Under the pieces are notes generated by a model. That model saw only the letters and a program-made list of their open reading frames with translations, made no database searches and was not told the origin of the DNA. The position numbers and the translations under genes were made by a program. A DNA stretch of 64,000 nucleotides from Rudaea cellulosilytica DSM 22992 (GTDB taxonomy: Bacteria > Pseudomonadota > Gammaproteobacteria > Xanthomonadales > Rhodanobacteraceae): the NCBI RefSeq assembly GCF_000378125.1, contig NZ_KB899243.1:186001-250000 (forward strand), written 5' to 3'. Shown one piece after another: positions 1-64,000 of the stretch (position 1 is its first letter; each line of letters opens with the position of its first letter).

Positions 1-687
1 GAGCCAGCGGCAGCCCGGACCGAGGCCGTCGTAGGCCTGCGTGCGCCAGGTGTAGTCGCCGTCGAGGCCGCGGTCGCGCGTGCCGGTGATCAGCAGCATC
101 GGTGCACGAATCGGCCGCCAGGCATCCGCCGGAAAGACTTGTCCCGGGCCTTCCGGCGACAACGCGACGTAGGCATCGAAACCGCCCTGCGCTTTGAGAT
201 CGAGTTTGTTCTGCGCGCCGGCTTCGAGCATGACCGTGATCGCCCCCATCGAATGACCGAGCAGCACGGCATACGGCGCGTGACAGGTCTTGTTCGCCCA
301 TGCACGCGCGGCGTCGATGTCCATAAAGCGCTTGCGGTAGGCATCGGCATTCGTGACCAGATCGGCGATGCCCTGTTTGAAACCGTCGCTGCGGATATCG
401 GCCGCGAGCGGGCCGAGGCCGCTTTCGCGATGACCGATCACGATCGCGCGCCAGCCGTCGCGCGCGAGCGCCTCGCCGAGATAGCGCAGGCCGCGTTCGC
501 TGCCACCGGCACCGTGCGAGATCAGCGCGAGCGGGGCGCAGTCCTTGCCGGTGACAGACGGCTCGTATACGGCGAGCGGCGTCAAGGCGCCATCCATCCG
601 CGTCGCTTCGATGTGCTGCCCGACGACGGCCCATGCCAGCCCGACAAGGCCGACGGCAAATACAAACAACAGCGATGACATTCGCAT
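1..687 (-). CDS. Exported alpha/beta hydrolase, C-terminus cut off by the window edge
   Basis: Reading leftward from an ATG preceded by a GGGAGGAG ribosome binding site, an open frame of 229 codons runs off the window. Residues 1-20 form a hydrophobic signal or anchor segment. An HGAGG loop near residue 58 suits an oxyanion hole, and GHSMG at about 144-148 is a nucleophile elbow with Ser146. A later GTRD motif could carry the acid. The catalytic His would lie beyond the edge. The fold is that of dienelactone hydrolase or PAF-acetylhydrolase-like enzymes acting on esters in the envelope; the substrate is unknown. No other frame here shows family motifs. Confidence 0.8.
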   Translation of the reverse strand, partial: MRMSSLLFVFAVGLVGLAWAVVGQHIEATRMDGALTPLAVYEPSVTGKDCAPLALISHGAGGSERGLRYLGEALARDGWRAIVIGHRESGLGPLAADIRSDGFKQGIADLVTNADAYRKRFMDIDAARAWANKTCHAPYAVLLGHSMGAITVMLEAGAQNKLDLKAQGGFDAYVALSPEGPGQVFPADAWRPIRAPMLLITGTRDRGLDGDYTWRTQAYDGLGPGCRWL

Positions 688-796
688 GGCGACTCCTCCC
701 GCAGGATCACAACGCAGTTGCTTCGATTCGGTGGACACGTAGCCTTCAACCGTGCTCACGCGTGGCAGCGCCGCGTCGATATGCGACACTTGGCGC

Positions 797-1594
797 ATGT
801 CCGCAACGATCTCCACCCTGCTCGCCACCGCGCTGTATCTGACCGCTGCGGCGATCCTCGCCCTGCCGCTGCTGCACCGCCGGGCGCAACCGCGCGCGAT
901 CGGCATGGGCCTCGGCGCAATCGCCGTTGTGCTGCATTTCGTCGTGCTGTTCAGCGCGCACCGCGGTGGCGTGGACCTGCATTTCTTCGCCGCGCTGTCG
1001 CTGGTCGGCGCCTGCATCGCCGCACTGTGCCTGCTCGTCAACCTGAGCCGCCCGGTGGCGACGCTCGGCGTGATCGCGTTCCCGCTCGCTTCGCTGCTGC
1101 TCGGCATCGACGTGTTCCTCGCCCCGTCGACACAGCCGATGACCTTGGAATGGCAGATCAAGCTGCACGCTGTCTTTGCCCTGCTTGGCTACAGCGTGCT
1201 CAGCATCGCCGCGGTGCTCGCGATCCTGCTCGCGCTGCAGGAACGCGCGCTGCACGCGCGGCGCTTCGACGGCCTCGTGCGCACGCTGCCGCCGCTGACC
1301 TTGACCGAAGCGCTGATGTTCCGCCTGATCGGCGCGGGTTTCGTCCTGCTCACGCTGACTCTGCTCACCGGCATCCTGTTCGTCACCAATCTGTTCGACC
1401 AGCACCTCGCGCACAAGACCATCCTGTCGATCGCCGCATGGTTCGTGTTCGGCACGCTGTTGTTCGGTCGCTGGCGTTACGGCTGGCGCGGACGCCGTGC
1501 AGTGAACCTCGTGCTGATCGGTATGGCGTTGCTGCTGTTCGCCTTCTTCGGCAGCCGCTTCGTGCTCGAAGTGGTTTTGAAACGGGTGCCTTAG
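797..1594 (+). CDS. ypjD: YpjD/CcsA-like cytochrome c assembly family membrane protein
   Basis: The protein of 265 residues is almost entirely hydrophobic, with about eight membrane segments, and matches the length of E. coli YpjD (about 263). The central block with EWQIKLHAVFALLGY and ALQERAL corresponds to the conserved core of the CcsA/HemX/YpjD family, whose larger members handle heme in cytochrome c maturation. The role of the short YpjD branch is not settled. An upstream in-frame ATG at 752 would add 15 polar residues; the later start gives a standard N-terminus. The gene stands alone between a divergent hydrolase and a hypothetical gene that starts 9 bases after its stop. Confidence 0.8.
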   Translation: MSATISTLLATALYLTAAAILALPLLHRRAQPRAIGMGLGAIAVVLHFVVLFSAHRGGVDLHFFAALSLVGACIAALCLLVNLSRPVATLGVIAFPLASLLLGIDVFLAPSTQPMTLEWQIKLHAVFALLGYSVLSIAAVLAILLALQERALHARRFDGLVRTLPPLTLTEALMFRLIGAGFVLLTLTLLTGILFVTNLFDQHLAHKTILSIAAWFVFGTLLFGRWRYGWRGRRAVNLVLIGMALLLFAFFGSRFVLEVVLKRVP

Positions 1595-1603
1595 CCAGCG
1601 TCC

Positions 1604-2545
1604 GTGCGCGCGAACCGGAAAACAGTGCTGCTGGTAGTTCTTCTGGTGTGCGTAGCTGCGCTAGTCGTGCGCGTTGAAACACAAAGCCCGGCATCGTCAC
1701 AAACTTCCCCGTCGTCCGCGAATCCAGCCGGCCTGCCATCTGCAGACAGGGTTTCGGCGGATAGGAAATCGACGGCCCCCATCGGGCCGAATCCGAATGC
1801 GGTTTCGATCTCCGACCGCGAAACGGCATCGCGTCATTTTCGCGAGGAGAAACAATGCCTCATTGTTGCGAAGGCCATCGAGTTGTACCGAAGCCGGCTT
1901 CGTGCTTGTGAAGATCCACAGTGGATGCCAGGACCGGAGAAAGAAGCGGCTTGCGCGAAACAGACTGCTGGAGACATCGAGAAAATCGCCGCGTTGACGC
2001 CGCAATGGAACGAGTGCGGTGCCAATTCGCATGGCATCGAGCAAGAGTATGAAACAGCCACGAGGATGGCGGCACATCTAGGCGACATGGACGCGCAACT
2101 GTGCTGGTTCCCGCCGCCTGACGCGGAATACCATGTTTCCGAGGACGACAGAACCACTGCATTGAAATACTACGATCAGGCGTTGAAGCGTGGCGATTGG
2201 CGTTTCGTCGAGCAGGGCGCGGAGACAAACTTCTTGACCATGTTGACGCACTCCGCGGGTCACGATGACGATCCGGCAGAAGGCGAATTGGCAAGTTATC
2301 GGATGAAGCGCCTGCTCCGAACTGGCGCCACCGGTCCATACGCTCAATGGCTCGACGGCACCAGCACCACCGCCTATTTGTCCGATGAACAGAGGGCTGC
2401 TGCGGAAGCGTGGGCGCGGGAGGAGTATGCCGCCTTTTTTGCCAGTCAGCCCAAGCTAACTGAAGTCCCCGATAGTTGCGCGGATTTGATCAATGGGCGG
2501 GGTGATCTCTACAAACATCCCTGGCGCAACGGAATGATGCAATGA
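1604..2545 (+). CDS. Hypothetical membrane-anchored or exported protein
   Basis: The 313-residue product starts at a GTG ten bases after the ypjD stop. It has one N-terminal hydrophobic segment (about residues 7-22), then a Ser/Pro-rich linker to about residue 65, then a Cys-containing, mainly helical domain with motifs such as CLIVAKAIELYR and TALKYYDQALKRGDW. The last resembles helical Sel1/TPR-like repeats, but I cannot assign a family. One counted 60-base line is about 57 percent GC, lower than the flanking genes, which may mean a lineage-specific or acquired gene. Export and an envelope location are inferred from the N-terminus only. Confidence 0.65.
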   Translation: MRANRKTVLLVVLLVCVAALVVRVETQSPASSQTSPSSANPAGLPSADRVSADRKSTAPIGPNPNAVSISDRETASRHFREEKQCLIVAKAIELYRSRLRACEDPQWMPGPEKEAACAKQTAGDIEKIAALTPQWNECGANSHGIEQEYETATRMAAHLGDMDAQLCWFPPPDAEYHVSEDDRTTALKYYDQALKRGDWRFVEQGAETNFLTMLTHSAGHDDDPAEGELASYRMKRLLRTGATGPYAQWLDGTSTTAYLSDEQRAAAEAWAREEYAAFFASQPKLTEVPDSCADLINGRGDLYKHPWRNGMMQ

Positions 2546-2649
2546 CACCGGTCGCGCTCCTCGCACAAGGGGCGAGGCATACAAACGGGCGATCGTGCTG
2601 CAGGCATTCCTCGAATAACGGCGGCAATAGTCGCGGGCTGACGTGCTGC

Positions 2650-2679
2650 TTGACATGCAGGCATTTACCTGCATATAAT
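2650..2679 (+). promoter_or_regulatory. Sigma-70 promoter for the arsR operon
   Basis: A TTGACA box (2650-2655) and a TATAAT box (2674-2679) are separated by 18 bases. Both hexamers are full consensus, the best promoter match I noticed in the window. It lies 24 bases before the ArsR-type start codon and so should drive the regulator and the two genes after it. Confidence 0.8.
2655..2674. promoter_or_regulatory. Inverted-repeat operator inside the arsR promoter
   Basis: The perfect inverted repeat ATGCAGG-CATTTA-CCTGCAT fills the spacer between the -35 and -10 boxes, sharing one base with each. A dimeric winged-helix repressor bound here would block RNA polymerase. The first gene downstream encodes such a repressor, so autoregulation is the natural reading, though binding is inferred. 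Confidence 0.7.
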
Positions 2680-2702
2680 CACCTCACTCAAGAACACGAC
2701 AG

Positions 2703-3017
2703 ATGGACGCTGACAAGATTTTCAAGGCGCTGGGCGACCCGACACGCAGAAAGCTGCTCGACCTGCTGTATGCGAGGAACGGGCAGACGCTGGGTGAGCT
2801 CTGCGATCACCTGGACATGGCGCGGCAATCGGTCACCCAGCACATCGGCCTCCTCGAGGCGGCCAATCTGGTGAGCACGGTCTGGCGTGGTCGGGAAAAA
2901 CTGCATTTCATCAACCCGGTGCCGCTACACGAAGTCTATGAGCGCTGGGTACGCAAATTTGAACGTCAGCGGCTCAGCCTGCTGCACGACCTGAAGAAAG
3001 AACTCGAAGGAGAGTGA
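2703..3017 (+). CDS. ArsR-family winged-helix transcriptional regulator
   Basis: The 104-residue protein has the classic ArsR/SmtB start, DKIFKALGDPTRRKLLDLL, and a recognition helix around ARQSVTQHIGLLEAANLV. No Cys-rich metal site is visible, so this belongs to the non-metal branch often paired with AHSA1 (SRPBCC) genes. It would repress its own operon through the palindrome in its promoter. The next gene starts one base after its stop, which implies translational coupling. The inducer is unknown. Confidence 0.9.
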   Translation: MDADKIFKALGDPTRRKLLDLLYARNGQTLGELCDHLDMARQSVTQHIGLLEAANLVSTVWRGREKLHFINPVPLHEVYERWVRKFERQRLSLLHDLKKELEGE

Positions 3018-3018
3018 C

Positions 3019-3483
3019 ATGAGCAAAGAAAAGACCAGCTTCGTCTACGTGACCTATATCCGCTCGACGCCGGAAAAGGTATTCGAAGCGATCACGAAAC
3101 CGGAGATCGCACGCCGCTACTGGGGGCACGAGAACGTCTCCGACTGGAAGCCCGGGTCGGACTGGCAACACGTGCGCGCCAACGAGGAGCGCACGGTCAA
3201 CATCGTCGGCAAGGTGGTCGAGATCGCGCCGCCGACGCGTCTGGTCATCACCTGGGCGAACCCGTCGCAAGCGGCCGATCCGGCCAGCTACAGCCGCGTG
3301 AGCTTCGACGTCGAGGCATACGACGACATGGTACGGCTGACCGTCACCCACGACGAGCTCGAGGCCGGCAGCGGCATGGCGACCGGCATCCAGAAAGGCT
3401 GGCCGATCGTTCTTTCCAGCCTGAAGTCCCTGCTCGAAACGGGCCAGGGCATCGACGTCTTCGCCAAGCCGAAGGCAGCCTGA
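3019..3483 (+). CDS. SRPBCC/AHSA1-domain protein
   Basis: The 154-residue product matches the AHSA1 branch of the START-like (SRPBCC) fold: TYIRSTPEKVFEAITKPEIARRYW at the N-terminus and a C-terminal GWPIVLSSLKSLLETG helix that closes the hydrophobic cavity. Such proteins bind small hydrophobic ligands; in bacteria they are commonly encoded directly after an ArsR regulator, as here with a one-base gap. The ligand cannot be told from sequence. It is probably cytoplasmic, since no signal peptide is seen. Confidence 0.88.
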   Translation: MSKEKTSFVYVTYIRSTPEKVFEAITKPEIARRYWGHENVSDWKPGSDWQHVRANEERTVNIVGKVVEIAPPTRLVITWANPSQAADPASYSRVSFDVEAYDDMVRLTVTHDELEAGSGMATGIQKGWPIVLSSLKSLLETGQGIDVFAKPKAA

Positions 3484-3499
3484 ATCCGGAGCCGACATC

Positions 3500-3916
3500 A
3501 TGACCCAGCCCTACACCGGCGGATGCGCCTGTGGCGCGATCCGCTATGCAACCCCGCACGCGCCTGTCTTCCAGAACCACTGCCAATGTCGCGACTGCCA
3601 GCGCCGAAGCGGCACCGGGCACGGTTCCTGGCTGACTTTTCCCGCACGCGCCGAGATGACGATCAGCGGCGAGGCGACGGAGTGGGAAGTCGCGGCCGAC
3701 AACGGCAACGTGAAGAGCCACGCCTTCTGCCCGATCTGCGGAACGCCGGTCTATCTGCGCTTTGCCGCGATGCCGGAGCTGATCGCGATCGCTGCAGGCA
3801 GCCTGGACGACCCGGATCGCTTCGCGCCGCAGGCGCTCACCTACCGCGTTCGTGGACTGGCGTGGGATGCCATCGATCCCTCGTTGACGGCCTTCGAGCG
3901 GATGCCAACCGCCTAG
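3500..3916 (+). CDS. GFA-family zinc protein (glutathione-dependent formaldehyde-activating enzyme-like)
   Basis: The 138-residue protein shows the GFA cysteine pattern: GGCACGAIRY near the start, HCQCRDCQRRSG in the middle, and FCPICGTPVY toward the end, giving two zinc sites. The family includes enzymes that form S-hydroxymethylglutathione, but many members have other or unknown roles. It begins 16 bases after the AHSA1 gene and is probably the third gene of the ArsR-controlled operon. The GFA/ArsR/AHSA1 set suggests response to a small reactive compound, which is inference. Confidence 0.88.
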   Translation: MTQPYTGGCACGAIRYATPHAPVFQNHCQCRDCQRRSGTGHGSWLTFPARAEMTISGEATEWEVAADNGNVKSHAFCPICGTPVYLRFAAMPELIAIAAGSLDDPDRFAPQALTYRVRGLAWDAIDPSLTAFERMPTA

Positions 3917-4344
3917 GCGCTTTCAACGCAACCGCAGTCCGCCGGCACGTGCAAGCATGGACGCGTCGCCAGGCATGCGTCGGAACACGGCCAGCGTTTT
4001 TTCGCGCGCAGAAACGACGCAACCGCCGCCCTTCTCTGCACCGTGAAGGACCTCACCTGCGGCGATGGACATGCCGCACACATTCTTGCAGGTACGCGCC
4101 CTGGCCGATCATGTGCCCGTGGTGTCGAGCGCCTCGCGCAGGCACTCAAGCGGAACTCTTTACCGCGTCGCAACGAACTGCGGCGACTCGCCGAGCCGCG
4201 CGCGGTCTGTTGCCGTCTGCCGCGCCATGTCAGTTCTGCGTGCCGAACGGCGTAACCGTTGCTGAGGGATGTCCGGACTCTGTCCGGTCAGTCCTCCGGC
4301 GTATCAGGGGTGCCGTCGACCGTATAACCATCGAGGACATGCTC
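3917..4344. other. 428-base intergenic region without a supported gene
   Basis: Several short frames exist on both strands, but none has a ribosome binding site, a recognisable motif or a plausible composition. Near the right end lies the perfect hairpin CCGGAC-TCT-GTCCGG (4273-4287), about 60 bases before the next start codon. It could be part of that gene's leader. I see nothing else here. Confidence 0.5.
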
Positions 4345-5463
4345 ATGAAACTTGAACACAAGGGAAATATTGTCTTGGCTGGCTGCCTTCTGCTGGTCGC
4401 GGCGGGGGCGGGCAACGCAGCGGATTCCATCGCTAGCAAACGGCCCGCTAGCACATCCGCCTACGCCGATGCGATAGCGCGTGCCCAACAGAAACTTGGC
4501 GCCGCACAGCAACTGGTCGCATCGTTTGCAGATCGCGCTTCAGCTGAAAAACTCGGCGATGGCTGGCGCGTGGAAATGCTCAACGCCCTGATGCGCGGAT
4601 CCAGCAACGATTGGGCGCAGATCGCAGCGTCGGCGAGTGCGCGCGAGGCGCTTGATCTTGCCAGCCGCTCTGCCGCTAGCGGCATGCCACAGGCCCTCAA
4701 CGGCACACTACACAACGCGGCGTCTGCATCCGTCACGCCGGACTCGATCGGCACGGATCATTACGACCTGACGTATATCCCAATTTACGCATCCTGCCGG
4801 CTCGTCGACACGCGTCAATCCGGCGGTGGTGGCCCGATTGCAAACAATACGGCGCGCAAATTCAGTGTCAGCTCCTATTCCTCCCAAGGCGGTAGTTGCG
4901 ATCCGTTCGGCGCGTACTACGGGATCAATCACAACCCGCCTGCGGCGTTGGCGATCAACGTCACCATCGATTCGCGCGGGCTTTCCGCACCGGCCAATTC
5001 CTATCTCCAGGTTTACCCGGACGGCACGACGCCGGTGACAAGCTGGATGAACTACGGAGGCAGCAACGACGTGCTCGCCAACGCGGGGATCCTGCAGATT
5101 TCTCCGTCGAATCTCTATTTCGACATCACAGCCCAGGCCCAGACAAACGTCATCGTCGACGTGGTCGGTGCATTCGTACCGCCCAACCCGACGCCACTCG
5201 CGTGCACCCAGGTGAGCAACTCGGCAACCAACAGCAATGGCGCCGGCTTTTCGATAACTTCTCCCACTTGCACTTCGGGCTATACCGTCACCGGCGGGTC
5301 CTGCTATTCGTCCCCCGGAGGTCTGACTGGAGCAACGCGACTCGCGTCGAGCTATCAAAACGGCAACGCGTGGACCTGCGAGTTTTACGGTAACACCGTG
5401 AACAATTATGCGGACGCCGCTGCGACCTGTTGCAAGGTCCCGGGTGGGCCGAGTACGCCATGA
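4345..5463 (+). CDS. Secreted protein with beta-sandwich-like domain and Cys-rich tail
   Basis: The start is the second of two close ATG codons because a GAGGAC ribosome binding site sits at proper distance from it. Residues 1-26 form a signal peptide. A helical region follows, then a domain of about 150 residues beginning CRLVDTR and ending NVIVDVVGAFVPP, a pattern seen in secreted proteins of several phyla. The last 80 residues are Cys-rich, with CTSGYTVTGGSCY, an AWTC motif and a final ATCCKVPG, which suggests disulfide bonding. The product is 372 residues and should be exported. No enzymatic motif is visible and the function is unknown. Confidence 0.7.
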   Translation: MKLEHKGNIVLAGCLLLVAAGAGNAADSIASKRPASTSAYADAIARAQQKLGAAQQLVASFADRASAEKLGDGWRVEMLNALMRGSSNDWAQIAASASAREALDLASRSAASGMPQALNGTLHNAASASVTPDSIGTDHYDLTYIPIYASCRLVDTRQSGGGGPIANNTARKFSVSSYSSQGGSCDPFGAYYGINHNPPAALAINVTIDSRGLSAPANSYLQVYPDGTTPVTSWMNYGGSNDVLANAGILQISPSNLYFDITAQAQTNVIVDVVGAFVPPNPTPLACTQVSNSATNSNGAGFSITSPTCTSGYTVTGGSCYSSPGGLTGATRLASSYQNGNAWTCEFYGNTVNNYADAAATCCKVPGGPSTP

Positions 5464-5512
5464 CAGGCTTCTCGTATACCGCGGCGGTCGGCATCGCCGC
5501 CGCATAGCCGAT

Positions 5513-6886
5513 TCATCCCGTGACCGCGTCGAGCGCCTCGGCGAGACGCTCGACCGCGACGATTTCCATCTCGCCGATCTTGTTCTTCTTCGGCGCATTC
5601 GCCTTCGGCACGATCGCCTTAAGGAATCCGTGCGTGGCCGCCTCGCGCAGTCGCTCTTCGCCATTCGGTACCGGGCGGATCTCACCCGATAGGCCGACTT
5701 CGCCAAACGCGACGAGCTTTTCCGGCAACGGTTTGTCACGAAAGCTCGACAGCACCGCGAGCAGCACCGGCAGGTCGGCCGCGGTTTCCTGCACGCGAAT
5801 GCCGCCGACGACGTTGAGGAATACGTCCTGGTCGTACACGGCGATGCCGCCGTGCCGATGCAGCACCGCAAGCAGCATCGCGAGACGGTTCTGTTCGAGA
5901 CCGAGCGCGACGCGGCGCGGATTGCCGAGCGAGGATTGATCGACCAGCGCCTGCACCTCAACCAACAGCGGCCGCGTGCCCTCGCGCGTGACCATGACCG
6001 CGCTGCCCGGCGTCGGCGCGCTGTGCGCGGAAAGGAAAATCGCCGACGGATTCGGCACCTCGCGCAGGCCCTTGTCGCTCATCGCGAACACGCCGAGTTC
6101 GTTGACCGCACCGAAGCGGTTCTTGAACGCGCGCAGCACGCGAAAGCGCGAACCGGCCTCGCCTTCGAAATACAGCACCGCGTCGACCATGTGCTCGAGC
6201 ACGCGCGGACCGGCGATGCCGCCCTCCTTGGTCACGTGGCCGACGAGGAAGATGCTCGTGCCGGTCTCCTTCGCGTAGCGTACGAGGCGTGCGGCCGATT
6301 CGCGCACCTGGCTCACCGAGCCGGGCGCGGCGGTCAGCGTTTCGGTCCAGATCGTCTGGATCGAATCGATCACGAGCACGCGCGGGGAATCTTTTTGAGC
6401 GTTCTCGATGATTCGCTCGACGCAGGTTTCAGCGAGACAACGCAACGGTTCGAGCGCCAGGCCGAGACGCTGCGCGCGCGCCGCAATCTGTGCGATGGAT
6501 TCTTCGCCGGACACATACAGCGTGCGCAGCCGCGCGCCGAGCGCACCGAGTGTCTGTAGCAGCAAGGTTGATTTGCCGATGCCCGGATCGCCGCCGACGA
6601 GCACGACCGAGCCCTCGACGAGGCCGCCGCCGAGCACGCGGTCGAGTTCGCCGATGCCGATGCGCACGCGCGTCTCCGCTTCGGCCGCCACGTCGGTCAA
6701 CGCGATGATCTTTGCCTCGGCCGCGCCCGCGTAACCCGTACGCTTGACCGCGTCGTTTTTCGCCGCCGGCTCGACGACGAACTCGGACAAGGTGTTCCAC
6801 GCGCCGCAGGACTCGCACTGGCCCTGCCATTTCGAGTATTCGGCGCCGCACTGGTTGCAAACGTACGCAGTCTTCGATTTCGCCAT
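5513..6886 (-). CDS. radA: DNA repair protein RadA
   Basis: The 457-residue protein (E. coli RadA has 460) starts with a four-Cys zinc finger, C10-C13-C24-C27, followed by a RecA-like ATPase with Walker A GGDPGIGKST near residues 99-108. The RadA signature KNRFG is present, and the C-terminal third carries the Lon-protease-like domain (VGLSGEIRPVPN). RadA promotes branch migration in recombinational repair in the cytoplasm. The frame is open further upstream, but that extension lacks family similarity, so the start at MAKSKTAYVC is chosen. It is convergent with the secreted-protein gene, with a 49-base gap. Confidence 0.96.
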   Translation of the reverse strand: MAKSKTAYVCNQCGAEYSKWQGQCESCGAWNTLSEFVVEPAAKNDAVKRTGYAGAAEAKIIALTDVAAEAETRVRIGIGELDRVLGGGLVEGSVVLVGGDPGIGKSTLLLQTLGALGARLRTLYVSGEESIAQIAARAQRLGLALEPLRCLAETCVERIIENAQKDSPRVLVIDSIQTIWTETLTAAPGSVSQVRESAARLVRYAKETGTSIFLVGHVTKEGGIAGPRVLEHMVDAVLYFEGEAGSRFRVLRAFKNRFGAVNELGVFAMSDKGLREVPNPSAIFLSAHSAPTPGSAVMVTREGTRPLLVEVQALVDQSSLGNPRRVALGLEQNRLAMLLAVLHRHGGIAVYDQDVFLNVVGGIRVQETAADLPVLLAVLSSFRDKPLPEKLVAFGEVGLSGEIRPVPNGEERLREAATHGFLKAIVPKANAPKKNKIGEMEIVAVERLAEALDAVTG

Positions 6887-7003
6887 GTGCGGATTGTACG
6901 GGAACTGGCGATCGGGCTCGTTCGCGGGCGATGATCCCTTCTTCCTCCGTTTGACGTCCTGTCTGCTGATCCGTCGCCGGAACAAGACAAGAGGACTCTT
7001 TCC

Positions 7004-7372
7004 ATGCCCAAGCACAAATCCAACCGCGGCTTCGTCCGCTTTCTGATCGCAGGAATCGCCATGACCGCCGCCAGCACCGGCTTTGCCCAGGACAATACCG
7101 CGCTGTTCAAGATCGTCACGGTCAAGGACGAGGTCGTCGTCGCGCTCTCGGCCGAAGAGATCAAAAAACTGGGTGGCAACGACGTCACCCACATCGGCCA
7201 GGCGCTCAAGTCCCAGGGCGAACTGACGCTCTGGCAGTACGCGGTGCGCAAGGGCAAGGACGGCGAGTTGGAGCAGGCTCCGCGTCAGCGTGTCAGCCTG
7301 CTTGGTCATGACAGTCTGCGTGTCGAACCGTACGCCTCGCCGCTGCGCGTGGTACCCGTGCCGGCGAACTGA
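7004..7372 (+). CDS. Small secreted hypothetical protein
   Basis: The 122-residue product has a clear signal peptide (basic start, hydrophobic core, cleavage likely after STGFAQ near residue 29). The mature part is compact, with VKDEVVVALSAEEIKKLGGNDVTHIG and a C-terminal VPVPAN. I do not recognise a family. It lies between the divergent radA and a convergent kinase gene and is probably a single-gene unit. Periplasmic or outer-envelope location is inferred from the signal peptide. Confidence 0.75.
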   Translation: MPKHKSNRGFVRFLIAGIAMTAASTGFAQDNTALFKIVTVKDEVVVALSAEEIKKLGGNDVTHIGQALKSQGELTLWQYAVRKGKDGELEQAPRQRVSLLGHDSLRVEPYASPLRVVPVPAN

Positions 7373-7386
7373 AAAGCCGAGGTTCC

Positions 7387-10284
7387 CTAGAACAACATGA
7401 CCAGCGTCGGCGGTAATTCCGCGCCGACGCGCTGCTTCAGGGCCCCACGCGCCGATTCGTCCAAGTGCGTGGCTTCCACCACCTGCCCTGCTGCGCGTTC
7501 GATCTGCGCGCGCACGATCTTCGCCAAAAGCAGTTTCGGGCTGTCGGCGGCGAAGCGCGTCATCAGGTTCGCCTCAGCGCTGTCGACCAGGCCGAGCGCT
7601 TCCGCGGAAAAACCCTGCGCGGAAACGGCCAGTGCTTCGGTCAACTGCACCACACCGGCGTCGCTGCGCCGGCCCAAGCGCGTGTAGGTCTCGGCCGCTT
7701 CGTGCGCGCTCGCGCGCGCGTCGGCGAACTGGCCGAGCGAATTTTGCGCCCCGGCAAGGTACATCAGCGTCGAGGCGAGCTTGAACGCCGGCTCCTTGTT
7801 CTCGCGCTCATAGGCGAGCAGCTTCGCCAGGATGTCTCGTGCCTGCTGTGCCTTGCCGTTCCAGATCAGCGTCAGTGCATAGCGGCGCTCGACGCCGCGC
7901 TGCTCCGACGGTGTCAATCCGGACTTGGTGTGCGCGCCTTCGAGTGCGGCGCGCATCGTCGCCTCGGCCTCGGCCGTGTGCCCGGTCATCAACATCGGGC
8001 CGATGCGGAACGACTCGTTGAGCGCGTATTCGCCGGTGTCGGCGCCAAACGCGCGGCGCGTGCGCGCGACGAGTTCGTCGAACGTCGCCGACGCTTTGGC
8101 GTATTCGCCCGCCTCGACCTGGGCGTAGCCCAAGGTGCGCAGCGCGGCGACGGCGTAGTTGTTGTCCGGCCCGGCTAGACGGTCGTACTCCGCCACAGCC
8201 TTGCGCACCACGGTCTCGCACTCGGCGGCGCGACCGAGCTTCATCAACGTATAGCCCCGGTTGCCGCGAATCTCGGCGGCAGCAAGCGCATGCTCGGGCG
8301 GGACCACATCGAGCAGCGGATCGAGTGCGGAATAGAGCGCCGCGGCGTCCGCATGCCGACCCATCTTCGAATACAGACCGGCAAGCAGTGACTTTTCGTT
8401 GGCCAGTTCCCAACTCTGCGCGCCGTAGAGTTTTTCTACCCGCGGCAGCACAGCCGCGTACTGCGCGAGCGCGGCATCGTCGCGATCGGTCTCCATGTAG
8501 ACGAAGCCGAGATCGGTATCGATCGTCGCCAATGCCTTCGCGCGGCGGTCGGCGTAGCGAAGCAGGATGTCGCGCGCCGCCAGATAATTCTTCTCCGCGG
8601 GTACGAGGTCGCTCGCGCTCTTCTGTGCATTGGCCAGATCCGCAAGTGCATCTCCGGCTTCGAGGCTGTCGGCGCCGAATTCGCGCACGGCAAGATCGTA
8701 TGCGGTCTGCGCGAGCGCGGTGGCGCGGCGTCCATCGCCGAGCTGGTCGCGAATGCTGCCAAGCGCGCCGAGCAGCGCAAGTTTGGTCTGCGGTTCGTCG
8801 TCGAGCGTGGCGCGCAGGTTCTTCTCGCCGCGATCGAGCAGGTCGCCGACCGTGCGCTTCTCGCCCTGTGCGTGCGCCGGATCGGCTTCCTGGAACAGGC
8901 CGATCAGGAACTGCTGCACCGCCTGCGCGCGCGCGGCCTCGCGTACCGCAGCGCGCTCGGCGCGCAGCACGCTGGCCACGCCGACGCCGATGCCGAGCAG
9001 CGCGAGCACGCTCATGCCGATGCCAATGCGGTGCCGGCGCGCGAACTTGCGCGCGCGATACCATGCGCTGTCGGCACGTGCACGGATCGGTTGATGACGC
9101 AGATAGCGACGCACGTCGTCGGCGAACGCCTGCACCGTCGCGTAACGCTCCGCAGGCGCCTTCTTCAGCGCACGCGCGATGATCGTTTCGAGGTCGCCAC
9201 GCAGGCTGCGGCGCAGCTGCGCCGGTGTCGCGCCGCGCGCCTGCGCGTTGCGCTCGGTGTCCTCGCCCTTGTCCATCGCGACCTGCGACAGGCGACGCGG
9301 CTCGCTCGTCGAGATCGTCTGCGCCCATTGCAGCGCTGTGCTGTTGCCTTCCCCATATGGCCGGCGACCGCTGAGCAGCAGGTAGAGTACGACGCCAAGC
9401 GCGTAGACGTCGGTCGCCGCCGTCACCGGTTCGCCGCTGAACTGCTCTGGCGCAGCATATTCAGGCGTGAACACTGCACCGCCCACGCGCGTCAGTTCCG
9501 CTGTCTCTTCGGCCCCACCCTCCTCTTCAAGCAGCTTGGCAATGCCGAAGTCGAGCAGTTTGGCTTCGCCGTCCGCGCCGACGAGGATGTTCGACGGTTT
9601 CAGATCGCGATGCACGATCAGGTTGGTATGCGCATAGCCGACCGCATCGCAGACCTGCAGAAACAAATTCAGACGCGTATCGATGCTGGCCCGCTGACGG
9701 TCGCACCAATGGTCGATGCGCTCGCCGTCGACGTATTCAAGGACGAGATAACGCTGACCTTGGTTACTCTCGCCGACGTCGAGCAGGCAAGCGACATGAG
9801 GGTGCTGCAGGCGCGCGAGCAGACGCGCCTCGCGCGCAAAGCGCTGTTGTGCCTGGCGGTCACTTGCCGCACCGCGCAGCAGCTTGATCGCAGCATGACC
9901 GTCGTGGCGCCCGTCGCAGCGCAAGCCGAGCCAGACCTGGCCGCTGCCACCGGCGCCAAGCAGTCTGTCCAGGCGCCAGGCGCCGATGCGTTCGCCGGCA
10001 AGGTCCGGAGGCACGACCTCTTCGGCCAGCGGTTGAGCGTCGCCGATCGCGTCGGCGGCGAGAAAGCGCTTGTCTTCCGCCTCATTGTCCGCAGCGATCA
10101 GCACGAGCAAATGCGCATGCGCGGCCACGTCGCGCTCCGCAAGCTCTGCGATCAGCTTGGCTTGGTGCGATGCATCCGCGTCGGCCCAATCGTCGAACAC
10201 GCGCATGGCCTCATGCCAGGCCTCGCGGGCATCGTCTTCGCCGCTGGAACTGTTTTCGCTCAATGCTTCCCCGGGCACATTCAT
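7387..10284 (-). CDS. Membrane Ser/Thr protein kinase with C-terminal TPR sensor region
   Basis: This 965-residue protein has an acidic helical N-terminus (1-95) and a Hanks-type kinase domain at about 100-400: Gly loop GAGGSG (110-115), lysine in AAIKLL (K134), HRDLKPSN (225-232) and DFG (245-247). One membrane span follows at about 419-440, and then some 500 residues of TPR-like helical repeats, placed outside the membrane if the kinase is cytoplasmic. All core catalytic residues are present, so it should be active. The gene lies 51 bases downstream of an ECF sigma gene on the same strand. Kinase phosphorylation of the sigma factor is the likely link. Confidence 0.9.
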   Translation of the reverse strand: MNVPGEALSENSSSGEDDAREAWHEAMRVFDDWADADASHQAKLIAELAERDVAAHAHLLVLIAADNEAEDKRFLAADAIGDAQPLAEEVVPPDLAGERIGAWRLDRLLGAGGSGQVWLGLRCDGRHDGHAAIKLLRGAASDRQAQQRFAREARLLARLQHPHVACLLDVGESNQGQRYLVLEYVDGERIDHWCDRQRASIDTRLNLFLQVCDAVGYAHTNLIVHRDLKPSNILVGADGEAKLLDFGIAKLLEEEGGAEETAELTRVGGAVFTPEYAAPEQFSGEPVTAATDVYALGVVLYLLLSGRRPYGEGNSTALQWAQTISTSEPRRLSQVAMDKGEDTERNAQARGATPAQLRRSLRGDLETIIARALKKAPAERYATVQAFADDVRRYLRHQPIRARADSAWYRARKFARRHRIGIGMSVLALLGIGVGVASVLRAERAAVREAARAQAVQQFLIGLFQEADPAHAQGEKRTVGDLLDRGEKNLRATLDDEPQTKLALLGALGSIRDQLGDGRRATALAQTAYDLAVREFGADSLEAGDALADLANAQKSASDLVPAEKNYLAARDILLRYADRRAKALATIDTDLGFVYMETDRDDAALAQYAAVLPRVEKLYGAQSWELANEKSLLAGLYSKMGRHADAAALYSALDPLLDVVPPEHALAAAEIRGNRGYTLMKLGRAAECETVVRKAVAEYDRLAGPDNNYAVAALRTLGYAQVEAGEYAKASATFDELVARTRRAFGADTGEYALNESFRIGPMLMTGHTAEAEATMRAALEGAHTKSGLTPSEQRGVERRYALTLIWNGKAQQARDILAKLLAYERENKEPAFKLASTLMYLAGAQNSLGQFADARASAHEAAETYTRLGRRSDAGVVQLTEALAVSAQGFSAEALGLVDSAEANLMTRFAADSPKLLLAKIVRAQIERAAGQVVEATHLDESARGALKQRVGAELPPTLVMLF

Positions 10285-10335
10285 GGTACGTGCATTGCAA
10301 GACGCAATTTCGGGGTCGCACGTGTCACGTGGTGA

Positions 10336-10881
10336 TCAACACAATTGCCCGTAGAGGAATGCGCGCGCCTTACGCCAGTCGCGCTTGACCGTGGGCACGG
10401 AGACCTCAAGCACACAGGCGATGTCCTCCTCGGTGAGGCCGGCGAAGTAACGCATCTCGACCACGCGGTAAGCGCGCACGTCGAGACTCTCGAGTGCGAC
10501 GAGCGCGCGCTCGATGTCAGTCACCGAATGCTCAGTAAAGATCGTTTCGGCGAGGCCGGCGGTCAGGGTCACATTCTGCGCGCCGCCACCGCGCTTCTGC
10601 GCGTTGCGCTCGCGTACGTAGTCGACGATCACGCTGCGCATCACGCGCGATGCATAGGCGAAGAATACGCGCCGGTTGGTGTCGGGCAGCAGTTGGTTCG
10701 CAGTCAGGCGCAGGTAGGCGTCGTGCAACAGGCTAGGCGCATCGAGCGAGAGCGTGCCGGCGCGCGCGAGGTGGCTGCGCGCGAGCCGCATCAGCTCGGG
10801 ATAGAGCAGGCGGTACAAAGGTTCGCGCGCGGCGGTATCGCCCGCGCTGGTACGCTGCAAAAGTTGAGTAACTTCGCTCAT
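10336..10881 (-). CDS. ECF sigma factor (ECF43/TIGR02999-like), kinase-linked
   Basis: The 181-residue protein contains sigma region 2 (about residues 20-95, with VFFAYASRVMRSVIVDYVRE) and region 4 (about 125-178, with MRYFAGLTEEDIACVLEVSVPTVKRDW). In the region 2.2 stretch where most ECF factors have Asp-Ala-Glu-Asp, this one reads DAPS, with Ser50 in place of an acid. No anti-sigma gene is adjacent; instead a Ser/Thr kinase follows. This fits the family in which phosphorylation of region 2.2 allows core polymerase binding, as described for Vibrio EcfP/PknT. Target genes cannot be inferred here. Confidence 0.9.
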   Translation of the reverse strand: MSEVTQLLQRTSAGDTAAREPLYRLLYPELMRLARSHLARAGTLSLDAPSLLHDAYLRLTANQLLPDTNRRVFFAYASRVMRSVIVDYVRERNAQKRGGGAQNVTLTAGLAETIFTEHSVTDIERALVALESLDVRAYRVVEMRYFAGLTEEDIACVLEVSVPTVKRDWRKARAFLYGQLC

Positions 10882-11031
10882 TGCCGGTGCACGCTGGATT
10901 CCCGCCCCCGACCACGCGGATGCGCGGTCGGTACTATTCTCTCAGATGTGCACCATCGCATGTTTCCGGCGGAAATCACGCGGTCTGCATCTCGTGATTT
11001 CTGCCAAATACATCACATTTCTGCCGATCTG

Positions 11032-12135
11032 CTAGCGGTCGTCCTCGACGAACAACACCCTGCGCGTCATGCCGCAGGTCAGGTCGTAGCTGATCGTGCC
11101 GGCATGTGCGGCGATGGTCTCGACGGGAAGTTCCCGGCCCCACAGGATCACGCGGTCGCCAACTTGTGCCGCCGGCACATTGCGCAAGTCGATCGTGACC
11201 AGGTCCATCGAGACGCGGCCGACGATCGCAGCAGGCGTGCCGTTCACGAGCGCCGGCGTGCCGGGCTGCGCGCTGCGCGGATAGCCATCGCCGTAGCCGA
11301 TCGCGGCGACACCGATGGCCATGTCTTCGGGGCATTCCCAAGTCGCCGCATAGCCGATGCGTTCGCCCTTTTTTACCTGCTTGACCGAGATCAGGCGCGT
11401 CGACAGCGTCATCGCCGGCTCGAAGCCCAGGTCGGCGCCGCTTTTGCCCTCGACCACCGACAAGCCGTAGAGCAGGCCGCCGACGCGCACCCAGGTATTC
11501 GCATGCGCAGCTCCTGCATCGAACGATGTCGGCCAGCCGAGCAAACCTGCGGAGTTCGCCAAGGCACGCGCGCCGGCGAGTTCGACGGTGGCTTCATTGA
11601 AGCGCGCGATCTGCGCGGCAGTCAGGCCGTTGTCGAACTCGTCGGATGCGGCGAAGTGCGTCATCAGCACGATGTCGGAATCAATGTTCGGCAGTGCGTG
11701 CAGTTTTGTATAAATTTCCACAATGTTCTGCGCATCGAAACCGAGCCGGTGCATGCCGGTGTCGATCTTGAGCCAGACGCGCAACGGCCGTGTGTCGCGG
11801 TCTGCGGCCAACCAGGCGAGCTGCGATTCGTGATGGATCACCGCGTCGAGCTGCAGGCGGCGGAACTCGGCGAGATCGCCCGGCTCGTCCGGCCCGGACA
11901 GGACGACGATGCGCTGGCGGTTGCCAGCCGAACGCAGGCGCAGGCCGTCGCCGAGCGCGGCGACGCCGAGTGCGTCGGCGTCCGCGCAAGCGCGCGCTAC
12001 GCGCTCGAGGCCGTGACCGTAGCCATCAGCCTTGACCACGGCCATGACCTTGGCCGCGCGCGCGCGATCGCGCACGCGCGCCAGGTTGCGGCGCAGCGCG
12101 CCGAGATGGATCGTGGCCAGTGCAGTGCGACTCAT
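11032..12135 (-). CDS. alr: Alanine racemase (PLP enzyme)
   Basis: The 367-residue product interconverts L- and D-alanine for peptidoglycan in the cytoplasm. The PLP lysine is K35 in VVKADGYGHG, and the second catalytic residue is the Tyr of RIGYAATWE. GYGDGYPR and the substrate-loop RVSMDL motifs are also present. Length matches biosynthetic Alr (about 360). It follows dnaB on the same strand with a 97-base gap, the order dnaB-alr being common in gammaproteobacteria. Confidence 0.96.
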   Translation of the reverse strand: MSRTALATIHLGALRRNLARVRDRARAAKVMAVVKADGYGHGLERVARACADADALGVAALGDGLRLRSAGNRQRIVVLSGPDEPGDLAEFRRLQLDAVIHHESQLAWLAADRDTRPLRVWLKIDTGMHRLGFDAQNIVEIYTKLHALPNIDSDIVLMTHFAASDEFDNGLTAAQIARFNEATVELAGARALANSAGLLGWPTSFDAGAAHANTWVRVGGLLYGLSVVEGKSGADLGFEPAMTLSTRLISVKQVKKGERIGYAATWECPEDMAIGVAAIGYGDGYPRSAQPGTPALVNGTPAAIVGRVSMDLVTIDLRNVPAAQVGDRVILWGRELPVETIAAHAGTISYDLTCGMTRRVLFVEDDR

Positions 12136-12232
12136 GCAATCTCAAGCGGGACTCGCGGAGCGCGCATCGTAACGCGTTTGCGCATTGGCCCGGATTGCGG
12201 CACGCGGGCAAGTTCCGGCTTTTTGCGGGCGA

Positions 12233-13618
12233 TCAGTCGTAGTTGCCGTAGCTTTCCGCGGCGAAGTTCTCGAACTTCGTGTAGTGACCGAGGAAGGTCA
12301 GCTTGATGTGACCGGTCGGACCGTTACGCTGCTTGCCGATGATGACCTCGGCCTGCCCTTTGTCTGGTGACTCCGGGTTGTAGTACTCGTCGCGGTAGAT
12401 GAACAGGATCACGTCGGCATCCTGCTCGATCGCGCCCGATTCGCGCAAATCGCTCATCATCGGCCGCTTGTCGGTACGCTGTTCGAGCGAGCGGTTGAGC
12501 TGCGACAGCGCGATGACCGGCACATTGAGTTCCTTGGCCAGCGCCTTCAGGCCACGTGAGATTTCCGAAATCTCGGTTGCGCGGTTTTCCTTGTTGCCGG
12601 GCACGGCCATAAGCTGCAGGTAGTCGATGACGATGAGGCCGAGGTCATGCTCGCGCTTCAGGCGCCGCGCACGCGCGCGCAGTTCGCCGGGCGACAGCGC
12701 CGGCGTGTCGTCGATGAAGATCTTCGCATCGGACAGGAGCGTGATCGCACTGGTCACGCGCGGCCATTCCTCTTCCTGGATGTCACCGGTGCGCAGATGC
12801 TGCTGGTTGATGCGGCCAAGCGAGGAGATCAGGCGGAACGCAAGTTGCGAGGCCGACATTTCCATCGAGAAGATCGCCACCGCCTTCTTCGACTTGATCG
12901 CGGCATGCTCGGCCATGTTCACCGCGAGCGCGGTCTTGCCCATCGACGGGCGCGCGGCGAGGATGATCAGGTCGGACGGCTGCAGGCCGGCGAGCATGTC
13001 GTCGAGGTCGGCGAAGCCGGTCGACAGGCCCGTGACCGCGCCCTTGTTCTCGTAGCGGTGATGCAGGATCTGGAACGCTTCCTTGACCGCTGCGCGCATC
13101 GGCGTGAAGCCCTTGCGCCCGCGCGCGCCGGCTTCGGCGATGCGGAATACTTCGAGCTCAGCACTTTCGAGAATTTCCTGGGTCGAGCGTCCTTCCGGCT
13201 GGAAGCCGTCGCCGGCGATCTTCGTGCCGGCCTCGATCAGCTGACGCAGCACCGACTTCTCGCGCACGATGTCGGCGTAGGCGCCGATATTCGCCGCGCT
13301 CGGCGTCGCGTTGGCGAGTTCGATCACGTAGCTCGAGCCACCGACCAGTTCGGACAGCTTGTTCGACTCGAACCAGTCGGCAAGCGTGACCGCATCGCAC
13401 GGCATGTTCTTGTTCGACAGCTCGCCGATCGCGCGGAAGATCAGACGATGGTCCTTGCGATAGAAATCGTCCTCGACAAGCTTGTCGGCGATGCGTTCCC
13501 ACGCGTGCGCGTCGAGCATGAGCCCGCCGAGCACGGCCTGTTCCGCGTCGATGGAATGCGGCGGCACGCGCAGCGCGTCGATGCGTGCGGCGGAAAAACG
13601 ATCCGGTGAGGCGGCCAT
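12233..13618 (-). CDS. dnaB: Replicative DNA helicase DnaB
   Basis: The 461-residue protein has the N-terminal primase-interacting domain (about 15-125, SIDAEQAVLGGLML) and the RecA-like C-terminal helicase with Walker A ARPSMGKTA (222-230), Walker B LGLIVIDYLQLM, and QLNRSLEQR. It unwinds DNA at the replication fork as a hexamer. No intein interrupts it and the length is normal. It lies downstream of the rpsF-rpsR-rplI ribosomal genes but is separated by a strong terminator, so it probably has its own promoter in the 252-base gap. Confidence 0.97.
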   Translation of the reverse strand: MAASPDRFSAARIDALRVPPHSIDAEQAVLGGLMLDAHAWERIADKLVEDDFYRKDHRLIFRAIGELSNKNMPCDAVTLADWFESNKLSELVGGSSYVIELANATPSAANIGAYADIVREKSVLRQLIEAGTKIAGDGFQPEGRSTQEILESAELEVFRIAEAGARGRKGFTPMRAAVKEAFQILHHRYENKGAVTGLSTGFADLDDMLAGLQPSDLIILAARPSMGKTALAVNMAEHAAIKSKKAVAIFSMEMSASQLAFRLISSLGRINQQHLRTGDIQEEEWPRVTSAITLLSDAKIFIDDTPALSPGELRARARRLKREHDLGLIVIDYLQLMAVPGNKENRATEISEISRGLKALAKELNVPVIALSQLNRSLEQRTDKRPMMSDLRESGAIEQDADVILFIYRDEYYNPESPDKGQAEVIIGKQRNGPTGHIKLTFLGHYTKFENFAAESYGNYD

Positions 13619-13770
13619 ATGTTCTTGTTATTCGTTGATGTCTCAGCGACGGAGGTGTCCCCAATGCTCCGAATCGTCGGTCTCATAACCTGCGATCATC
13701 GCGATCGAACACTGGCGACCATGCTGGCACAAACGTCTGTGAATTCGCTTGTGGATAAGATGTGGAAATG

Positions 13771-13796
13771 AAAAAGGCGCCGAAGGGCGCCTTTTT
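13771..13796 (-). terminator. Rho-independent terminator after rplI
   Basis: The stem GGCGCC with a four-base loop is flanked by five A and five T residues, so it has a U-tract in either direction. It lies about 75 bases past the rplI stop and ends the ribosomal protein operon. Confidence 0.9.
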
Positions 13797-13870
13797 CACG
13801 CGGCGTTGAGCTGCCGAAGGTCAGCTCGAGCGCCGCGAGTTATTGCCAAAGCGCAGCGTCGAGCAGTAAC

Positions 13871-14320
13871 TCACTCTTCGCCCGTCACCGTGACCTTGAC
13901 CGTGGTATGCACGTCGGCGTGCAAGTGCACCTGGACATCGAACTCGCCGGTATGGCGGATCGGGCCTTCGCCCATGATGACTTCGCTCTTCTCGAGCGGA
14001 TGGCCGGCGGCGCTGAACGCCTCGGCAATCTCGCGCGGACCGACCGAGCCGAACAGCTTGCCCTCGGGGCTCGCGTTCGCCTTGAGCGTGATCGCTGCAC
14101 CTTCGAGCGCGGCCTTGCGCGTTTCGGCGGCGGCAAGGATCGAATTCGCCTTGGCCTCGTAGTCGGCACGGCGCTTCTCGAACTCGGCCACGTTCTTCTC
14201 GGTTGCCGGCACGGCCTTGCCCTGCGGCACGAGATAGTTGCGACCGTAGCCCGGCTTGACCTTGACCTTGTCGCCGAGGGCGCCGAGGTTTTTCACTTTC
14301 TGCAAAAGGACCAGTTCCAT
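13871..14320 (-). CDS. rplI: 50S ribosomal protein bL9
   Basis: The 149-residue product has exactly the usual length of L9. The N-terminal domain [30 protein letters not shown] binds 23S rRNA, a long helix follows (residues 41-75), and the C-terminal domain contains [20 protein letters not shown] ribosome binding site precedes the ATG. It is the last gene of rpsF-rpsR-rplI and is followed by a rho-independent terminator. Confidence 0.98.
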
Positions 14321-14339
14321 TTCTTTCTCCGATTCGTTA

Positions 14340-14362
14340 GCGCCGGAACTTCGCTCCGGCGC
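14340..14362 (-). other. GC-rich hairpin between rpsR and rplI
   Basis: The perfect 8-base arms GCGCCGGA and TCCGGCGC enclose a 7-base loop. It lies just ahead of the rplI ribosome binding site and has no U-tract, so it is unlikely to terminate fully. It could be an RNA processing or attenuation element that sets the level of L9. Confidence 0.45.
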
Positions 14363-14426
14363 AGCAGTTGGGTTGTTGTCCGAATTGTTGCGTCAGGCCG
14401 GACGCGATGCGTGCGGCCTTGAAACA

Positions 14427-14651
14427 TCAATGTGCGTCGCTGTACGGCAGCAGCGCGAGGAAGCGCGCGTGGTTGATCGCCGTGGTCAGCTGGCGCTGGT
14501 AGCGCGCCTTCGTGCCGGTGATGCGGCTCGGCACGATCTTGCCGGTTTCGGTGAGGTACTGACGCAAGGTGTTGAGATCCTTGTAATCGATCAGGGTCAC
14601 GCCTTCGGCGGTGAAACGGCAGTATTTCTTGCGACGGAAGAATTTCGACAT
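14427..14651 (-). CDS. rpsR: 30S ribosomal protein bS18
   Basis: Starting at [18 protein letters not shown] the product has 74 residues, close to the usual 75 of S18, and covers the whole family, including [19 protein letters not shown] and the C-terminal [14 protein letters not shown] 39 bases upstream, overlapping the end of rpsF, would add 13 Lys-rich residues that are absent from S18 homologues I know; the ATG start is preferred. S18 binds S6 in the 30S platform, and its gene follows rpsF directly. Confidence 0.95.
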
Positions 14652-14690
14652 GGTCTTCGTATCCTTTTTCTTGCTCTTGGGGGCGGCCAC

Positions 14691-15128
14691 TTATTCGGCC
14701 ACTGCCGGGGCGGGACGCGGAGCACGCGGAGCGCGCGGACGGTCGTCGAAATCCTCGCCACCGAAACCGATGACTTCCTCGCCGTCGCGGCGGCGGCCGC
14801 CCTTGTCATCCTTATTCTTGAGGATGAACGACTGCTCGGTAATCGCTTCGTCGCGATTGATGATCAGGTGGCGCAGGACCGCGTCGTTGAAACGGAAACC
14901 GGTCTGCAGCTCACGCACCACTTCCGGGCCACACTCGATGTTGAGCAGCACGTAATGCGCCTTGGCGAGATTGTTGATCGGATAGGCAAGCTGGCGGCGG
15001 CCCCAGTCTTCGAGGCGATGGATCTTGCCTTGGCCGCCTTCGATCAGCGCCTTGTAGCGCTCGATCATCGCAGGCACCTGCTCGCTCTGGTCAGGGTGGA
15101 CCAGAAACACGACTTCGTAATGACGCAT
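14691..15128 (-). CDS. rpsF: 30S ribosomal protein bS6
   Basis: The start [16 protein letters not shown] follows an AAGGAGA ribosome binding site and gives 145 residues. The S6 core occupies about 1-95 ([27 protein letters not shown]). The C-terminal 45 residues form a charged, Arg/Pro/Ala-rich tail as in other gammaproteobacterial S6 proteins, where it can be extended with glutamates by RimK; no poly-Glu run is encoded here. It is the first gene of the rpsF-rpsR-rplI operon. Confidence 0.97.
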
Positions 15129-15257
15129 ATTGTCTCCTTGTGGGTATCGCGCGAAGGGATTTTCGTCGCGACAGCCTCCCGAGCCCATCAAGCAAGGTGC
15201 GGTGAGGCAAGGCTTCGCCGGCACGAGCCGCGCGAAGAACCGCATATTCTAGGGGAA

Positions 15258-16052
15258 TCAGGGGTTTGGCGCAACTGCCGACGCGGATCCCGCTTTCGGC
15301 GCAGCCGTCTTCGCTGCGTCCGCCTTGCCTGCGTCGGAAATCGGCTCGATGCGCGCGACGTTGTTCGTCGGCAGGACCAGAGCGCGCTTCGCCGCCGCGT
15401 CGTAGACGAAGATGTGGTTGGATACGGCGCCAAGCCAGGTCCAGGCCGGTGCCGTCGACGCAGCAAGATCGGCCTCGCTGCCGTTGAGGCGCAGCTTGAC
15501 TTGTGCGCCTTCCCCACCCTGAACCCGCTCGACCTGCCGGTCGGCATAGACCGCGACGAACAGCCACCCGTAGGACACGATGATGACGCAGTACATGATC
15601 TGCATCACCAGGTGATTCTTGAATCGGAGATTCCAGTCGATCCAGATCAGACGAAGCCTCTGCCAGCGCGAGCGCTGCTCCAACGCACGCAGCCGCTCGC
15701 TGTTGCGGCGATACCGGCGCCGCGCCCAGACGTTGGCGGCGTCCATGAGCCAAATGACCAGCAATGTGGAAAGCACGAGCAGCAACGCCACCGGCTGCTG
15801 GATGCCGGCGGTGAGGAAATCGCTGATCTGCGACAGGCTCAATACCGGGATGTGGAACTTCGCGTAAAAACGGTAGTTGTAGAAGATGCCGGCCATCGCC
15901 ACGAACAGGTAGGCAACGGTGATGCCGAGCGCGGGTTCGCGCCGGAACAGCTTGAGCAGATGCGGCAGCAGGCTGTTCAGCGCGGAATCGGACGCGTTGT
16001 CGGCACGCCGCCCAGGCGGCGCAATCGCCGCGCGCGTATCGGATTCGGTCAA
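15258..16052 (-). CDS. Membrane protein of unknown function
   Basis: The 264-residue product has a hydrophilic start, three to four membrane segments between residues 42 and 170 (ALGITVAYLFVAMAGIFYNY, VALLLVLSTLLVIWLM, MQIMYCVIIVSYGWLFVAVY), an Arg-rich cytoplasmic loop between them, and a soluble C-terminal domain of about 90 residues containing NHIFVYDAAAKRALVLPTNNVARIE. The tail is Ala/Lys-rich. I do not recognise the family. It is in line with iscA and the following gene upstream of rpsF and may be part of the same transcript. Confidence 0.7.
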   Translation of the reverse strand: MTESDTRAAIAPPGRRADNASDSALNSLLPHLLKLFRREPALGITVAYLFVAMAGIFYNYRFYAKFHIPVLSLSQISDFLTAGIQQPVALLLVLSTLLVIWLMDAANVWARRRYRRNSERLRALEQRSRWQRLRLIWIDWNLRFKNHLVMQIMYCVIIVSYGWLFVAVYADRQVERVQGGEGAQVKLRLNGSEADLAASTAPAWTWLGAVSNHIFVYDAAAKRALVLPTNNVARIEPISDAGKADAAKTAAPKAGSASAVAPNP

Positions 16053-16108
16053 GCCCCTACCCCATTCGTCTTCGAGCGCCGCAGTATCGGCGCGACCAAC
16101 GCTTTCGT

Positions 16109-17008
16109 CTACTTGGGGCTTTTGCTCGCGCGCTTGGGCGGCGCGATGCTGAACTGGATCAGACGCAAGGCGCCGGCCTCGTCGACGAAACCCATCCTGA
16201 AGCCGATACGCGCGTCGGGCGCACCATAGTAACCGGTGAATTCGCTGATCCCGCGCGCGTTCCTTCCAGGTGCATCGACGATGACCGGCTCGAGCGGATC
16301 GAGCATCGTGAAGTCGCCGCGCGTCGCGATCGTGGTGCGGTAGTCGGCGGCGACCTGGGCCGCGGTCTGATGCTCGCGCCAGTACTGCGAGACGATGTCG
16401 GACTTGAGGAATTCGTCCATGTTGCGATGATTCACAGCGACGCCGAACGCATGCATCGCGGCGCGCACGGCGCGCATTTCCGCCGGCGCGATCGCGACGC
16501 CTTTCGCCCGTTGCGAATCGGACAGGACCGCACGCAGATCCTGCGCTTCCGATTTCGGCGCCATGGCGAGATGCACGTCGACGAAGCTCAAGCCGAGCTT
16601 GTCGCCTTCACGCACGAAGCGCATCTCGAACAGCGTCGGCGGATCGCTCGGATAGCCGCCCTTGACGATCAGCTGATTGTCGGTGTCGACCTGGGCAATG
16701 CCGTCGAACTGCGGACGCGCCTTGTCGAGTGCGGTCAGGTCGACGCCGCTGTCGATCAGCGGCTTGAACGCCGCCGCCATCTGCGCGGCCGATACCTGAT
16801 GTGAGAAGGCCGCCGACATGACCGGACTGTCGTGGAAACCCGCGAGGTTCTTCGTCTTGATCGCGACGCCGAGGCGGTGGATCACATCCTTGACGCGCCG
16901 CTCGACCGAGGCCGACGCGCGGTCGTCGGGTTGCAGAGGATCAAAAGCGAATGTGGGCGAGACCAGCGCAGCGCACAGCAATGCGACGGCGACGCTCGCG
17001 CTCCGCAT
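16109..17008 (-). CDS. Exported protein with two tandem copies of an unnamed domain
   Basis: The ATG overlaps the iscA stop (TGATG), indicating coupled translation, and starts a signal peptide (residues 1-21, ending SPTFAF). The mature protein holds two similar segments of about 110 residues. Each starts with a helix like [20 protein letters not shown] or [20 protein letters not shown], continues with an AAQMAAAF or AAQVAADY motif, and ends in a strand such as [12 protein letters not shown] or [10 protein letters not shown]. This looks like an internal duplication of an NTF2-like or related fold. Function is unknown; periplasmic location is inferred. Confidence 0.75.
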
Positions 17009-17334
17009 CAGCCGACGGTGAAACTCTCGCCGCAACCGCATTCGCCGGTCACGTTCGGATTGCGAAACACGAAGGCGGAGTTCAGGCCCTGCCGCGCAAA
17101 GTCGATCTCGGTGCCGTCGACGAACGCGAGGCTCGATTCATCGATGACGAGCTTGACCCCGTCCTGCTCGATCACCTGGTCGTTCGCGGCGACGCGGTCG
17201 GCGATGTCGACGACATAGGCATAGCCCGAACAGCCGGTCTTGCGCACACCGAAGCGCACGCCCGCAGCCGCTGGATGCGTGCCGAGGAACTGCTGCATGC
17301 GCGTGCGCGCCGCGGGGGTGAGCTGGATGTTCAT
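17008..17334 (-). CDS. iscA: Iron-sulfur cluster assembly protein IscA (HesB family)
   Basis: The 108-residue product has the three invariant cysteines of A-type carriers: [10 protein letters not shown] and GECGCGESF. Length and the C-terminal ending CGCGESFTV match IscA. It would bind an Fe-S cluster or iron and pass it to apo-proteins in the cytoplasm. It stands away from a classic isc operon and is divergent from asnS. The downstream exported protein overlaps its stop codon by one base. Confidence 0.92.
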
Positions 17335-17457
17335 GTGCTTTCCATTGTACAGGGCAAACACGAAAGCGTGCGCCGGAGCCTCGCCGAAGACAGCTTCCGT
17401 TATGATTCGCACCTTTCCTGTCCCATATCTGGGCCAAAACCCGTGGAGTTTCAAGGC

Positions 17458-18858
<1,401 letters not shown>

Positions 18859-18940
18859 GAATCCATCGCGCCAAGTCGAAAAAACCCTTCTCCGCTCGTC
18901 GTTCCAATACAAAGCGGAATCGCGAGCAAGAGCAAACGGC

Positions 18941-19873
18941 ATGAGTTCCGAACCCATCGTTTCGATCCAGGGCATCAGCAAGACCTACGCGAGCGGCCTG
19001 CAGGCACTCAAGAAAGTCGATCTCGACATCCGCCGCGGCGAGATCTTCGCCCTGCTCGGGCCGAACGGCGCGGGCAAGACGACGCTGATCTCGATCGTCT
19101 GCGGCATCGTCAACGCGACGACCGGCGTTGTCGTCGCCGACGGCCACGACATCGTGCGCGACTACCGTGCCGCGCGCGCAAAGATCGGCCTAGTGCCGCA
19201 GGAGTTGCACACCGACGCGTTCGAAAGCGTGATCGCAACGGTGACATTCAGCCGCGGCCTGTTCGGCCTCGCGCCGAATCCCGCGCACGTCGAAAAGGTG
19301 CTGCGCGATTTGTCGTTGTGGGAGAAGCGCGATTCGAAGGTGATGACCCTGTCCGGCGGCATGAAGCGCCGCGTGCTGATCGCCAAGGCGCTCGCGCACG
19401 AGCCGCGCATCCTGTTCCTCGACGAACCGACCGCGGGCGTCGACGTCGAACTGCGCCACGACATGTGGCAGATGGTGCGCCGCCTGCGCGAGAACGGCAC
19501 GACGATCATCCTGACTACGCACTACATCGAAGAGGCCGAGGACATGGCCGACCGCATCGGCGTGATCCGCAAGGGCGAGTTGATCCTGGTCGAGGACAAG
19601 GCCGCGCTGATGAAGAAGCTCGGCAAAAAGCAGCTTTCGCTCTCGCTGCAGACACCGCTGCAGCAGATTCCCGCTGAACTCGCCGCGCTGCCGCTCGAAC
19701 TGTCCGCCAGCGGCGACACACTGACTTATACGTTCGACACGCAGACCGACGAAACCGGCATTGCCGAGCTGTTGCGCTGCCTCGGCGCACACGGCATCGA
19801 TTTCAAGGACCTGCATTCGAGCCAGTCCTCGCTCGAAGACATCTTCGTCAGCCTGGTGCGGGGTGCGGCATGA
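18941..19873 (+). CDS. yadG: ABC exporter ATP-binding protein, YadG-like
   Basis: The 310-residue protein carries Walker [10 protein letters not shown], signature LSGGMKRR, and Walker [14 protein letters not shown] followed by the switch His in [16 protein letters not shown]. The C-terminal 80 residues form the usual regulatory extension of this group. Length and organisation match E. coli YadG (308). It pairs with the permease gene that starts 4 bases before its stop (ATGA overlap), so the two are translated together. The substrate of YadGH transporters is not established. Confidence 0.92.
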
Positions 19874-20631
19874 ATTTGTACGCGATCCGCGCGATCTACA
19901 AGTTCGAAATGGCGCGCACGTTCCGCACGCTGCTGGAGTCATTGCTTTCGCCGGTGCTGTCGACCTCGCTCTACTTCATCGTGTTCGGTGCCGCGATCGG
20001 CGCGCGCGTCGGCAGCGTCGACGGCGTCGACTATGCGGCGTTCATCATTCCCGGCCTGCTCATGCTGCCGCTGCTCAACGAGAGCATCTCCAATGCCGCG
20101 TTCGGCATCTACATGCCCAAATGGGCTGGCACGATCTTCGAGCTGTTGTCGGCACCGGTATCAGCATTCGAAGCAGTGATCGGCTACGTCGGCGCGGCCG
20201 CGACCAAATCGCTGATGCTCGGCACGCTGATCCTGATCACCGCGCGCTGTTTCGTTCCGTACCATATCGAGCATCCGTTCTGGATGGCTGCGTTCCTCGT
20301 GCTGACCGCGCTCAGCTTCAGCTTGTTCGGCTTCATCATCGGTCTCTGGGCGGACAGCTTCCAGCGTCTGCAGGTCGTGCCGATGCTGATCATGACGCCG
20401 CTGACCTTCCTCGGCGGCGCGTTCTACTCGATCACGATGCTGCCGCCGCTGTGGCAGAAGATCAGCCTGTTCAACCCGATCGTCTATCTGATCAGTGGCA
20501 TGCGCTGGAGCTTCTACGGCAAGGCCGACGTTGACGTCGCCATCAGCCTCGCGGCGATCCTCGGCTTTCTCGCATTGTGCCTGGGCATCGTCTGGTGGAT
20601 CTTCCGCACCGGCTACAAACTGCGCAACTGA
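19870..20631 (+). CDS. yadH: ABC-2 type permease, YadH-like
   Basis: The 253-residue membrane protein has six predicted spans and the ABC-2 signature region around [30 protein letters not shown] and [13 protein letters not shown]. It overlaps the ATPase gene and forms the membrane half of the exporter. The family also includes NodJ-like polysaccharide exporters; the YadH match is favoured by the partner ATPase. The substrate is unknown. Confidence 0.92.
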
Positions 20632-20649
20632 CCTCGCCGAAGGCCCACC

Positions 20650-21528
20650 ATGTCCGTCGTCCGCTGCAAAACCTCGTCAAACGGTGAGTTGCCGCATGGC
20701 GCTGTTGCGGCCTTCCACCGCGACGGCGTGCTGATTGTCGACGGCTTCAAGAGCCGCGCCGAATGCGAACGTCTGCGCGAACGCGCCAACGCGCTCGTCG
20801 AGGAACACGGCCCGCGCGCGGCCGGCACGATCTTCTCGACCAAGGCGCCGCAGCATCTCGACAGCCGCTACTTCATGCAATCGGCGACTGGCATCGGCGT
20901 GTTCTTCGAAGAGGAAGCGTTCGACGCCGACGGCAAGCTCGCCTATCCGCTGCCACTCGCGGTCAACAAGCTCGGCCATGCGATGCACGATCTCGACCCG
21001 GTGTTCTCGGCGTTCTCGAAGGGCCCGGCGCTGCAAGCCGTCAGCGCGAGCCTCGGTGTCGCGCAGCCGCGTGTGATGCAGTCGATGTACATCTTCAAGC
21101 AGCCGAACATCGGCGGCGAAGTCGTCTGTCACCAGGATTCGACCTATCTCTACACGGAACCGATGTCGGTGACCGGTTACTGGTTCGCGATCGACGACGC
21201 GCACCGCGGCAATGGCTGCCTCGGCGGCATTCCGCGCGAGCATCGCAAGGGATTGAAAAAACTGTTCCGCAGCAAGGCCGACGGCAGGCTCGAAACGGAC
21301 GAACTCAATGCCGCCATCGAATGGGACATGTCCGCGCTCGAATGGCTCGAAGTGCCCGCCGGCACGCTGATCGTGTTCAACGGCTGCTTCCCGCATTTGT
21401 CCGAAGCGAATCGCTCGGCACAGGCACGCCACGCCTACACGCTGCACGCTGTCGATGGCGCGTGCGCCTATCCCGCGGACAATTGGCTGCAGCGACCGGC
21501 CGAATTCCCGGCGCGCGGGTTCGTCTGA
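20650..21528 (+). CDS. Phytanoyl-CoA dioxygenase (PhyH) family protein
   Basis: The 292-residue protein shows the Fe(II)/2-oxoglutarate dioxygenase facial triad: H161-x-D163 in VCHQDSTYLY and H249 in FPHLSEANRS, with a downstream Arg that can bind 2-oxoglutarate. It covers the full length of human PHYHD1-like proteins, sharing MQSMYIFKQPNIGGEVVCHQD. The natural substrate in bacteria is unknown. It starts 19 bases after yadH and may be co-transcribed with the exporter. Confidence 0.88.
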   Translation: MSVVRCKTSSNGELPHGAVAAFHRDGVLIVDGFKSRAECERLRERANALVEEHGPRAAGTIFSTKAPQHLDSRYFMQSATGIGVFFEEEAFDADGKLAYPLPLAVNKLGHAMHDLDPVFSAFSKGPALQAVSASLGVAQPRVMQSMYIFKQPNIGGEVVCHQDSTYLYTEPMSVTGYWFAIDDAHRGNGCLGGIPREHRKGLKKLFRSKADGRLETDELNAAIEWDMSALEWLEVPAGTLIVFNGCFPHLSEANRSAQARHAYTLHAVDGACAYPADNWLQRPAEFPARGFV

Positions 21529-21579
21529 CGGCACATCGCACAGACGCCTGCGGCAAGGCGCCCTGCGGATGCGAAGTGC

Positions 21580-22038
21580 CTAGCCGGCGCTCGCTTTCGC
21601 CACGCCGCTGATCCTCGCGTGAATGTCGCTCAACTGCGCCAGAGTCTCGGCGCCGAGCGTGCGGCGCAATTCTTTCTGCACTCCTTCCCAATGTGGCAGT
21701 GCGCGCGCGATCGCTGCGCTGCCGGCACGCGTGAGTTGCGCAACGCTCATGCGCTTGTCCACACCGGCTGACTGCTCGATCAAACCGTCGCGCTCGAGCA
21801 GGGCCAGATTGCGCGTCAGCGTGGTGCGATCGAGTTCCTGATCGTCGGCGAGCGCGCCGACCGAGGTGGAGCCGAGGCGCTCGATCGCGCGCAACAGACA
21901 GAATTGGGTGATCTTCAGCCCCGACGGCGCGAGCGCATCGTCGTAGATCTGACTGACCACGCGCGACATGCGGCGCAGATTGATGCAGACGCAGTCGCTG
22001 CGTCGCCGTGCGGAAGACATGGGTGAATTTTTCGTCAT
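21580..22038 (-). CDS. MarR-family transcriptional regulator
   Basis: The 152-residue protein has the MarR layout: N-terminal dimerisation helix, winged helix-turn-helix with LADDQELDRTTLTRNLALLERDGLIEQ, and a wing with DKRMSVAQLTRAG. Cys16 and Cys18 in the N-terminal DCVCINLRR are notable because cysteines near this helix act as redox sensors in some MarR proteins; that role is only possible here. It is divergent from an MFS transporter gene and likely represses it and itself through palindromes in the shared 112-base region. Confidence 0.88.
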   Translation of the reverse strand: MTKNSPMSSARRRSDCVCINLRRMSRVVSQIYDDALAPSGLKITQFCLLRAIERLGSTSVGALADDQELDRTTLTRNLALLERDGLIEQSAGVDKRMSVAQLTRAGSAAIARALPHWEGVQKELRRTLGAETLAQLSDIHARISGVAKASAG

Positions 22039-22063
22039 CGGTGTTGCCGGCAGAAAATTAGGT

Positions 22064-22092
22064 GTATATACTCACAAATAACGTGTACGTAC
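22064..22092. promoter_or_regulatory. Candidate MarR operators between marR and the MFS gene
   Basis: Two perfect 8-base palindromes, GTATATAC (22064-22071) and GTACGTAC (22085-22092), lie 21 bases apart, two helical turns, in an AT-rich part of the divergent intergenic region. TATA-rich -10-like sequences lie beside them on both strands. They are good candidates for binding by the adjacent regulator, though unproven. Confidence 0.5.
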
Positions 22093-22150
22093 GCTGATTA
22101 TATACTTTTTCTCCGGACGCGGCTCAATTCGGCCGCAACAGGACTCCCAC

Positions 22151-23428
22151 ATGTTCCGCCGCCGTCTCGCCGCCGCCCTCGAAAACCGCCTGCACTACGC
22201 CTGGGTCGTTGCCGCACTGACCTTCCTCACCCTGCTCGTCGTCGCCGGCATCCGCGCGACGCCGGCCGTGCTGATCGTGCCGCTGGAGAAGAACTTCGGC
22301 TGGAGCCGCGATCAGATCACGCTGGCTGTGTCGATCGGTCTCGCCCTGTTTGGCCTCATGGGTCCGTTCGCCGCGGCAGCAATGCAGCGCTTCGGCCTGC
22401 GCCGCACGATGGTCGCCGCGCTGCTACTGCTCGCGGCCGCGATGGGCGGCAGCGCCTTCGTCACGACACCGCTCGGATTGATTTTGACCTGGGGCATACT
22501 GGCCGGCATCGGCACCGGCACGATGGCGATGGTGCTCGGCGTCACTGTCGTCAACCGCTGGTTCGACAAGAACCGCGGTAGCGTGCTTGGCTTGCTCACT
22601 GCGAGCACGGCGACCGGATCGCTGGTGTTTCTGCCCTTGCTGACCTGGTTCATCGACCGCGGCGACGACTGGCGCGTGGTCGTCTATATCGTCGCCGGCG
22701 CGGCGCTCGCGCTGATTGCGCTCGTGCTGCTGCTGATGCCAGAGCGCCCGGCCGAAGTCGGCCTGTTCCGCTACGGCGCAACGCACGCAGACACGAGCGA
22801 CGCGACGCGCGCCAATCCGCTCGCCGCCGCGTTCGGCGCGCTCGCGACCGCATCGAAATCTGGCACCTTCTGGCTGCTGTTCGCCACGTTCTTCGTCTGT
22901 GGCTTGTCGACCAACGGCCTGATCGGCACGCACATGATCGCGTTCTGCGCCGACAACGGCATCCCCGAAACACGCGCGGCGGGCCTGCTCATGCTCATGG
23001 GCATCTTCGACATCCTCGGCACCACGGCTTCGGGCTGGCTGTCCGACCGCTACGACAGCCGCGTGCTGCTGTGCGTCTACTACGGCCTGCGCGGACTGTC
23101 GCTGCTGTATTTGCCGTGGTCCGATTTCAGCATCGGCAGCCTTGGACTGTTCACCGTGTTCTACGGCCTCGACTGGATCGCGACCGTGCCGCCGACCGTG
23201 CGCCTGACCACCGATCGTTTCGGCCCGCAACTTTCGCCGCTCGTCTACGGCTGGATCGGCGCCGGCCACCAACTCGGCGCCGCGACCGCGGCCTACGGTG
23301 CGGGCGTGCTGCGCGTGCAGACCAACCACTACGTCGAAGCCTTCCTGGTCGCCGGCGCGGCCTGCCTCGTAGCCGCGGTGATGGCGCTGTCGATTCGCCG
23401 CAATACAATGGCGCTGCCCGCCCATTGA
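22151..23428 (+). CDS. Major facilitator superfamily transporter (OFA/MCT-like)
   Basis: The 425-residue protein has twelve predicted membrane spans in two halves joined by a loop near residue 215. The first half contains the motif FGWSRDQITLAVSIGLALFGLMGPFAAA, typical of the oxalate/formate antiporter and monocarboxylate-like branch, and motif A-like LSDRYDSRVLL lies in the second half. It probably exchanges or takes up an organic anion across the inner membrane. Divergence from a MarR regulator suggests substrate-inducible expression. The exact substrate is unknown. Confidence 0.88.
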   Translation: MFRRRLAAALENRLHYAWVVAALTFLTLLVVAGIRATPAVLIVPLEKNFGWSRDQITLAVSIGLALFGLMGPFAAAAMQRFGLRRTMVAALLLLAAAMGGSAFVTTPLGLILTWGILAGIGTGTMAMVLGVTVVNRWFDKNRGSVLGLLTASTATGSLVFLPLLTWFIDRGDDWRVVVYIVAGAALALIALVLLLMPERPAEVGLFRYGATHADTSDATRANPLAAAFGALATASKSGTFWLLFATFFVCGLSTNGLIGTHMIAFCADNGIPETRAAGLLMLMGIFDILGTTASGWLSDRYDSRVLLCVYYGLRGLSLLYLPWSDFSIGSLGLFTVFYGLDWIATVPPTVRLTTDRFGPQLSPLVYGWIGAGHQLGAATAAYGAGVLRVQTNHYVEAFLVAGAACLVAAVMALSIRRNTMALPAH

Positions 23429-23630
23429 CTCTTCTTCGGCATGCCGGATTCTGTCGCTCAACAACAGTTGACCCACCAGCTCCAGCACGCCGCGAACTAT
23501 GTCCTGTTCGGCGGCTTCTTGCTCGCCGGCGAGATGATCTTTCCCCGCTTCGCGGGCGACGTCGGGGCGAGGCAAACCGCTGGTCTCGAAGCCGACCCGA
23601 GCAGCGTTTATGAACGACGCCTCGGGTGAA
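23429..23630. other. 202-base intergenic stretch of unclear content
   Basis: The region between the convergent MFS and hutF genes is too long for a simple terminator spacer. A plus-strand frame of 62 codons (23441-23629) contains ANYVLFGGFLLAGEMIFPRF, but it has no ribosome binding site or recognised family. I do not call a gene; it may be a degraded gene or repeat. Confidence 0.3.
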
Positions 23631-24980
23631 TCAGCGATCCGCGAACGTGCGCATGGTCCGGCGATAGCGCTCGGCGATACACTCCTCGTCACGGTGGCGG
23701 AAATCGCGCACGACCCAGTCGCCGTTCGCCATGACGTGACGCACGAGGTTGGTATTGCCGGCGAACAGGAACGTGTCGATCAGGCTGGCTTCGTCGCGGC
23801 CCGCAAACAGCGACGAATTCTCGTCGAGCACGACCAGGTCTGCGCGCGCGCCGGCTGCGGTTGTGCCGATGGCGGCACCAGACGCCTGCGCACCGCCACG
23901 CAGCGCCGCGGCATGAAGGGTTTCGCCGACGCTATGGTTCGTCGCCGACACGGCGATATTGCGATGCCGCGTCGCCAGGCGCTGGCCGTACTCGAGCCAG
24001 CGCAATTCCTCGACCGGCGACACCGAGATGTGGCTGTCCGAGCCGATGCCGAGCGCGCCGCTGTCGTCGAGGTAAGCCTTGAGCGCAAACAAGCCGTCGC
24101 CAAGGTTGGCCTCAGTCGTCGGGCACAGACCGGCGACCGCGCCCGACTGCGCCAGCCGCTGCGTTTCCTGCGCGCTCATATGGGTGGCGTGCACGAGACA
24201 CCAGCGCGCATCGACCGGCAGGTTGTCGAGCAGCCATTCGACCGGGCGCGCGTTGCGCAGCGCAAGGCAATCCTGCACTTCGCCGATCTGCTCGGCGATG
24301 TGGATGTGAATCGGCATCGCGCGCGTCGTTTCGTCGGCAAGCACCGCGCGCATCGCCTTCTCCGGAACTGCGCGCAGCGAATGCAACGCGACGCCGATGC
24401 GCAATGCGGCATTTTCCATTTTCACCAACTGCCGCAAAAGCGACAGATAGCCGTCGACATCGAAGCCGAAACGACGCTGCCTTTCGGAAAGCGCGCGCCC
24501 GTCGAAACCGCCGGTCATGTACAGCGTCGGCAACAGAGTCAGGCCGATGCCGGCCTCGCGTGCGGCCTCGATCAGCGCGAGTGACATCGCCGCCGGATCG
24601 GCATACGGCTTGCCGTCGGGCTGGTGGTGCAAGTAGTGGAATTCACACACGTGGGTGTAGCCGGCCTTGAGCATCTCGACGTAAAGCTGCGCCGCGATCG
24701 CGCGCAGGTCGTCCGGGCCGATGCGGCCGGCGAAGGCGTACATGATCTCGCGCCAGGTCCAGAAGCTGTCGCTGGGGTTCGTCTGCCGTTCCGCCAAACC
24801 CGCCATCGCGCGCTGAAACGCATGTGAATGCAGGTTCGGCATGCCGGGCAAAACCCAGCGGCCGAGGCGTTCGCCCTCCCCACCCGTCGCCGTGACGACG
24901 CGACCCGCATCGATCGCGATGCGCGCGTCGCGCGTCCAACCCTGCGGGCCCCACAACGACTCGGCGGAATAGTTCTTCAT
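23631..24980 (-). CDS. hutF: Formimidoylglutamate deiminase
   Basis: The 449-residue amidohydrolase starts at MKNYSAESLWGPQGW and has the metal-binding HSHAFQRAM motif of HutF, then CEFHYLHHQPDGKPYADP, and IHIHIAEQ and GIGSDSHISVSP later in the barrel. It converts N-formimino-L-glutamate to N-formyl-L-glutamate plus ammonia in the five-step histidine pathway. An ATG 27 codons upstream gives an extension without family similarity. It is divergent from hutI, with 124 bases between the starts. Confidence 0.95.
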   Translation of the reverse strand: MKNYSAESLWGPQGWTRDARIAIDAGRVVTATGGEGERLGRWVLPGMPNLHSHAFQRAMAGLAERQTNPSDSFWTWREIMYAFAGRIGPDDLRAIAAQLYVEMLKAGYTHVCEFHYLHHQPDGKPYADPAAMSLALIEAAREAGIGLTLLPTLYMTGGFDGRALSERQRRFGFDVDGYLSLLRQLVKMENAALRIGVALHSLRAVPEKAMRAVLADETTRAMPIHIHIAEQIGEVQDCLALRNARPVEWLLDNLPVDARWCLVHATHMSAQETQRLAQSGAVAGLCPTTEANLGDGLFALKAYLDDSGALGIGSDSHISVSPVEELRWLEYGQRLATRHRNIAVSATNHSVGETLHAAALRGGAQASGAAIGTTAAGARADLVVLDENSSLFAGRDEASLIDTFLFAGNTNLVRHVMANGDWVVRDFRHRDEECIAERYRRTMRTFADR

Positions 24981-25104
24981 GCTTGCGGTTTTCCTTGGAC
25001 TCGCATGCAGTATGCCAGCGCCGCATAAACGGTGAAATGAACGGAACTCCGCGCGATGCATTGGGTGTGGTTAAATCCGCCTATCAAACCCGCGGCGCAA
25101 TGCG

Positions 25105-26340
25105 ATGAACGAATCCTGGGATGGTTTGCTGCTCGATTGCCGCCTCGCCACGCTCGCCGGCAACGGTATCGCGTTCGGCCTGATCGACGATGGCGCGCTC
25201 GGCTGGAAGGACGGTCATATCGTGTTCGCCGCGCCGATGTCCGCCCTGCCCGGCCGGCCCGACGCGCTCGCGCGCGAGGTGCATTCCGCGCGCAGTGCGC
25301 TGGTCACGCCGGGGTTGATCGACTGCCACACGCACCTCGTCTTCGCCGGCGATCGCGCCGCGGAGTTCGAGCTGCGCCTCAACGGCGCAAGCTACGCCGA
25401 CATCGCCAAGGCCGGAGGCGGCATCGTCTCGACCGTTACCAACACGCGCGCGGCGAGCGAGGACGATCTGCTCGCGCAGTCGTTGACTCGCGCGAGAACG
25501 TTGTTGGCGGACGGTGTGACCACGCTCGAAATCAAATCCGGCTACGGCCTCGATCTCGAAAACGAGACAAAGATGCTGCGCGTTGCGCGCCGCATCGGCG
25601 ACGAACTCGGCATAGGCGTGCGCACGACGTTCCTCGGCGCACATGCCGTGCCGCCGGAATTCGCCGGGCGCCAATCCGACTACGTCGACGAAGTCTGCAT
25701 TCACATGCTGCCGAAGATCGCGCACTCCGGGCTCGCCGACGCGGTCGACGCGTTCTGCGAGAACATCGCGTTCACGCCGTCGGAAACGCGGCGCGTTTTC
25801 GAGACCGCGCGCGCGCATGGCCTGCCGGTGAAGCTGCACGCCGATCAGTTGTCAGACCAGGGCGGCGCGGCGCTCGCCGCCGAGTTCGGCGCGCTCTCGG
25901 CCGACCACCTCGAATACACTAACGAAGCCGGCATCGGCGCCATGGCCGCGGCCGGCAGCGTCGCGGTGATGCTGCCGGGCGCATTTTATACTTTGCGCGA
26001 AAGTACACTGCCGCCTATCGAGACGTTCCGCCGTCACGGCGTGGCGCTCGCGGTCGCCAGTGACCTCAATCCGGGCACCTCGCCGCTGCTCTCGTTGCGT
26101 CAGGCGATGAACATGGCCTGTACGCTGTTCCGGATGACACCGGAAGAAGCATTGCTCGGGACGACCGTGCACGCGGCACGCGCGCTCGGACTCGGCGACC
26201 GCGGCACGCTCGCCTCAGGCCAGCGCGCGGATTTTGTCATCTGGAACGCAAGCCATCCGGCCGAACTGTGCTACTGGATCGGCGGCGCGCTGGCGCGGCA
26301 GGTTTTCGTCGGCGGGCACCGCGCCGCAGGAGCGGCGTGA
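25105..26340 (+). CDS. hutI: Imidazolonepropionase
   Basis: The 411-residue amidohydrolase carries the metal motif DCHTHLVFAGDR, the substrate-loop GGGIVSTV, EIKSGYGLD, KLHADQLSD and AVASDLNPGTSP, all HutI signatures. It hydrolyses imidazolone propionate to formiminoglutamate, which is the substrate of the neighbouring hutF product. Length is normal (about 405-410). The divergent promoter region with hutF suggests shared control, but I see no clear HutC-type operator. Confidence 0.96.
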   Translation: MNESWDGLLLDCRLATLAGNGIAFGLIDDGALGWKDGHIVFAAPMSALPGRPDALAREVHSARSALVTPGLIDCHTHLVFAGDRAAEFELRLNGASYADIAKAGGGIVSTVTNTRAASEDDLLAQSLTRARTLLADGVTTLEIKSGYGLDLENETKMLRVARRIGDELGIGVRTTFLGAHAVPPEFAGRQSDYVDEVCIHMLPKIAHSGLADAVDAFCENIAFTPSETRRVFETARAHGLPVKLHADQLSDQGGAALAAEFGALSADHLEYTNEAGIGAMAAAGSVAVMLPGAFYTLRESTLPPIETFRRHGVALAVASDLNPGTSPLLSLRQAMNMACTLFRMTPEEALLGTTVHAARALGLGDRGTLASGQRADFVIWNASHPAELCYWIGGALARQVFVGGHRAAGAA

Positions 26341-26393
26341 ACAGTGAAGCCGGCCGCATAGCGGCGAAAGGCGGACGCCCGGAATAAACAAAA

Positions 26394-26410
26394 CCCCGCA
26401 TGATGCGGGG
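26394..26410 (-). terminator. Terminator between hutI and the bTHX gene
   Basis: The perfect stem CCCCGCA-TGA-TGCGGGG is followed on the minus strand by TTTTGTTT, giving a good rho-independent terminator for the THX gene. On the plus strand the T-run is short, so it would end hutI only weakly. Confidence 0.85.
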
Positions 26411-26434
26411 TTCGTCGCGGTACGGATGCGCCGA

Positions 26435-26611
26435 TCAGGCTGCCGGCTTTTTCGCCGCAGCGGCCTTCTTTGCCGGAGCGGCTTTCTTCGCCGCCGGCTT
26501 CGCCGCGGCGGTCTTCGCGCCGACAGCTTTCTTTGCCGCATGCGGACGCGCCTTGCCGTAGCTGCGGATCGCGGTCTTGCCCTTCTTGGTCTTGCGGTCG
26601 CCTCTGCCCAT
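26435..26611 (-). CDS. 30S ribosomal protein bTHX with Ala/Lys-rich tail
   Basis: The 58-residue product starts MGRGDRKTKKGKTAIRSYGK, the signature of the THX family of small basic 30S proteins that sit in the head of the subunit. The first 24 residues are the THX core. The remaining 34 are Ala, Lys and Pro in repeats such as AKKAAPAKKA, resembling histone H1 tails; similar tails occur in Xanthomonadales THX proteins. Without the N-terminal core it could be mistaken for an H1-like DNA-binding protein. It is divergent from an ECF sigma gene and followed by a strong terminator. Confidence 0.88.
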   Translation of the reverse strand: MGRGDRKTKKGKTAIRSYGKARPHAAKKAVGAKTAAAKPAAKKAAPAKKAAAAKKPAA

Positions 26612-26729
26612 CGTTGTCTCCTGTAATGAATTTGAAAAGGGTGGCGTAGCTTAACAGCGCGCGCGCCGCCTGGGAATTCGGCGCTGTGCTAGGCTTGTCG
26701 CCGGCGCGTGGCGCGGGGAACTGGAGCGG

Positions 26730-27308
26730 ATGCAAAGCATTACCGAACTGCTGGTCCGCGTGAGCAGCGGGGACAATCTGGCGGCGAACGAACTGTTCGG
26801 TCGGCTCTATCCGGAAATCAAGCGCATCGCGCGCGCGCGTCTGGTCGAAGCGGGGGGCGTGACCGGGCTCGACGCGACGGCACTCGTCCACGAAGGCTTC
26901 CTGCGCATGGCCGACAGCGAGGGCCTGCGCGGCTCGACGCGCGGCCAGTTCTTCGCCTACATCGGCCGCGTGCTGCGCACCACCGTGATCGACCACCTGC
27001 GCGCGAAGCAGGCACAGAAGCGCGGCGGCGACGCGATGCTGGTGACCCTGTCGCAGGCGGACGGCGAGGATGGTGTATCCGTGCAAGCCCGCGTCGATCT
27101 TGCCGACCTCGACCGCGCGCTGGCGCAGATGCACGAGATCGATCCCGGGCTCAACGAGCTGCTCGAGATGAACGTCTTTGCCGGCATGAGCATCGACGAA
27201 ATAGCGTGCCTGCGCGAAGTATCGGCGCGCACGGTCAACCGCGATCTGGTCAAGGCGCGCGCACTGCTTGCCGAACTGATGCTGCCGGACGATCCGACCG
27301 TGGCGTAA
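26730..27308 (+). CDS. ECF sigma factor (ECF43/TIGR02999-like), second copy
   Basis: The 192-residue protein is a paralogue of the sigma factor at about 10.6 kb. Region 2 reads GLDATALVHEGFLRMADS and FFAYIGRVLRTTVIDHLRAKQ; region 4 has MNVFAGMSIDEIACLREVSARTVNRDLVKAR. At residue 50, in the region 2.2 position usually acidic, it has Thr (DATA), a phosphorylatable residue. No anti-sigma gene is near; a kinase gene follows 48 bases downstream, so control by phosphorylation is likely. Target promoters are unknown. Confidence 0.9.
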   Translation: MQSITELLVRVSSGDNLAANELFGRLYPEIKRIARARLVEAGGVTGLDATALVHEGFLRMADSEGLRGSTRGQFFAYIGRVLRTTVIDHLRAKQAQKRGGDAMLVTLSQADGEDGVSVQARVDLADLDRALAQMHEIDPGLNELLEMNVFAGMSIDEIACLREVSARTVNRDLVKARALLAELMLPDDPTVA

Positions 27309-27356
27309 TTCGCCGCGAAATTCCGTCTACCTTGAGGACAACCGTCAGGCGCACCG

Positions 27357-30257
27357 ATGGCGAAGTTCGAATCCGATCGCTGGAAGAGCCTGTCTGCCCT
27401 GCTCGATGAGGCGCTGGATCTGGACAACGGCGCGCGCACGACATGGCTCGAGCGGCTTGCTGCCGACGATGCCGCCACCGCCTATGCGCTGCGCCGCCTG
27501 CTCGGCCACGCGAAGATGGTGAATCCCGCCGCCCTGATCACGGACAAACCCTTCGACGAACTTCTGCGCAACGCTTTGGTCGACGAAGACGCCGTCGAGC
27601 TGCCCAGTCAGCGCATCGGCCCCTGGACCACGCGCAGCGTGCTCGGCGCGGGCGGCATGGGCGCGGTCTATCTGGCCGAACGCGAACTCGATGCCGGCAC
27701 CCAACACGGCGCCCTCAAGCTGATCAAACGCGGCATGGATTCCGGCGAAATCCTCGCCCGCTTCCGTCGTGAGCGCCAGATCCTGATCCGGCTCGCCCAT
27801 CCGAGCATCGCGCCGCTGCTCGACGGCGGCGTCACCGCCGACGGACGCCCCTATCTCGTCACGGGCTACATCGACGGCGTGCCGCTCGGCCAATGGGCCA
27901 AGCGCAACGACATCGATCTCGACGCGCGTTGCAACCTGATCCTGCAACTGTGCGATGCCGTTGCACATGCGCATCGCCTGCTGATCGTGCATCGCGACAT
28001 CAAGCCGTCCAACGTGCTCGTCGATGCCGACAACCGGCCGCACCTGCTCGATTTCGGCATCGCCAAGATGCTCGAGAACACCGGCGATGCGCAGCGCACG
28101 GCGACTGCCTCACGCGTGTTCACGCGTGCCTACGCCGCGCCCGAGCAGGCGAGCGGTGCCACGGTCACGACGGCGGTCGACGTTTACCAGCTCGGCGTGC
28201 TGCTGTTCGAGCTGCTGACTGGTGCGCGCTTCCACGATAATCCTGATGCGACCACCGGCCACCCATCGCAACGCCTCGCCGGCGCCTGCGAACGCGCCAG
28301 CCAGAACGGCCCGCAGGCGGTCAACCCGCGTGCGCTGCGCGGCGACGCCGGCGTCATCGTCGCGCGCGCCACCGATACCGATCCTTCGCGGCGATACCCG
28401 ACAGTCGCAGCATTCGCGGACGACATCCGCCGCTGGCGCGCGGGTCGGCCGATCCTCGCGCGCGCCGACAGCAGGCGCTACCGCGTCGCGAAATTCGCCC
28501 GCCGCCACATCGTCGGCATTGCCGCGATCGTAGCGATCGCGGTTGCGCTGATCGCCGGCACCGGCATCGCCTTGTGGCAGGCGCGCAAGGCCGACACCGA
28601 GGCATTGCTTGCACGTTCAGCGCAGGCATTCCTGACCAGCATATTCGAGGCCTCCTCTCCCGACAGCGCCGCGGGACAGCGCGTTACCGCACGCGAGCTG
28701 CTCGATCGCGGCAGCGAGCGCATCGACAACGAACTCAAGGATCAGCCGCGGCTGCGCGGCGAGATGTCGCTGACCCTGGGCTCGCTGTACGCACAATTGG
28801 GCCAATATCCGCAGGCTACCCGACTGTTGCAAAGCGCACTTGCCACAATCGACGGATCGCCGTCGAGCAGGCTGCGCGCGGAAATCGAGTTGGCTGCAGT
28901 CGATCTCGCGCAGAACCGGCTCGACGATGCGGACCGCAGGCTGGCGTCCTTGCTCGCGAGCGATCTGGATCCGACCCTGCGATCGCGCGCCCTCGCCGAG
29001 CGTGCGCGCCTGCGCGAAAAGCAGGGGCGTCTCGACGAAGGACTGGCCGATGCGCGCGCGGCGCTCGAACTTGATCTCGCTCGCGGCGACGCGGCCGGTG
29101 CCGACCAAGCGCGCGATCGCCAGATCGAGGCTCTCATACTCACGCGCCGCGCACGCTTCGACGAGGCCGCTGCGGCGTTCGAGAAGGCGATCGCCACCGC
29201 ACGCAGGTTCTACGCCGAGGACGATACGCGCGTCGCCCTGATGCTCAACGACTACGCCGTCGCCCTGCACGAAAAGGGGCGTACGGCAGACGCGGAAGTT
29301 CGCCTGCGCAAGGCCCTCGAAATTCGTCGCAAACGCCTCGGCGACCAGCATCCGGCGGTGGCGGAGTCCTTGCAGATTCTCGGTGCCATGCAGCGCTCGC
29401 AGGGACGCGTCGACCAAGCGCAGGCTTCACTCGAAGAAGCGTTGGCGATCCAGCGCAAGGTGCTCGGCGACCACCACCCGGAGGTCGCCAATACGCTCAA
29501 TTCGCTCGGCATGCTCGATTTTTCGCGCCGTCGGCTGACCGAGGCGGAACGATTTCTCACGGAAGCCGTTGCGACCTATCGCGCGCTCGGTCAGGCCGAC
29601 ACGGCTTACGCCGCGACGGCGGCAAACAATCTCGCCACCGTACTCGTTCAGCTCGGCCGCTACGACGAAGCCGAACCGCTGACGCGGGGCGCGCTGGAAA
29701 TTCATCTGAAACAGTTCGGCGAAATGCACCCGGTCGTGATGAGCGACCTCAACTCGCTCGCCCAGCTCGAGATGCGGCGTGGACATTTCGACGCCGCGAT
29801 CGGCTATGCACAACGCGCGGCGCACATCGGACAGTCCCCGGTCAGCCCGCCACAGATCGGCGCCTACGTGAGGCTGAGTTTCGCCAACATACTCGTTCGC
29901 GCGAACCACCCCGACCAAGCACTTGCCGAAGTAGACGGCGCCATCGCCACACTCGAGAAAATCAACCCCGACGATGCACGCATGCCCATCGCCTGGATTG
30001 CGCGAGCGCTAGCTCTGATCGGATTGCAACGTACCGACGAGGCAAAGATGCTGGCGCAGCGCGCACTGGAAAAACTGCAGGCATCGGCACCGAACGATGT
30101 CCCTGCTCAGGCGGTCGCGCATATCGCACTCGCGCGCGTCGCAGATGCGCAGCGCCACACGGCTGACGCCGAACGCGAACGCAAAACCGCGCATACTCTG
30201 CTGGCCGGCGTCGCTTCGCCCGATCCGGACACGCTGCGCGAAATCGATCGGCGCTGA
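27357..30257 (+). CDS. Membrane Ser/Thr protein kinase with TPR region, second copy
   Basis: The 966-residue protein repeats the design of the kinase at 7.4-10.3 kb with moderate similarity. It has a helical N-terminus, a kinase domain at about 85-365 with GAGGMG (97-102), K121, HRDIKPSN (212-219) and DFG (232-234), one membrane span at about 384-408, and then many TPR units, some of kinesin-light-chain type (EIRRKRLGDQHPAVAESLQILG and VLGDHHPEVANTLNSLG). Catalytic residues are complete. It is encoded just after an ECF sigma gene and probably phosphorylates it upon a signal sensed by the TPR part. Confidence 0.9.
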   Translation: MAKFESDRWKSLSALLDEALDLDNGARTTWLERLAADDAATAYALRRLLGHAKMVNPAALITDKPFDELLRNALVDEDAVELPSQRIGPWTTRSVLGAGGMGAVYLAERELDAGTQHGALKLIKRGMDSGEILARFRRERQILIRLAHPSIAPLLDGGVTADGRPYLVTGYIDGVPLGQWAKRNDIDLDARCNLILQLCDAVAHAHRLLIVHRDIKPSNVLVDADNRPHLLDFGIAKMLENTGDAQRTATASRVFTRAYAAPEQASGATVTTAVDVYQLGVLLFELLTGARFHDNPDATTGHPSQRLAGACERASQNGPQAVNPRALRGDAGVIVARATDTDPSRRYPTVAAFADDIRRWRAGRPILARADSRRYRVAKFARRHIVGIAAIVAIAVALIAGTGIALWQARKADTEALLARSAQAFLTSIFEASSPDSAAGQRVTARELLDRGSERIDNELKDQPRLRGEMSLTLGSLYAQLGQYPQATRLLQSALATIDGSPSSRLRAEIELAAVDLAQNRLDDADRRLASLLASDLDPTLRSRALAERARLREKQGRLDEGLADARAALELDLARGDAAGADQARDRQIEALILTRRARFDEAAAAFEKAIATARRFYAEDDTRVALMLNDYAVALHEKGRTADAEVRLRKALEIRRKRLGDQHPAVAESLQILGAMQRSQGRVDQAQASLEEALAIQRKVLGDHHPEVANTLNSLGMLDFSRRRLTEAERFLTEAVATYRALGQADTAYAATAANNLATVLVQLGRYDEAEPLTRGALEIHLKQFGEMHPVVMSDLNSLAQLEMRRGHFDAAIGYAQRAAHIGQSPVSPPQIGAYVRLSFANILVRANHPDQALAEVDGAIATLEKINPDDARMPIAWIARALALIGLQRTDEAKMLAQRALEKLQASAPNDVPAQAVAHIALARVADAQRHTADAERERKTAHTLLAGVASPDPDTLREIDRR

Positions 30258-30380
30258 ACACGGCTCGGCGCCGCCCGGGCGCGGCCAGGATCCTGTCAAA
30301 GCGCCCGGATGTCGCGCGTGGAGATCAGATTGCGTCTATTGTCGAGAGCCCTTCATCCACCGAACGAAGAACACGCCATC

Positions 30381-30917
30381 ATGCCCGCATCAATTCGCAA
30401 TACCGCCGCAGCATCCGCCATCGTCGCCGTTGCCATGCTGTTCGCGCACGACGTACGCGCACAAACGCCGCCGAAAGTCGTCGACGCCGCACGTCTGGCG
30501 CCGCTGCTGCCGCCGGCTTGGGGCGGTCTCCAGCGTGGCAAAGTCGATTTCGACAACAAGCCGACGATCACCGGAGGCCCGCATGCGAACGCCGAAGCAG
30601 TCTATTCAAAGGGCAGCACGGCCGCGTTCGAGGCGATCATGCATATCACCGATGGAGGCGAGATTTCGGCCAACTACTACAAGATGGGTGCGAACTGGCT
30701 GCGTGAGGACACGCGCGATGAGACCCAGCATAGCCTCGTGCTCGCGGACGGACGGCGCGCGCAATTCACCTCGATGGGCAAGGATATCCTGCAGATCGAA
30801 ACCTTCGTGGCCGACCGCTTCGTCGTCCGCGCGAACTGCTCGCATTCCAGTGAGGCCGAATGCAAGGCCGCGCTCGAGAAATTCGACTTCAAGGCGATCG
30901 GGAAGCTGAAGGAATAG
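30381..30917 (+). CDS. Exported hypothetical protein
   Basis: The 178-residue product starts with a signal peptide (MPASIRNTAAASAIVAVAML, cleavage likely after VRAQ near residue 28). The mature part resembles a single compact alpha/beta domain with AEAVYSKGSTAAFEAIMHITDGG and a conserved-looking C-terminal RFVVRANCSHSSEAECKAALEKFDF. An alternative upstream ATG at 30309 adds a non-signal stretch and is not favoured. I do not recognise the family. It follows the kinase gene by 123 bases and may be separate from it. Confidence 0.7.
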   Translation: MPASIRNTAAASAIVAVAMLFAHDVRAQTPPKVVDAARLAPLLPPAWGGLQRGKVDFDNKPTITGGPHANAEAVYSKGSTAAFEAIMHITDGGEISANYYKMGANWLREDTRDETQHSLVLADGRRAQFTSMGKDILQIETFVADRFVVRANCSHSSEAECKAALEKFDFKAIGKLKE

Positions 30918-30963
30918 GCGCGACCGACTGCCGGCCTGCCTCGCTTGCGGCTATGATTCGGCC

Positions 30964-31926
30964 ATGGCCGCCGCCCCCCGCAGCGTGAAGATCAGCCTCG
31001 CTCTGCAGGGCGGCGGTGCACACGGTGCCTTCACCTGGGGCGTGCTCGACTATTTTCTCGAGGAAGGTTCGCTAGATTTCGACGGCATCAGTGCGACGTC
31101 GAGCGGCGCGATGAATGCCTGCGCCCTGACCCAAGGCTGGCTCGACGGCGAGCGCGACGGCGCGCGCAAAATGTTGGCCAAACTCTGGGAAGCGGTCGGC
31201 GCGCAGGCCAGCCTGATGCGTTGGGCATTCGCCTCGCCCGCAGGAGCGGCGACCGAGCGCATCCTGCTCGGCCTCACGCGTTATTTCACGCCGCAGGAGA
31301 TGAACCCGCTCGGCATCAATCCGGTCAAGAACATCGCCGCAGCGCTGTTCGACTTCGACAAGATCCGCAACAGCTCACCGTTCAAGCTGTTCATCGCCGC
31401 GACGCGCGTGCGCGACGGACGCCTGAAACTGTTCGACAATGCCGACCTGACCCTCGACGCACTGATCGCCAGCACTTGCCTGCCGCAGTTGTTCGCAGCG
31501 GTCGAGATCGACGGCGAGGCATACTGGGACGGCGGCTACGCCGGCAATCCCGCAATCGAACCGCTGGTCTACCTCTGCAATGCCGAGACGATCGCCTGCG
31601 TGCTCGTGCAGCCGATCGAGCGTGCACAACCGCCCGCGACCGCGCGCGAAATCGGCGAGCGCATCACCGAGTTGTCGTTCTCGACCACATTTATCCGCGA
31701 GCTCGAAACATTGCAGACCGCGCAGAACATGCTGGCGAAGAACTTCCCGCTGACCCCGCTCGGCCAGCGCCTGAAGAAGATCGACATCCAGGTCCTCGAA
31801 CCTGGCGAATCGCTGGACAGCTACAGCGCGAAGACGCGGCTCACCGCGCGCATGGATTTCCTGCGCGACCTGCGCGACCTCGGCCGCGAGCGTGCACGAG
31901 CCTGGTTGGAGAAACGCCGCAGTTGA
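30964..31926 (+). CDS. Patatin-like phospholipase
   Basis: The 320-residue protein has the patatin hallmarks: oxyanion loop QGGGAHGAFTWG (15-26), the nucleophile motif around ISATSSGAMNA with Ser46, and the catalytic Asp in AYWDGGYAGNP. The usual Gly-x-Ser-x-Gly reads Ala-Thr-Ser-Ser-Gly, a conservative change seen in some members. The enzyme would hydrolyse acyl esters of lipids. No signal peptide is seen, so it probably acts in the cytoplasm or on the inner membrane face. It is probably a single-gene unit. Confidence 0.9.
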   Translation: MAAAPRSVKISLALQGGGAHGAFTWGVLDYFLEEGSLDFDGISATSSGAMNACALTQGWLDGERDGARKMLAKLWEAVGAQASLMRWAFASPAGAATERILLGLTRYFTPQEMNPLGINPVKNIAAALFDFDKIRNSSPFKLFIAATRVRDGRLKLFDNADLTLDALIASTCLPQLFAAVEIDGEAYWDGGYAGNPAIEPLVYLCNAETIACVLVQPIERAQPPATAREIGERITELSFSTTFIRELETLQTAQNMLAKNFPLTPLGQRLKKIDIQVLEPGESLDSYSAKTRLTARMDFLRDLRDLGRERARAWLEKRRS

Positions 31927-31969
31927 GAAAGTACGCGCTTCCCTTCCTTCAGGGGATCACGCGAGCAAG

Positions 31970-32938
31970 TCAGTGCGCGTGTGCGGAATCGTGCGTATGG
32001 TTGTGATCGTCATGCGCATGGTCTTGGTCGTCATGCGCATGCCGTCCGCAGTCCTCGTGCGCGCAGTCGCGCCGCTCGATTTGCACGGTCGCATGGACGA
32101 TCTGGAACTTTTCCCTGAGGATGGTCTGAACCTGCGCTAGCGCCGTGTGCGCATCCGCCTCCTCGGTCAGCCGCGCATGCAGCGTGGCCAGGCGGCGGCC
32201 GCCGGCGAGTTGCCAGACATGCACGTGATGTACGTCGACCACGCCCTCGCTGGCACGCGCGGCGATGGCAACCTGCGCAGTGTCGACGCCATCCGGCGTG
32301 CCTTCAAGCAGGATGTGCGCCGAGCGCTTGAGCAGCCTCCACGCGCTGCCGAGGATCAACAACGAAACGAGGATCGAGAACGCCGGATCGGCCCACAGCC
32401 AGCCCTGCCAGCGGATCAGCAGCGCCGCGGCGACGGCGCCGAACGAGCCGAGCAGATCGCCGAGCACATGCAGGCGCGCACCGGCCGTGTTGAGATCGTC
32501 GTGATCGTGGCCGCCGAGCACTTGCAGCACGAACAGATTCACCAGAAGGCCTGCCACGGCGATGATCAGCATCGTGCCGGAAAGAATCGGCTCGGGTTGG
32601 GCGAAACGCCCTATCGCTTCGACCGCGATCCAGGCGACAAGCGCGAACTGGAACAGTGCGTTCGTGTAGCCGACGAGTACCTCGAGGCGCGCGTAACCGA
32701 AGCTGCGCTTGTCGTCCGCCGGTCGTCGCGCGAAGTAGGCGCCGAGAAAGGCGAGCAGCAGCGCGAACGCGTCGACGAACATGTGGCCTGCATCGGCCAG
32801 CAAGGCCAGCGATCCGGAAAACCAACCGCCCGCCGCTTCGACGACGAGCGTGATCGAGGTCAGCACAAACGCCCACAACAGGCGCCGCTCGCCGGTACTC
32901 GCGTGGTCATGGTCGTGATGAGAGTGCGGGATGGTCAT
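31970..32938 (-). CDS. Cation diffusion facilitator (CzcD/ZitB-like zinc exporter)
   Basis: The 322-residue protein has six membrane spans, His-rich ends (HSHHDHDH at 5-12 and a C-terminal tail of about 30 residues dominated by His and Asp), and the two CDF metal motifs: LADAGHMFVD in span 2 and LHVLGDLLGS in span 5. A cytoplasmic domain with HVHVWQLAGGR follows. Such proteins export Zn(II), Co(II) or Cd(II) by proton exchange. Its neighbours, merC-like, a TonB receptor and zur, point to zinc. Confidence 0.92.
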   Translation of the reverse strand: MTIPHSHHDHDHASTGERRLLWAFVLTSITLVVEAAGGWFSGSLALLADAGHMFVDAFALLLAFLGAYFARRPADDKRSFGYARLEVLVGYTNALFQFALVAWIAVEAIGRFAQPEPILSGTMLIIAVAGLLVNLFVLQVLGGHDHDDLNTAGARLHVLGDLLGSFGAVAAALLIRWQGWLWADPAFSILVSLLILGSAWRLLKRSAHILLEGTPDGVDTAQVAIAARASEGVVDVHHVHVWQLAGGRRLATLHARLTEEADAHTALAQVQTILREKFQIVHATVQIERRDCAHEDCGRHAHDDQDHAHDDHNHTHDSAHAH

Positions 32939-33074
32939 GCTTGGTCGTGCGCGGAGTAGGCGCGCGTCGATGCGCGCATGTTAGGTGCTCGATGCGACGT
33001 TACACAATCGCATGGTACCGGTGTGTACGTCCTTGAACGCGAAAATCAGAAAGCGGCCATCCTGGCCACACTTC

Positions 33075-33527
33075 TCAATTCGCCTGATTCGGGGGGCAAC
33101 ACGTACCGAACAGATGGGTCAGGCGCAGATTCAAGATATGCGCGAGGGCAACGCAGCAGCCACCGAGCGTGACCAGCCCCGCATGCAGCAGTGGCGATTC
33201 CCCGCTGTCGAACAGCCAAGCACCGGTCCAGAGCAGAGTGATGCCGACAGCGGCGATCCAAAGCGCGCTTGCCACGCGGTGGCGACGATAGCCGCGAATG
33301 AGCGAGCCCAGCGCGAGCGCACTTGCGCACGCGATGAAGATGCGCTCGAAGCGATGGTCGCCGAGAAAGCCGAGGCCGAGCGCGGGCAATACGGTGAGCA
33401 CGAACGGCAATGCCGCGCAGTGGACCGCACACAGGAACGATGCGGCCGCACCGACACGATCGGCGACGTGCGCCAACGCGTCATGCGCGGGGTTGTTGCT
33501 CAATTGCGGGGAGGAAGAGCTGGCCAT
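33075..33527 (-). CDS. MerC-domain membrane protein
   Basis: The 150-residue product has four predicted membrane spans and the MerC-like metal motif CAVHCAALPFVL at residues 33-44, another Cys pair in GGCCVALAH, and a terminal CC. MerC proteins move mercury, but chromosomal MerC-domain proteins near Zur sites are common and their metal is not certain; zinc is suggested here. The start codon lies only 7 bases from a Zur-box-like palindrome and has no obvious ribosome binding site. It is followed by the CDF exporter gene in the same direction. Confidence 0.8.
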   Translation of the reverse strand: MASSSSPQLSNNPAHDALAHVADRVGAAASFLCAVHCAALPFVLTVLPALGLGFLGDHRFERIFIACASALALGSLIRGYRRHRVASALWIAAVGITLLWTGAWLFDSGESPLLHAGLVTLGGCCVALAHILNLRLTHLFGTCCPPNQAN

Positions 33528-33533
33528 GGCTAA

Positions 33534-33546
33534 GTTATAACATAAC
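33534..33546. promoter_or_regulatory. Zur-box-like operator upstream of the merC gene
   Basis: GTTAT-AAC-ATAAC is a perfect inverted repeat and close to the gammaproteobacterial Zur core GTTATANNATAAC. It lies 7 bases upstream of the MerC-like start codon and between it and the divergent TonB receptor gene. A Zur-like gene is encoded nearby, so zinc repression is likely. Confidence 0.7.
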
Positions 33547-33639
33547 AGATATGAGTGGAGTTCGGTAGCGCCCGGAAGGATCGGAAGCACCAGAGATCGG
33601 GGAACCGTGACTTTCGGCAGGTATGTGCCGTTCATGAAC

Positions 33640-33652
33640 GTTATATTATATC
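33640..33652. promoter_or_regulatory. Zur-box-like operator upstream of the TonB receptor gene
   Basis: GTTAT-ATT-ATATC matches the same palindrome with one changed base in the right arm. It is embedded in an AT-rich stretch that also holds ACATTTTC, as in longer Zur boxes, and lies 44 bases before the receptor start codon. Confidence 0.65.
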
Positions 33653-33695
33653 ATTACATTTTCAACCATTTCATCGACTCCCGAAAAACCACGCA

Positions 33696-35858
33696 ATGAA
33701 CAAGAACTTGCTCGCACTATCCATCAGCCTCATTCTCGCTGCTCAGTCGGGCCGCGCCGCAGCGGACCCTGCAACTTCTGCCGACGCGGCCGCCGACCCC
33801 GCGTCCACGACATTGAGCACCGTGGAGGTCAACGCCAAGCTCGACCGATCGCGCAATCAGCTCTCGCCGAACGTCGGCGCGAGTCAGTATGTGATCGACT
33901 CGGCGGCGATCGAGCGCCTTCCGCTCGGCGATGCGACGCCGCTGAACCAGATCCTGCTGCAAGCACCGGGCGTCGTGCAGGATTCCTACGGCCAGTTGCA
34001 CGTACGCGGCGATCATGCCGACCTGCAGTACCGCATCAACGGCGTGATCATTCCCGAAAGCATCTCCGGATTCGGCCAAAGCCTCGACTCGGACATCATC
34101 GAACGCGTGCAACTCCTCACCGGCGCGCTGCCGGCGCAATACGGCTATCGCACGGCAGGCGTCGTCGACATCACGACCGAAAGCGGCGCGCACCGCCATC
34201 ACGATCATCCCGGCGAGGGCGATGAGTCGGATTTCGGCGGCAAGATCAGCCTGCTCGCCGGCTCGAACGGAACCTTCAACCCGCAGTTGTCGCTGCACGG
34301 CAGTTCCGACCGTTGGAGTTGGTTCTTCACCGGTGAATATCTGCAGAACGACCTCGGCATCGAGAACCCGACGCCGGCATACAACGCGATCCATGACCAT
34401 ACCAACCAGGCCAAAGGATTCGGCTATCTGTCGTACTTGCTCGACGAGGACACTCGCGTCAGCTTCATGTTCGGCGTAGCCAACAACCGCTTCCAGATTC
34501 CGAACAAACCGGGCCAGGAGCCGAGTTACCAGCTCGACGGTGTCGACGGCTTCGATTCCGCCAAGCTCAACGAACGCCAGCGCGAGATCACCCGCTTCGG
34601 CGTCCTCTCCCTGCAGGGTCATTTCGGCGACAGCGACTATCAGATTTCGCTCGGCGAGCGCTACACGAGCGTCGATTACAATCCCGACCCCATCGGCGAC
34701 CTGATCTTCAACGGCGTCGCCGGCACGATTGCCCGGACCAACCGCGCTGACACCCTGCAGGCGGACTTCTCTACGCCCATCGCGGGCGGCACGCACACTC
34801 TGCGCTACGGTGCGTACGTCAGCAGCGAGCATCCGTCGAGCGACAACACTTCGCTTGTTTTCCCCGCCGACCAGGATGGCAACCAGACCAGCTCAACGCC
34901 GATCACAATCGTCGACAACGCGCCGCACATCAACGCGAAGACTTACGGCCTGTACCTGCAGGACGAATGGAATCTCTCCGACAAGCTGACCATGAACTAC
35001 GGCGTGCGCGCCGACAAGGTCGATGCTTACGTCAGCGAAGGCCAGATCAGCCCACGCATCGGCTTCGTCTATCAGTTCAGCGGCACGACGACGCTGCATG
35101 CGGGTTATGCACGCTATTTCACTCCTCCGCCTACCGAACTGATCTCGCCAACCGACATCGCCCTGTTCCAAGGCACCACCAACCAGCTGCCTACCGACGT
35201 CAACGCGGAAACTCTTTCCGAACGCTCGCATTATTTCGACGCGGGCATCGCGCAAAAAATCGGCGATAACTGGACGCTCGGCCTCGACGCGTACTACCGC
35301 AAGGTAAGCAATCTGCTCGACGAGGGCCAGTTCGGCGCCGCCCTGATCTTCTCGCCATTCAACTACGCGCAGGGCCGCATCCGCGGCGTGGAATTTTCGG
35401 CGACCTACACGAACGGAAATCTGAGCGCCTACTTCAACCTCGCCTCGAACCGAGCGATGGGCAAGCAGGTCGTCACCGGCCAGTACAACTTCTCGCAGGA
35501 CGAACTCGACTACATTGCCACGCACTGGGTACATCTGGACCACGACCAGCGCCTGACCGGCTCGGGCGGCATCAGCTACGACTGGAACGACGTGCAGCTT
35601 GGCGCAAACTTCCTCTACGGCTCGGGCTTGCGCAACGATTTCGCGAATACCGCCCATCTGCCGCAGTATTGGCAGATCAATCTGTCTGCCGCGCGCGATT
35701 TCGATCTGCCCACTCTGGGCAAGACCAATGTGCGTCTCGCCATCGTCAACGCGACCGACAAGGTTTACGAGTTGCGCGACGGCTCCGGCATCGGCGTCGG
35801 CGCGCCGCAATACGGACCGCGCGCGGGCGCCTACCTTGCCCTGAGCAAATCGTTCTGA
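33696..35858 (+). CDS. TonB-dependent outer membrane receptor, probably for zinc
   Basis: The 720-residue protein has a signal peptide (1-23), a TonB-box-like STVEVNA near residue 41, a plug domain (55-165, PLNQILLQAPGVVQDSYG and LHVRGDHADLQYRINGV), and a 22-strand barrel ending in Phe (YLALSKSF), as outer membrane proteins do. A His-rich stretch HRHHDH at 166-171, at the plug-barrel junction, recalls ZnuD-type zinc receptors. The Zur-box-like operator upstream and a nearby zur gene support zinc import. The substrate could also be a zincophore. Confidence 0.9.
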   Translation: MNKNLLALSISLILAAQSGRAAADPATSADAAADPASTTLSTVEVNAKLDRSRNQLSPNVGASQYVIDSAAIERLPLGDATPLNQILLQAPGVVQDSYGQLHVRGDHADLQYRINGVIIPESISGFGQSLDSDIIERVQLLTGALPAQYGYRTAGVVDITTESGAHRHHDHPGEGDESDFGGKISLLAGSNGTFNPQLSLHGSSDRWSWFFTGEYLQNDLGIENPTPAYNAIHDHTNQAKGFGYLSYLLDEDTRVSFMFGVANNRFQIPNKPGQEPSYQLDGVDGFDSAKLNERQREITRFGVLSLQGHFGDSDYQISLGERYTSVDYNPDPIGDLIFNGVAGTIARTNRADTLQADFSTPIAGGTHTLRYGAYVSSEHPSSDNTSLVFPADQDGNQTSSTPITIVDNAPHINAKTYGLYLQDEWNLSDKLTMNYGVRADKVDAYVSEGQISPRIGFVYQFSGTTTLHAGYARYFTPPPTELISPTDIALFQGTTNQLPTDVNAETLSERSHYFDAGIAQKIGDNWTLGLDAYYRKVSNLLDEGQFGAALIFSPFNYAQGRIRGVEFSATYTNGNLSAYFNLASNRAMGKQVVTGQYNFSQDELDYIATHWVHLDHDQRLTGSGGISYDWNDVQLGANFLYGSGLRNDFANTAHLPQYWQINLSAARDFDLPTLGKTNVRLAIVNATDKVYELRDGSGIGVGAPQYGPRAGAYLALSKSF

Positions 35859-35915
35859 TCTCTGCGAGGGCACGGTTCGACCGCGCCCTCGTCCACGAAC
35901 AAAAACCGAATGGTT

Positions 35916-36395
35916 CTAGGCTGCGGCGCAGCGCTTGCACACCCCGTGCACTTCCAGCGTCTGCGCGCGCGTGCGGAAGCCGAGCGCCTTGGCCTGTTCG
36001 GTGAGCAGCTTGGCGACGCGTTCGTCACAGATTTCCGTTGCCGATTCGCACTCGTCGCAGATCAGGAACGGTACGTGGTGTACTACGCTCGGATGATGGC
36101 AGCCGACGTAGGCGTTGATCGACTGCAGCTTGTGGATGAAGCCGTTCTCGATGAGGAAGTCGAGCGCGCGATACACGGTCGGCGGCGCGGCATTGCCGCG
36201 ATCGTCCTTGAGCCGGTCGAGCAGGTCATAGGCCTTGACCGGCTTTTCCGAACTGGCGATCAGATCGAGCACCTGCTGGCGGATCTCGGTCAGGCGCAGG
36301 CCGCGCATTTCGCAGGCAGCAGTCACCTCGCTCACGAAGGCGTGGGCGTCATGGCGATGGTGATGGGCGCTGGCGGGCTTGGCGGACATGGACAT
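35916..36395 (-). CDS. zur: Fur-family zinc regulator Zur
   Basis: The 159-residue protein has a His-rich N-terminus (HHHRHDAHAF), the Fur-family winged helix (LRLTEIRQQVLDLIASSEKPVKAYDLLDRL, TVYRALDFLIENGFIHKL), a metal-sensing segment GCHHPSVVHHVPFLICDECES, and a C-terminal CKRC, giving the structural zinc site. This pattern fits Zur better than Fur. An ATG at 36419 would give 167 residues; neither start has a strong ribosome binding site. It lies downstream of gltX and a small membrane gene on the same strand. It probably acts on the boxes near the TonB receptor. Confidence 0.88.
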   Translation of the reverse strand: MSMSAKPASAHHHRHDAHAFVSEVTAACEMRGLRLTEIRQQVLDLIASSEKPVKAYDLLDRLKDDRGNAAPPTVYRALDFLIENGFIHKLQSINAYVGCHHPSVVHHVPFLICDECESATEICDERVAKLLTEQAKALGFRTRAQTLEVHGVCKRCAAA

Positions 36396-36407
36396 TGCGG
36401 GTTCTAC

Positions 36408-36432
36408 TTTCACGATCATAGCACTCGTGAAA
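36408..36432. promoter_or_regulatory. Inverted repeat at the zur start region
   Basis: TTTCACGA and TCGTGAAA form perfect 8-base arms around a 9-base centre, just upstream of the favoured zur start codon. It differs from the Zur-box-like sites near the receptor, so it may be a leader hairpin or an operator for another factor. Confidence 0.4.
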
Positions 36433-36460
36433 TGGGGGCGTTGGCGCGATGCGGCAAGGG

Positions 36461-36811
36461 CTACAGTGCCGCGCCACAGTGACGACAGTGTCTGTCGCCG
36501 GCATCCACCGGTTTGCCACAGGCACGGCAGAGCGGCTTCGGAGTGGCCTTCGGCAACAGCAGCGAAATGCCCCAGCCGATCGGCCCGAGCGCGAGGCCGA
36601 GCAAGGTGTCGCGCACGACGGCGTTCTTGTACTTGCCGATCAGCGCACCAACCAGCGCGCAGACCACGGTGAAACCGATCAGCCAGTACCACAGTGTCGG
36701 ATCGGTGAGTGCGCTAAGGCAGGCGTCGAGCGCCTGCATCTGCTCGTCGGGATCGGCCGATTGCAGCGCCTGCGTCAGCGCGGTGACGTCACAATTTTCT
36801 GACAACGCCAC
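36461..36811 (-). CDS. Small membrane protein with C-terminal zinc ribbon
   Basis: The 116-residue product has an acidic N-terminal helix (1-35), a membrane span (about 42-59), a second hydrophobic segment (about 67-86), and a C-terminal zinc ribbon CRACGKPVDAGDRHCRHCGAAL. It starts 7 bases after gltX and is followed by zur, so the three genes are likely one operon. Function is unknown; the ribbon faces the cytoplasm or periplasm depending on topology, which I cannot fix. Confidence 0.8.
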   Translation of the reverse strand: MALSENCDVTALTQALQSADPDEQMQALDACLSALTDPTLWYWLIGFTVVCALVGALIGKYKNAVVRDTLLGLALGPIGWGISLLLPKATPKPLCRACGKPVDAGDRHCRHCGAAL

Positions 36812-36818
36812 GCCGGCC

Positions 36819-38222
36819 TCACGCGCTCGCGCGCGCGATCGCGTCGTCGATGCGCTTGAGCGCGCGATCGCGGCCGACGAGATAGACGGTGTGGTCGATC
36901 GACGGCGACACCTGCGTGCCGGTCATGGCCACGCGCAGTGGCTGCGCGACCTTGCCCATGCCCTCGCCGATCGCGGCCGCGGCGTCCTGTATGGCCTTGT
37001 GCACGTTCTCGACGCTCCAATCCTCGAGGCTCGCCAGCTGTGCATGCACGGCCTGCAATGCAGGCACCGCAGTCGCCGCCTTCAGGTGCTTGGCCACGGC
37101 GGCATCGTCCCAGGACGCGATCGGCCCGTACCAGATGCTCGCCTTCTCGGCCATCTCGCGCAACGTCTGCGCGCGTTCGCGCAAGGCGACGATCACGTCC
37201 ACCGGCGCGGGACCCTGGGCCGGATCGAAGCCTTGCATACGCAGATGCCACTCAAACTCGGGGGCGAGCTCCAGCGGATCGTCGCTCTTGATGTACTGCT
37301 GGTTGAGCCACTTGAGCTTGTCGAGATCGAAGCGGGCCGCCGCCTTGTTCACGTCGCTGATGTCGAACAGGTCGATCATCTGCTGGCGCGAGAAGATCTC
37401 CTGGTCTCCATGCGACCAGCCCAGGCGCACGAGATAGTTGAGCAGCGCGTGCGGCAGGAAACCGTCGTCGCGATACTGCATCACGCTGACCGCGCCGTGG
37501 CGTTTCGACAGCTTCTGCCCGTCGGCACCGAGAATCATCGGCAGGTGCGCGAACGCGGGCACCTTCGCGCCGAGCGCGTGGTAGATGTTGATCTGGCGCG
37601 GCGTGTTGTTGACGTGATCGTCGCCGCGGATTACATCGGTGATGCCCATGTCGATGTCGTCGACGACGACCGCGAAGTTGTAGGTCGGGAACCCGTCCGA
37701 ACGGAAGATGACCAGATCGTCGAGCTCATCGTTGCTCCACTCGACGCGGCCCTTGACCTTGTCGTCGAACACGACGCTGCCGCCGTGCGGGTTCTTGAAG
37801 CGGATCACGCGGTTCGGATCGTCACGGTACTCCTCGTTGCGCTCACGATAGTAGCCGTTGTAGCGCGGCTTCTCGTTCTTCGCCATCGCGGCGTTGCGCA
37901 TCGCCTCGAGTTCGTCCTTGGTCTCGTAGGCGTAGTAGGCCTTGCCGGCCTTGATCAGTTCCTCGGCGACATGGCGATAGCGGTCCATGCGCAGGGTCTG
38001 GTAGTACGGACCTTCGTCGGCGTTGAGGTCGAGCCAGCGCATGCCGTCGAGAATCGCCTGCACGGCGGCATCCGTCGAACGCTCGCGGTCGGTGTCCTCG
38101 ATGCGCAGAATGAATTCGCCACCGCGATGCCGCGCCTCGAGCCAGCAGTACAGCGCAGTGCGCGCGCCGCCGATGTGCAGGTAGCCGGTGGGACTGGGGG
38201 CGAAGCGGGTGCGAACGGTCAT
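36819..38222 (-). CDS. gltX: Glutamate-tRNA ligase
   Basis: The 467-residue class I synthetase has the HIGH motif in [14 protein letters not shown] (10-23) and the KMSKS loop as KLSKR in [11 protein letters not shown]. Length matches proteobacterial GltX (about 470). It charges tRNA-Glu in the cytoplasm. It begins an apparent minus-strand operon with a zinc-ribbon protein and zur. A hairpin of 9 base pairs (CTTTCGCGC / GCGCGAAAG) lies in the divergent gap to the next gene. Confidence 0.97.
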
Positions 38223-38265
38223 TGCGAAAACTTACTCGGAAAAATGGGCGGAGGTATAGATTCTT

Positions 38266-38288
38266 CTTTCGCGCAAAGCGCGCGAAAG
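38266..38288. repeat. Hairpin in the gltX / cpdB-like intergenic region
   Basis: CTTTCGCGC and GCGCGAAAG form a perfect 9-base stem with loop AAAGC. It lies between divergent genes, so it cannot be a simple terminator; it resembles short dispersed palindromes. Confidence 0.45.
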
Positions 38289-38329
38289 AGTAACAGAAGG
38301 CGCGCTAAACTTCGCTTTTAGACCAGAGA

Positions 38330-40330
38330 ATGCAGACGATGAAACGATGGTTCCTTGCAGCAGCAGCGGCTGCATTCCTTGCCGGCTGCGCTACCCCCGG
38401 ACATGCGCCCACGAAGTCGGCGCAACCCGCGCCGGGCGCACATGCGCAGCTCGTCCTGCTCGAAACGACTGATATTCACTCTAACGTGATGAGCTATGAC
38501 TACTACAAGCTGGCCGAGGACAAGGGTATAGGCCTGGAGCGCGCGGCGACGCTGGTGCATGCGGCGCGCAAAGAATTTACCAACACGATGCTGTTCGATG
38601 CCGGCGACACGATCCAGGGCACGGTGCTCGCCGACTACGAGGCACAGGTCAAGCCGGTAGCCTGCGGGCAGGAGTTGGCCGTGTACAAGGCGATGGACGC
38701 GCTCGGCTACGACGCGGCGACGATCGGCAACCACGAATTCAACTACGGCCTGCCGTTCCTGAGCCAGGTCACCGGCACCGCGTTCGACGTGACCAATGTT
38801 CCAGTCGAGCATTGCAAGGGGCCGGATTTCCCGCTCGTGCTGTCGAACGTGTTCAGTGCGAAGGACGGCAAGCCGCTGTACGCGCCGTGGAAGGTGCTCG
38901 CGCGCACGATCAAGACGCCGACGGCCGACGGCAAGACGGTTGAGACCCCGATCAAGATCGGCGTGCTCGGCTTCACCCCGACCTGGATCCTCGACTGGGA
39001 CAAGCGCAACCTCGACGGCAAGGTCACGGTGATGGGCGTGGTCGAAGCCGCGCAGAAATACGTGCCTGAAGTGAAGGCGGCCGGTGCGGACATCGTCGTC
39101 GCGATCTGCCATTGCGGCCTCAACCCTGCGCCGTACTCGGAAAGGCTCGAAAACGCCGGCTGGCATCTCGCCGGCGTGGCCGGCATCGATGTCGTGATGC
39201 TCGGCCACTCGCATGATGTCTTCCCGAACCCAAGCGATGCCAAGTCGCGCTATGCGCACATGGCCGAGGTCGATAATGCACGCGGCCTGGTGCGCGGCGT
39301 ACCCGCGGTGATGGGTAACTATTTCGGCAAGAGCCTCGGCGTAGTCGATCTGGCGCTGGTTTGGAACGATGGCCATTGGCAGGTCGACCGTGCGGCAAGC
39401 AAGTCCGAGGTACGTTCGATCAAGGGGGCGACGGCCGACGAGCACATCGCCGAACTGGTCAAGGACGAACACGCTGGCGCGATCGAATACGTGAAGACGC
39501 CGATCGGTCGCAGCGACTACGACATCAGCACCTATTTCGTCGCCGCGGGCGACACCTCGGCGCTGAGCCTGGTCAACGCGGCCGAACGCGACTACGCGCA
39601 GAAGTACATCAAGCAGAATCTGCCGCAGTACGCCTCGCTACCCGTGCTCGGCGCGGCGTCGCCTTTCAAGGCGGGCTTCGGCGGCCCGAACGACTATACC
39701 GACGTGCCTGCCGGCGCGCTTGCGATCAACAACGCCGCCGACCTCTACCTCTATCCGAACACGCTGACCGCAGTGAAGGTGAACGGCGCCGGCCTCAAGG
39801 CGTGGCTGGAGAAATCCGCCGGCTGGTTCCAGCGCATCGATCCGGCGACACATGAGACCCAGGAACTGGTCAACACCAAGTTTCCGACCTACAACTTCGA
39901 CGTGCTGCAGGGCGACCTGACCTGGGCAATCGATGTCACGCGCGAGCAGGGCCAACGTATCGTCGATCTCAAATATCGTGGCACGCCGGTACGTGACGAC
40001 GCGGAGTTCATCGTCGTCACCAACAACTATCGCGCCAGCGGCGGCGGCAGTTTTCCTGACCTCGACGGCAACAACATCGTTTTCTCCGCGCCGGACACCA
40101 ACCGCGACGCACTGATCGGCTTCGTGCGCGCGCAACGCGAGATCACGCGCAAGAAGTTCGGCGACCAGCGCAGCTGGCGCTTCGCCAAGGTGAAGACGGC
40201 CGGCCCGGTCGTGTTCACCTCGGCTGCGGGCAAGCTTGACGTCGCGCATGCTGCGGGGCTGAAGAACGTCGCGCTGGTCAAGGACAACGGCGACGGCACG
40301 GCAGTGTATTCGATCGACCTGTCGCGCTAA
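38330..40330 (+). CDS. cpdB: CpdB-like 2',3'-cyclic nucleotide phosphodiesterase / 3'-nucleotidase lipoprotein
   Basis: The 666-residue protein starts with a lipoprotein signal ending in LAGC (Cys20), so it is probably anchored in the envelope. The metallophosphatase domain (about 40-340) has TTDIHSNVMSYDYYK, FDAGDTIQG, IGNHEFNYG, and GHSHDVFPN metal-binding motifs; the DYYK segment is typical of CpdB. A 5'-nucleotidase C-terminal domain (about 380-600) follows with NNYRASGGGSFPDLDG. It would hydrolyse cyclic and 3'-nucleotides outside the inner membrane. A second ATG three codons in is possible. Confidence 0.9.
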   Translation: MQTMKRWFLAAAAAAFLAGCATPGHAPTKSAQPAPGAHAQLVLLETTDIHSNVMSYDYYKLAEDKGIGLERAATLVHAARKEFTNTMLFDAGDTIQGTVLADYEAQVKPVACGQELAVYKAMDALGYDAATIGNHEFNYGLPFLSQVTGTAFDVTNVPVEHCKGPDFPLVLSNVFSAKDGKPLYAPWKVLARTIKTPTADGKTVETPIKIGVLGFTPTWILDWDKRNLDGKVTVMGVVEAAQKYVPEVKAAGADIVVAICHCGLNPAPYSERLENAGWHLAGVAGIDVVMLGHSHDVFPNPSDAKSRYAHMAEVDNARGLVRGVPAVMGNYFGKSLGVVDLALVWNDGHWQVDRAASKSEVRSIKGATADEHIAELVKDEHAGAIEYVKTPIGRSDYDISTYFVAAGDTSALSLVNAAERDYAQKYIKQNLPQYASLPVLGAASPFKAGFGGPNDYTDVPAGALAINNAADLYLYPNTLTAVKVNGAGLKAWLEKSAGWFQRIDPATHETQELVNTKFPTYNFDVLQGDLTWAIDVTREQGQRIVDLKYRGTPVRDDAEFIVVTNNYRASGGGSFPDLDGNNIVFSAPDTNRDALIGFVRAQREITRKKFGDQRSWRFAKVKTAGPVVFTSAAGKLDVAHAAGLKNVALVKDNGDGTAVYSIDLSR

Positions 40331-40341
40331 CGGCCGCGCAG

Positions 40342-40370
40342 CCCTCTTCCCCGCCGAACCGGGGAGAGGG
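40342..40370 (+). repeat. Palindromic sequence after the cpdB-like gene
   Basis: CCCTCTtCCCC and GGGGAGAGGG pair with one bulged T around an 8-base loop, 11 bases past the stop. It has no T-run. It may act as a weak terminator and resembles dispersed CCCTCTCCCC-type palindromes of Xanthomonadales. Confidence 0.5.
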
Positions 40371-40450
40371 AGCGATGCGACCGAAGGGGCTATGGACAGC
40401 CCTTGCCGCCGCTGCAATACATTGCTGATTACGGCGCAAGGGAGAGGGCG

Positions 40451-42142
40451 ATGCCAGGCGTAGCGAGCTATGTGAGTGGTCCCTCGTCCGTGCCGCTGAT
40501 CGGCGAAACGATCGGCACGTGCTTCGACCGCATCGCGCGCGAACATGCGGCGCGCGACGCGCTGATCGTGCGTCGGCAGAACGTGCGCTGGACCTATGCC
40601 GAACTCGCCGACCGGGTCGACCGCGTCGCCGCGAGCCTGTTGCGCCTCGGCCTCGAACCGGGCGACCGCGTCGGCATCTGGGCACCGAACTGCGCCGAGT
40701 GGACGCTGACCCAGTTCGCCACGGCCAGGGCCGGGTTGATCCTGGTCAACATTAATCCAGCCTATCGGCGCAGCGAACTCGAATACGCGCTCAACAAGGT
40801 CGCTTGCAAGGCACTCGTGCTCGCGCCAGGTTTCAAATCGAGCAACTACCTCGACATCCTCGGCGAAATCGCGCCGGAGCTTGCGCAGTGCGTCCCGGGC
40901 AGACTCGCGGCTGCGAAGCTGCCCGAGTTGCGCCACGTGATTCGACTCGGCGCGGAGTCCTCGCCCGGAGCGCACAACTTCGACGCGCTGCTCGTCGCAG
41001 CGAGCACTGCGGAATTGGAACAACTCGCCGCACTCGGCGCACGCCTGCAGTTCGACGATCCGATCAACATCCAGTTCACCTCGGGTACGACCGGCCTGCC
41101 GAAAGGCGCGACGCTGACCCACCACAATATCCTCAACAACGGCTACTTCGTCGCCGAGACGATCAAGCTCACGCCCGGCGAGCGCCTGTGCATCCCGGTG
41201 CCGCTGTACCACTGCTTCGGCATGGTCATGGGTAATCTCGGCTGTGTCACCCACGGCGCGACGATGGTCTATCCGGGCGAAGCCTTCGACCCCGGCGCCG
41301 TGCTCGAAACGATCCAGGCCGAACGCTGCGTCGGGCTGTACGGCGTGCCGACGATGTTCATCGCCGAACTGGGTCACCCGGACTTCACGAAATACGACCT
41401 GTCCAGTTTACGTACCGGCATCATGGCCGGCTCGCCCTGCCCGATCGAGGTGATGCGCCAGGTGATCGAACGCATGCACATGCGCGAGGTGACGATCGCC
41501 TACGGCATGACCGAAACCTCGCCGGTCAGCTTCCAAAGTTCGACGAACGATTCGGTCGAGCGCCGCGTGTCGACGGTCGGCCGCATCCATCCGCATCTCG
41601 AAATGAAGGTCGTCGACGAAAACGGCCGCATCGTGCCACGCGGCGAACCGGGCGAGCTGTGCACGCGCGGCTACTCGGTCATGCTCGGCTACTGGGGCGA
41701 CGAGGCGAAGACCGCCGAAGTGCTCGATCGTGCCGGCTGGATGCACACGGGCGATCTCGCCACGATCGACGCCGAAGGCTACTGCAACATCGTCGGCCGC
41801 TCCAAGGACATGGTCATCCGCGGCGGCGAGAACGTCTATCCGCGCGAGGTCGAGGAATTCCTCTACCAGCATCCCAAGGTGCAGGACGTGCAGTGCGTCG
41901 GCGTGCCCGACCCCAAATTCGGCGAGGTGCTCTGCGCCTGCGTGATTCTCAAACCAGGCGTTTCGGCCGACGAAAACGAACTCAAGGAATTCTGCAGGGG
42001 CGAGATCGCCCACTACAAGGTGCCGCAATACGTGCGCTTCGTCGATTCATTCCCGATGACGGTCACCGGCAAGATCCAGAAATTCATTTTGCGCCAGGCG
42101 ATGGCGGACGAGCTGGGGCTGATCGCGCAGAAGACGGCGTAG
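40451..42142 (+). CDS. Acyl-CoA ligase (AMP-binding, FadD-like)
   Basis: The 563-residue adenylate-forming enzyme has the ATP loop [18 protein letters not shown], the YGMTETSP motif, [16 protein letters not shown], and the C-terminal catalytic lysine region [13 protein letters not shown]. It activates a fatty or related carboxylic acid with ATP and coenzyme A. The sequence is closer to medium-chain and AtuH-like ligases than to E. coli FadD; the substrate is not certain. A GGGAGAGGG ribosome binding site supports the chosen start. Its stop abuts that of the convergent thioredoxin-like gene without a gap. Confidence 0.9.
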
Positions 42143-42649
42143 CTACTGCGCGACTCCAGCCGGAGCTGCATCGACGGCGAGTAATTTGTTCAGTTCGTCG
42201 ACGAACTGCGGCGTGAGCGATTTTGAAAAACCCCTTCGAATATCGGCAATCTTGCCGTCCATACCAATCACGACGACGAACGGGATAGCGTGGATATTGT
42301 ACGGGGCGCTTATCGAACCCTTGGCGTCGTCGAGCAGGGTCAGTTTGGTGTTCTCGCCGAGCACCTCGACTATCTGTCGGAATCGATTGCTGCCTTCCCG
42401 CCAATTCACCGCGAGCACGACGAGCCGCTGCGGGCTGACTTGACGCTGGATGCGGTCGAGGACGGCGAGTTCCTCCCTGCAAGGCGAGCACCACGACGCC
42501 CAGAAGTCGATCACGACAACCCGACCGCGATACTGGCTCAAGCGGACTTCGTTGCCGTGGATGTCCTTGCCGATGTAATCGGGCGGTTCGCCACCGACTT
42601 TGACCCCACCCAGCACCATGCCGACCAGAAGCATCAGACTAGTCAGCAT
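42143..42649 (-). CDS. TlpA/ResA-like thioredoxin-fold protein
   Basis: The 168-residue protein has an N-terminal hydrophobic segment (signal or anchor, residues 1-16), then a TlpA-like domain with the redox motif ASWCSPCREE and the cis-proline loop AIPFVVVIG. The insertion DYIGKDIHGNEVRLSQYRGRVVVIDFW is typical of AhpC/TSA-Redoxin-type TlpA proteins. It probably reduces disulfides in the periplasm, for instance in cytochrome c maturation. No partner gene is adjacent. Confidence 0.85.
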   Translation of the reverse strand: MLTSLMLLVGMVLGGVKVGGEPPDYIGKDIHGNEVRLSQYRGRVVVIDFWASWCSPCREELAVLDRIQRQVSPQRLVVLAVNWREGSNRFRQIVEVLGENTKLTLLDDAKGSISAPYNIHAIPFVVVIGMDGKIADIRRGFSKSLTPQFVDELNKLLAVDAAPAGVAQ

Positions 42650-42671
42650 GGTGCCTGAGCCTGCCGGTCGA

Positions 42672-43121
42672 CTACGGTTTCACGTGCACCGTGATCTTCT
42701 TCGACACCAGCGGCGGATCGAACGGCACATGCGCCAGGTCGGCGAAATCCAGCTGCAAGGTGTGGTCGCCCGGCGCCAGTTTGATCGTGTCCTCGGTCTG
42801 GCCCTTGCCGTAGTGCTTGTGGGTGGCGTCGTTCGGGATAGGCTGTCCGCTCGGCGGCAGCTCGGCCACGTCGATCAACAGGTGGTGATGCCCCGTGCCC
42901 GGGGTCGGGTCACCGGCCGGGCGGATCGCGATGCCCTTGACGCCGAACTTGACCGTGAATTCCTGTCCCACCGTTTCGCCGTTCTTCGGCGACTCGATGA
43001 ACACCGATGCGCCCGCCGGCGCCTTCTTCGACTCGACGCCGGCCGGCTTGGCCGCGTCCTGGGCAAAGGCCGAACCCGCGCACAGCGCCAGTGTGACGGC
43101 CAACAAGATCGATTTGCGCAT
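42672..43121 (-). CDS. Exported DUF4399-domain protein
   Basis: The 149-residue product has a signal peptide (MRKSILLAVTLALCAGSAFAQ) and a single beta-rich domain with SPKNGETVGQEFTVKFGV, TGHHHLLIDV, HYGKGQTEDTIKLAPGDHTLQL, and ITVHVKP. These match DUF4399, a family of small exported proteins of unknown function. The HHH motif could bind metal. It is encoded 22 bases upstream of the TlpA-like gene on the same strand and may be co-transcribed with it. Confidence 0.85.
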   Translation of the reverse strand: MRKSILLAVTLALCAGSAFAQDAAKPAGVESKKAPAGASVFIESPKNGETVGQEFTVKFGVKGIAIRPAGDPTPGTGHHHLLIDVAELPPSGQPIPNDATHKHYGKGQTEDTIKLAPGDHTLQLDFADLAHVPFDPPLVSKKITVHVKP

Positions 43122-43249
43122 TGCTCTCTCCCGTTCGACGAATTGGACCAATCATACCCTTGGCGACGTTAAACTGCTGCGATGCCGGCGGCACCGCGCA
43201 GAATGAAGGCAGCTGGAAAAACCGCCGACCGCCTCCACATTGGACGGTG

Positions 43250-45064
43250 ATGCCATCGACCCAAGACACCACGCGCACGACCCTGGTCGGCGCCTTCCGC
43301 CGCCTGATGCCGACCGTGTGGCACTACCGCGGCCGCGTATTCGCCGCACTCGCCTTCCTCGTCGTCGGCAAGCTGGCCAATATCGCCGTGCCGGTCGTGC
43401 TCAAGCACTTGGTCGACGGGCTCGACGTGAAGCCCTCCCCGCTCGTCATCCCGCTGCTGCTGTTGATGGCCTATGGCGCACTGCGCCTGTCGACCTCGTT
43501 CTTCCAGGAACTGCGCACGATCGTGTTCGCGCGCGTGCTCGCGCGCACCTCGCGCGAAATCACGCTGCGCGTGTTCGCCCACCTGCACAATTTGAGTCTG
43601 CGCTTCCACCTCGACCGCCGCACCGGCGGCGTTGCGCGCGACGTCGAGCGCGGCATGACGTCGGTCTCCGACCTGCTCGACTGGACGATCTACACGATCC
43701 TGCCGACCTTGTTCGAGATCGCGGTGATCTGCACGATCCTCATGCTCAACTACGACTGGAGCTTCACCGCGATCACGCTCGCGACACTCCTCGTCTACAT
43801 CGCCTTCACCTTCTCGATGACCGAGTGGCGCCTGCGCTTCTACCGCGCCGCGAACGAGGCCGACACCGAGGCGAACGCACGTAATGTCGACGCCCTGCTC
43901 AACTACGAGACGGTCAAGTATTTCGGCAACGAACAGCACGAGTTGCGCCGCTTCGACGTGAGCCTGCGCAATCTCGAAGAGGCGACGGTGAAGTCGCAGA
44001 AGTCGTTGGCCGCACTCAACATCGGCCAGACTGCGATCGTCGCGGTCGGCCTCACGTTGCTGCTCTGGCGCGCTTCGGCCGGCGTCGTTGCCGGTGCGCT
44101 GAAGATCGGCGACCTGGTCATGGTCAACGCGTTCCTGATCCAGCTTTCAATCCCGCTCAACTATCTCGGCATGGTCTACCGCGAGGTCAAGCAGGCGCTG
44201 ACCAATATCGAGCGCATGTTCGGCCTGCTCGCCGAGCCGCAGGAGATTCGCGATGCGCCGGGCGCGAAATCGCTCGCGCTGCGCGGCGGCGAGGTGCGTT
44301 TCGACGATGTATCGTTTGGCTACGATCCCGCGCGAGGCATTTTGCACAATGTGGATTTTTCCATTCCCGCGGGCAAGACCGTCGCGGTGGTCGGTACCAC
44401 GGGCGCAGGCAAATCGACATTGTCGCGCCTGCTCTATCGCTTCTATGACGTGAACGGCGGTGCGATCCGCATCGACGGCCAGGATATCCGCGCGGTCACG
44501 CAGGAATCGCTGCGCAACGCGATCGGCATCGTCCCGCAGGACACTGTGCTGTTCAACGATTCGATCTATTACAACATCGCCTACGGCAAGCCCGAGGCGA
44601 CGCGCGACGACGTGATCGCCGCCGCGCGTGCCGCGCACATCCACGAGTTCATCGTCTCGCTGCCACAGGGCTACGACACCGGCGTCGGCGAGCGCGGGTT
44701 GAAACTGTCCGGCGGCGAGAAGCAGCGCGTCGCGATCGCGCGCACGCTGCTCAAGAACCCGACCATTCTCGTCTTCGACGAAGCGACCAGCGCACTCGAC
44801 ACGCGCACCGAGAAAGTCATTCAGGCCGAACTCGCCGAGATCGCGCGCGAGCGCACCACGCTCGTTATTGCGCACCGGCTGTCGACGATCGTCGATGCCG
44901 ACGAAATCCTCGTCCTCGACCACGGCCGTATCATCGAACGTGGCACCCACAGCGGTCTGCTTGCGCACGGTGGCCGCTATGCGGCGCTGTGGGCGATGCA
45001 ACAGCAGGCTCGCGAGACTTCGCCGGCCTCGCCACTGCGCGTCGTCGAGGCCGTCACGACGTAA
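43250..45064 (+). CDS. Atm1/HMT-type ABC half-transporter
   Basis: The 604-residue protein joins six membrane spans (about 25-315) and an ATPase domain: Walker A GTTGAGKST, Q-loop VPQDTVLFNDSI, signature LSGGEKQR, Walker B TILVFDEATSALD, and H-loop VIAHRLSTI. The match in the membrane part (RRTGGVARDVERG, NYETVKYFGNEQ) is to the Atm1/ABCB7 family, which exports glutathione conjugates, Fe-S precursors, or metal-thiol complexes. It should work as a homodimer in the inner membrane. An ATG is preferred over the overlapping GTG just before it. Confidence 0.92.
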   Translation: MPSTQDTTRTTLVGAFRRLMPTVWHYRGRVFAALAFLVVGKLANIAVPVVLKHLVDGLDVKPSPLVIPLLLLMAYGALRLSTSFFQELRTIVFARVLARTSREITLRVFAHLHNLSLRFHLDRRTGGVARDVERGMTSVSDLLDWTIYTILPTLFEIAVICTILMLNYDWSFTAITLATLLVYIAFTFSMTEWRLRFYRAANEADTEANARNVDALLNYETVKYFGNEQHELRRFDVSLRNLEEATVKSQKSLAALNIGQTAIVAVGLTLLLWRASAGVVAGALKIGDLVMVNAFLIQLSIPLNYLGMVYREVKQALTNIERMFGLLAEPQEIRDAPGAKSLALRGGEVRFDDVSFGYDPARGILHNVDFSIPAGKTVAVVGTTGAGKSTLSRLLYRFYDVNGGAIRIDGQDIRAVTQESLRNAIGIVPQDTVLFNDSIYYNIAYGKPEATRDDVIAAARAAHIHEFIVSLPQGYDTGVGERGLKLSGGEKQRVAIARTLLKNPTILVFDEATSALDTRTEKVIQAELAEIARERTTLVIAHRLSTIVDADEILVLDHGRIIERGTHSGLLAHGGRYAALWAMQQQARETSPASPLRVVEAVTT

Positions 45065-45077
45065 GGGCAGCGTTTGT

Positions 45078-45109
45078 CTTTGCTTTATCTGTAGTCGATA
45101 AGAGCAAAG
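45078..45109 (+). repeat. Hairpin just downstream of the Atm1-type gene
   Basis: CTTTGCTTTATC and GATAAGAGCAAAG pair with one bulged base around TGTAGTC. It lies 13 bases after the stop and could help end transcription, although a T-run is missing. Confidence 0.5.
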
Positions 45110-45136
45110 GCTTCCACTCGTCCTGCGGACGAGCGT

Positions 45137-45634
45137 CTTACTTTCTCTGCTCGTGCAGAGAAAGTAAGCAAAGAGACACGCCCCAGAGCATTGCGCCCGA
45201 CGCGCATCCTGCGCGCCGGGTTCGCGGCAGCGACCGGGTTCCGCTAATTGCACGTCCATGTGCAATAGCGGAATGCGCGCGATCGTCGCGCGCCCCCTTT
45301 CGGGCCTTTTCGTCCGCTGCCCCCGCAATGCAATGGGGCCCGGAGAAACCGAAGCAGCGCGCTCCTGCGCGCAGAAGCAAAGAAAAAGCGCTGCGCGCTG
45401 TTGCTTTTGATCTGGTTTGTGATCTTCGGGTCCCCGTTTGCCGCGGCGAGGGCAGGACGGAAACGTCCGTAGGATCGCGCGCACGATGCGCGCGAGTTCG
45501 TTGTCTGGACAGGGACGTTCAGTCAACGAACCCCGGCATGACCTCGCGCACCCGTAGCGCGTAGCGCGGAGGGCGCGGCATCCGGGGCGGCGTCTTTTTG
45601 GTTACTTTTTCTTCGCTGGAGAAGAAAAAGTGAC
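45137..45634. repeat. Hairpin-bounded noncoding element with inverted ends
   Basis: The block starts with a perfect 14-base stem (45137-45150 with 45155-45168) and ends with a 14-base stem with one G-T pair (45601-45614 with 45621-45634). The inner flanks are inverted copies of each other: CAAAGAGACACGCCCC at the left and, on the other strand, CAAAAAGACGCCGCCCC at the right. Inside are two more hairpins, 45239-45273 and 45275-45293. No frame carries protein motifs or ribosome binding sites. It behaves like a non-autonomous inverted-repeat element. The 760-base gap between genes has no other content than flanking small palindromes. Confidence 0.6.
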
Positions 45635-45698
45635 CCGCGCGCGGGAAAGGCGAACGGACGCGGTCAGAGAAACCTGGAAGATAAAGATTTAGAACTGG

Positions 45699-45717
45699 AT
45701 TCCCGTTTCGCGGGAAT
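45699..45717. repeat. ATTCCCG / CGGGAAT palindrome
   Basis: ATTCCCG and CGGGAAT enclose TTTCG. The surrounding CTGGATTCCCG...CGGGAATGACG is a common dispersed intergenic palindrome in proteobacteria. It lies in the long gap before the glycosyltransferase gene. Confidence 0.6.
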
Positions 45718-45824
45718 GACGAGCAAAGCGCGTGGTAACGCGATCGACACAAATCGGTAATGCCCCGTACACCCCACGCCACTAGCGTGCACGCAGTACC
45801 CAAAAGAGTCTGCGCGGAGCCCCG

Positions 45825-46994
45825 ATGCGCATCGCCATGGTCACCGAGACGTTCCCGCCGGAAATCAACGGCGTCGCCTTGACCGTGGCCGGCTTGGCGC
45901 AGGGTCTGCGCGAAGCGGGGCATACGGTGCAGGTCGTGCGTCCGCGCCAGGCCGACGACGATGTCGATACGGACGAAAATGGTCCCGACGTGCTCGTGCG
46001 CGGCGCGCGCCTGCCGAAATATCCGGGCCTGCAGTTCGGCCTGCCGACCGCGCGTCGCCTGCGCAAGCTGTGGAAGGACGAACGCCCCGACGCGATCTAC
46101 GCAGCCACCGAGGGCCCGCTCGGCTATTCGGCGTTGCGCGCGGCACGCGCGCTCGGTATTCCTGCAGCGACCGGCTTCCATACGCGCTTCGACGACTTCG
46201 CCCGCCACTACGGCTTCGGTTTCCTCACCCCGGTCGTGTTCGCCTACCTGCGCCGCTTTCATCGCCAGGGCGCGGCGACGCTGGTGCCGACGATCGAACT
46301 GCGCGATTTCCTGATCGAGAACAAGTTCGGCGACGTCGTCCTGCTGCGCCGCGCCGTGGACAACGCGCTGTTCTCGCCCGCGCATCGCGACGAAGCACTG
46401 CGTGCGCAATGGGGGCTCAAGCCCGGCCAGCTCGCGGTGGTCTACGTCGGACGTATTGCTCCGGAAAAAAACCTGCCGCTCGCGGTGCGTACATTCCGCG
46501 AGGTTCAGAAGATCCGGCACGACGCGCGCTATGTCTGGGTCGGCGACGGCCCCTCGCGCGCCGCGCTCGCCGCCGAGAACCCCGACTTCATCTTCGCCGG
46601 CATCCAGCGTGATGCCAATCTTGCGCGCCATTTCGCCAGCGCCGATCTGTTCGTATTCCCGAGCCTGACCGAGACCTTCGGCAACGTTACGCTCGAGGCA
46701 CTCGCCAGCGGTCTGCCTACCGTGGCCTTCGACTACGGCGCCGCACGCGAACACCTCAACCCCGGCTGCGGCCGGCGTGTGCCGTTCGGCAACGAAGACG
46801 CCTTCGTGCGCGCGACGCTTGACCTGGTGCGCGGCGACGTGACGCGCGCGGACATCCGCGCCGCCGCGGTCGGCGCCGTCGCCGAACTCGAACCGGCGGC
46901 GGTCGCCGCGCAATTCGCCAAGCTGCTCGCGGGTCTGCCGCGGCTCGGCACCAAGATCACCGGCAACGGCAACCTCCGCGAGGGAGCGACATGA
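45825..46994 (+). CDS. GT4 glycosyltransferase (alpha-mannosyltransferase-like)
   Basis: The 389-residue protein has the GT-B fold: N-terminal VTETFPPEINGVALTVAGLA and TGFHTRFDDFARHYG, and a C-terminal half with YVGRIAPEKNLPLAVRTF, YVWVGDGPSR, and the E-x7-E type motif TETFGNVTLEALASG. These match MgtA/PimB-like mannosyltransferases that use GDP-mannose. The product may be a glycolipid of the envelope. It overlaps the following PAP2 gene by 4 bases, and pairs of this kind suggest lipid-linked sugar synthesis; this is inference. Confidence 0.88.
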   Translation: MRIAMVTETFPPEINGVALTVAGLAQGLREAGHTVQVVRPRQADDDVDTDENGPDVLVRGARLPKYPGLQFGLPTARRLRKLWKDERPDAIYAATEGPLGYSALRAARALGIPAATGFHTRFDDFARHYGFGFLTPVVFAYLRRFHRQGAATLVPTIELRDFLIENKFGDVVLLRRAVDNALFSPAHRDEALRAQWGLKPGQLAVVYVGRIAPEKNLPLAVRTFREVQKIRHDARYVWVGDGPSRAALAAENPDFIFAGIQRDANLARHFASADLFVFPSLTETFGNVTLEALASGLPTVAFDYGAAREHLNPGCGRRVPFGNEDAFVRATLDLVRGDVTRADIRAAAVGAVAELEPAAVAAQFAKLLAGLPRLGTKITGNGNLREGAT

Positions 46995-47542
46995 GCGCGA
47001 TGCAACTTCTGCAGACTCTTGAACTGCGCAGCCGCGAAGTGCGCCTGTGCAAGTGCGCCAACGACTGGGGCGCGCGCAAGACGATTGCCGGCTTCTTCGG
47101 CGTAATCAGCCGGCTCGGCGACGGCGCGTTCTGGTACGTGCTGATGCTCGCGATCGCGCTGCTCGGCGGTGCCAAGGGCATTTTGGTCGCGCTGCAGATG
47201 GGCCTGACCGGCCTTGTCGCCGCCACGATGTATCGCACACTCAAGCGCTGGACGCGGCGCCCACGTCCGTTCCGCACGCATCGCGACATCGTGCCGCTGG
47301 TGCTGCCACTCGACGAATTCAGCTTTCCTTCCGGTCACACCCTGCACGCGGTGACGTTCACGATCATCGCGCTCGCCTGGTTCCCGCTGCTCGCGCCGCT
47401 GCTGATCCCGTTCGCGCTGCTCGTCGCCGCCTCGCGCGTCGTGCTCGGGCTGCACTATCCGAGCGACGTGCTCGCGGCGACGCTGATCGGATGCGGACTG
47501 GCGACGACCTCGCTCTGGATCGCCTCGCTGATCCGCTTCTGA
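46991..47542 (+). CDS. PAP2-family membrane phosphatase
   Basis: The 183-residue protein has about five membrane spans and the three PAP2 motifs: KRWTRRPRP (85-93), PSGH (113-116), and SRVVLGLHYPSD (148-159). It would remove phosphate from a lipid or isoprenoid diphosphate outside or in the membrane. The start overlaps the glycosyltransferase stop (ATGA), which means coupled translation and probably one lipid pathway. It ends 9 bases before a structured repeat element. Confidence 0.9.
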   Translation: MSAMQLLQTLELRSREVRLCKCANDWGARKTIAGFFGVISRLGDGAFWYVLMLAIALLGGAKGILVALQMGLTGLVAATMYRTLKRWTRRPRPFRTHRDIVPLVLPLDEFSFPSGHTLHAVTFTIIALAWFPLLAPLLIPFALLVAASRVVLGLHYPSDVLAATLIGCGLATTSLWIASLIRF

Positions 47543-47551
47543 TCACAACGC

Positions 47552-47696
47552 TAGGGCACTTCGAAAAACCGTAGCGAGCGAAGAGAATTTGCGCGTCGCC
47601 GGAGCGCAGGAACCGGAGTGTACACGTCAGTACATGAGGATTCCGAGCACCGCCGGCGCGCAACATCGAGCGCAGTAGGTTTTTCGATGTGCCCTA
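47552..47696. repeat. Structured 145-bp repeat, copy 1
   Basis: The element folds back on itself. A 19-base outer stem (47552-47570 with 47678-47696, one mismatch) encloses conserved GTAGCGAGCGAAGA and TCGAGCGCAGTAG strands, then a middle stem (TTGCGCG with CGCGCAA, then CCGG with CCGG), and an apical part with GGAA/TTCC and TGTAC/GTACA. Two further copies lie at 55.4 and 63.8 kb. The last bases overlap the stop codon of the convergent nitrilase-family gene. Confidence 0.85.
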
Positions 47697-48575
47697 CAGC
47701 GATTCCACTTTCGCGCGCACGACGTCGGGGCGCAGCTGCTGCTCCCAATCGACGGGCACGGCAACTTGCGCATTCCCGGCTGTCGCCTCGAGCGCGTCGA
47801 GATCGATGTCGGCGATCAGCCACGTCTCGCCGGGTTTTGCGGCGGCGAGCAGACCGTCGTCGGGCAGGCCACGATCGCTCGGCGCGTAAACCGCGGCGCG
47901 GCCGGTGTTCGTGTCGAGCGCGGGATTGTCTGGCGCTTCGCCCGCGGTGACGGACTGAGCGACGAAGATGCGGTTTTCCAGCGCGCGCGCCATGCAGCCG
48001 ATGCGCACGCGCGTCGCGCCTGCCTCGGTGTCGGTGCAGCTCGGCACGAGCAGCAGGCGCGCCCCGGCCTCGCGCTGCGCGCGTGCGTAGAGCGGAAATT
48101 CGCTGTCGTAACAGATCGCGATCGCAATGCGCCCGAACGGCGACTCGAACGCCTTGAGCGCGTCGCCCGGCTCGATCACTCGATGCGCTTTTTCGAAGCC
48201 GGTCAATGCGAGCTTGTCCTGGAAGACATGCGCACCGTCCGGGGAAAACAGATAGGCGCGGTTACGATATTTCCCATTCGGCTGCGCGAGCAGGAAAGTG
48301 CCGGCGAGCAGATGGATGCGATGCGTGGTCGCAAGCCCGGCGAACAGGCGCAGCCAGTCCTCGTGCACGGCCTGCAGCGCGGCGAGCGTCGCCGCGAAAT
48401 CGGCGCGGATTTTCGCGTCCAGCGTCGAAGCGAGTTCGAGCGCGAGGTATTCCGGCAGCACGACGATGCGCGCGCCCTGCGCGGCTGCGGCGGCAACTTC
48501 CGCGCTCACGCGCGCGGCGAATTCGTCGAACGAGGCCGGCGCGCCGATGCGCCATTGGGCGAGAGCGATTTTCAT
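47694..48575 (-). CDS. Carbon-nitrogen hydrolase (nitrilase superfamily)
   Basis: The 293-residue protein shows the Glu-Lys-Cys triad of the family: E42 in VLPEYLALE, K121 in FQDKLALTGFE, and C155 in IAICYDSEF. It hydrolyses an amide or similar C-N bond in the cytoplasm; the exact substrate cannot be assigned. A conserved C-terminal part around DTNTGRAAVYAPSDRGLPDD is complete. Its stop codon is formed by the end of repeat copy 1, so the element lies against the gene. Confidence 0.88.
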   Translation of the reverse strand: MKIALAQWRIGAPASFDEFAARVSAEVAAAAAQGARIVVLPEYLALELASTLDAKIRADFAATLAALQAVHEDWLRLFAGLATTHRIHLLAGTFLLAQPNGKYRNRAYLFSPDGAHVFQDKLALTGFEKAHRVIEPGDALKAFESPFGRIAIAICYDSEFPLYARAQREAGARLLLVPSCTDTEAGATRVRIGCMARALENRIFVAQSVTAGEAPDNPALDTNTGRAAVYAPSDRGLPDDGLLAAAKPGETWLIADIDLDALEATAGNAQVAVPVDWEQQLRPDVVRAKVESL

Positions 48576-48668
48576 TCGGAAAGTCTAGCGCAGGAAACAA
48601 AGCTGCAATCCAAGTGTGGCGAGGTTGGGACGATTTCAATACGATTCGATTTTATCGAGAGCGATGCG

Positions 48669-49475
48669 ATGGACACGAAAATCCGCGTCGGCATCGGCGG
48701 CTGGAACTATGCGCCGTGGCGCAGCAACTTCTATCCGCCGAAATGGCCGCAGAAACGCGAGCTCGAATTCGCTAGCCGGCAACTCACCTCGATCGAAATC
48801 AACAGCACCTACTACAGCCCGCAGAAACCGCCGACCTACGCACGCTGGCGCAGCGAGACGCCGGACGGATTCGTGTTCTCGCTCAAGGCGCCGCGCTTCT
48901 GCACCGATCGGCGCACGCTCGCCGACGCGGGCAACGCGATCGACGGCTTCGTCTTCGGCGGCCTGGCCGAATTCGGCGACCGACTCGGACCGATCAACTG
49001 GCAATTGCCGCCGTACAAGGCGTTCGACCGTGCCGATCTGGCCGCGTTCTTCGAACTGCTGCCGCGCGCGCTCGACGGCTTGTCGTTGCGCCATGTGCTC
49101 GAAGTGCGCCACGCGAGCTTCCTCTGCGCCGAGTATCTCGAACTCGCGCGCCGCCAGCGCATCGCCACCGTGTTCACCGATTCGCCGAAATATCCGTCGC
49201 TGGCCGACGTAACCGGTGACTTTGTCTATGCGCGACTGATGCGCAGCGAGGCGGATATCGACACCGGCTATGCCGCCGCCGATCTCGATCTCTGGGCACA
49301 GCGCGCGCAGGCCTGGAGCGAGGGCGCGGAGCCAACCGATCTGCCGCGCGTACAAGCTGCGCCCAACAGCGGCGGCGCAAACGCCGCGCCGCGCGAGGTG
49401 TACATCTATTTCATCAGTGCGGCGAAAGAACGCAATCCGGCCGCGGCGAAGTCGCTCATCGAACGCTTGCGCTGA
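48669..49475 (+). CDS. DUF72 family protein (YecE-like)
   Basis: The 268-residue protein starts MDTKIRVGIGGWNYAPWRSNFYP and contains EINSTYYSPQKPPTYARW, FSLKAPRF, and HVLEVRHASF, all typical of the TIM-barrel-like DUF72 family. A role in DNA repair or nuclease activity has been suggested for the family, but is not clear. It is divergent from the nitrilase-family gene, with 93 bases between them. A second ATG lies 5 bases upstream in another frame. Confidence 0.88.
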   Translation: MDTKIRVGIGGWNYAPWRSNFYPPKWPQKRELEFASRQLTSIEINSTYYSPQKPPTYARWRSETPDGFVFSLKAPRFCTDRRTLADAGNAIDGFVFGGLAEFGDRLGPINWQLPPYKAFDRADLAAFFELLPRALDGLSLRHVLEVRHASFLCAEYLELARRQRIATVFTDSPKYPSLADVTGDFVYARLMRSEADIDTGYAAADLDLWAQRAQAWSEGAEPTDLPRVQAAPNSGGANAAPREVYIYFISAAKERNPAAAKSLIERLR

Positions 49476-49494
49476 GCGAGGCCGGCCGGCGCGC

Positions 49495-50175
49495 TCAGTG
49501 GCGGCGCAGCGACCAGAACGGGATGTCGCGGCGCAGACGAAAGCCGATCCGTTCGTACAGTTGCTTCGCGCGCGGATTTTCGTGGCTGACATGCAGGAAC
49601 GGCAGCCGGCCCTGGCGCAGCGTGTCGTTGGTCAGCATCGCGGTCAGCCGTCGCGCATAACCTAGGGCGGCGAAGTCCGGATGCGTGCAGATCGCGCTCA
49701 TCTCGCGCGCCGACTCCGTGCCGAGGCGCTCGCCGATCATCGCCGCGAGCCGGCCGTCACGATATATGCCGAAGTAGCGGCCCATGTCCATCGTGCGTTC
49801 GCGAAAATAGTGCGGATAGACCAGTGCGGTCAGCGCGAGCACGTCGGCGCGATGTGCCGCGGACAGTTCGATCGCCTCCGGCCCCTCGACCTGCGCGATC
49901 GGCTGCTCGCAGACCATCTGCGCGAGCGGACGAAACGGCTCGAGCGTCCAGTGCGCGGGCGGCTTCGGCGCGACACCGAGCAGGTACACGCTCTCGCCCG
50001 GTGCGACCAGCGCCTCGAAATCGGACGTCGCCGCGGCCCGAGCATCGGCCACGGCGAGGAATGGCGCGTACTCCGGCGGATAGCGCGCAACATTACCGGA
50101 ACGCAGGGCCAGGTCGCGATGGACGCTGGCCAGCGAAGACCAGAACGGATTGTCGAGTTCGGGATGCGCCGGCAT
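49495..50175 (-). CDS. GNAT N-acetyltransferase (FR47-like)
   Basis: From MPAHPELDNPFWSSL the product has 226 residues: an N-terminal cap domain and a C-terminal GNAT fold with the acetyl-CoA loop CTHPDFAALGYARRLTAML and the last strand HVSHENPRAKQLYERIGFRLRRD. The family transfers acetyl groups to small molecules or protein N-termini; substrate unknown. An ATG at 50253 would add 26 residues without similarity I can see. It is convergent with the DUF72 gene, 19 bases apart. Confidence 0.85.
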   Translation of the reverse strand: MPAHPELDNPFWSSLASVHRDLALRSGNVARYPPEYAPFLAVADARAAATSDFEALVAPGESVYLLGVAPKPPAHWTLEPFRPLAQMVCEQPIAQVEGPEAIELSAAHRADVLALTALVYPHYFRERTMDMGRYFGIYRDGRLAAMIGERLGTESAREMSAICTHPDFAALGYARRLTAMLTNDTLRQGRLPFLHVSHENPRAKQLYERIGFRLRRDIPFWSLRRH

Positions 50176-50401
50176 GGCAGTGCAGATGAATGGACTGAGG
50201 GAGGATTCTTCTTCCGGGGCGCGAACTTCGCAAGCGTGGAAGTCTCGCGTCATTTCCGCCCTCGCCTGCTCACACGAGCCACTTTAATCCGATCTTTACT
50301 TTTGCGCGCGTAGAATCCCGCCGCCGGGCTCGGTGGGGGTAGACTTCGGGCCGCAGCCATGCAACGGCGCGATACGTTACATTCCAACCAAAGGAGTACG
50401 T

Positions 50402-51244
50402 ATGACCCTGACGCAGCTCAATTCCCCCAACAGACTCCACCGCCTCGCCGCGGCCATCGTGCTTGCCGCAGCGGCGCTGCCGGCGATGGCGATCACATTC
50501 GGCACTGCCGATGGCAGCGGCCATCCCAACGTCGGCTCGATGGTCGTCAAGACGCCGAATGGCGTGTTCCAGTGGTGCTCCGGCACGCTGATCGCCCCGC
50601 AGGTGTTCCTCACTGCCAGCCATTGCACGCAGCCGATCGCGCAATATCTGAGCGACCACCCCGACTGGCAGTTCCTCGTCACCTTCGATCCGGTGATCGA
50701 CACGACCGGCACGACCGGTACGTTCTACACCGGCACGCCGCATACCAATCCGCTGTACGGCAGCGGCGGTCAGAACGATCCGCACGATATCGCCGTGATC
50801 ACGCTCGACTCGGCACCACCGCTGTCACCGGCCAGCCTGCCAACGGCCGGCCTGTTCGATGCGATGAAGGCGAGCGGCACGCTCAACGGCACGCGCTTCA
50901 CCGCAGTCGGCTACGGTTCGACGCGCGACTCGATCAAGAAAGGCCCGCAAGGCATTGACGACAGCAACGTCGAGCGCCAGACCGTCGACCAGGGCTTCCG
51001 CTTTCTTACCGACGCCTGGTTGACCTTCGACATGCTGCCGACCGGATCGAACAACAGCGGCGGCACCTGCTACGGCGATTCCGGTGGACCGCATTTCCTG
51101 CACGACACGAATGGCACGGAGACCGAAATCGTCGCCGCGATCACGATCACCGGCGACACGCAGTGCAAGTCTTCGGACAAGGACTACCGCACCGACTCAC
51201 CGTCGGCGCGTTCGTTCCTCGCCAACTTCGTCACGCTACCCTGA
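50402..51244 (+). CDS. Secreted trypsin-like serine protease
   Basis: The 280-residue protein has a strong AAAGGAG ribosome binding site, a signal peptide ending in PAMA (about residue 30), and the chymotrypsin-family triad: H74 in LTASHC, D129 in DPHDIAV, and S227 in CYGDSGGPH. Cysteines near the His and Ser can form disulfides. The protein is secreted to the periplasm or outside. No propeptide or C-terminal sorting domain is seen. It is followed by a long GC hairpin. Confidence 0.9.
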   Translation: MTLTQLNSPNRLHRLAAAIVLAAAALPAMAITFGTADGSGHPNVGSMVVKTPNGVFQWCSGTLIAPQVFLTASHCTQPIAQYLSDHPDWQFLVTFDPVIDTTGTTGTFYTGTPHTNPLYGSGGQNDPHDIAVITLDSAPPLSPASLPTAGLFDAMKASGTLNGTRFTAVGYGSTRDSIKKGPQGIDDSNVERQTVDQGFRFLTDAWLTFDMLPTGSNNSGGTCYGDSGGPHFLHDTNGTETEIVAAITITGDTQCKSSDKDYRTDSPSARSFLANFVTLP

Positions 51245-51251
51245 GCCACAC

Positions 51252-51277
51252 CACGGCGCGCGCCTGCGCGCGCCGTG
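51252..51277 (+). terminator. Long GC hairpin after the protease gene
   Basis: CACGGCGCGCGC and GCGCGCGCCGTG form a perfect 12-base stem around CT, 7 bases after the stop. It lacks a T-run, so it is a likely but not classic terminator. Confidence 0.6.
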
Positions 51278-51408
51278 CACTCGGACGGGGCCCGGCCGGC
51301 ACGGGCCGCACAACCTGACGATTGTCATGCAGCGCCTCTGAAGCCCGTCAATAACGACGACAGCGGCCCGCATGCTAACGTGCCCCCGTTTCGCCACGGG
51401 AGTGCGTC

Positions 51409-52770
51409 ATGCACGATCTGACTCAAGGCCCGGTCAGCCGGCACATCATCAAGATGGCGATGCCGATCGGCATCGGCATGCTGTTCCAGACTCTGTATTT
51501 TCTCGTCGATCTGTATTTCGTCGCGCGCATCGGCGATGCGGCGATTGCCGGCGTCGGCGCTGCCGGCAACATCATGTTCATCGTCATGGCGCTCACCCAG
51601 GTGCTCGGCGTCGGCACGGTGACGCTGATCGCGCAGGCGGTCGGGCGCAAGGATCACGGCGACGCCAATCTGGTGTTCAATCAGAGCCTGCTGCTCGCGG
51701 CGCTATGCGGCGTGCTCACACTCGTGCTCGGCTACCTTACGATCGGGCCGTACATGCGCACGCTCGGCGCCGACGCGGCGACGCAGGACGCCGGCATCGC
51801 TTATCTTGCCTGGTATCTGCCCGGGCTGGCGCTGCAGTTCGCAGCGGTCTCGATGGGCTCGGCGCTGCGCGGAACCGGCATCGCCAAGCCGACGATGCTC
51901 GTGCAGGTGCTGACCGTCGTGATCAACGCGATACTCGCGCCGGTGCTGATCGCCGGCTGGGGCACTGGCAGCGCCCTCGGTATCGCCGGCGCCGGGCTGG
52001 CAACGACGATCTCGATCGCGGTCGGCGTCGTCCTGCTCGCGTTGTATTTCATCAGGCTGGAAAAATTCGTCGCTTTCGAGCGCAAACTGTGGGCGCCGCG
52101 CGTGGAGACATGGCGCCGCATCCTCGGCATCGGCCTGCCGGCCGGCGGCGAGTTCGCCCTGATGTTCATCTACATGGCGGTGATCTACACGGTCATCCGC
52201 GATTTCGGCGCGACTGCACAAGCCGGTTTCGGCATCGGCGCGCGCGTCATGCAGGCGATCTTCCTGCCCGCCATGGCGGTGGCATTTGCGACCTCGCCCG
52301 TCGCCGGACAGAACATGGGGGCCGGCCTCTCCGACCGCGTGCGCGCCACATTTCGTTCCGCGATCGGCATCGGCAGCGTATTGATGCTCGCCCTCACGCT
52401 GATCTGCCAGGTGGAGCCGGGTTGGTTCGTACGCGCTTTCACCAGCGATGCGGCAGTAGTCGCGATCGCAACCCAATTCCTGCGCTACATCTCGTGGAAC
52501 TTCGTCGCCCAGGGCATCGTGTTCACCTGTTCGGGCATGTTCCAGGCACTCGGCAACACCGTGCCCTCCCTGGTCAGCAGCGCCTCGCGCCTGCTCACGT
52601 TCGCGCTGCCGACGATCTGGCTGTCGCATCAGCCCGGCTTCGAACTGCGCCATGTGTGGATGGCTTCGGTCGCCAGCGTCACGCTGCAAGCCATATTCAG
52701 CCTGTGGCTGATGCGGCGCGAGTTTCAGCTGCGCTTGAAGCCGGCAGCCGTAGCGACGGCTGCCGCCTGA
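51409..52770 (+). CDS. MATE-family multidrug/metabolite exporter
   Basis: The 453-residue protein has twelve membrane spans arranged as two homologous halves, with the MATE motifs GPVSRHIIKMAMPIGIGML at the start, QVLGVGTVTLIAQAVGRKD in the first half, and AFATSPVAGQNMGAGLSDRV in the second. It exports drugs or metabolites in exchange for Na+ or H+ across the inner membrane. The start is preceded by a GGGAG-like site. It is convergent with the YCII gene, 8 bases apart. Confidence 0.9.
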   Translation: MHDLTQGPVSRHIIKMAMPIGIGMLFQTLYFLVDLYFVARIGDAAIAGVGAAGNIMFIVMALTQVLGVGTVTLIAQAVGRKDHGDANLVFNQSLLLAALCGVLTLVLGYLTIGPYMRTLGADAATQDAGIAYLAWYLPGLALQFAAVSMGSALRGTGIAKPTMLVQVLTVVINAILAPVLIAGWGTGSALGIAGAGLATTISIAVGVVLLALYFIRLEKFVAFERKLWAPRVETWRRILGIGLPAGGEFALMFIYMAVIYTVIRDFGATAQAGFGIGARVMQAIFLPAMAVAFATSPVAGQNMGAGLSDRVRATFRSAIGIGSVLMLALTLICQVEPGWFVRAFTSDAAVVAIATQFLRYISWNFVAQGIVFTCSGMFQALGNTVPSLVSSASRLLTFALPTIWLSHQPGFELRHVWMASVASVTLQAIFSLWLMRREFQLRLKPAAVATAAA

Positions 52771-52778
52771 GTTCCAAC

Positions 52779-53141
52779 CTAGCCGAAATCGGCCTCCATC
52801 ACCTGGCGCACCTCGCACTCCAGTTCCCAGCCGTCGGCGATGTGCAGCTCGACGAAGCGCTCGGTCAGCGCGATCGCCTCTTCCAGCGACTGCGCCTGCA
52901 GCATCGCATAGCCACCGACCACCTCCTTGGTTTCGGTGAACGGCCCGTCGACCAGGCTGATTTTGCCGCCGCGCAAACGCACGCGCTTGCCCTTGGCGGT
53001 CGGCATCAGGCCGGCAGTATCGAGCAGCGTTCCGTTGCGGCTCATGTCGCCCATCAGCTCGCCCATCTCGCGCATCAAGCGTTCGCTGGGTTGTTTTCCG
53101 GTGTTTTCCTGGACCCGGATCAGGGATAGAAATCGCATCAT
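52779..53141 (-). CDS. YCII-related (DGPF) domain protein
   Basis: The 120-residue protein is of YCII/DGPF type: FLSLIRVQENTG at the start, LLDTAGLMPTAKGKRVRL, the DGPFTETKEVVGGYAML signature, and a C-terminal VRQVMEADFG. Such proteins have a ferredoxin-like fold and often sit next to ECF sigma genes, but none is adjacent here. Enzymatic role unknown. It is cytoplasmic. Confidence 0.88.
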   Translation of the reverse strand: MMRFLSLIRVQENTGKQPSERLMREMGELMGDMSRNGTLLDTAGLMPTAKGKRVRLRGGKISLVDGPFTETKEVVGGYAMLQAQSLEEAIALTERFVELHIADGWELECEVRQVMEADFG

Positions 53142-53270
53142 TGGTCTCCTGTGTGTTTGGACGGACGGCCGTTGCCAGCGGCGAACAGACCGTTTCCATC
53201 TCGACGACGATCAAGGTGATGCCGGATCGACATTAAGCAGACCGGTTCCTTCTTGTCCGCAGATGTGAGG

Positions 53271-53648
53271 TCACGCCTGCGAGCGCACGGAACGCGCAAT
53301 CAGCCCGATGCCGCCGAACAACAGCACGAGCATCAACAACGTGTTGAACAGGCTGGTCGGGTGGAAATAGATCTGCAGGTTGGCGATCACGCCGGCAAGC
53401 ACGATGGCGAGGCCGGCGATCGTCAGCAGCCAGCCGACCATCGACTTGCCGTTGAAAAACAACAACGCGACGCCGGCCGCGAACGGCACTAACGAAAGGC
53501 CGAACGAGTTGTAGCCCCACAACGACCACATACCGCTCGTCACCGTCACCTGGTTCATCAGCAGCCAGCCGCCGACCACGGCAAGCACGAAGCCAATGAG
53601 AAATTGCCCCACGCCACCCGGTGTGCCACCCGCACCTGACATCGCCAT
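53271..53648 (-). CDS. Small integral membrane protein
   Basis: The 125-residue product has four predicted membrane spans (FLIGFVLAVVGGWLLM, SFGLSLVPFAAGVALLFF, MVGWLLTIAGLAIVLAGVI, LLMLVLLFGGIGLIA) and a Gly-rich start (MAMSGAGGTPGG). An AGGA site before the chosen ATG decides the start against an upstream ATG. I do not recognise a function. The gene is divergent from the S4-domain gene. Confidence 0.75.
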   Translation of the reverse strand: MAMSGAGGTPGGVGQFLIGFVLAVVGGWLLMNQVTVTSGMWSLWGYNSFGLSLVPFAAGVALLFFNGKSMVGWLLTIAGLAIVLAGVIANLQIYFHPTSLFNTLLMLVLLFGGIGLIARSVRSQA

Positions 53649-53804
53649 GATCCTGCTCCCCTCGCTGAAGGGCTTCTTTTTACGCAAGAAGGCGGCAGCG
53701 GGTCAACCGACGACGCCACCCGCCGCGATTCACACCCCGCGCAAACTCGTCTACGCTAGCCCCATGGCTACCGAATCAGCGCACAGCAAAATGACGGTGG
53801 ACAC

Positions 53805-54023
53805 ATGACCATCGAATTCCCGCTCGAACGCGATCACGTGGAGCTGCACCACCTGCTCAAGCTCACCGGCGTCTGCAACAGCGGCGGCGCAGGCAAGGCC
53901 ATGGTCGCGAGCGGTGCGGTGACCGTCGACGGCGTCGTCGAGCTGCGCAAGACCTGCAAGATCCATGACGGACAAGTTGTGCAGGCCGGCGATGTGGTAA
54001 TCCGCGTCGCCGCGGTGCCTTAG
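53805..54023 (+). CDS. S4-domain RNA-binding protein (YbcJ-like)
   Basis: The 72-residue protein matches YbcJ/RqcP-type single S4 domains: HVELHHLLKLTGVCNSGGAGKAMVASGAVTVDGVVELRKTCKI. It binds structured RNA, probably rRNA; its precise task is unknown. The length is complete for the family. It stands 60 bases before the next gene on the same strand. Confidence 0.9.
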   Translation: MTIEFPLERDHVELHHLLKLTGVCNSGGAGKAMVASGAVTVDGVVELRKTCKIHDGQVVQAGDVVIRVAAVP

Positions 54024-54082
54024 CAGAGAGATCCGCGCTCGCCCTTCTTTTCAAACCCTCTTTTTTTCGAACAGGAGTGGAT

Positions 54083-54601
54083 ATGTCGACTTGCCCACAA
54101 TGCGGCGCGAGCGTCGCCGCGAATGCGCACAACTGCCCGCAATGCGGTGCGGATGTGATCTTCCACTACGTCCCGCACCCTCGAATCGCCAAGCGCAAGG
54201 AACATGCGCCATTCAAGAGAAGGGACTTGTTGCCAAGTGACGGAGCAATCCAGCGTTTCAACGCTTTCCTCGCCGTGAAGATCACCAGCGCGGTCGGCAC
54301 GATGTGGTGTGCTTACCTTTTCGCCGGCCTCGCTCTCGTCAGCCTGCCGGAAGCCATTCGCGGCGGCACGGCACCGCTGATCGCCTGGATCGCGCAGACC
54401 TTCCTGCAACTGGTGCTGCTGTCGATCATCATCGTCGGCCAGAAGGTCGACGGTGTCGCCTCGGACAAGCGCGCGGTCGAAACCTACAACGATGCCGAGG
54501 CGGTGCTGCACGAAGCCATGCAGATTCAGGCACACCTGGCCGCGCAGGACAAGGTATTGACTGACCTGATCGGCGAGGTGCGCGCTCGGAAGATCTCTTG
54601 A
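54083..54601 (+). CDS. Zinc-ribbon membrane protein, DUF1003-like
   Basis: The 172-residue protein starts with a double-CxxC zinc ribbon, CPQCGASVAANAHNCPQCG. After a basic linker come two membrane segments, ITSAVGTMWCAYLFAGLALV and LIAWIAQTFLQLVLLSIIIVGQKV, resembling DUF1003, and a C-terminal helix (AEAVLHEAMQIQAHLAAQDK). A GTG two codons earlier is possible, but the AGGAG site favours the ATG. Function is unknown. Confidence 0.82.
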   Translation: MSTCPQCGASVAANAHNCPQCGADVIFHYVPHPRIAKRKEHAPFKRRDLLPSDGAIQRFNAFLAVKITSAVGTMWCAYLFAGLALVSLPEAIRGGTAPLIAWIAQTFLQLVLLSIIIVGQKVDGVASDKRAVETYNDAEAVLHEAMQIQAHLAAQDKVLTDLIGEVRARKIS

Positions 54602-54632
54602 CCGCGGCTGCCTTCTCGGGGAATGGTGCGTT

Positions 54633-54661
54633 CGGAAAGTGAGCCCTGACCCGACTTTCCG
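54633..54661. repeat. 29-base imperfect palindrome, copy 1
   Basis: CGGAAAGT and ACTTTCCG enclose GAGCCCTGACCCG. It lies between two convergent genes. A related 29-base sequence occurs at 56183. Confidence 0.55.
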
Positions 54662-54681
54662 CGGCCTCGGTTGTACTGAGA

Positions 54682-55398
54682 CTATTTCGCGACGAAAACA
54701 AATGTCTCCTGTCCGCAAACATCTCCGACACGACGGCCGAGGACAAATCCATTCTTCTCCGCCAGCGCGGCGAAATACTCCGGCTGCACGTCGGCGCGGA
54801 ATTCGTCGCCGCTGAACTTGCTGTCGCCTTCGGGGCGATCGTGGATCGAAGCGATCAGCTTGCCGCCGCGCTTGAGCACGCGGCGTGCTTCCTGGAGATA
54901 GCGCACCGTCGCGCCTTCCTTGAGATGGGTGAACAACGAGGCGGCAAAGGCCAGGGTCATGCTGCCGTCCGCTGCGGGAAACACGACTTCCTCCGCACTG
55001 ACCGCACCGTCCGGGTTATAGCGCGGCCCGCGTACGTCGAGATGGGCGAAGCGGAAGCGTCCGCTCGTCACCGGCGAGATGAAACGCGAATTCCAGTCGA
55101 TATACGGCTGGATCACATCGACACCGAGGTAGTCCTCGATCTGCGGGTGATGCAGCAGCATGCGCGCGGTGCGCGCGCAGCCGCAGCCGATGTCGAGCAC
55201 GCGTGCGTGCGCGGGCAATTCCATCGCGACGAGCTGGCCCCAGGCGTCGCCGACGACGAGGAAATTCTCCACCGTCTCGGCACCGACGTGCAGCATCATG
55301 CGCGCATTCGGCAGCGGCGCAATGCCGTTCCAGCGCGGGAAATGTGGATGGGTGGCTTCCGCGTCGGCGGCGGTCGGCAGTGCTCTGTCTTCGGTCAT
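54682..55398 (-). CDS. Class I SAM-dependent methyltransferase
   Basis: The 238-residue protein has the SAM-binding motif VLDIGCGCARTARMLL (motif I), YLGVDVIQPYIDW (motif II), and a post-core LKRGGKLIASIHDR. An AGAGGAC ribosome binding site sets the start at MTEDRALP. The substrate cannot be assigned; sugar, lipid and small-molecule methylases share the fold. It is divergent from the AHSA1 gene with repeat copy 2 in between. Confidence 0.85.
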   Translation of the reverse strand: MTEDRALPTAADAEATHPHFPRWNGIAPLPNARMMLHVGAETVENFLVVGDAWGQLVAMELPAHARVLDIGCGCARTARMLLHHPQIEDYLGVDVIQPYIDWNSRFISPVTSGRFRFAHLDVRGPRYNPDGAVSAEEVVFPAADGSMTLAFAASLFTHLKEGATVRYLQEARRVLKRGGKLIASIHDRPEGDSKFSGDEFRADVQPEYFAALAEKNGFVLGRRVGDVCGQETFVFVAK

Positions 55399-55440
55399 GT
55401 CCTCTTCACTCGGTTCAATGTTCAATTCCGTGGTGCAACG

Positions 55441-55587
55441 CTAGAACCTATCTCAAAACGTAGCGAGCGAAGACAGTTCGCGCGTCGCCGGAGCGCAGGA
55501 ACCGGAGCATACACAAAGGTATGTGAGGATTCCGAGCACCGCCGGCGCGCGAAATGTCGAGCGCAGTAGTTTTGGGATAGGTTCTAG
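55441..55587. repeat. Structured 147-bp repeat, copy 2
   Basis: The outer 19-base stem (55441-55459 with 55569-55587) has one T-G pair; it starts and ends with CTAG. The middle stem is TTCGCGCG with CGCGCGAA and the apical stem is CATAC with GTATG. The inner conserved strands are those of copy 1, although the outer stem sequence is quite different. It lies between divergent genes. Confidence 0.85.
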
Positions 55588-55666
55588 TTTAGCGTCGATG
55601 TCGATTTTCCTGTTCCCCATTCGTCGCCGACAATGAGGGTTCCTCCTCGACCAACGAGAAACGATC

Positions 55667-56110
55667 ATGTCCAGCACTATCCGCCTGCACCGCGTCCTGC
55701 GCGCGCCGCCCGAGCGCATCTACCGCGCCTTCCTCGACGCCGCCGCACTCAGCAAATGGCTGCCGCCGAACGGTTTCACCTGTACCGTCCACGAACTCGA
55801 AGCCAAAGTCGGCGGTCGCTACCGCATGTCGTTCACCAATTTCTCTGCCGGCGGCGGCCACGACTTCGGCGGCACGTACCTGGAACTCGTGCCGAACCAG
55901 CGCATCCGCCACGACGACCGCTTCGACGACCCCAACCTGCCCGGCACGATGATTACCACGATCGACCTGCGCGCCGTGATCTGCGGCACCGAAGTGAACA
56001 TCGTGCAGGAAGGCATTCCCGATGCGATCCCACCGGAGATGTGCTACCTCGGCTGGCAGGAATCGCTGGTGTTGCTCGGCAAGCTCGTCGAGGTGGAAAT
56101 TCCGGCTTGA
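55667..56110 (+). CDS. SRPBCC/AHSA1-domain protein
   Basis: The 147-residue product matches the AHSA1 family: IRLHRVLRAPPERIYRAFLD at the start, KWLPPNGFTCTVHELEAKVGGRYRMSF in the middle, and GWQESLVLLGKLVEVEIP at the end. It is a second AHSA1-type protein in the window and is not linked to an ArsR gene. The ligand is unknown; cytoplasmic. Confidence 0.9.
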   Translation: MSSTIRLHRVLRAPPERIYRAFLDAAALSKWLPPNGFTCTVHELEAKVGGRYRMSFTNFSAGGGHDFGGTYLELVPNQRIRHDDRFDDPNLPGTMITTIDLRAVICGTEVNIVQEGIPDAIPPEMCYLGWQESLVLLGKLVEVEIPA

Positions 56111-56182
56111 ACGATTAGACGTTTGCCAACGGATTGGCGTTGCAAACACGGCGAACTTCTTGATCGCGTTCGCCGCGTTTCG

Positions 56183-56211
56183 CGGAAAATGCACTCTGAC
56201 CCCGGTTTCCG
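56183..56211. repeat. 29-base imperfect palindrome, copy 2
   Basis: CGGAAA and TTTCCG enclose a centre containing CTCTGACCCC, close to the copy at 54633 (shared CGGAAA, CTGACCC, TTTCCG). It also lies between convergent genes and just after the low-GC gene. Confidence 0.55.
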
Positions 56212-56217
56212 AATTCT

Positions 56218-57369
56218 TTAGATCTTTCGCAAGACGGTCGAAATATCTCTTGCCAATGCAGCTGCATTAAAAAAATGATTCGCCGATTGCTCAGCTACAT
56301 GCAGCAGCCGTTTCTTTGCTCTATTGTGCTCGGCCGTCATTCGAGGTGTTGACTCAATGACGGATCGGAATTCCGCATTCGACTTTCCTGTAGTTGCAGT
56401 GGTATCCGCAAGATGCTCTAGGGTTTCTGCCAGATTGATTCTTTGCTTCTTCTCTTCAGGCGAACGCGTTGACATTAGGGGTACTGATCGACTTAACGCG
56501 TTGAAAGCCTCTGTATTTGCTTCGTTGAACTCTGCAGAGAGACGAGACAGCTTTCCCGAGAGGTCATCCCAATCCTCCGCCTGCCGATGAAGAAATCTGC
56601 GAAGCTCCGAACGACTTAACTCCCCTTTTTCCCTGAGATCGTTCAATTCGCCAGTTCTGCGGGTCGTTGACGCCGCTGACGCCTGTAACGCTGCGGCAAT
56701 GCCATCCATTGCACTAGTTGCGATAGCGAGCTTGCCTTCATAAATGTCTTGGTAGTCCAGCAACCCTAATTCATCATCATTAGCTTGTGTAGAAGAGGCA
56801 GACGACTCGAACTGTTGCTCAGGTGGCTTATTAGTCTGTTTGCTTACAAGTTCCTGAGCAGCCTGAATGATGTTCGCGCGTAACGAGCTTTTGAAGTCCT
56901 CAACGACGCTAAATTTCTTATAGAGAACACCCTCGCGTCCGAGAGTTTTCTGAAATTCAAACACCCCCGCCAGTTGAGTGGGATCCAAGCGTTCTAACGA
57001 AGGATTTTCTGTCTTAAAGTAGATGAGCAGCCGGAGGCTGTTCGGTTCGTTTCGCAGGCGTGTTATCGCGGATTCGATTTCCTCGACCGAGCCAGATTTC
57101 GCGCGAGATGTGGGTGAACCAATGCGAGTCCAGAATATCCCAACCAAAATATCGAACCGATCTGCCACCTGCGAATTAATAACTTCTTGTGGGTCATCGC
57201 CAAACCCCGGTGATGCATCTTTATCCCAGCGAAAGCTATCAAAACGAATCTTCAGCAACTCAGCGCTCGATCTGTTTAATTCATCAAGAACTTGTTCAAC
57301 AGCCTCCGCTTCCTCGACTACATCTGCTGGGCAAGAGATCATCACCTTTAAGACATTCACCATCCTCAT
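56218..57369 (-). CDS. DUF4062-like protein with helical C-terminal half, lower GC
   Basis: The 383-residue protein has an N-terminal domain (5-175) with the DUF4062-type pattern: KVMISCPADV (8-17), FRWDKDASPGFGDDPQEVIN, DILVGIFWTRIGSPT and SGSVEEIESAI (92-102). A Ser/Gln-rich linker follows and then a largely helical, charged region (205-380). DUF4062 domains often open STAND-type or other conflict proteins; that link is family knowledge, function here is unknown. Two counted lines give 45-48 percent GC, against about 65 in neighbours, so it was probably acquired. It starts 14 bases after hutU with a GGGGA site; earlier starts overlap hutU. Confidence 0.75.
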   Translation of the reverse strand: MRMVNVLKVMISCPADVVEEAEAVEQVLDELNRSSAELLKIRFDSFRWDKDASPGFGDDPQEVINSQVADRFDILVGIFWTRIGSPTSRAKSGSVEEIESAITRLRNEPNSLRLLIYFKTENPSLERLDPTQLAGVFEFQKTLGREGVLYKKFSVVEDFKSSLRANIIQAAQELVSKQTNKPPEQQFESSASSTQANDDELGLLDYQDIYEGKLAIATSAMDGIAAALQASAASTTRRTGELNDLREKGELSRSELRRFLHRQAEDWDDLSGKLSRLSAEFNEANTEAFNALSRSVPLMSTRSPEEKKQRINLAETLEHLADTTATTGKSNAEFRSVIESTPRMTAEHNRAKKRLLHVAEQSANHFFNAAALARDISTVLRKI

Positions 57370-57383
57370 TTCGTTTCCCCATC

Positions 57384-59054
57384 TCATGCCATCGGTAATT
57401 TCAACCCCTGCTCTTTCGCACACACCCGCGCAATCTCATACCCCGCATCCGCATGCCGCATCACGCCGGTGCCCGGATCGTTCCACAGCACGCGCGCGAT
57501 GCGCTTGTCGGCCGCTTCGCTGCCGTCGCAGACGATGACGACGCCGCTGTGCTGCGAATAGCCCATGCCGACACCGCCGCCGTGGTGGAAGCTGACCCAG
57601 GTCGCGCCGCCGGCGGTGTTGAGTAGCGCGTTCAAGATCGGCCAGTCGCTGACCGCGTCGCTGCCGTCTTTCATCGCTTCGGTTTCGCGATTCGGTGACG
57701 CAACGCTGCCGGAATCGAGATGGTCGCGGCCGATCACGATCGGGGCCTTGAGCTCGCCGTTGCGCACCATTTCGTTGAACGCGAGGCCGAGGCGGTGGCG
57801 CTGGCCGAGTCCGACCCAGCAGATGCGCGCGGGGAGGCCCTGGAAGTCGATGCGTTTCTCGGCCATGTCGATCCAGTTGTGCAGATGCGGATCGTCGGGG
57901 ATCAGTTCCTTGACCTTGGCGTCGGTCTTGAGGATGTCCTCGGGATCGCCCGAGAGCGCGACCCAGCGGAACGGGCCGATGCCGCGGCAGAACAGCGGGC
58001 GCACGTATGCCGGCACGAAGCCGGGGAAGTCGAACGCGTTCTTGCAGCCTTCGTCGAAGGCCATCTGGCGGATGTTGTTGCCGTAGTCGACCGTCGGAAT
58101 GCCCTGCGCGTGGAACGCGAGCATCGCCTCGACGTGCACGCGCATCGATTTCTTCGCCGCGTCGCGCACGCCGTTCGGGTCGGCCTTGCGCCGTTCGAAC
58201 CACTGCTCGACCGTCCAGCCGATCGGCAGGTAGCCGTTGACCGGATCGTGCGCGCTGGTCTGGTCGGTGACCGCATCGGGCTTGATGCCGCGCTTGACGA
58301 GCTGCGGGAGAATCTCCGCGGCGTTGCCGAGCAGCGCGATCGATTTCGCCTCACCGGCCTTTGTATACTTTTCGATGCGCGCGAGCGCGTCGTCGAGATC
58401 GCGCGCCTGTTCGTCGACGTAGCGCGTCTTCAGGCGGAAGTCGATGCTCTTCTGCTGGCATTCGATGTTGAGCGAACAGGCACCGGCGAGCGTCGCCGCA
58501 AGCGGCTGCGCGCCGCCCATGCCGCCGAGACCGGCGGTGAGTATCCACTTGCCTTTGAGCGAACCACCGTAATGCTGGCGGCCGAGTTCGACGAAGGTTT
58601 CGTAGGTGCCCTGCACGATACCCTGCGAGCCGATGTAGATCCACGAGCCGGCCGTCATCTGGCCGTACATCATCAGGCCCTTCTTATCGAGCTCGTTGAA
58701 GTGCTCCCAGGTCGCCCAGTGCGGCACGAGGTTGGAGTTCGCGAGCAGCACGCGCGGCGCGTCGGGATGGGTCGGGAACACGCCGACCGGCTTGCCCGAC
58801 TGGATCAGCAGGGTCTCGTCATCGTTGAGTTCGCGCAAGCTGCGCAGGATCGCATCGAAGCATTCCCAGTTGCGCGCGGCGCGGCCGATGCCGCCGTAGA
58901 CGACGAGCTCGTGCGGGTTCTCGGCGACCTGCGGATCCAGGTTGTTCTGGATCATGCGATACGCGGCCTCGGTCAGCCAGCTCTTGCAGGTGAGCGTGTT
59001 GCCGCGCGGCGCGCGGATCGTGCGCGCGGTGTCGATGCGGGTCGGTGCGTTCAT
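57384..59054 (-). CDS. hutU: Urocanate hydratase
   Basis: The 556-residue protein has all HutU landmarks: [25 protein letters not shown]-type [12 protein letters not shown] region, [16 protein letters not shown] (NAD binding), [14 protein letters not shown], and the C-terminal [15 protein letters not shown]. It converts urocanate to imidazolone propionate using bound NAD+. The product feeds hutI, which lies about 31 kb away in the window. It has normal length and composition. The lower-GC gene follows it on the same strand. Confidence 0.97.
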
Positions 59055-59108
59055 GGCGGAATCCCGTGTTCAGAGACCGCCGATTATCTGCCGTTCGCGC
59101 GGGATTTC

Positions 59109-59741
59109 CTACTTCCGAACGGCGCGCATCTGCTCCGAACGATTGCGCGAGAAGACGAACACCGAGGCCGGCGGGATGTTGCGCCAGGCGAATCCGCCGC
59201 GGCGTACCGAGAGGCCGAGTTCGTCCAGCAGTTCGCGCGGCAGCGGCGGCTTCGGCGAATAGGTGAACTGGATGAAGCAGCCGCCCGGTTTGAGCACGTC
59301 GAATGCGGATCGCATGATCGAAAGCTGCAGGTCGCGAGACATGTTGAGCAGGCCCAAGCCGCTGACGATCGCGTCGACCTGGCCCGCACTGGCGAACTCC
59401 TTTTCCGCAACGATGCTGGTCAGGTCACAGGCGTTGCCGCAGACGACGTGCGCCGTGGGAAATTGCGTACGCAGGTATTCGTACAATTCCTCGTTCAATT
59501 CGACGACGAGCAACTGCTCAGGCGCGATGCCGTTGTCGAGCATCGTGCGCGTGAACACGCCCGTACCCGCGCCCAGCTCGATGACGCGACTGGCTCCGGC
59601 TGGCAACTCAGCAGTCATCAGTCCGGCCAGCTGTGCGCCGGAGGGCGCCAGTGCGGCGATGCTCAGCGGGTTCTTCAGCCACTGGCGAAAGAACAACCAA
59701 GCCTGCGAGCCGGACGTGGACGACGATTGCGGTTGAGTCAC
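59109..59741 (-). CDS. SAM-dependent methyltransferase, phospholipid N-methyltransferase-like
   Basis: The 210-residue protein has the N-terminal FFRQWLKNPLSIAALAPSG segment typical of PmtA-like proteins, SAM motif VIELGAGTGVFTRTML, VVELNEELYEYLR, and the post-core ILKPGG-type FDVLKPGGCFIQFTYS. PmtA methylates phosphatidylethanolamine toward phosphatidylcholine in the membrane; rRNA methylase-like relatives exist, so the substrate is not certain. It is 54 bases upstream of hutU on the same strand. Confidence 0.82.
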   Translation of the reverse strand: MTQPQSSSTSGSQAWLFFRQWLKNPLSIAALAPSGAQLAGLMTAELPAGASRVIELGAGTGVFTRTMLDNGIAPEQLLVVELNEELYEYLRTQFPTAHVVCGNACDLTSIVAEKEFASAGQVDAIVSGLGLLNMSRDLQLSIMRSAFDVLKPGGCFIQFTYSPKPPLPRELLDELGLSVRRGGFAWRNIPPASVFVFSRNRSEQMRAVRK

Positions 59742-59848
59742 TGCGAATCCGTGTGAGAGAAACGGCGACCATCATAGTGTGACAGGGTCAAGACGGCCAC
59801 CCTTGCGGACACGCACGAAGCCACAACCCATCACATTCCAAACAAAAA

Positions 59849-59870
59849 CCCCGCTGCCGAAGCAGCGGGG
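59849..59870 (-). terminator. Rho-independent terminator after the Tyr/Gly-rich gene
   Basis: CCCCGCTGC and GCAGCGGGG enclose CGAA (TTCG on the transcribed strand) and are followed on the minus strand by TTTTTGTTT. It ends the transcript of the small Tyr/Gly-rich protein. Confidence 0.9.
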
Positions 59871-59900
59871 CGTTGTAGCGGCACTCAACTGGATGACCGG

Positions 59901-60302
59901 TTAGCGGTGGTAGTAACCGCCGCCATGATGGTCGTAGCCACCGCGGTGGTCGTAGCCGCCGCGATATCCTTCGCGATAGTACCCATGGCCGTAGCCGCCA
60001 CGATAGACGGGCCGCGAGTAGTAACCGCCGTAGTAGGCCGGGCCGTAGTACACGGGATACGGATCGGCGTAAACCACCGGCGCCGGCGCCGCGTAATACG
60101 CCGGGCCGTAGTAGGCCGGTCCATAGTAGCCGCCGCCGACACCGACGTAGGTGTGATGACCACCGACGCCGATGCTCAGACCCGGCACGCTGATACCGAG
60201 GCTGAAGTGATCGCGCGCCGAAGCGGCAGAGGCAAATGCGAGCCCGGCCACGGCGACTAGGCCGAAAGCCATCGCACGAAAACCACGCTTGCTGATGTTC
60301 AT
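59901..60302 (-). CDS. Exported Tyr/Gly-rich repeat protein
   Basis: The 133-residue protein has a signal peptide (residues 1-29, ending SAASARD), a short SLGISVPGLSIGVGGHH segment, and then about 80 residues with repeated YYGPAYY and GGY units and a His-rich end (HRGGYDHHGGGYYHR). Such proteins are common in the envelope of Xanthomonadales and have no defined task; the tail could bind metal. It is transcribed alone and ends in a strong terminator. Confidence 0.8.
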   Translation of the reverse strand: MNISKRGFRAMAFGLVAVAGLAFASAASARDHFSLGISVPGLSIGVGGHHTYVGVGGGYYGPAYYGPAYYAAPAPVVYADPYPVYYGPAYYGGYYSRPVYRGGYGHGYYREGYRGGYDHRGGYDHHGGGYYHR

Positions 60303-60449
60303 GAGTTGCTCCGAGGATTGCAGAAACGCGATCCATTTGATCGCAAGTGCATGCTGCGATTTTCCGCCTGAATCGATTGTGAAAAATGCAGGCCTTGGCC
60401 CGGTCCGTTCAGCCTCGTCCCGGAAGCCGCCGCACGAAACTGAACGGGC

Positions 60450-62624
60450 CTATTTTTTCCTCAGTTCCCAAGCCTGGTGGATGCGTGGATTGCGCTCGAA
60501 ATCGAACGGGATCGTGGCCGAACTGATGTCGCGAATCTCGAACTCGGAAAGCGCGGCTTCGTCGAGCTTGAAGCGGCGGTAGTTGTTCGAAAACAGGATG
60601 ACGCCGCCCGGCAGCAGGCGTTCGCCGCAAAGCTGCAACAGGCGTACGTGGTCGCGCTGCACGTCGAAGTCGGCGGCGCTCTTCGAGTTCGAGAACGTCG
60701 GCGGATCGACGAAGATCAGGTCGTACATCGCCGAATGCTGCGCGAGATATCCGGCCGCGTCGGCACGCACGAGTTTGTGCTTCGTGTTGCCGAAACCGTT
60801 GATCGCAAGATTGCGCGTCGCCCACTCCAGATAGGTTTGCGACAGGTCGACGCTGGTCGTCTCGGCCGCGCCGCCGGCCGCGGCGTAGACGCTGACGCTG
60901 CCGGTATAGCAGAACAGGTTGAGGAAGCGCTTATCTCGCGCGAGTTCCCGAACGCGTGCGCGCAGCGGGCGGTGATCGAGGAACAGCCCGGTGTCGAGGT
61001 AATCCCACAGGTTGGCGAGAAAGCGCAGGCCACCCTCGCCTACTTCGATGAATTCGCCGCGATGATCGAGGTTGCCGTATTTTTCGCCGCCCTTGCCGCG
61101 TCGGCGCTGCTTCAGCGCGATGCGCTCGCGAGGGACGTTCAAGGCCTCGCCCGCCGCGCGCACGAGCTCGCGCAGGCGCGTGCGTGCGAGAGTTTCGTCG
61201 ATGCTGGCCGGCGCCGCGTACTCCTGCACGTGCAGCCAGTCGAGCGGCATACCGCCGGCGCGTGGATGCTCGCGGTAGATGTCGATCGCCGCCGCATATT
61301 CGGGCAGGTCCGCGTCATAGACGCGCCAGCATTCGACGCCTTCGCGCGCGGCGATCTTGCGCAGATGGCGATAGTTCTTGTCGATGCGGTTCTTGACCAT
61401 CTGCGCGCCGGCCGACAGCGGCTTCGGCTCGGGTTTCGGCGCATCGGCGGCGGCGATCTCAAAATTGAGGAGCACGCATTCGAGCGCGCCGTTGTAGAGC
61501 TGGTATTTCTTTTCCGCGCGCAAGCCGATCGCGCGCGCCAGATTTTCATCGGATGTGATCACGCTCGCGCGCCAGCCGGGAAACTCGGATTTCAGTTTCG
61601 CACCGAGCAAACGATACAGATCGGCGAGACCGGCATCCGCGCCCATACGTTCGCCGTACGGCGGATTGCAGATCACGAGTCCCGGCGTCGGCAATTCCTG
61701 CGGCCGGTGCAGATGTTCAAGTGACTGCTTGCCGAGATGGATGAAGCCCGACATCTGCGCGTACTGCGCGTTGTGCACGGCTTCGCGCAGTACGTTCGCG
61801 TCGCGATCGAAGCCGAAGAACACGGGCCGCAGAGCCTGCGCGCCGGCGCGAGCGCGTGCCTGTGCTTCTTCACGCAGCGCCTGCCACGCGGCCGCATCGT
61901 GCCCGCGCCAGCCGTAAAAACCGAAATAGTCGCGACGCAGCCCCGGTGCGATATCCGCGGCCATCAGCGCCGCCTCGACCAGCAGCGTGCCCGAGCCGCA
62001 CATCGGGTCGACCAGGCCGCCGCCGGCCGCATACACCGCCGGCCAGCCCGCACGCAGCAGCATGCCCGCGGCGAGATTTTCCTTGAGCGGAGCCAGGCCC
62101 TTGCCGAGGCGGTAGCCGCGCTGATGCAACGGCGTGCCGGCGAAATCAATGCTCAGGATCGCGTGGCCTTTGCGCAGCACCAAGTTCACCCGCACCGATG
62201 GTTGTTCGGTATCGACGCTGGGTCGTTCGCCGTCGCGCTCGCGGAACTGGTCGACGATCGCATCCTTCACGCGCAGCGCCGCAAACTGCGTATGGGTAAT
62301 GCCCTGCGTGCTGCCGACCGCGTCGACCGCAAACGTGTCGCCCGCGCCGAAATGTTCGCTCCAGTCGACAGCGAGCGCGCCGCGATACAGCGCATCGCCG
62401 TCAGCGGCAGCGAACTCGGCGATCGGCATCAGCACGCGGCTCGCCAGGCGCGACCATAGGCAGGCGCGATAGCCCGCGTCGAGTCCGCCACTGAAATGCA
62501 CGCCGGCCAGCGCTTCGTGCACTTCGGCAGCGCCGAGCGCCTTCAACTCGTCGACGAGCAGGTATTCCAGCCCCTTCGGGCAGGTCGCGAAAAACTTTCG
62601 CGCGACAGTATCCGCCGCGTTCAA
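60450..62624 (-). CDS. rlmKL: Bifunctional 23S rRNA methyltransferase RlmKL
   Basis: The 724-residue protein (E. coli RlmL has 702) joins a THUMP domain (about 45-160), an N2-guanine methyltransferase half with NPPYGERMG near 320, and a C-terminal RlmK half with FVDPPTFSNSK near 640. It methylates G2445 and G2069 of 23S rRNA. The start is a TTG overlapping the stop of the upstream hydrolase (TTGA), with GGAG eight bases before it. An earlier in-frame ATG gives a basic stretch foreign to the family. Confidence 0.93.
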   Translation of the reverse strand: MNAADTVARKFFATCPKGLEYLLVDELKALGAAEVHEALAGVHFSGGLDAGYRACLWSRLASRVLMPIAEFAAADGDALYRGALAVDWSEHFGAGDTFAVDAVGSTQGITHTQFAALRVKDAIVDQFRERDGERPSVDTEQPSVRVNLVLRKGHAILSIDFAGTPLHQRGYRLGKGLAPLKENLAAGMLLRAGWPAVYAAGGGLVDPMCGSGTLLVEAALMAADIAPGLRRDYFGFYGWRGHDAAAWQALREEAQARARAGAQALRPVFFGFDRDANVLREAVHNAQYAQMSGFIHLGKQSLEHLHRPQELPTPGLVICNPPYGERMGADAGLADLYRLLGAKLKSEFPGWRASVITSDENLARAIGLRAEKKYQLYNGALECVLLNFEIAAADAPKPEPKPLSAGAQMVKNRIDKNYRHLRKIAAREGVECWRVYDADLPEYAAAIDIYREHPRAGGMPLDWLHVQEYAAPASIDETLARTRLRELVRAAGEALNVPRERIALKQRRRGKGGEKYGNLDHRGEFIEVGEGGLRFLANLWDYLDTGLFLDHRPLRARVRELARDKRFLNLFCYTGSVSVYAAAGGAAETTSVDLSQTYLEWATRNLAINGFGNTKHKLVRADAAGYLAQHSAMYDLIFVDPPTFSNSKSAADFDVQRDHVRLLQLCGERLLPGGVILFSNNYRRFKLDEAALSEFEIRDISSATIPFDFERNPRIHQAWELRKK

Positions 62625-63133
62625 GCGAACTGCTCCAGAAACAGGCGGAATTGCTCGGCGATGAAATCGACGTGGCTGCCGAGGCGATGGTCGTCGTTCA
62701 ATACCGTGATCGCATCGCCACGTGCGCGCGCGAACGCGATCGCGGCGTCGACTGGACAAACCTCGTCGTTCCAGCCGTGCACGAGCGTGGTCGGCACGGC
62801 CGCCGCGGCGAACGGCCGCGCGTATCCGGGGATCGCCACCGGCAGCGCGATCAGGAACAAGCCGACGCAGTTCAATCCGGTCGACGCCAGCGCCGAGGTG
62901 AACGCGCCCATGCTCGATCCGGCGAGCACAACCGGCGCATCGGCCGGCGCATGCGATTGCAGGCGCGCGATGCGCGCGTCGATATCGCGCACGTCGCGGC
63001 GCGCATCGAGATCGCGATAGTCGGGGCGCACGCTGCGCAAGCCGAGCGCCTCGGCGGCCTTCGCAAGCGCGCTCACCTTGGTCGCCTCGGGCCCGCTTTC
63101 CAGGCCGTGCGACAGTATCAGGAACGGTTTCAT
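62621..63133 (-). CDS. Small alpha/beta hydrolase
   Basis: The 170-residue protein has an N-terminal ILSHGLESGPEATKV, the nucleophile elbow AGSSMGAF with Ser74, LVHGWNDEVCPVD with the likely Asp, and NDDHRLGSHVD with the likely His. It is smaller than typical hydrolases and matches a YcfP/UPF0227-like group of unknown substrate. Its stop overlaps the TTG start of rlmKL, so the two are translationally coupled. It is divergent from the amidase gene. Confidence 0.85.
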   Translation of the reverse strand: MKPFLILSHGLESGPEATKVSALAKAAEALGLRSVRPDYRDLDARRDVRDIDARIARLQSHAPADAPVVLAGSSMGAFTSALASTGLNCVGLFLIALPVAIPGYARPFAAAAVPTTLVHGWNDEVCPVDAAIAFARARGDAITVLNDDHRLGSHVDFIAEQFRLFLEQFA

Positions 63134-63186
63134 TCGCGGATTATCGCATGCTGACAGGCCGCCTCCGTGCATGCGAGACTGCATGT

Positions 63187-63768
63187 ATGCCGATATCCGC
63201 CCCGCCCCCCGACCTTGTCATCCACGACTGGCCTCTGCCTTACGAAGCCAAGCTCAACCATCGTGCGCTGGCGGCGATCGATCTCGTCGTTATCCACTGC
63301 ACCGAGCTGCCGGACATGGCGATGACGCGCGAGTTCGGCGAGCGCGTGCATTATCCGGAGAAGGGCACCGGACACAGCGGCCACTACTACATTACCGAAG
63401 CCGGCGCGGTGTACCGCTTCGTCGCACCCGAGCGCGTGGCCAATCACACCAAGGACTGGAACACGCGTTCGATCGGCATCGAGATGTTCAATCTGGGCCG
63501 CTATCCCTATTGGGGCGACAGCCGCCACCAGGCGTTCACGGTGGCGTATACGAAAGAGCAGATCCAGTCGCTGCTGCTGCTGTTGCGCAAGCTCAAGCAA
63601 GACATCCCGAGCCTGCGCTACGTCGCTGGCCACGAGGATCTCGATACGCGTCTCGAGCCCGCGAGCGATGATGCAAAGATCATGCTGCGCCGGCGCCAGG
63701 ACCCAGGCCCGCTGTTCCCGTGGAACGAGATCGTGCCGGCCGCCGGATTGGCGCGCTTGCGGCCTTAG
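63187..63768 (+). CDS. N-acetylmuramoyl-L-alanine amidase (Amidase_2, AmpD-like)
   Basis: The 193-residue protein has the zinc ligands and active-site motifs of the family: VVIHCTELPD, GHSGHYYITEAGAVYRF, NHTKDWNTRSIGIEM, and VAGHEDLDTRLEPASDD. It cleaves the MurNAc-L-Ala bond of peptidoglycan or its fragments. No signal peptide is seen, so an AmpD-like cytoplasmic recycling role is plausible. An ATG 13 codons upstream is possible; neither start has a clear ribosome binding site. Confidence 0.88.
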   Translation: MPISAPPPDLVIHDWPLPYEAKLNHRALAAIDLVVIHCTELPDMAMTREFGERVHYPEKGTGHSGHYYITEAGAVYRFVAPERVANHTKDWNTRSIGIEMFNLGRYPYWGDSRHQAFTVAYTKEQIQSLLLLLRKLKQDIPSLRYVAGHEDLDTRLEPASDDAKIMLRRRQDPGPLFPWNEIVPAAGLARLRP

Positions 63769-63794
63769 CCAGCCGATGCCTCGCGGGCATGGCC

Positions 63795-63940
63795 AAGAAT
63801 CTGCCCTCAAAGCGTAGCGAGCGAAGAGAATTTGTGCGACGCCGGAGCACAGGAACCGGAGCATACAAGTAGTATGTGAGGATTCCGAGCACCGCCGGCG
63901 CACAAATTATCGAGCGCAGTAGCTTTGAGGACAGGTTCTT
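63795..63940. repeat. Structured 146-bp repeat, copy 3
   Basis: The outer 19-base stem (63795-63813 with 63922-63940) has two G-T pairs and no mismatch. The middle stem AATTTGTGCG with CGCACAAATT is perfect over 10 bases, and the apical stem is CATAC with GTATG. It lies between the amidase gene and the last, partial gene. Confidence 0.85.
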
Positions 63941-63951
63941 AGAATTCCGCC

Positions 63952-64000
63952 ATGTTCCGCACCCTGATCGAAATAAAGCCGCGCGACGTGCCGTTCAGCG
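63952..64000 (+). CDS. Start of a gene cut by the window edge
   Basis: An ATG opens the frame MFRTLIEIKPRDVPFS before the window ends. Sixteen residues are too few to name a family; the start recalls FUSC-type aromatic acid exporters of Xanthomonadales, but that is a guess. It begins 12 bases after repeat copy 3. Confidence 0.35.
   Translation, partial: MFRTLIEIKPRDVPFS

Follow-up and report, generated by a model that had tools for sequence, protein, structure and literature searches.

A dispersed hairpin element of Rudaea cellulosilytica: a probable non-autonomous IS5-type transposon with a conserved folded core

What kind of element recurs between genes, its paired strands differing from copy to copy while still pairing? 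The question is raised by a window of 64,000 nucleotides from Rudaea cellulosilytica DSM 22992, in which a first-pass annotation made from the letters alone saw either a mobile structured element or an undescribed RNA family. We think it probable that the element is a non-autonomous IS5-type transposon, or MITE, with a conserved folded core, and that in broad terms it is the kind of element that ERIC is. The first of the two proposals is thereby borne out, as the element is repeated and apparently mobile, with its inner fold under selection. It is short (145-147 nt), multi-copy and, judged by its length, non-coding, and about 73 places in the R. cellulosilytica genome carry it, including the three in the window.

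These three copies, with the common strands described for them, are present on the + strand, and each consists of a folded core between two outer arms. Copy 1 (145 nt, 47552-47696) has its 5' arm at 47552-47570, a core running from GTAG to GTAG at 47571-47678, and its 3' arm at 47679-47696, the last three bases of which are the stop codon of a minus-strand carbon-nitrogen hydrolase gene (47694-48575) that ends inside the element. Copy 2 (147 nt, 55441-55587) is divided into a 5' arm at 55441-55459, a core at 55460-55569 and a 3' arm at 55570-55587; the corresponding parts of copy 3 (146 nt, 63795-63940) lie at 63795-63813, 63814-63922 and 63923-63940. Open reading frames and Pfam matches agree with the convergent, divergent and tandem gene contexts first reported: PAP2 and CN_hydrolase domains flank copy 1, a methyltransferase lies to the left of copy 2 and an Amidase_2 domain to the left of copy 3. 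The open reading frame to the right of copy 2 has no Pfam match, and the gene to the right of copy 3 was judged by eye only.

Folded as RNA, copies 1-3 give z-scores of -9.9, -10.7 and -8.7 against dinucleotide shuffles, and folded as DNA both strands of all three fall between -7.5 and -8.7. Among 57 diverse copies (alignment A5), 39 of 45 pairs show changes on both sides, and the both-side cells number 608, where shuffles average 175 and no slid control exceeds 167; in a tree-aware test on 115 copies, 27 of 43 pairs have E<0.05. In the middle and apical stems the covariation is therefore real in the sense that it exceeds phylogenetic, shuffle and slid controls. Three internal loops carry a GNA/GA motif whose G and A are 96-100% conserved in the 57 copies; their geometry is probably that of sheared G.A pairs in tandem plus a single bulged base. 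Of 115 copies, 106 fold more stably on the + strand when treated as RNA and 107 when treated as DNA, and G.U outnumbers A.C by 96 to 38 when two fixed G.U pairs are excluded (sequence by sequence, G.U exceeds A.C in 38 and falls below it in 10). Changes of this kind might also arise if one arm were copied from the other, by template switching in the palindrome, with the fold itself unselected, and both the en bloc change of the outer arms and the joint change of adjacent base pairs in the apical stem speak for such copying. It would, however, erase the GNA/GA loops, which are unpaired and nearly invariant in the 57 copies, and one strand retains G.U more than the other does; we regard it as an unlikely source of the covariation.

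The selection on a fold that was first proposed thus holds for the inner helices but not for the outer stem, where whole arms are exchanged in place of compensatory point changes. Of 12 pairs of copies whose cores share at least 95% identity, 7 have outer arms with no more than 60% identity. Five of 30 IS loci contain inverted 16-mers that match outer arms, with 0, 1, 1, 2 and 4 mismatches when both 16-mers are counted, against 0/30 for reversed and 0/60 for genomic controls; these end matches run between different genomes. The 5' arm string of copy 2, AGAACCTATCTCAAAA, equals one end of an IS5-family element at locus L296 with zero differences, and that of copy 1, AGGGCACTTCGAAAAA, has 2 mismatches in 16 with one end of the IS at L293, while the 5' outer arm of copy 3 has no paired match in any of the 30 loci. 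The transposases at L272 and L296 exceed the NCBIfam IS5 cut-offs (IS5_3 and IS5_4 groups). Because near-identical cores carry unlike arms, and several classes of arm match IS5-family terminal repeats, the supposed compensation in the outer stem is mostly the replacement of transposon ends. The terminal inverted repeats of IS5-family IS fall into the same classes as those of the element, but the element lacks their transposase and they lack its core; core strings are absent from the five matching IS intervals, save for one single-mismatch GTAGCGAGCG in L293. A transposon-derived palindrome, the explanation that the first-pass annotation had set against its own, accounts for the ends but not for the core.

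If the outer stem does represent IS5-type terminal inverted repeats, an IS5-family transposase could mobilise the element in trans. A profile search of the R. cellulosilytica genome gave no match to the PF01609 transposase, and in four genomes, where the ends could be read for 26 of 34 matches, no co-resident IS with the element's ends was seen. In genomes G293 and G469, the end sequence AGACCTCTTTCCAAA (at most 1 mismatch) occurs as single copies or as pairs about 143 nt apart, and no IS-sized pair is evident.

On this model insertion makes a short target duplication, which is TNA in about half of the cases. Among 97 copies, 3-bp flanking repeats occur at 36 (13.4, sd 3.2, when permuted), 4-bp repeats at 24 (4.3, sd 2.0) and 5-bp repeats at 9 (0.8), with the offsets fixed after a first scan; under the rule applied, 61 of the 97 lack a 3-bp repeat, and 4 of the 24 4-bp repeats, being palindromes, are ambiguous. 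The places in one genome (G010) that match copies 1 and 2 are without an intact copy, and a 12-nt string there at the place matching copy 2, TAGCGAGCGAAG, may be either a remnant or a chance occurrence. Fifteen stretches of genomes from the same genus, most of which lie next to the gene to the left of copy 3, are likewise without an intact copy. The relatives are too diverged to offer an empty site at base precision, and none was found in them.

Of 63 R. cellulosilytica copies, 34 have an antiparallel gene's stop codon at their 3' edge and 5 have one at the other edge; in a mixed set of 86 the figures are 40 and 9. Stop codons fit a TNA target, so that insertion there would restore the stop codon and be harmless. 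Most simply, the orientation bias is one of survival, by which the stronger-folding strand is kept out of mRNA, though it may instead be one of insertion. On contig C1 a replication-strand bias is seen as well (27 of 37, p 0.008), a lead only, with the split point picked after viewing the data; a GC-skew switch near 1.1 Mb supports that split point.

Placement at stop codons in a single orientation would also suit a terminator or mRNA-stability module kept by hosts at gene 3' ends, comparable to a proposal made for ERIC in Yersinia, as would the A run 5' and the T run 3' of the core hairpin. Yet both runs are supplied by the outer arms and belong to the IS5 terminal repeats, 29 of the 63 copies have no coding-like stop codon at the 3' edge, and position is not kept between species. 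Such a module strikes us as improbable, and host use of the element may be secondary.

The same shifting of position counts against a functional RNA family, in which a transcript of the + strand, or of the strand read as sX9, would act in cis or in trans and dispersal would be secondary. For such a family there is the strand specificity of fold and loops, and the presence of half of the element in Rfam as an sRNA: read as its reverse complement, sX9 (RF02228) corresponds to the 5' half, apex included, of Xanthomonas copies. sX9 figures among the 20 sRNAs listed as most prevalent in bacterial genomes (PMC9029176), and sX9 genes are reported to be up under copper in Xanthomonas campestris (PMC10924375). 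At its gathering score the sX9 model has no match in the window (copy 2 scores 29.3 bits, the gathering score being 44), and this score is exceeded in 6 of 15 related loci. The model covers 76 nt on the strand opposite to that keeping G.U and G.A, and its consensus structure differs because it spans half the hairpin. Against the RNA reading, the ends of the element match transposon ends, and genes ending at the element would transcribe its other, weaker-folding strand; we hold this reading, too, to be unlikely. An RNA family new to the catalogues could be claimed for the full hairpin, which lies outside the sX9 model and on the other strand, but half of it is already listed. These relations suggest that what is annotated as sX9 is in many cases an arm of a mobile repeat, taken from the strand with the weaker structure.

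GTAG at both edges of the core would suit an element of REP type whose mobility depends on a RAYT (Y1 transposase), and one Y1_Tnp gene above cut-off is present in the R. cellulosilytica genome. GTAG REPs likewise have their tag adjoining an imperfect hairpin, but are described as 20-40 bp long (PMC3733652), in contrast to about 146 bp with IS5-type ends. Moreover, this is the only one of six same-genus genomes with Y1_Tnp above cut-off, and Y1_Tnp was not found (E<=0.001) in G003, G011 and G012, the last 78% complete, despite 39, 31 and 49 BLAST matches to the element. Short duplications and IS5-type ends better fit a DDE transposase, and mobilisation by a RAYT appears very improbable. QMITE2 of Coxiella burnetii, according to its description, is a 150-190 bp MITE, mainly 3' untranslated and intergenic, that holds a GTAG REP and gives rise to an sRNA; its direct repeats are 7-11 nt (PMC5896051), and the likeness to our element is one of description only. 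Identity with attC sites was set aside by eye.

ERIC, or IRU, has in common with the element a single long hairpin, an intergenic location and many copies, and in an E. coli ERIC copy the apical motif GGAGCTTACATAAGTAAGTGA recurs, together with a GA/GA loop and a closing G.U pair. Its outer ends are unlike those of the element, ERIC being described with a 7-bp TIR and TA at the termini (PMC2229807). ERIC scores 20 bits with covariance model R2, a link weakened because an unrelated short hairpin reached 17 bits, the most that unrelated hairpins scored, with model R1. We found no literature on ERIC together with Xanthomonads, and a literature search with core and end sequence strings gave no relevant match.

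A covariance-model search of the class matches the family in 123 of 369 genomes of Gammaproteobacteria; matches outside the class are not counted as members, and the E-values are rough. A Xanthomonas copy occurs in 7 of 72,556 plasmid records and in 2 of 50,697 phage records, these being one phage under two accessions, and an Aeromonas copy in one record of the plasmid collection, 4.9 Mb in length. Because so few records carry copies, the element appears to be mainly chromosomal, and plasmids and phages were set aside as its carriers.

On the MITE interpretation that we prefer, the + strand of the core, about 108 nt, folds as a long hairpin with three GNA/GA loops, and the core is retained while its ends are swapped for those of other IS5-group elements. 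The fold presumably aids the spread of the element: the hairpin, as a single strand or a cruciform, perhaps holds both ends together, and perhaps allows one arm to serve as the template for the other. Why the core should be so strictly conserved is left unexplained by this model, because a selfish element would need its ends only. A broader proposal, which we offer tentatively and consider rather less than an even prospect, is that one transferable folded core, spread across Gammaproteobacteria in the GTDB sense, wears the terminal repeats of several IS5-group elements and sits in one orientation at stop codons, with ERIC as a branch of the same superfamily.

The element links the sX9 'sRNA', a class of MITE and the IS5-family transposons, and it offers a testable case of strong RNA-like covariation in an apparently selfish DNA element. 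Its oriented placement at stop codons bears on the clustering of bacterial intergenic repeats at gene ends. If the broader proposal is true, a folded strand would give such elements a general means of hitch-hiking on different transposases.

The three copies in the window (47552-47696, 55441-55587 and 63795-63940) were found at these places and with the organization described in the first-pass annotation. A covariance model, R1, built on 27 copies from the own genome (alignment A2, from which three insertion-bearing copies were left out), gave 87 listed matches there, corresponding to 73 places after subtraction of 14 opposite-strand duplicates (150 of 5389 candidates scored); seven of the 73 are short or weak. 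A BLAST search with copy 2 identified matches in all 12 same-genus relatives and in none of eight relatives from other genera, and across the order R1 matched 23 of 101 genomes, including the own. A search of named GTDB genomes with a core pattern returned at least 112 stretches, and among the 80 listed are representatives of Xanthomonas, Aeromonas, Pseudomonas, Halomonas, Marinobacterium, Dyella, Rhodanobacter, Roseateles and Curvibacter. A second model, R2, derived from 57 diverse copies (alignment A5) and used at E<=0.001, had matches in 123 of the 369 class genomes and 82 of the 398 phylum genomes, the own genome counted in each, with at most 8 and 7 candidates respectively scored per genome and the weakest matches being putative. 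Among 19 class matches read as sequence the middle is highly variable, one (L256) is cut, and another (L267) has a different fold.

Size variants are present as well. One subclass in the own genome has matches of 200-230 nt (for example L025:2622-2848) with an insert of ~68 nt at a single site on the apical 3' side, positioned after GAGGATT in the L025 copy; other copies carry an insert of ~15 nt close to the first loop. Deletion derivatives of 61, 40 and 53 nt (L018:1994-2054, L018:2444-2483 and L010:2934-2986) retain both outer arms and little of the core. In genome G049 (L044:1113-1639) a relative of the element gives four matches in tandem, with a period of ~139 bp, beside a putative tRNA gene, as judged by eye, and closely spaced runs of matches also occur in G063 and G077. 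Genome G438 harbors two very different subfamilies (loci L369, L372, L375, L378, L379, L383, L385 and L387), one having ends like AGGGCACCTCTAAAAA and the inner sequence ATAGTGGATTTTG. A 60-nt core match is located within a hypothetical-protein gene of Yersinia phage vB_YenM_42.18 (OM046624.1:18126-18185).

No intact copy was found at the places in G010, a relative, that match those of copies 1 and 2; the best covariance-model scores there are of unrelated short hairpins (<=17 bits), and the 12-nt string TAGCGAGCGAAG that adjoins the copy 2 place may be either a remnant or a chance occurrence. Fifteen further stretches from same-genus genomes, most next to the gene left of copy 3, gave no match at E<=0.01. 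In G010 the place of copy 1 is occupied by a 792-bp stretch with other short perfect hairpins (L092:4249-4765), whose arms are GGTCACTTTCTCTTGC and GGTGACTTCTCTTTGC.

Copies 1, 2 and 3 fold much more stably than their shuffles, with z scores of -9.9, -10.7 and -8.7 as RNA and of -7.5 to -8.7 as DNA, on both strands. Changes on both sides of a pair are seen in 21 of 46 pairs among 30 own copies and in 39 of 45 pairs among the 57 copies of A5, where 94.7% of cells pair and 608 cells are changed on both sides, compared with 175 on average in shuffles and no more than 167 in slid controls. The covariation proposed from the window copies is borne out statistically for the middle and apical stems, with 27 of 43 pairs at E<0.05 in 115 copies; of the 60 column pairs with the strongest signal, 28 fall within the structure; this tree-aware test is our own implementation, modelled on R-scape but not R-scape itself, with a Fitch-based null, 40 simulations and a sequence-only MAFFT alignment.

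In three GNA/GA motifs the G and A positions are 96-100% conserved and the middle base 63-95%, and 29 hand-picked internal-loop columns (apical loop, columns 31-39 and 115-124 excluded) have a mean top frequency of 0.89 and are 79% purine. Averaged over the full set of 54 unpaired columns of the core, top frequency is 0.68, less than the 0.83 found for its paired columns; it is thus the motifs that are conserved, rather than unpaired positions in general. G.U outnumbers A.C by 375 to 87, with ~190 of the G.U stemming from two fixed pairs, and without these by 96 to 38 (A5), these sequences being related and not independent. The + strand, which folds into the long hairpin, is the more stable in RNA folding in 106 of 115 copies. 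Together with the G.U excess, this shows that foldability is maintained on the strand carrying GGAACCGGAG.

The outer arms behave differently from the core. Among 40 clean-anchor copies (of 63) in the own genome, core identity is 95% or more in 12 copy pairs, whose left outer arms are at most 60% identical in seven cases and at least 80% in three; agreement between left and right arms is 0.89 within one copy and 0.54 between different copies, which argues that the arms are exchanged as blocks. We compared the arms of 120 elements with 30 insertion-sequence (IS) loci out of 71 PF01609 transposase matches, in 14 of 23 genomes. Inverted 16-mers matching element arms, 0.8-1.2 kb apart, are present at five of the 30 (L293, L272, L296, L280 and L286, with 0, 1, 1, 2 and 4 total mismatches) and in none of 30 reversed loci or 60 genomic stretches. 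The transposases of L272 (349 bits, cut-off 140) and L296 (204 bits, cut-off 110) are of the IS5 family, and the ORFs of L293 and L286 score slightly under the IS5-family cut-offs. The 5' arm of copy 2 is identical to the L296 end over 16 bases, copy 1 differs from the L293 end at 2 of 16, and no paired match for copy 3 was found among the 30 loci. The core was not found by eye in the first 110 nt inside the ends of the five matching loci, nor were core strings found in their intervals, save one single-mismatch GTAGCGAGCG in L293. The end-matching IS and the matching elements are in different genomes; no co-resident IS with element-like ends was seen in G414, G438, G248 or G245 (ends being readable in 26 of the 34 matches), and a PF01609 search of the own genome gave 0 matches.

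Direct repeats at the outer-stem edges number 36 in 97 copies for 3 bp (permuted 13.4, sd 3.2) and 24 in 97 for 4 bp (permuted 4.3, sd 2.0), with offsets picked after a first scan, equal freedom given to the permuted sets, and 18 of 115 copies removed for failed anchors or a short arm; 19 of the 36 read TTA, TAA, TCA or TGA.

Copies also lie in a preferred orientation relative to the stop codons of ORFs, which were called by script rather than by a gene finder. In a mixed set (ORFs >=450 nt, range -3..+2), long flanks were available for 86 of 115 copies; 40 of these 86 have the stop codon of an antiparallel ORF at the 3' edge and 9 that of a co-directional ORF at the 5' edge, divided as 14 and 6 in own copies and 26 and 3 in other genomes. 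For 63 of the 66 own copies listed the counts are 32 and 8, or 34 and 5 (p 2e-6, n=63) with ORFs >=300 nt that are coding-like by codon-position GC, the range having been fixed after the mixed-set result and 27 copies being common to both sets; over the full range -60..+12 they are 44 and 16 (p 4e-4). In the window, a CN_hydrolase gene has its stop codon at the end of copy 1, and such placement was not seen for copies 2 and 3. On contig C1 of the own genome the element strand flips near 1.1 Mb, as does GC skew, and 27 of 37 copies fit one replication-strand orientation.

Whether the element was already catalogued had been left open in the first-pass annotation: Rfam has no match in the window at gathering thresholds, but its sX9 family (RF02228), discussed in PMC9029176, PMC10924375 and PMC6337395, is the reverse complement of the element's 5' half. 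No description of the whole element was found in the open-licence papers searched, and we do not claim its absence from print. The ERIC repeat of E. coli (L031) has an apical motif in common with the element; in its strict form this occurs in 28 of 57 A5 rows and once in 400 kb of own-genome stretches, both strands. Kinship with ERIC is suggestive only, since the repeat was picked for its resemblance and its 20 bits with R2 are little over the 17 bits of an unrelated hairpin with R1. At 3' ends ERIC influences mRNA stability and its orientation counts, according to PMC2229807 and PMC10969869. Against the Rfam V_AS5 model the E. coli ERIC (L031:159-282) reaches 46.4 bits (gathering 96); other names in Rfam may therefore cover ERIC-like repeats too. 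QMITE2 of Coxiella, described in PMC5896051, is a further candidate relative. Our reading is that the element is a MITE, a non-autonomous transposon, with exchangeable IS5-type ends and a folded core, and by inference the fold must play some part in how well it spreads or survives.
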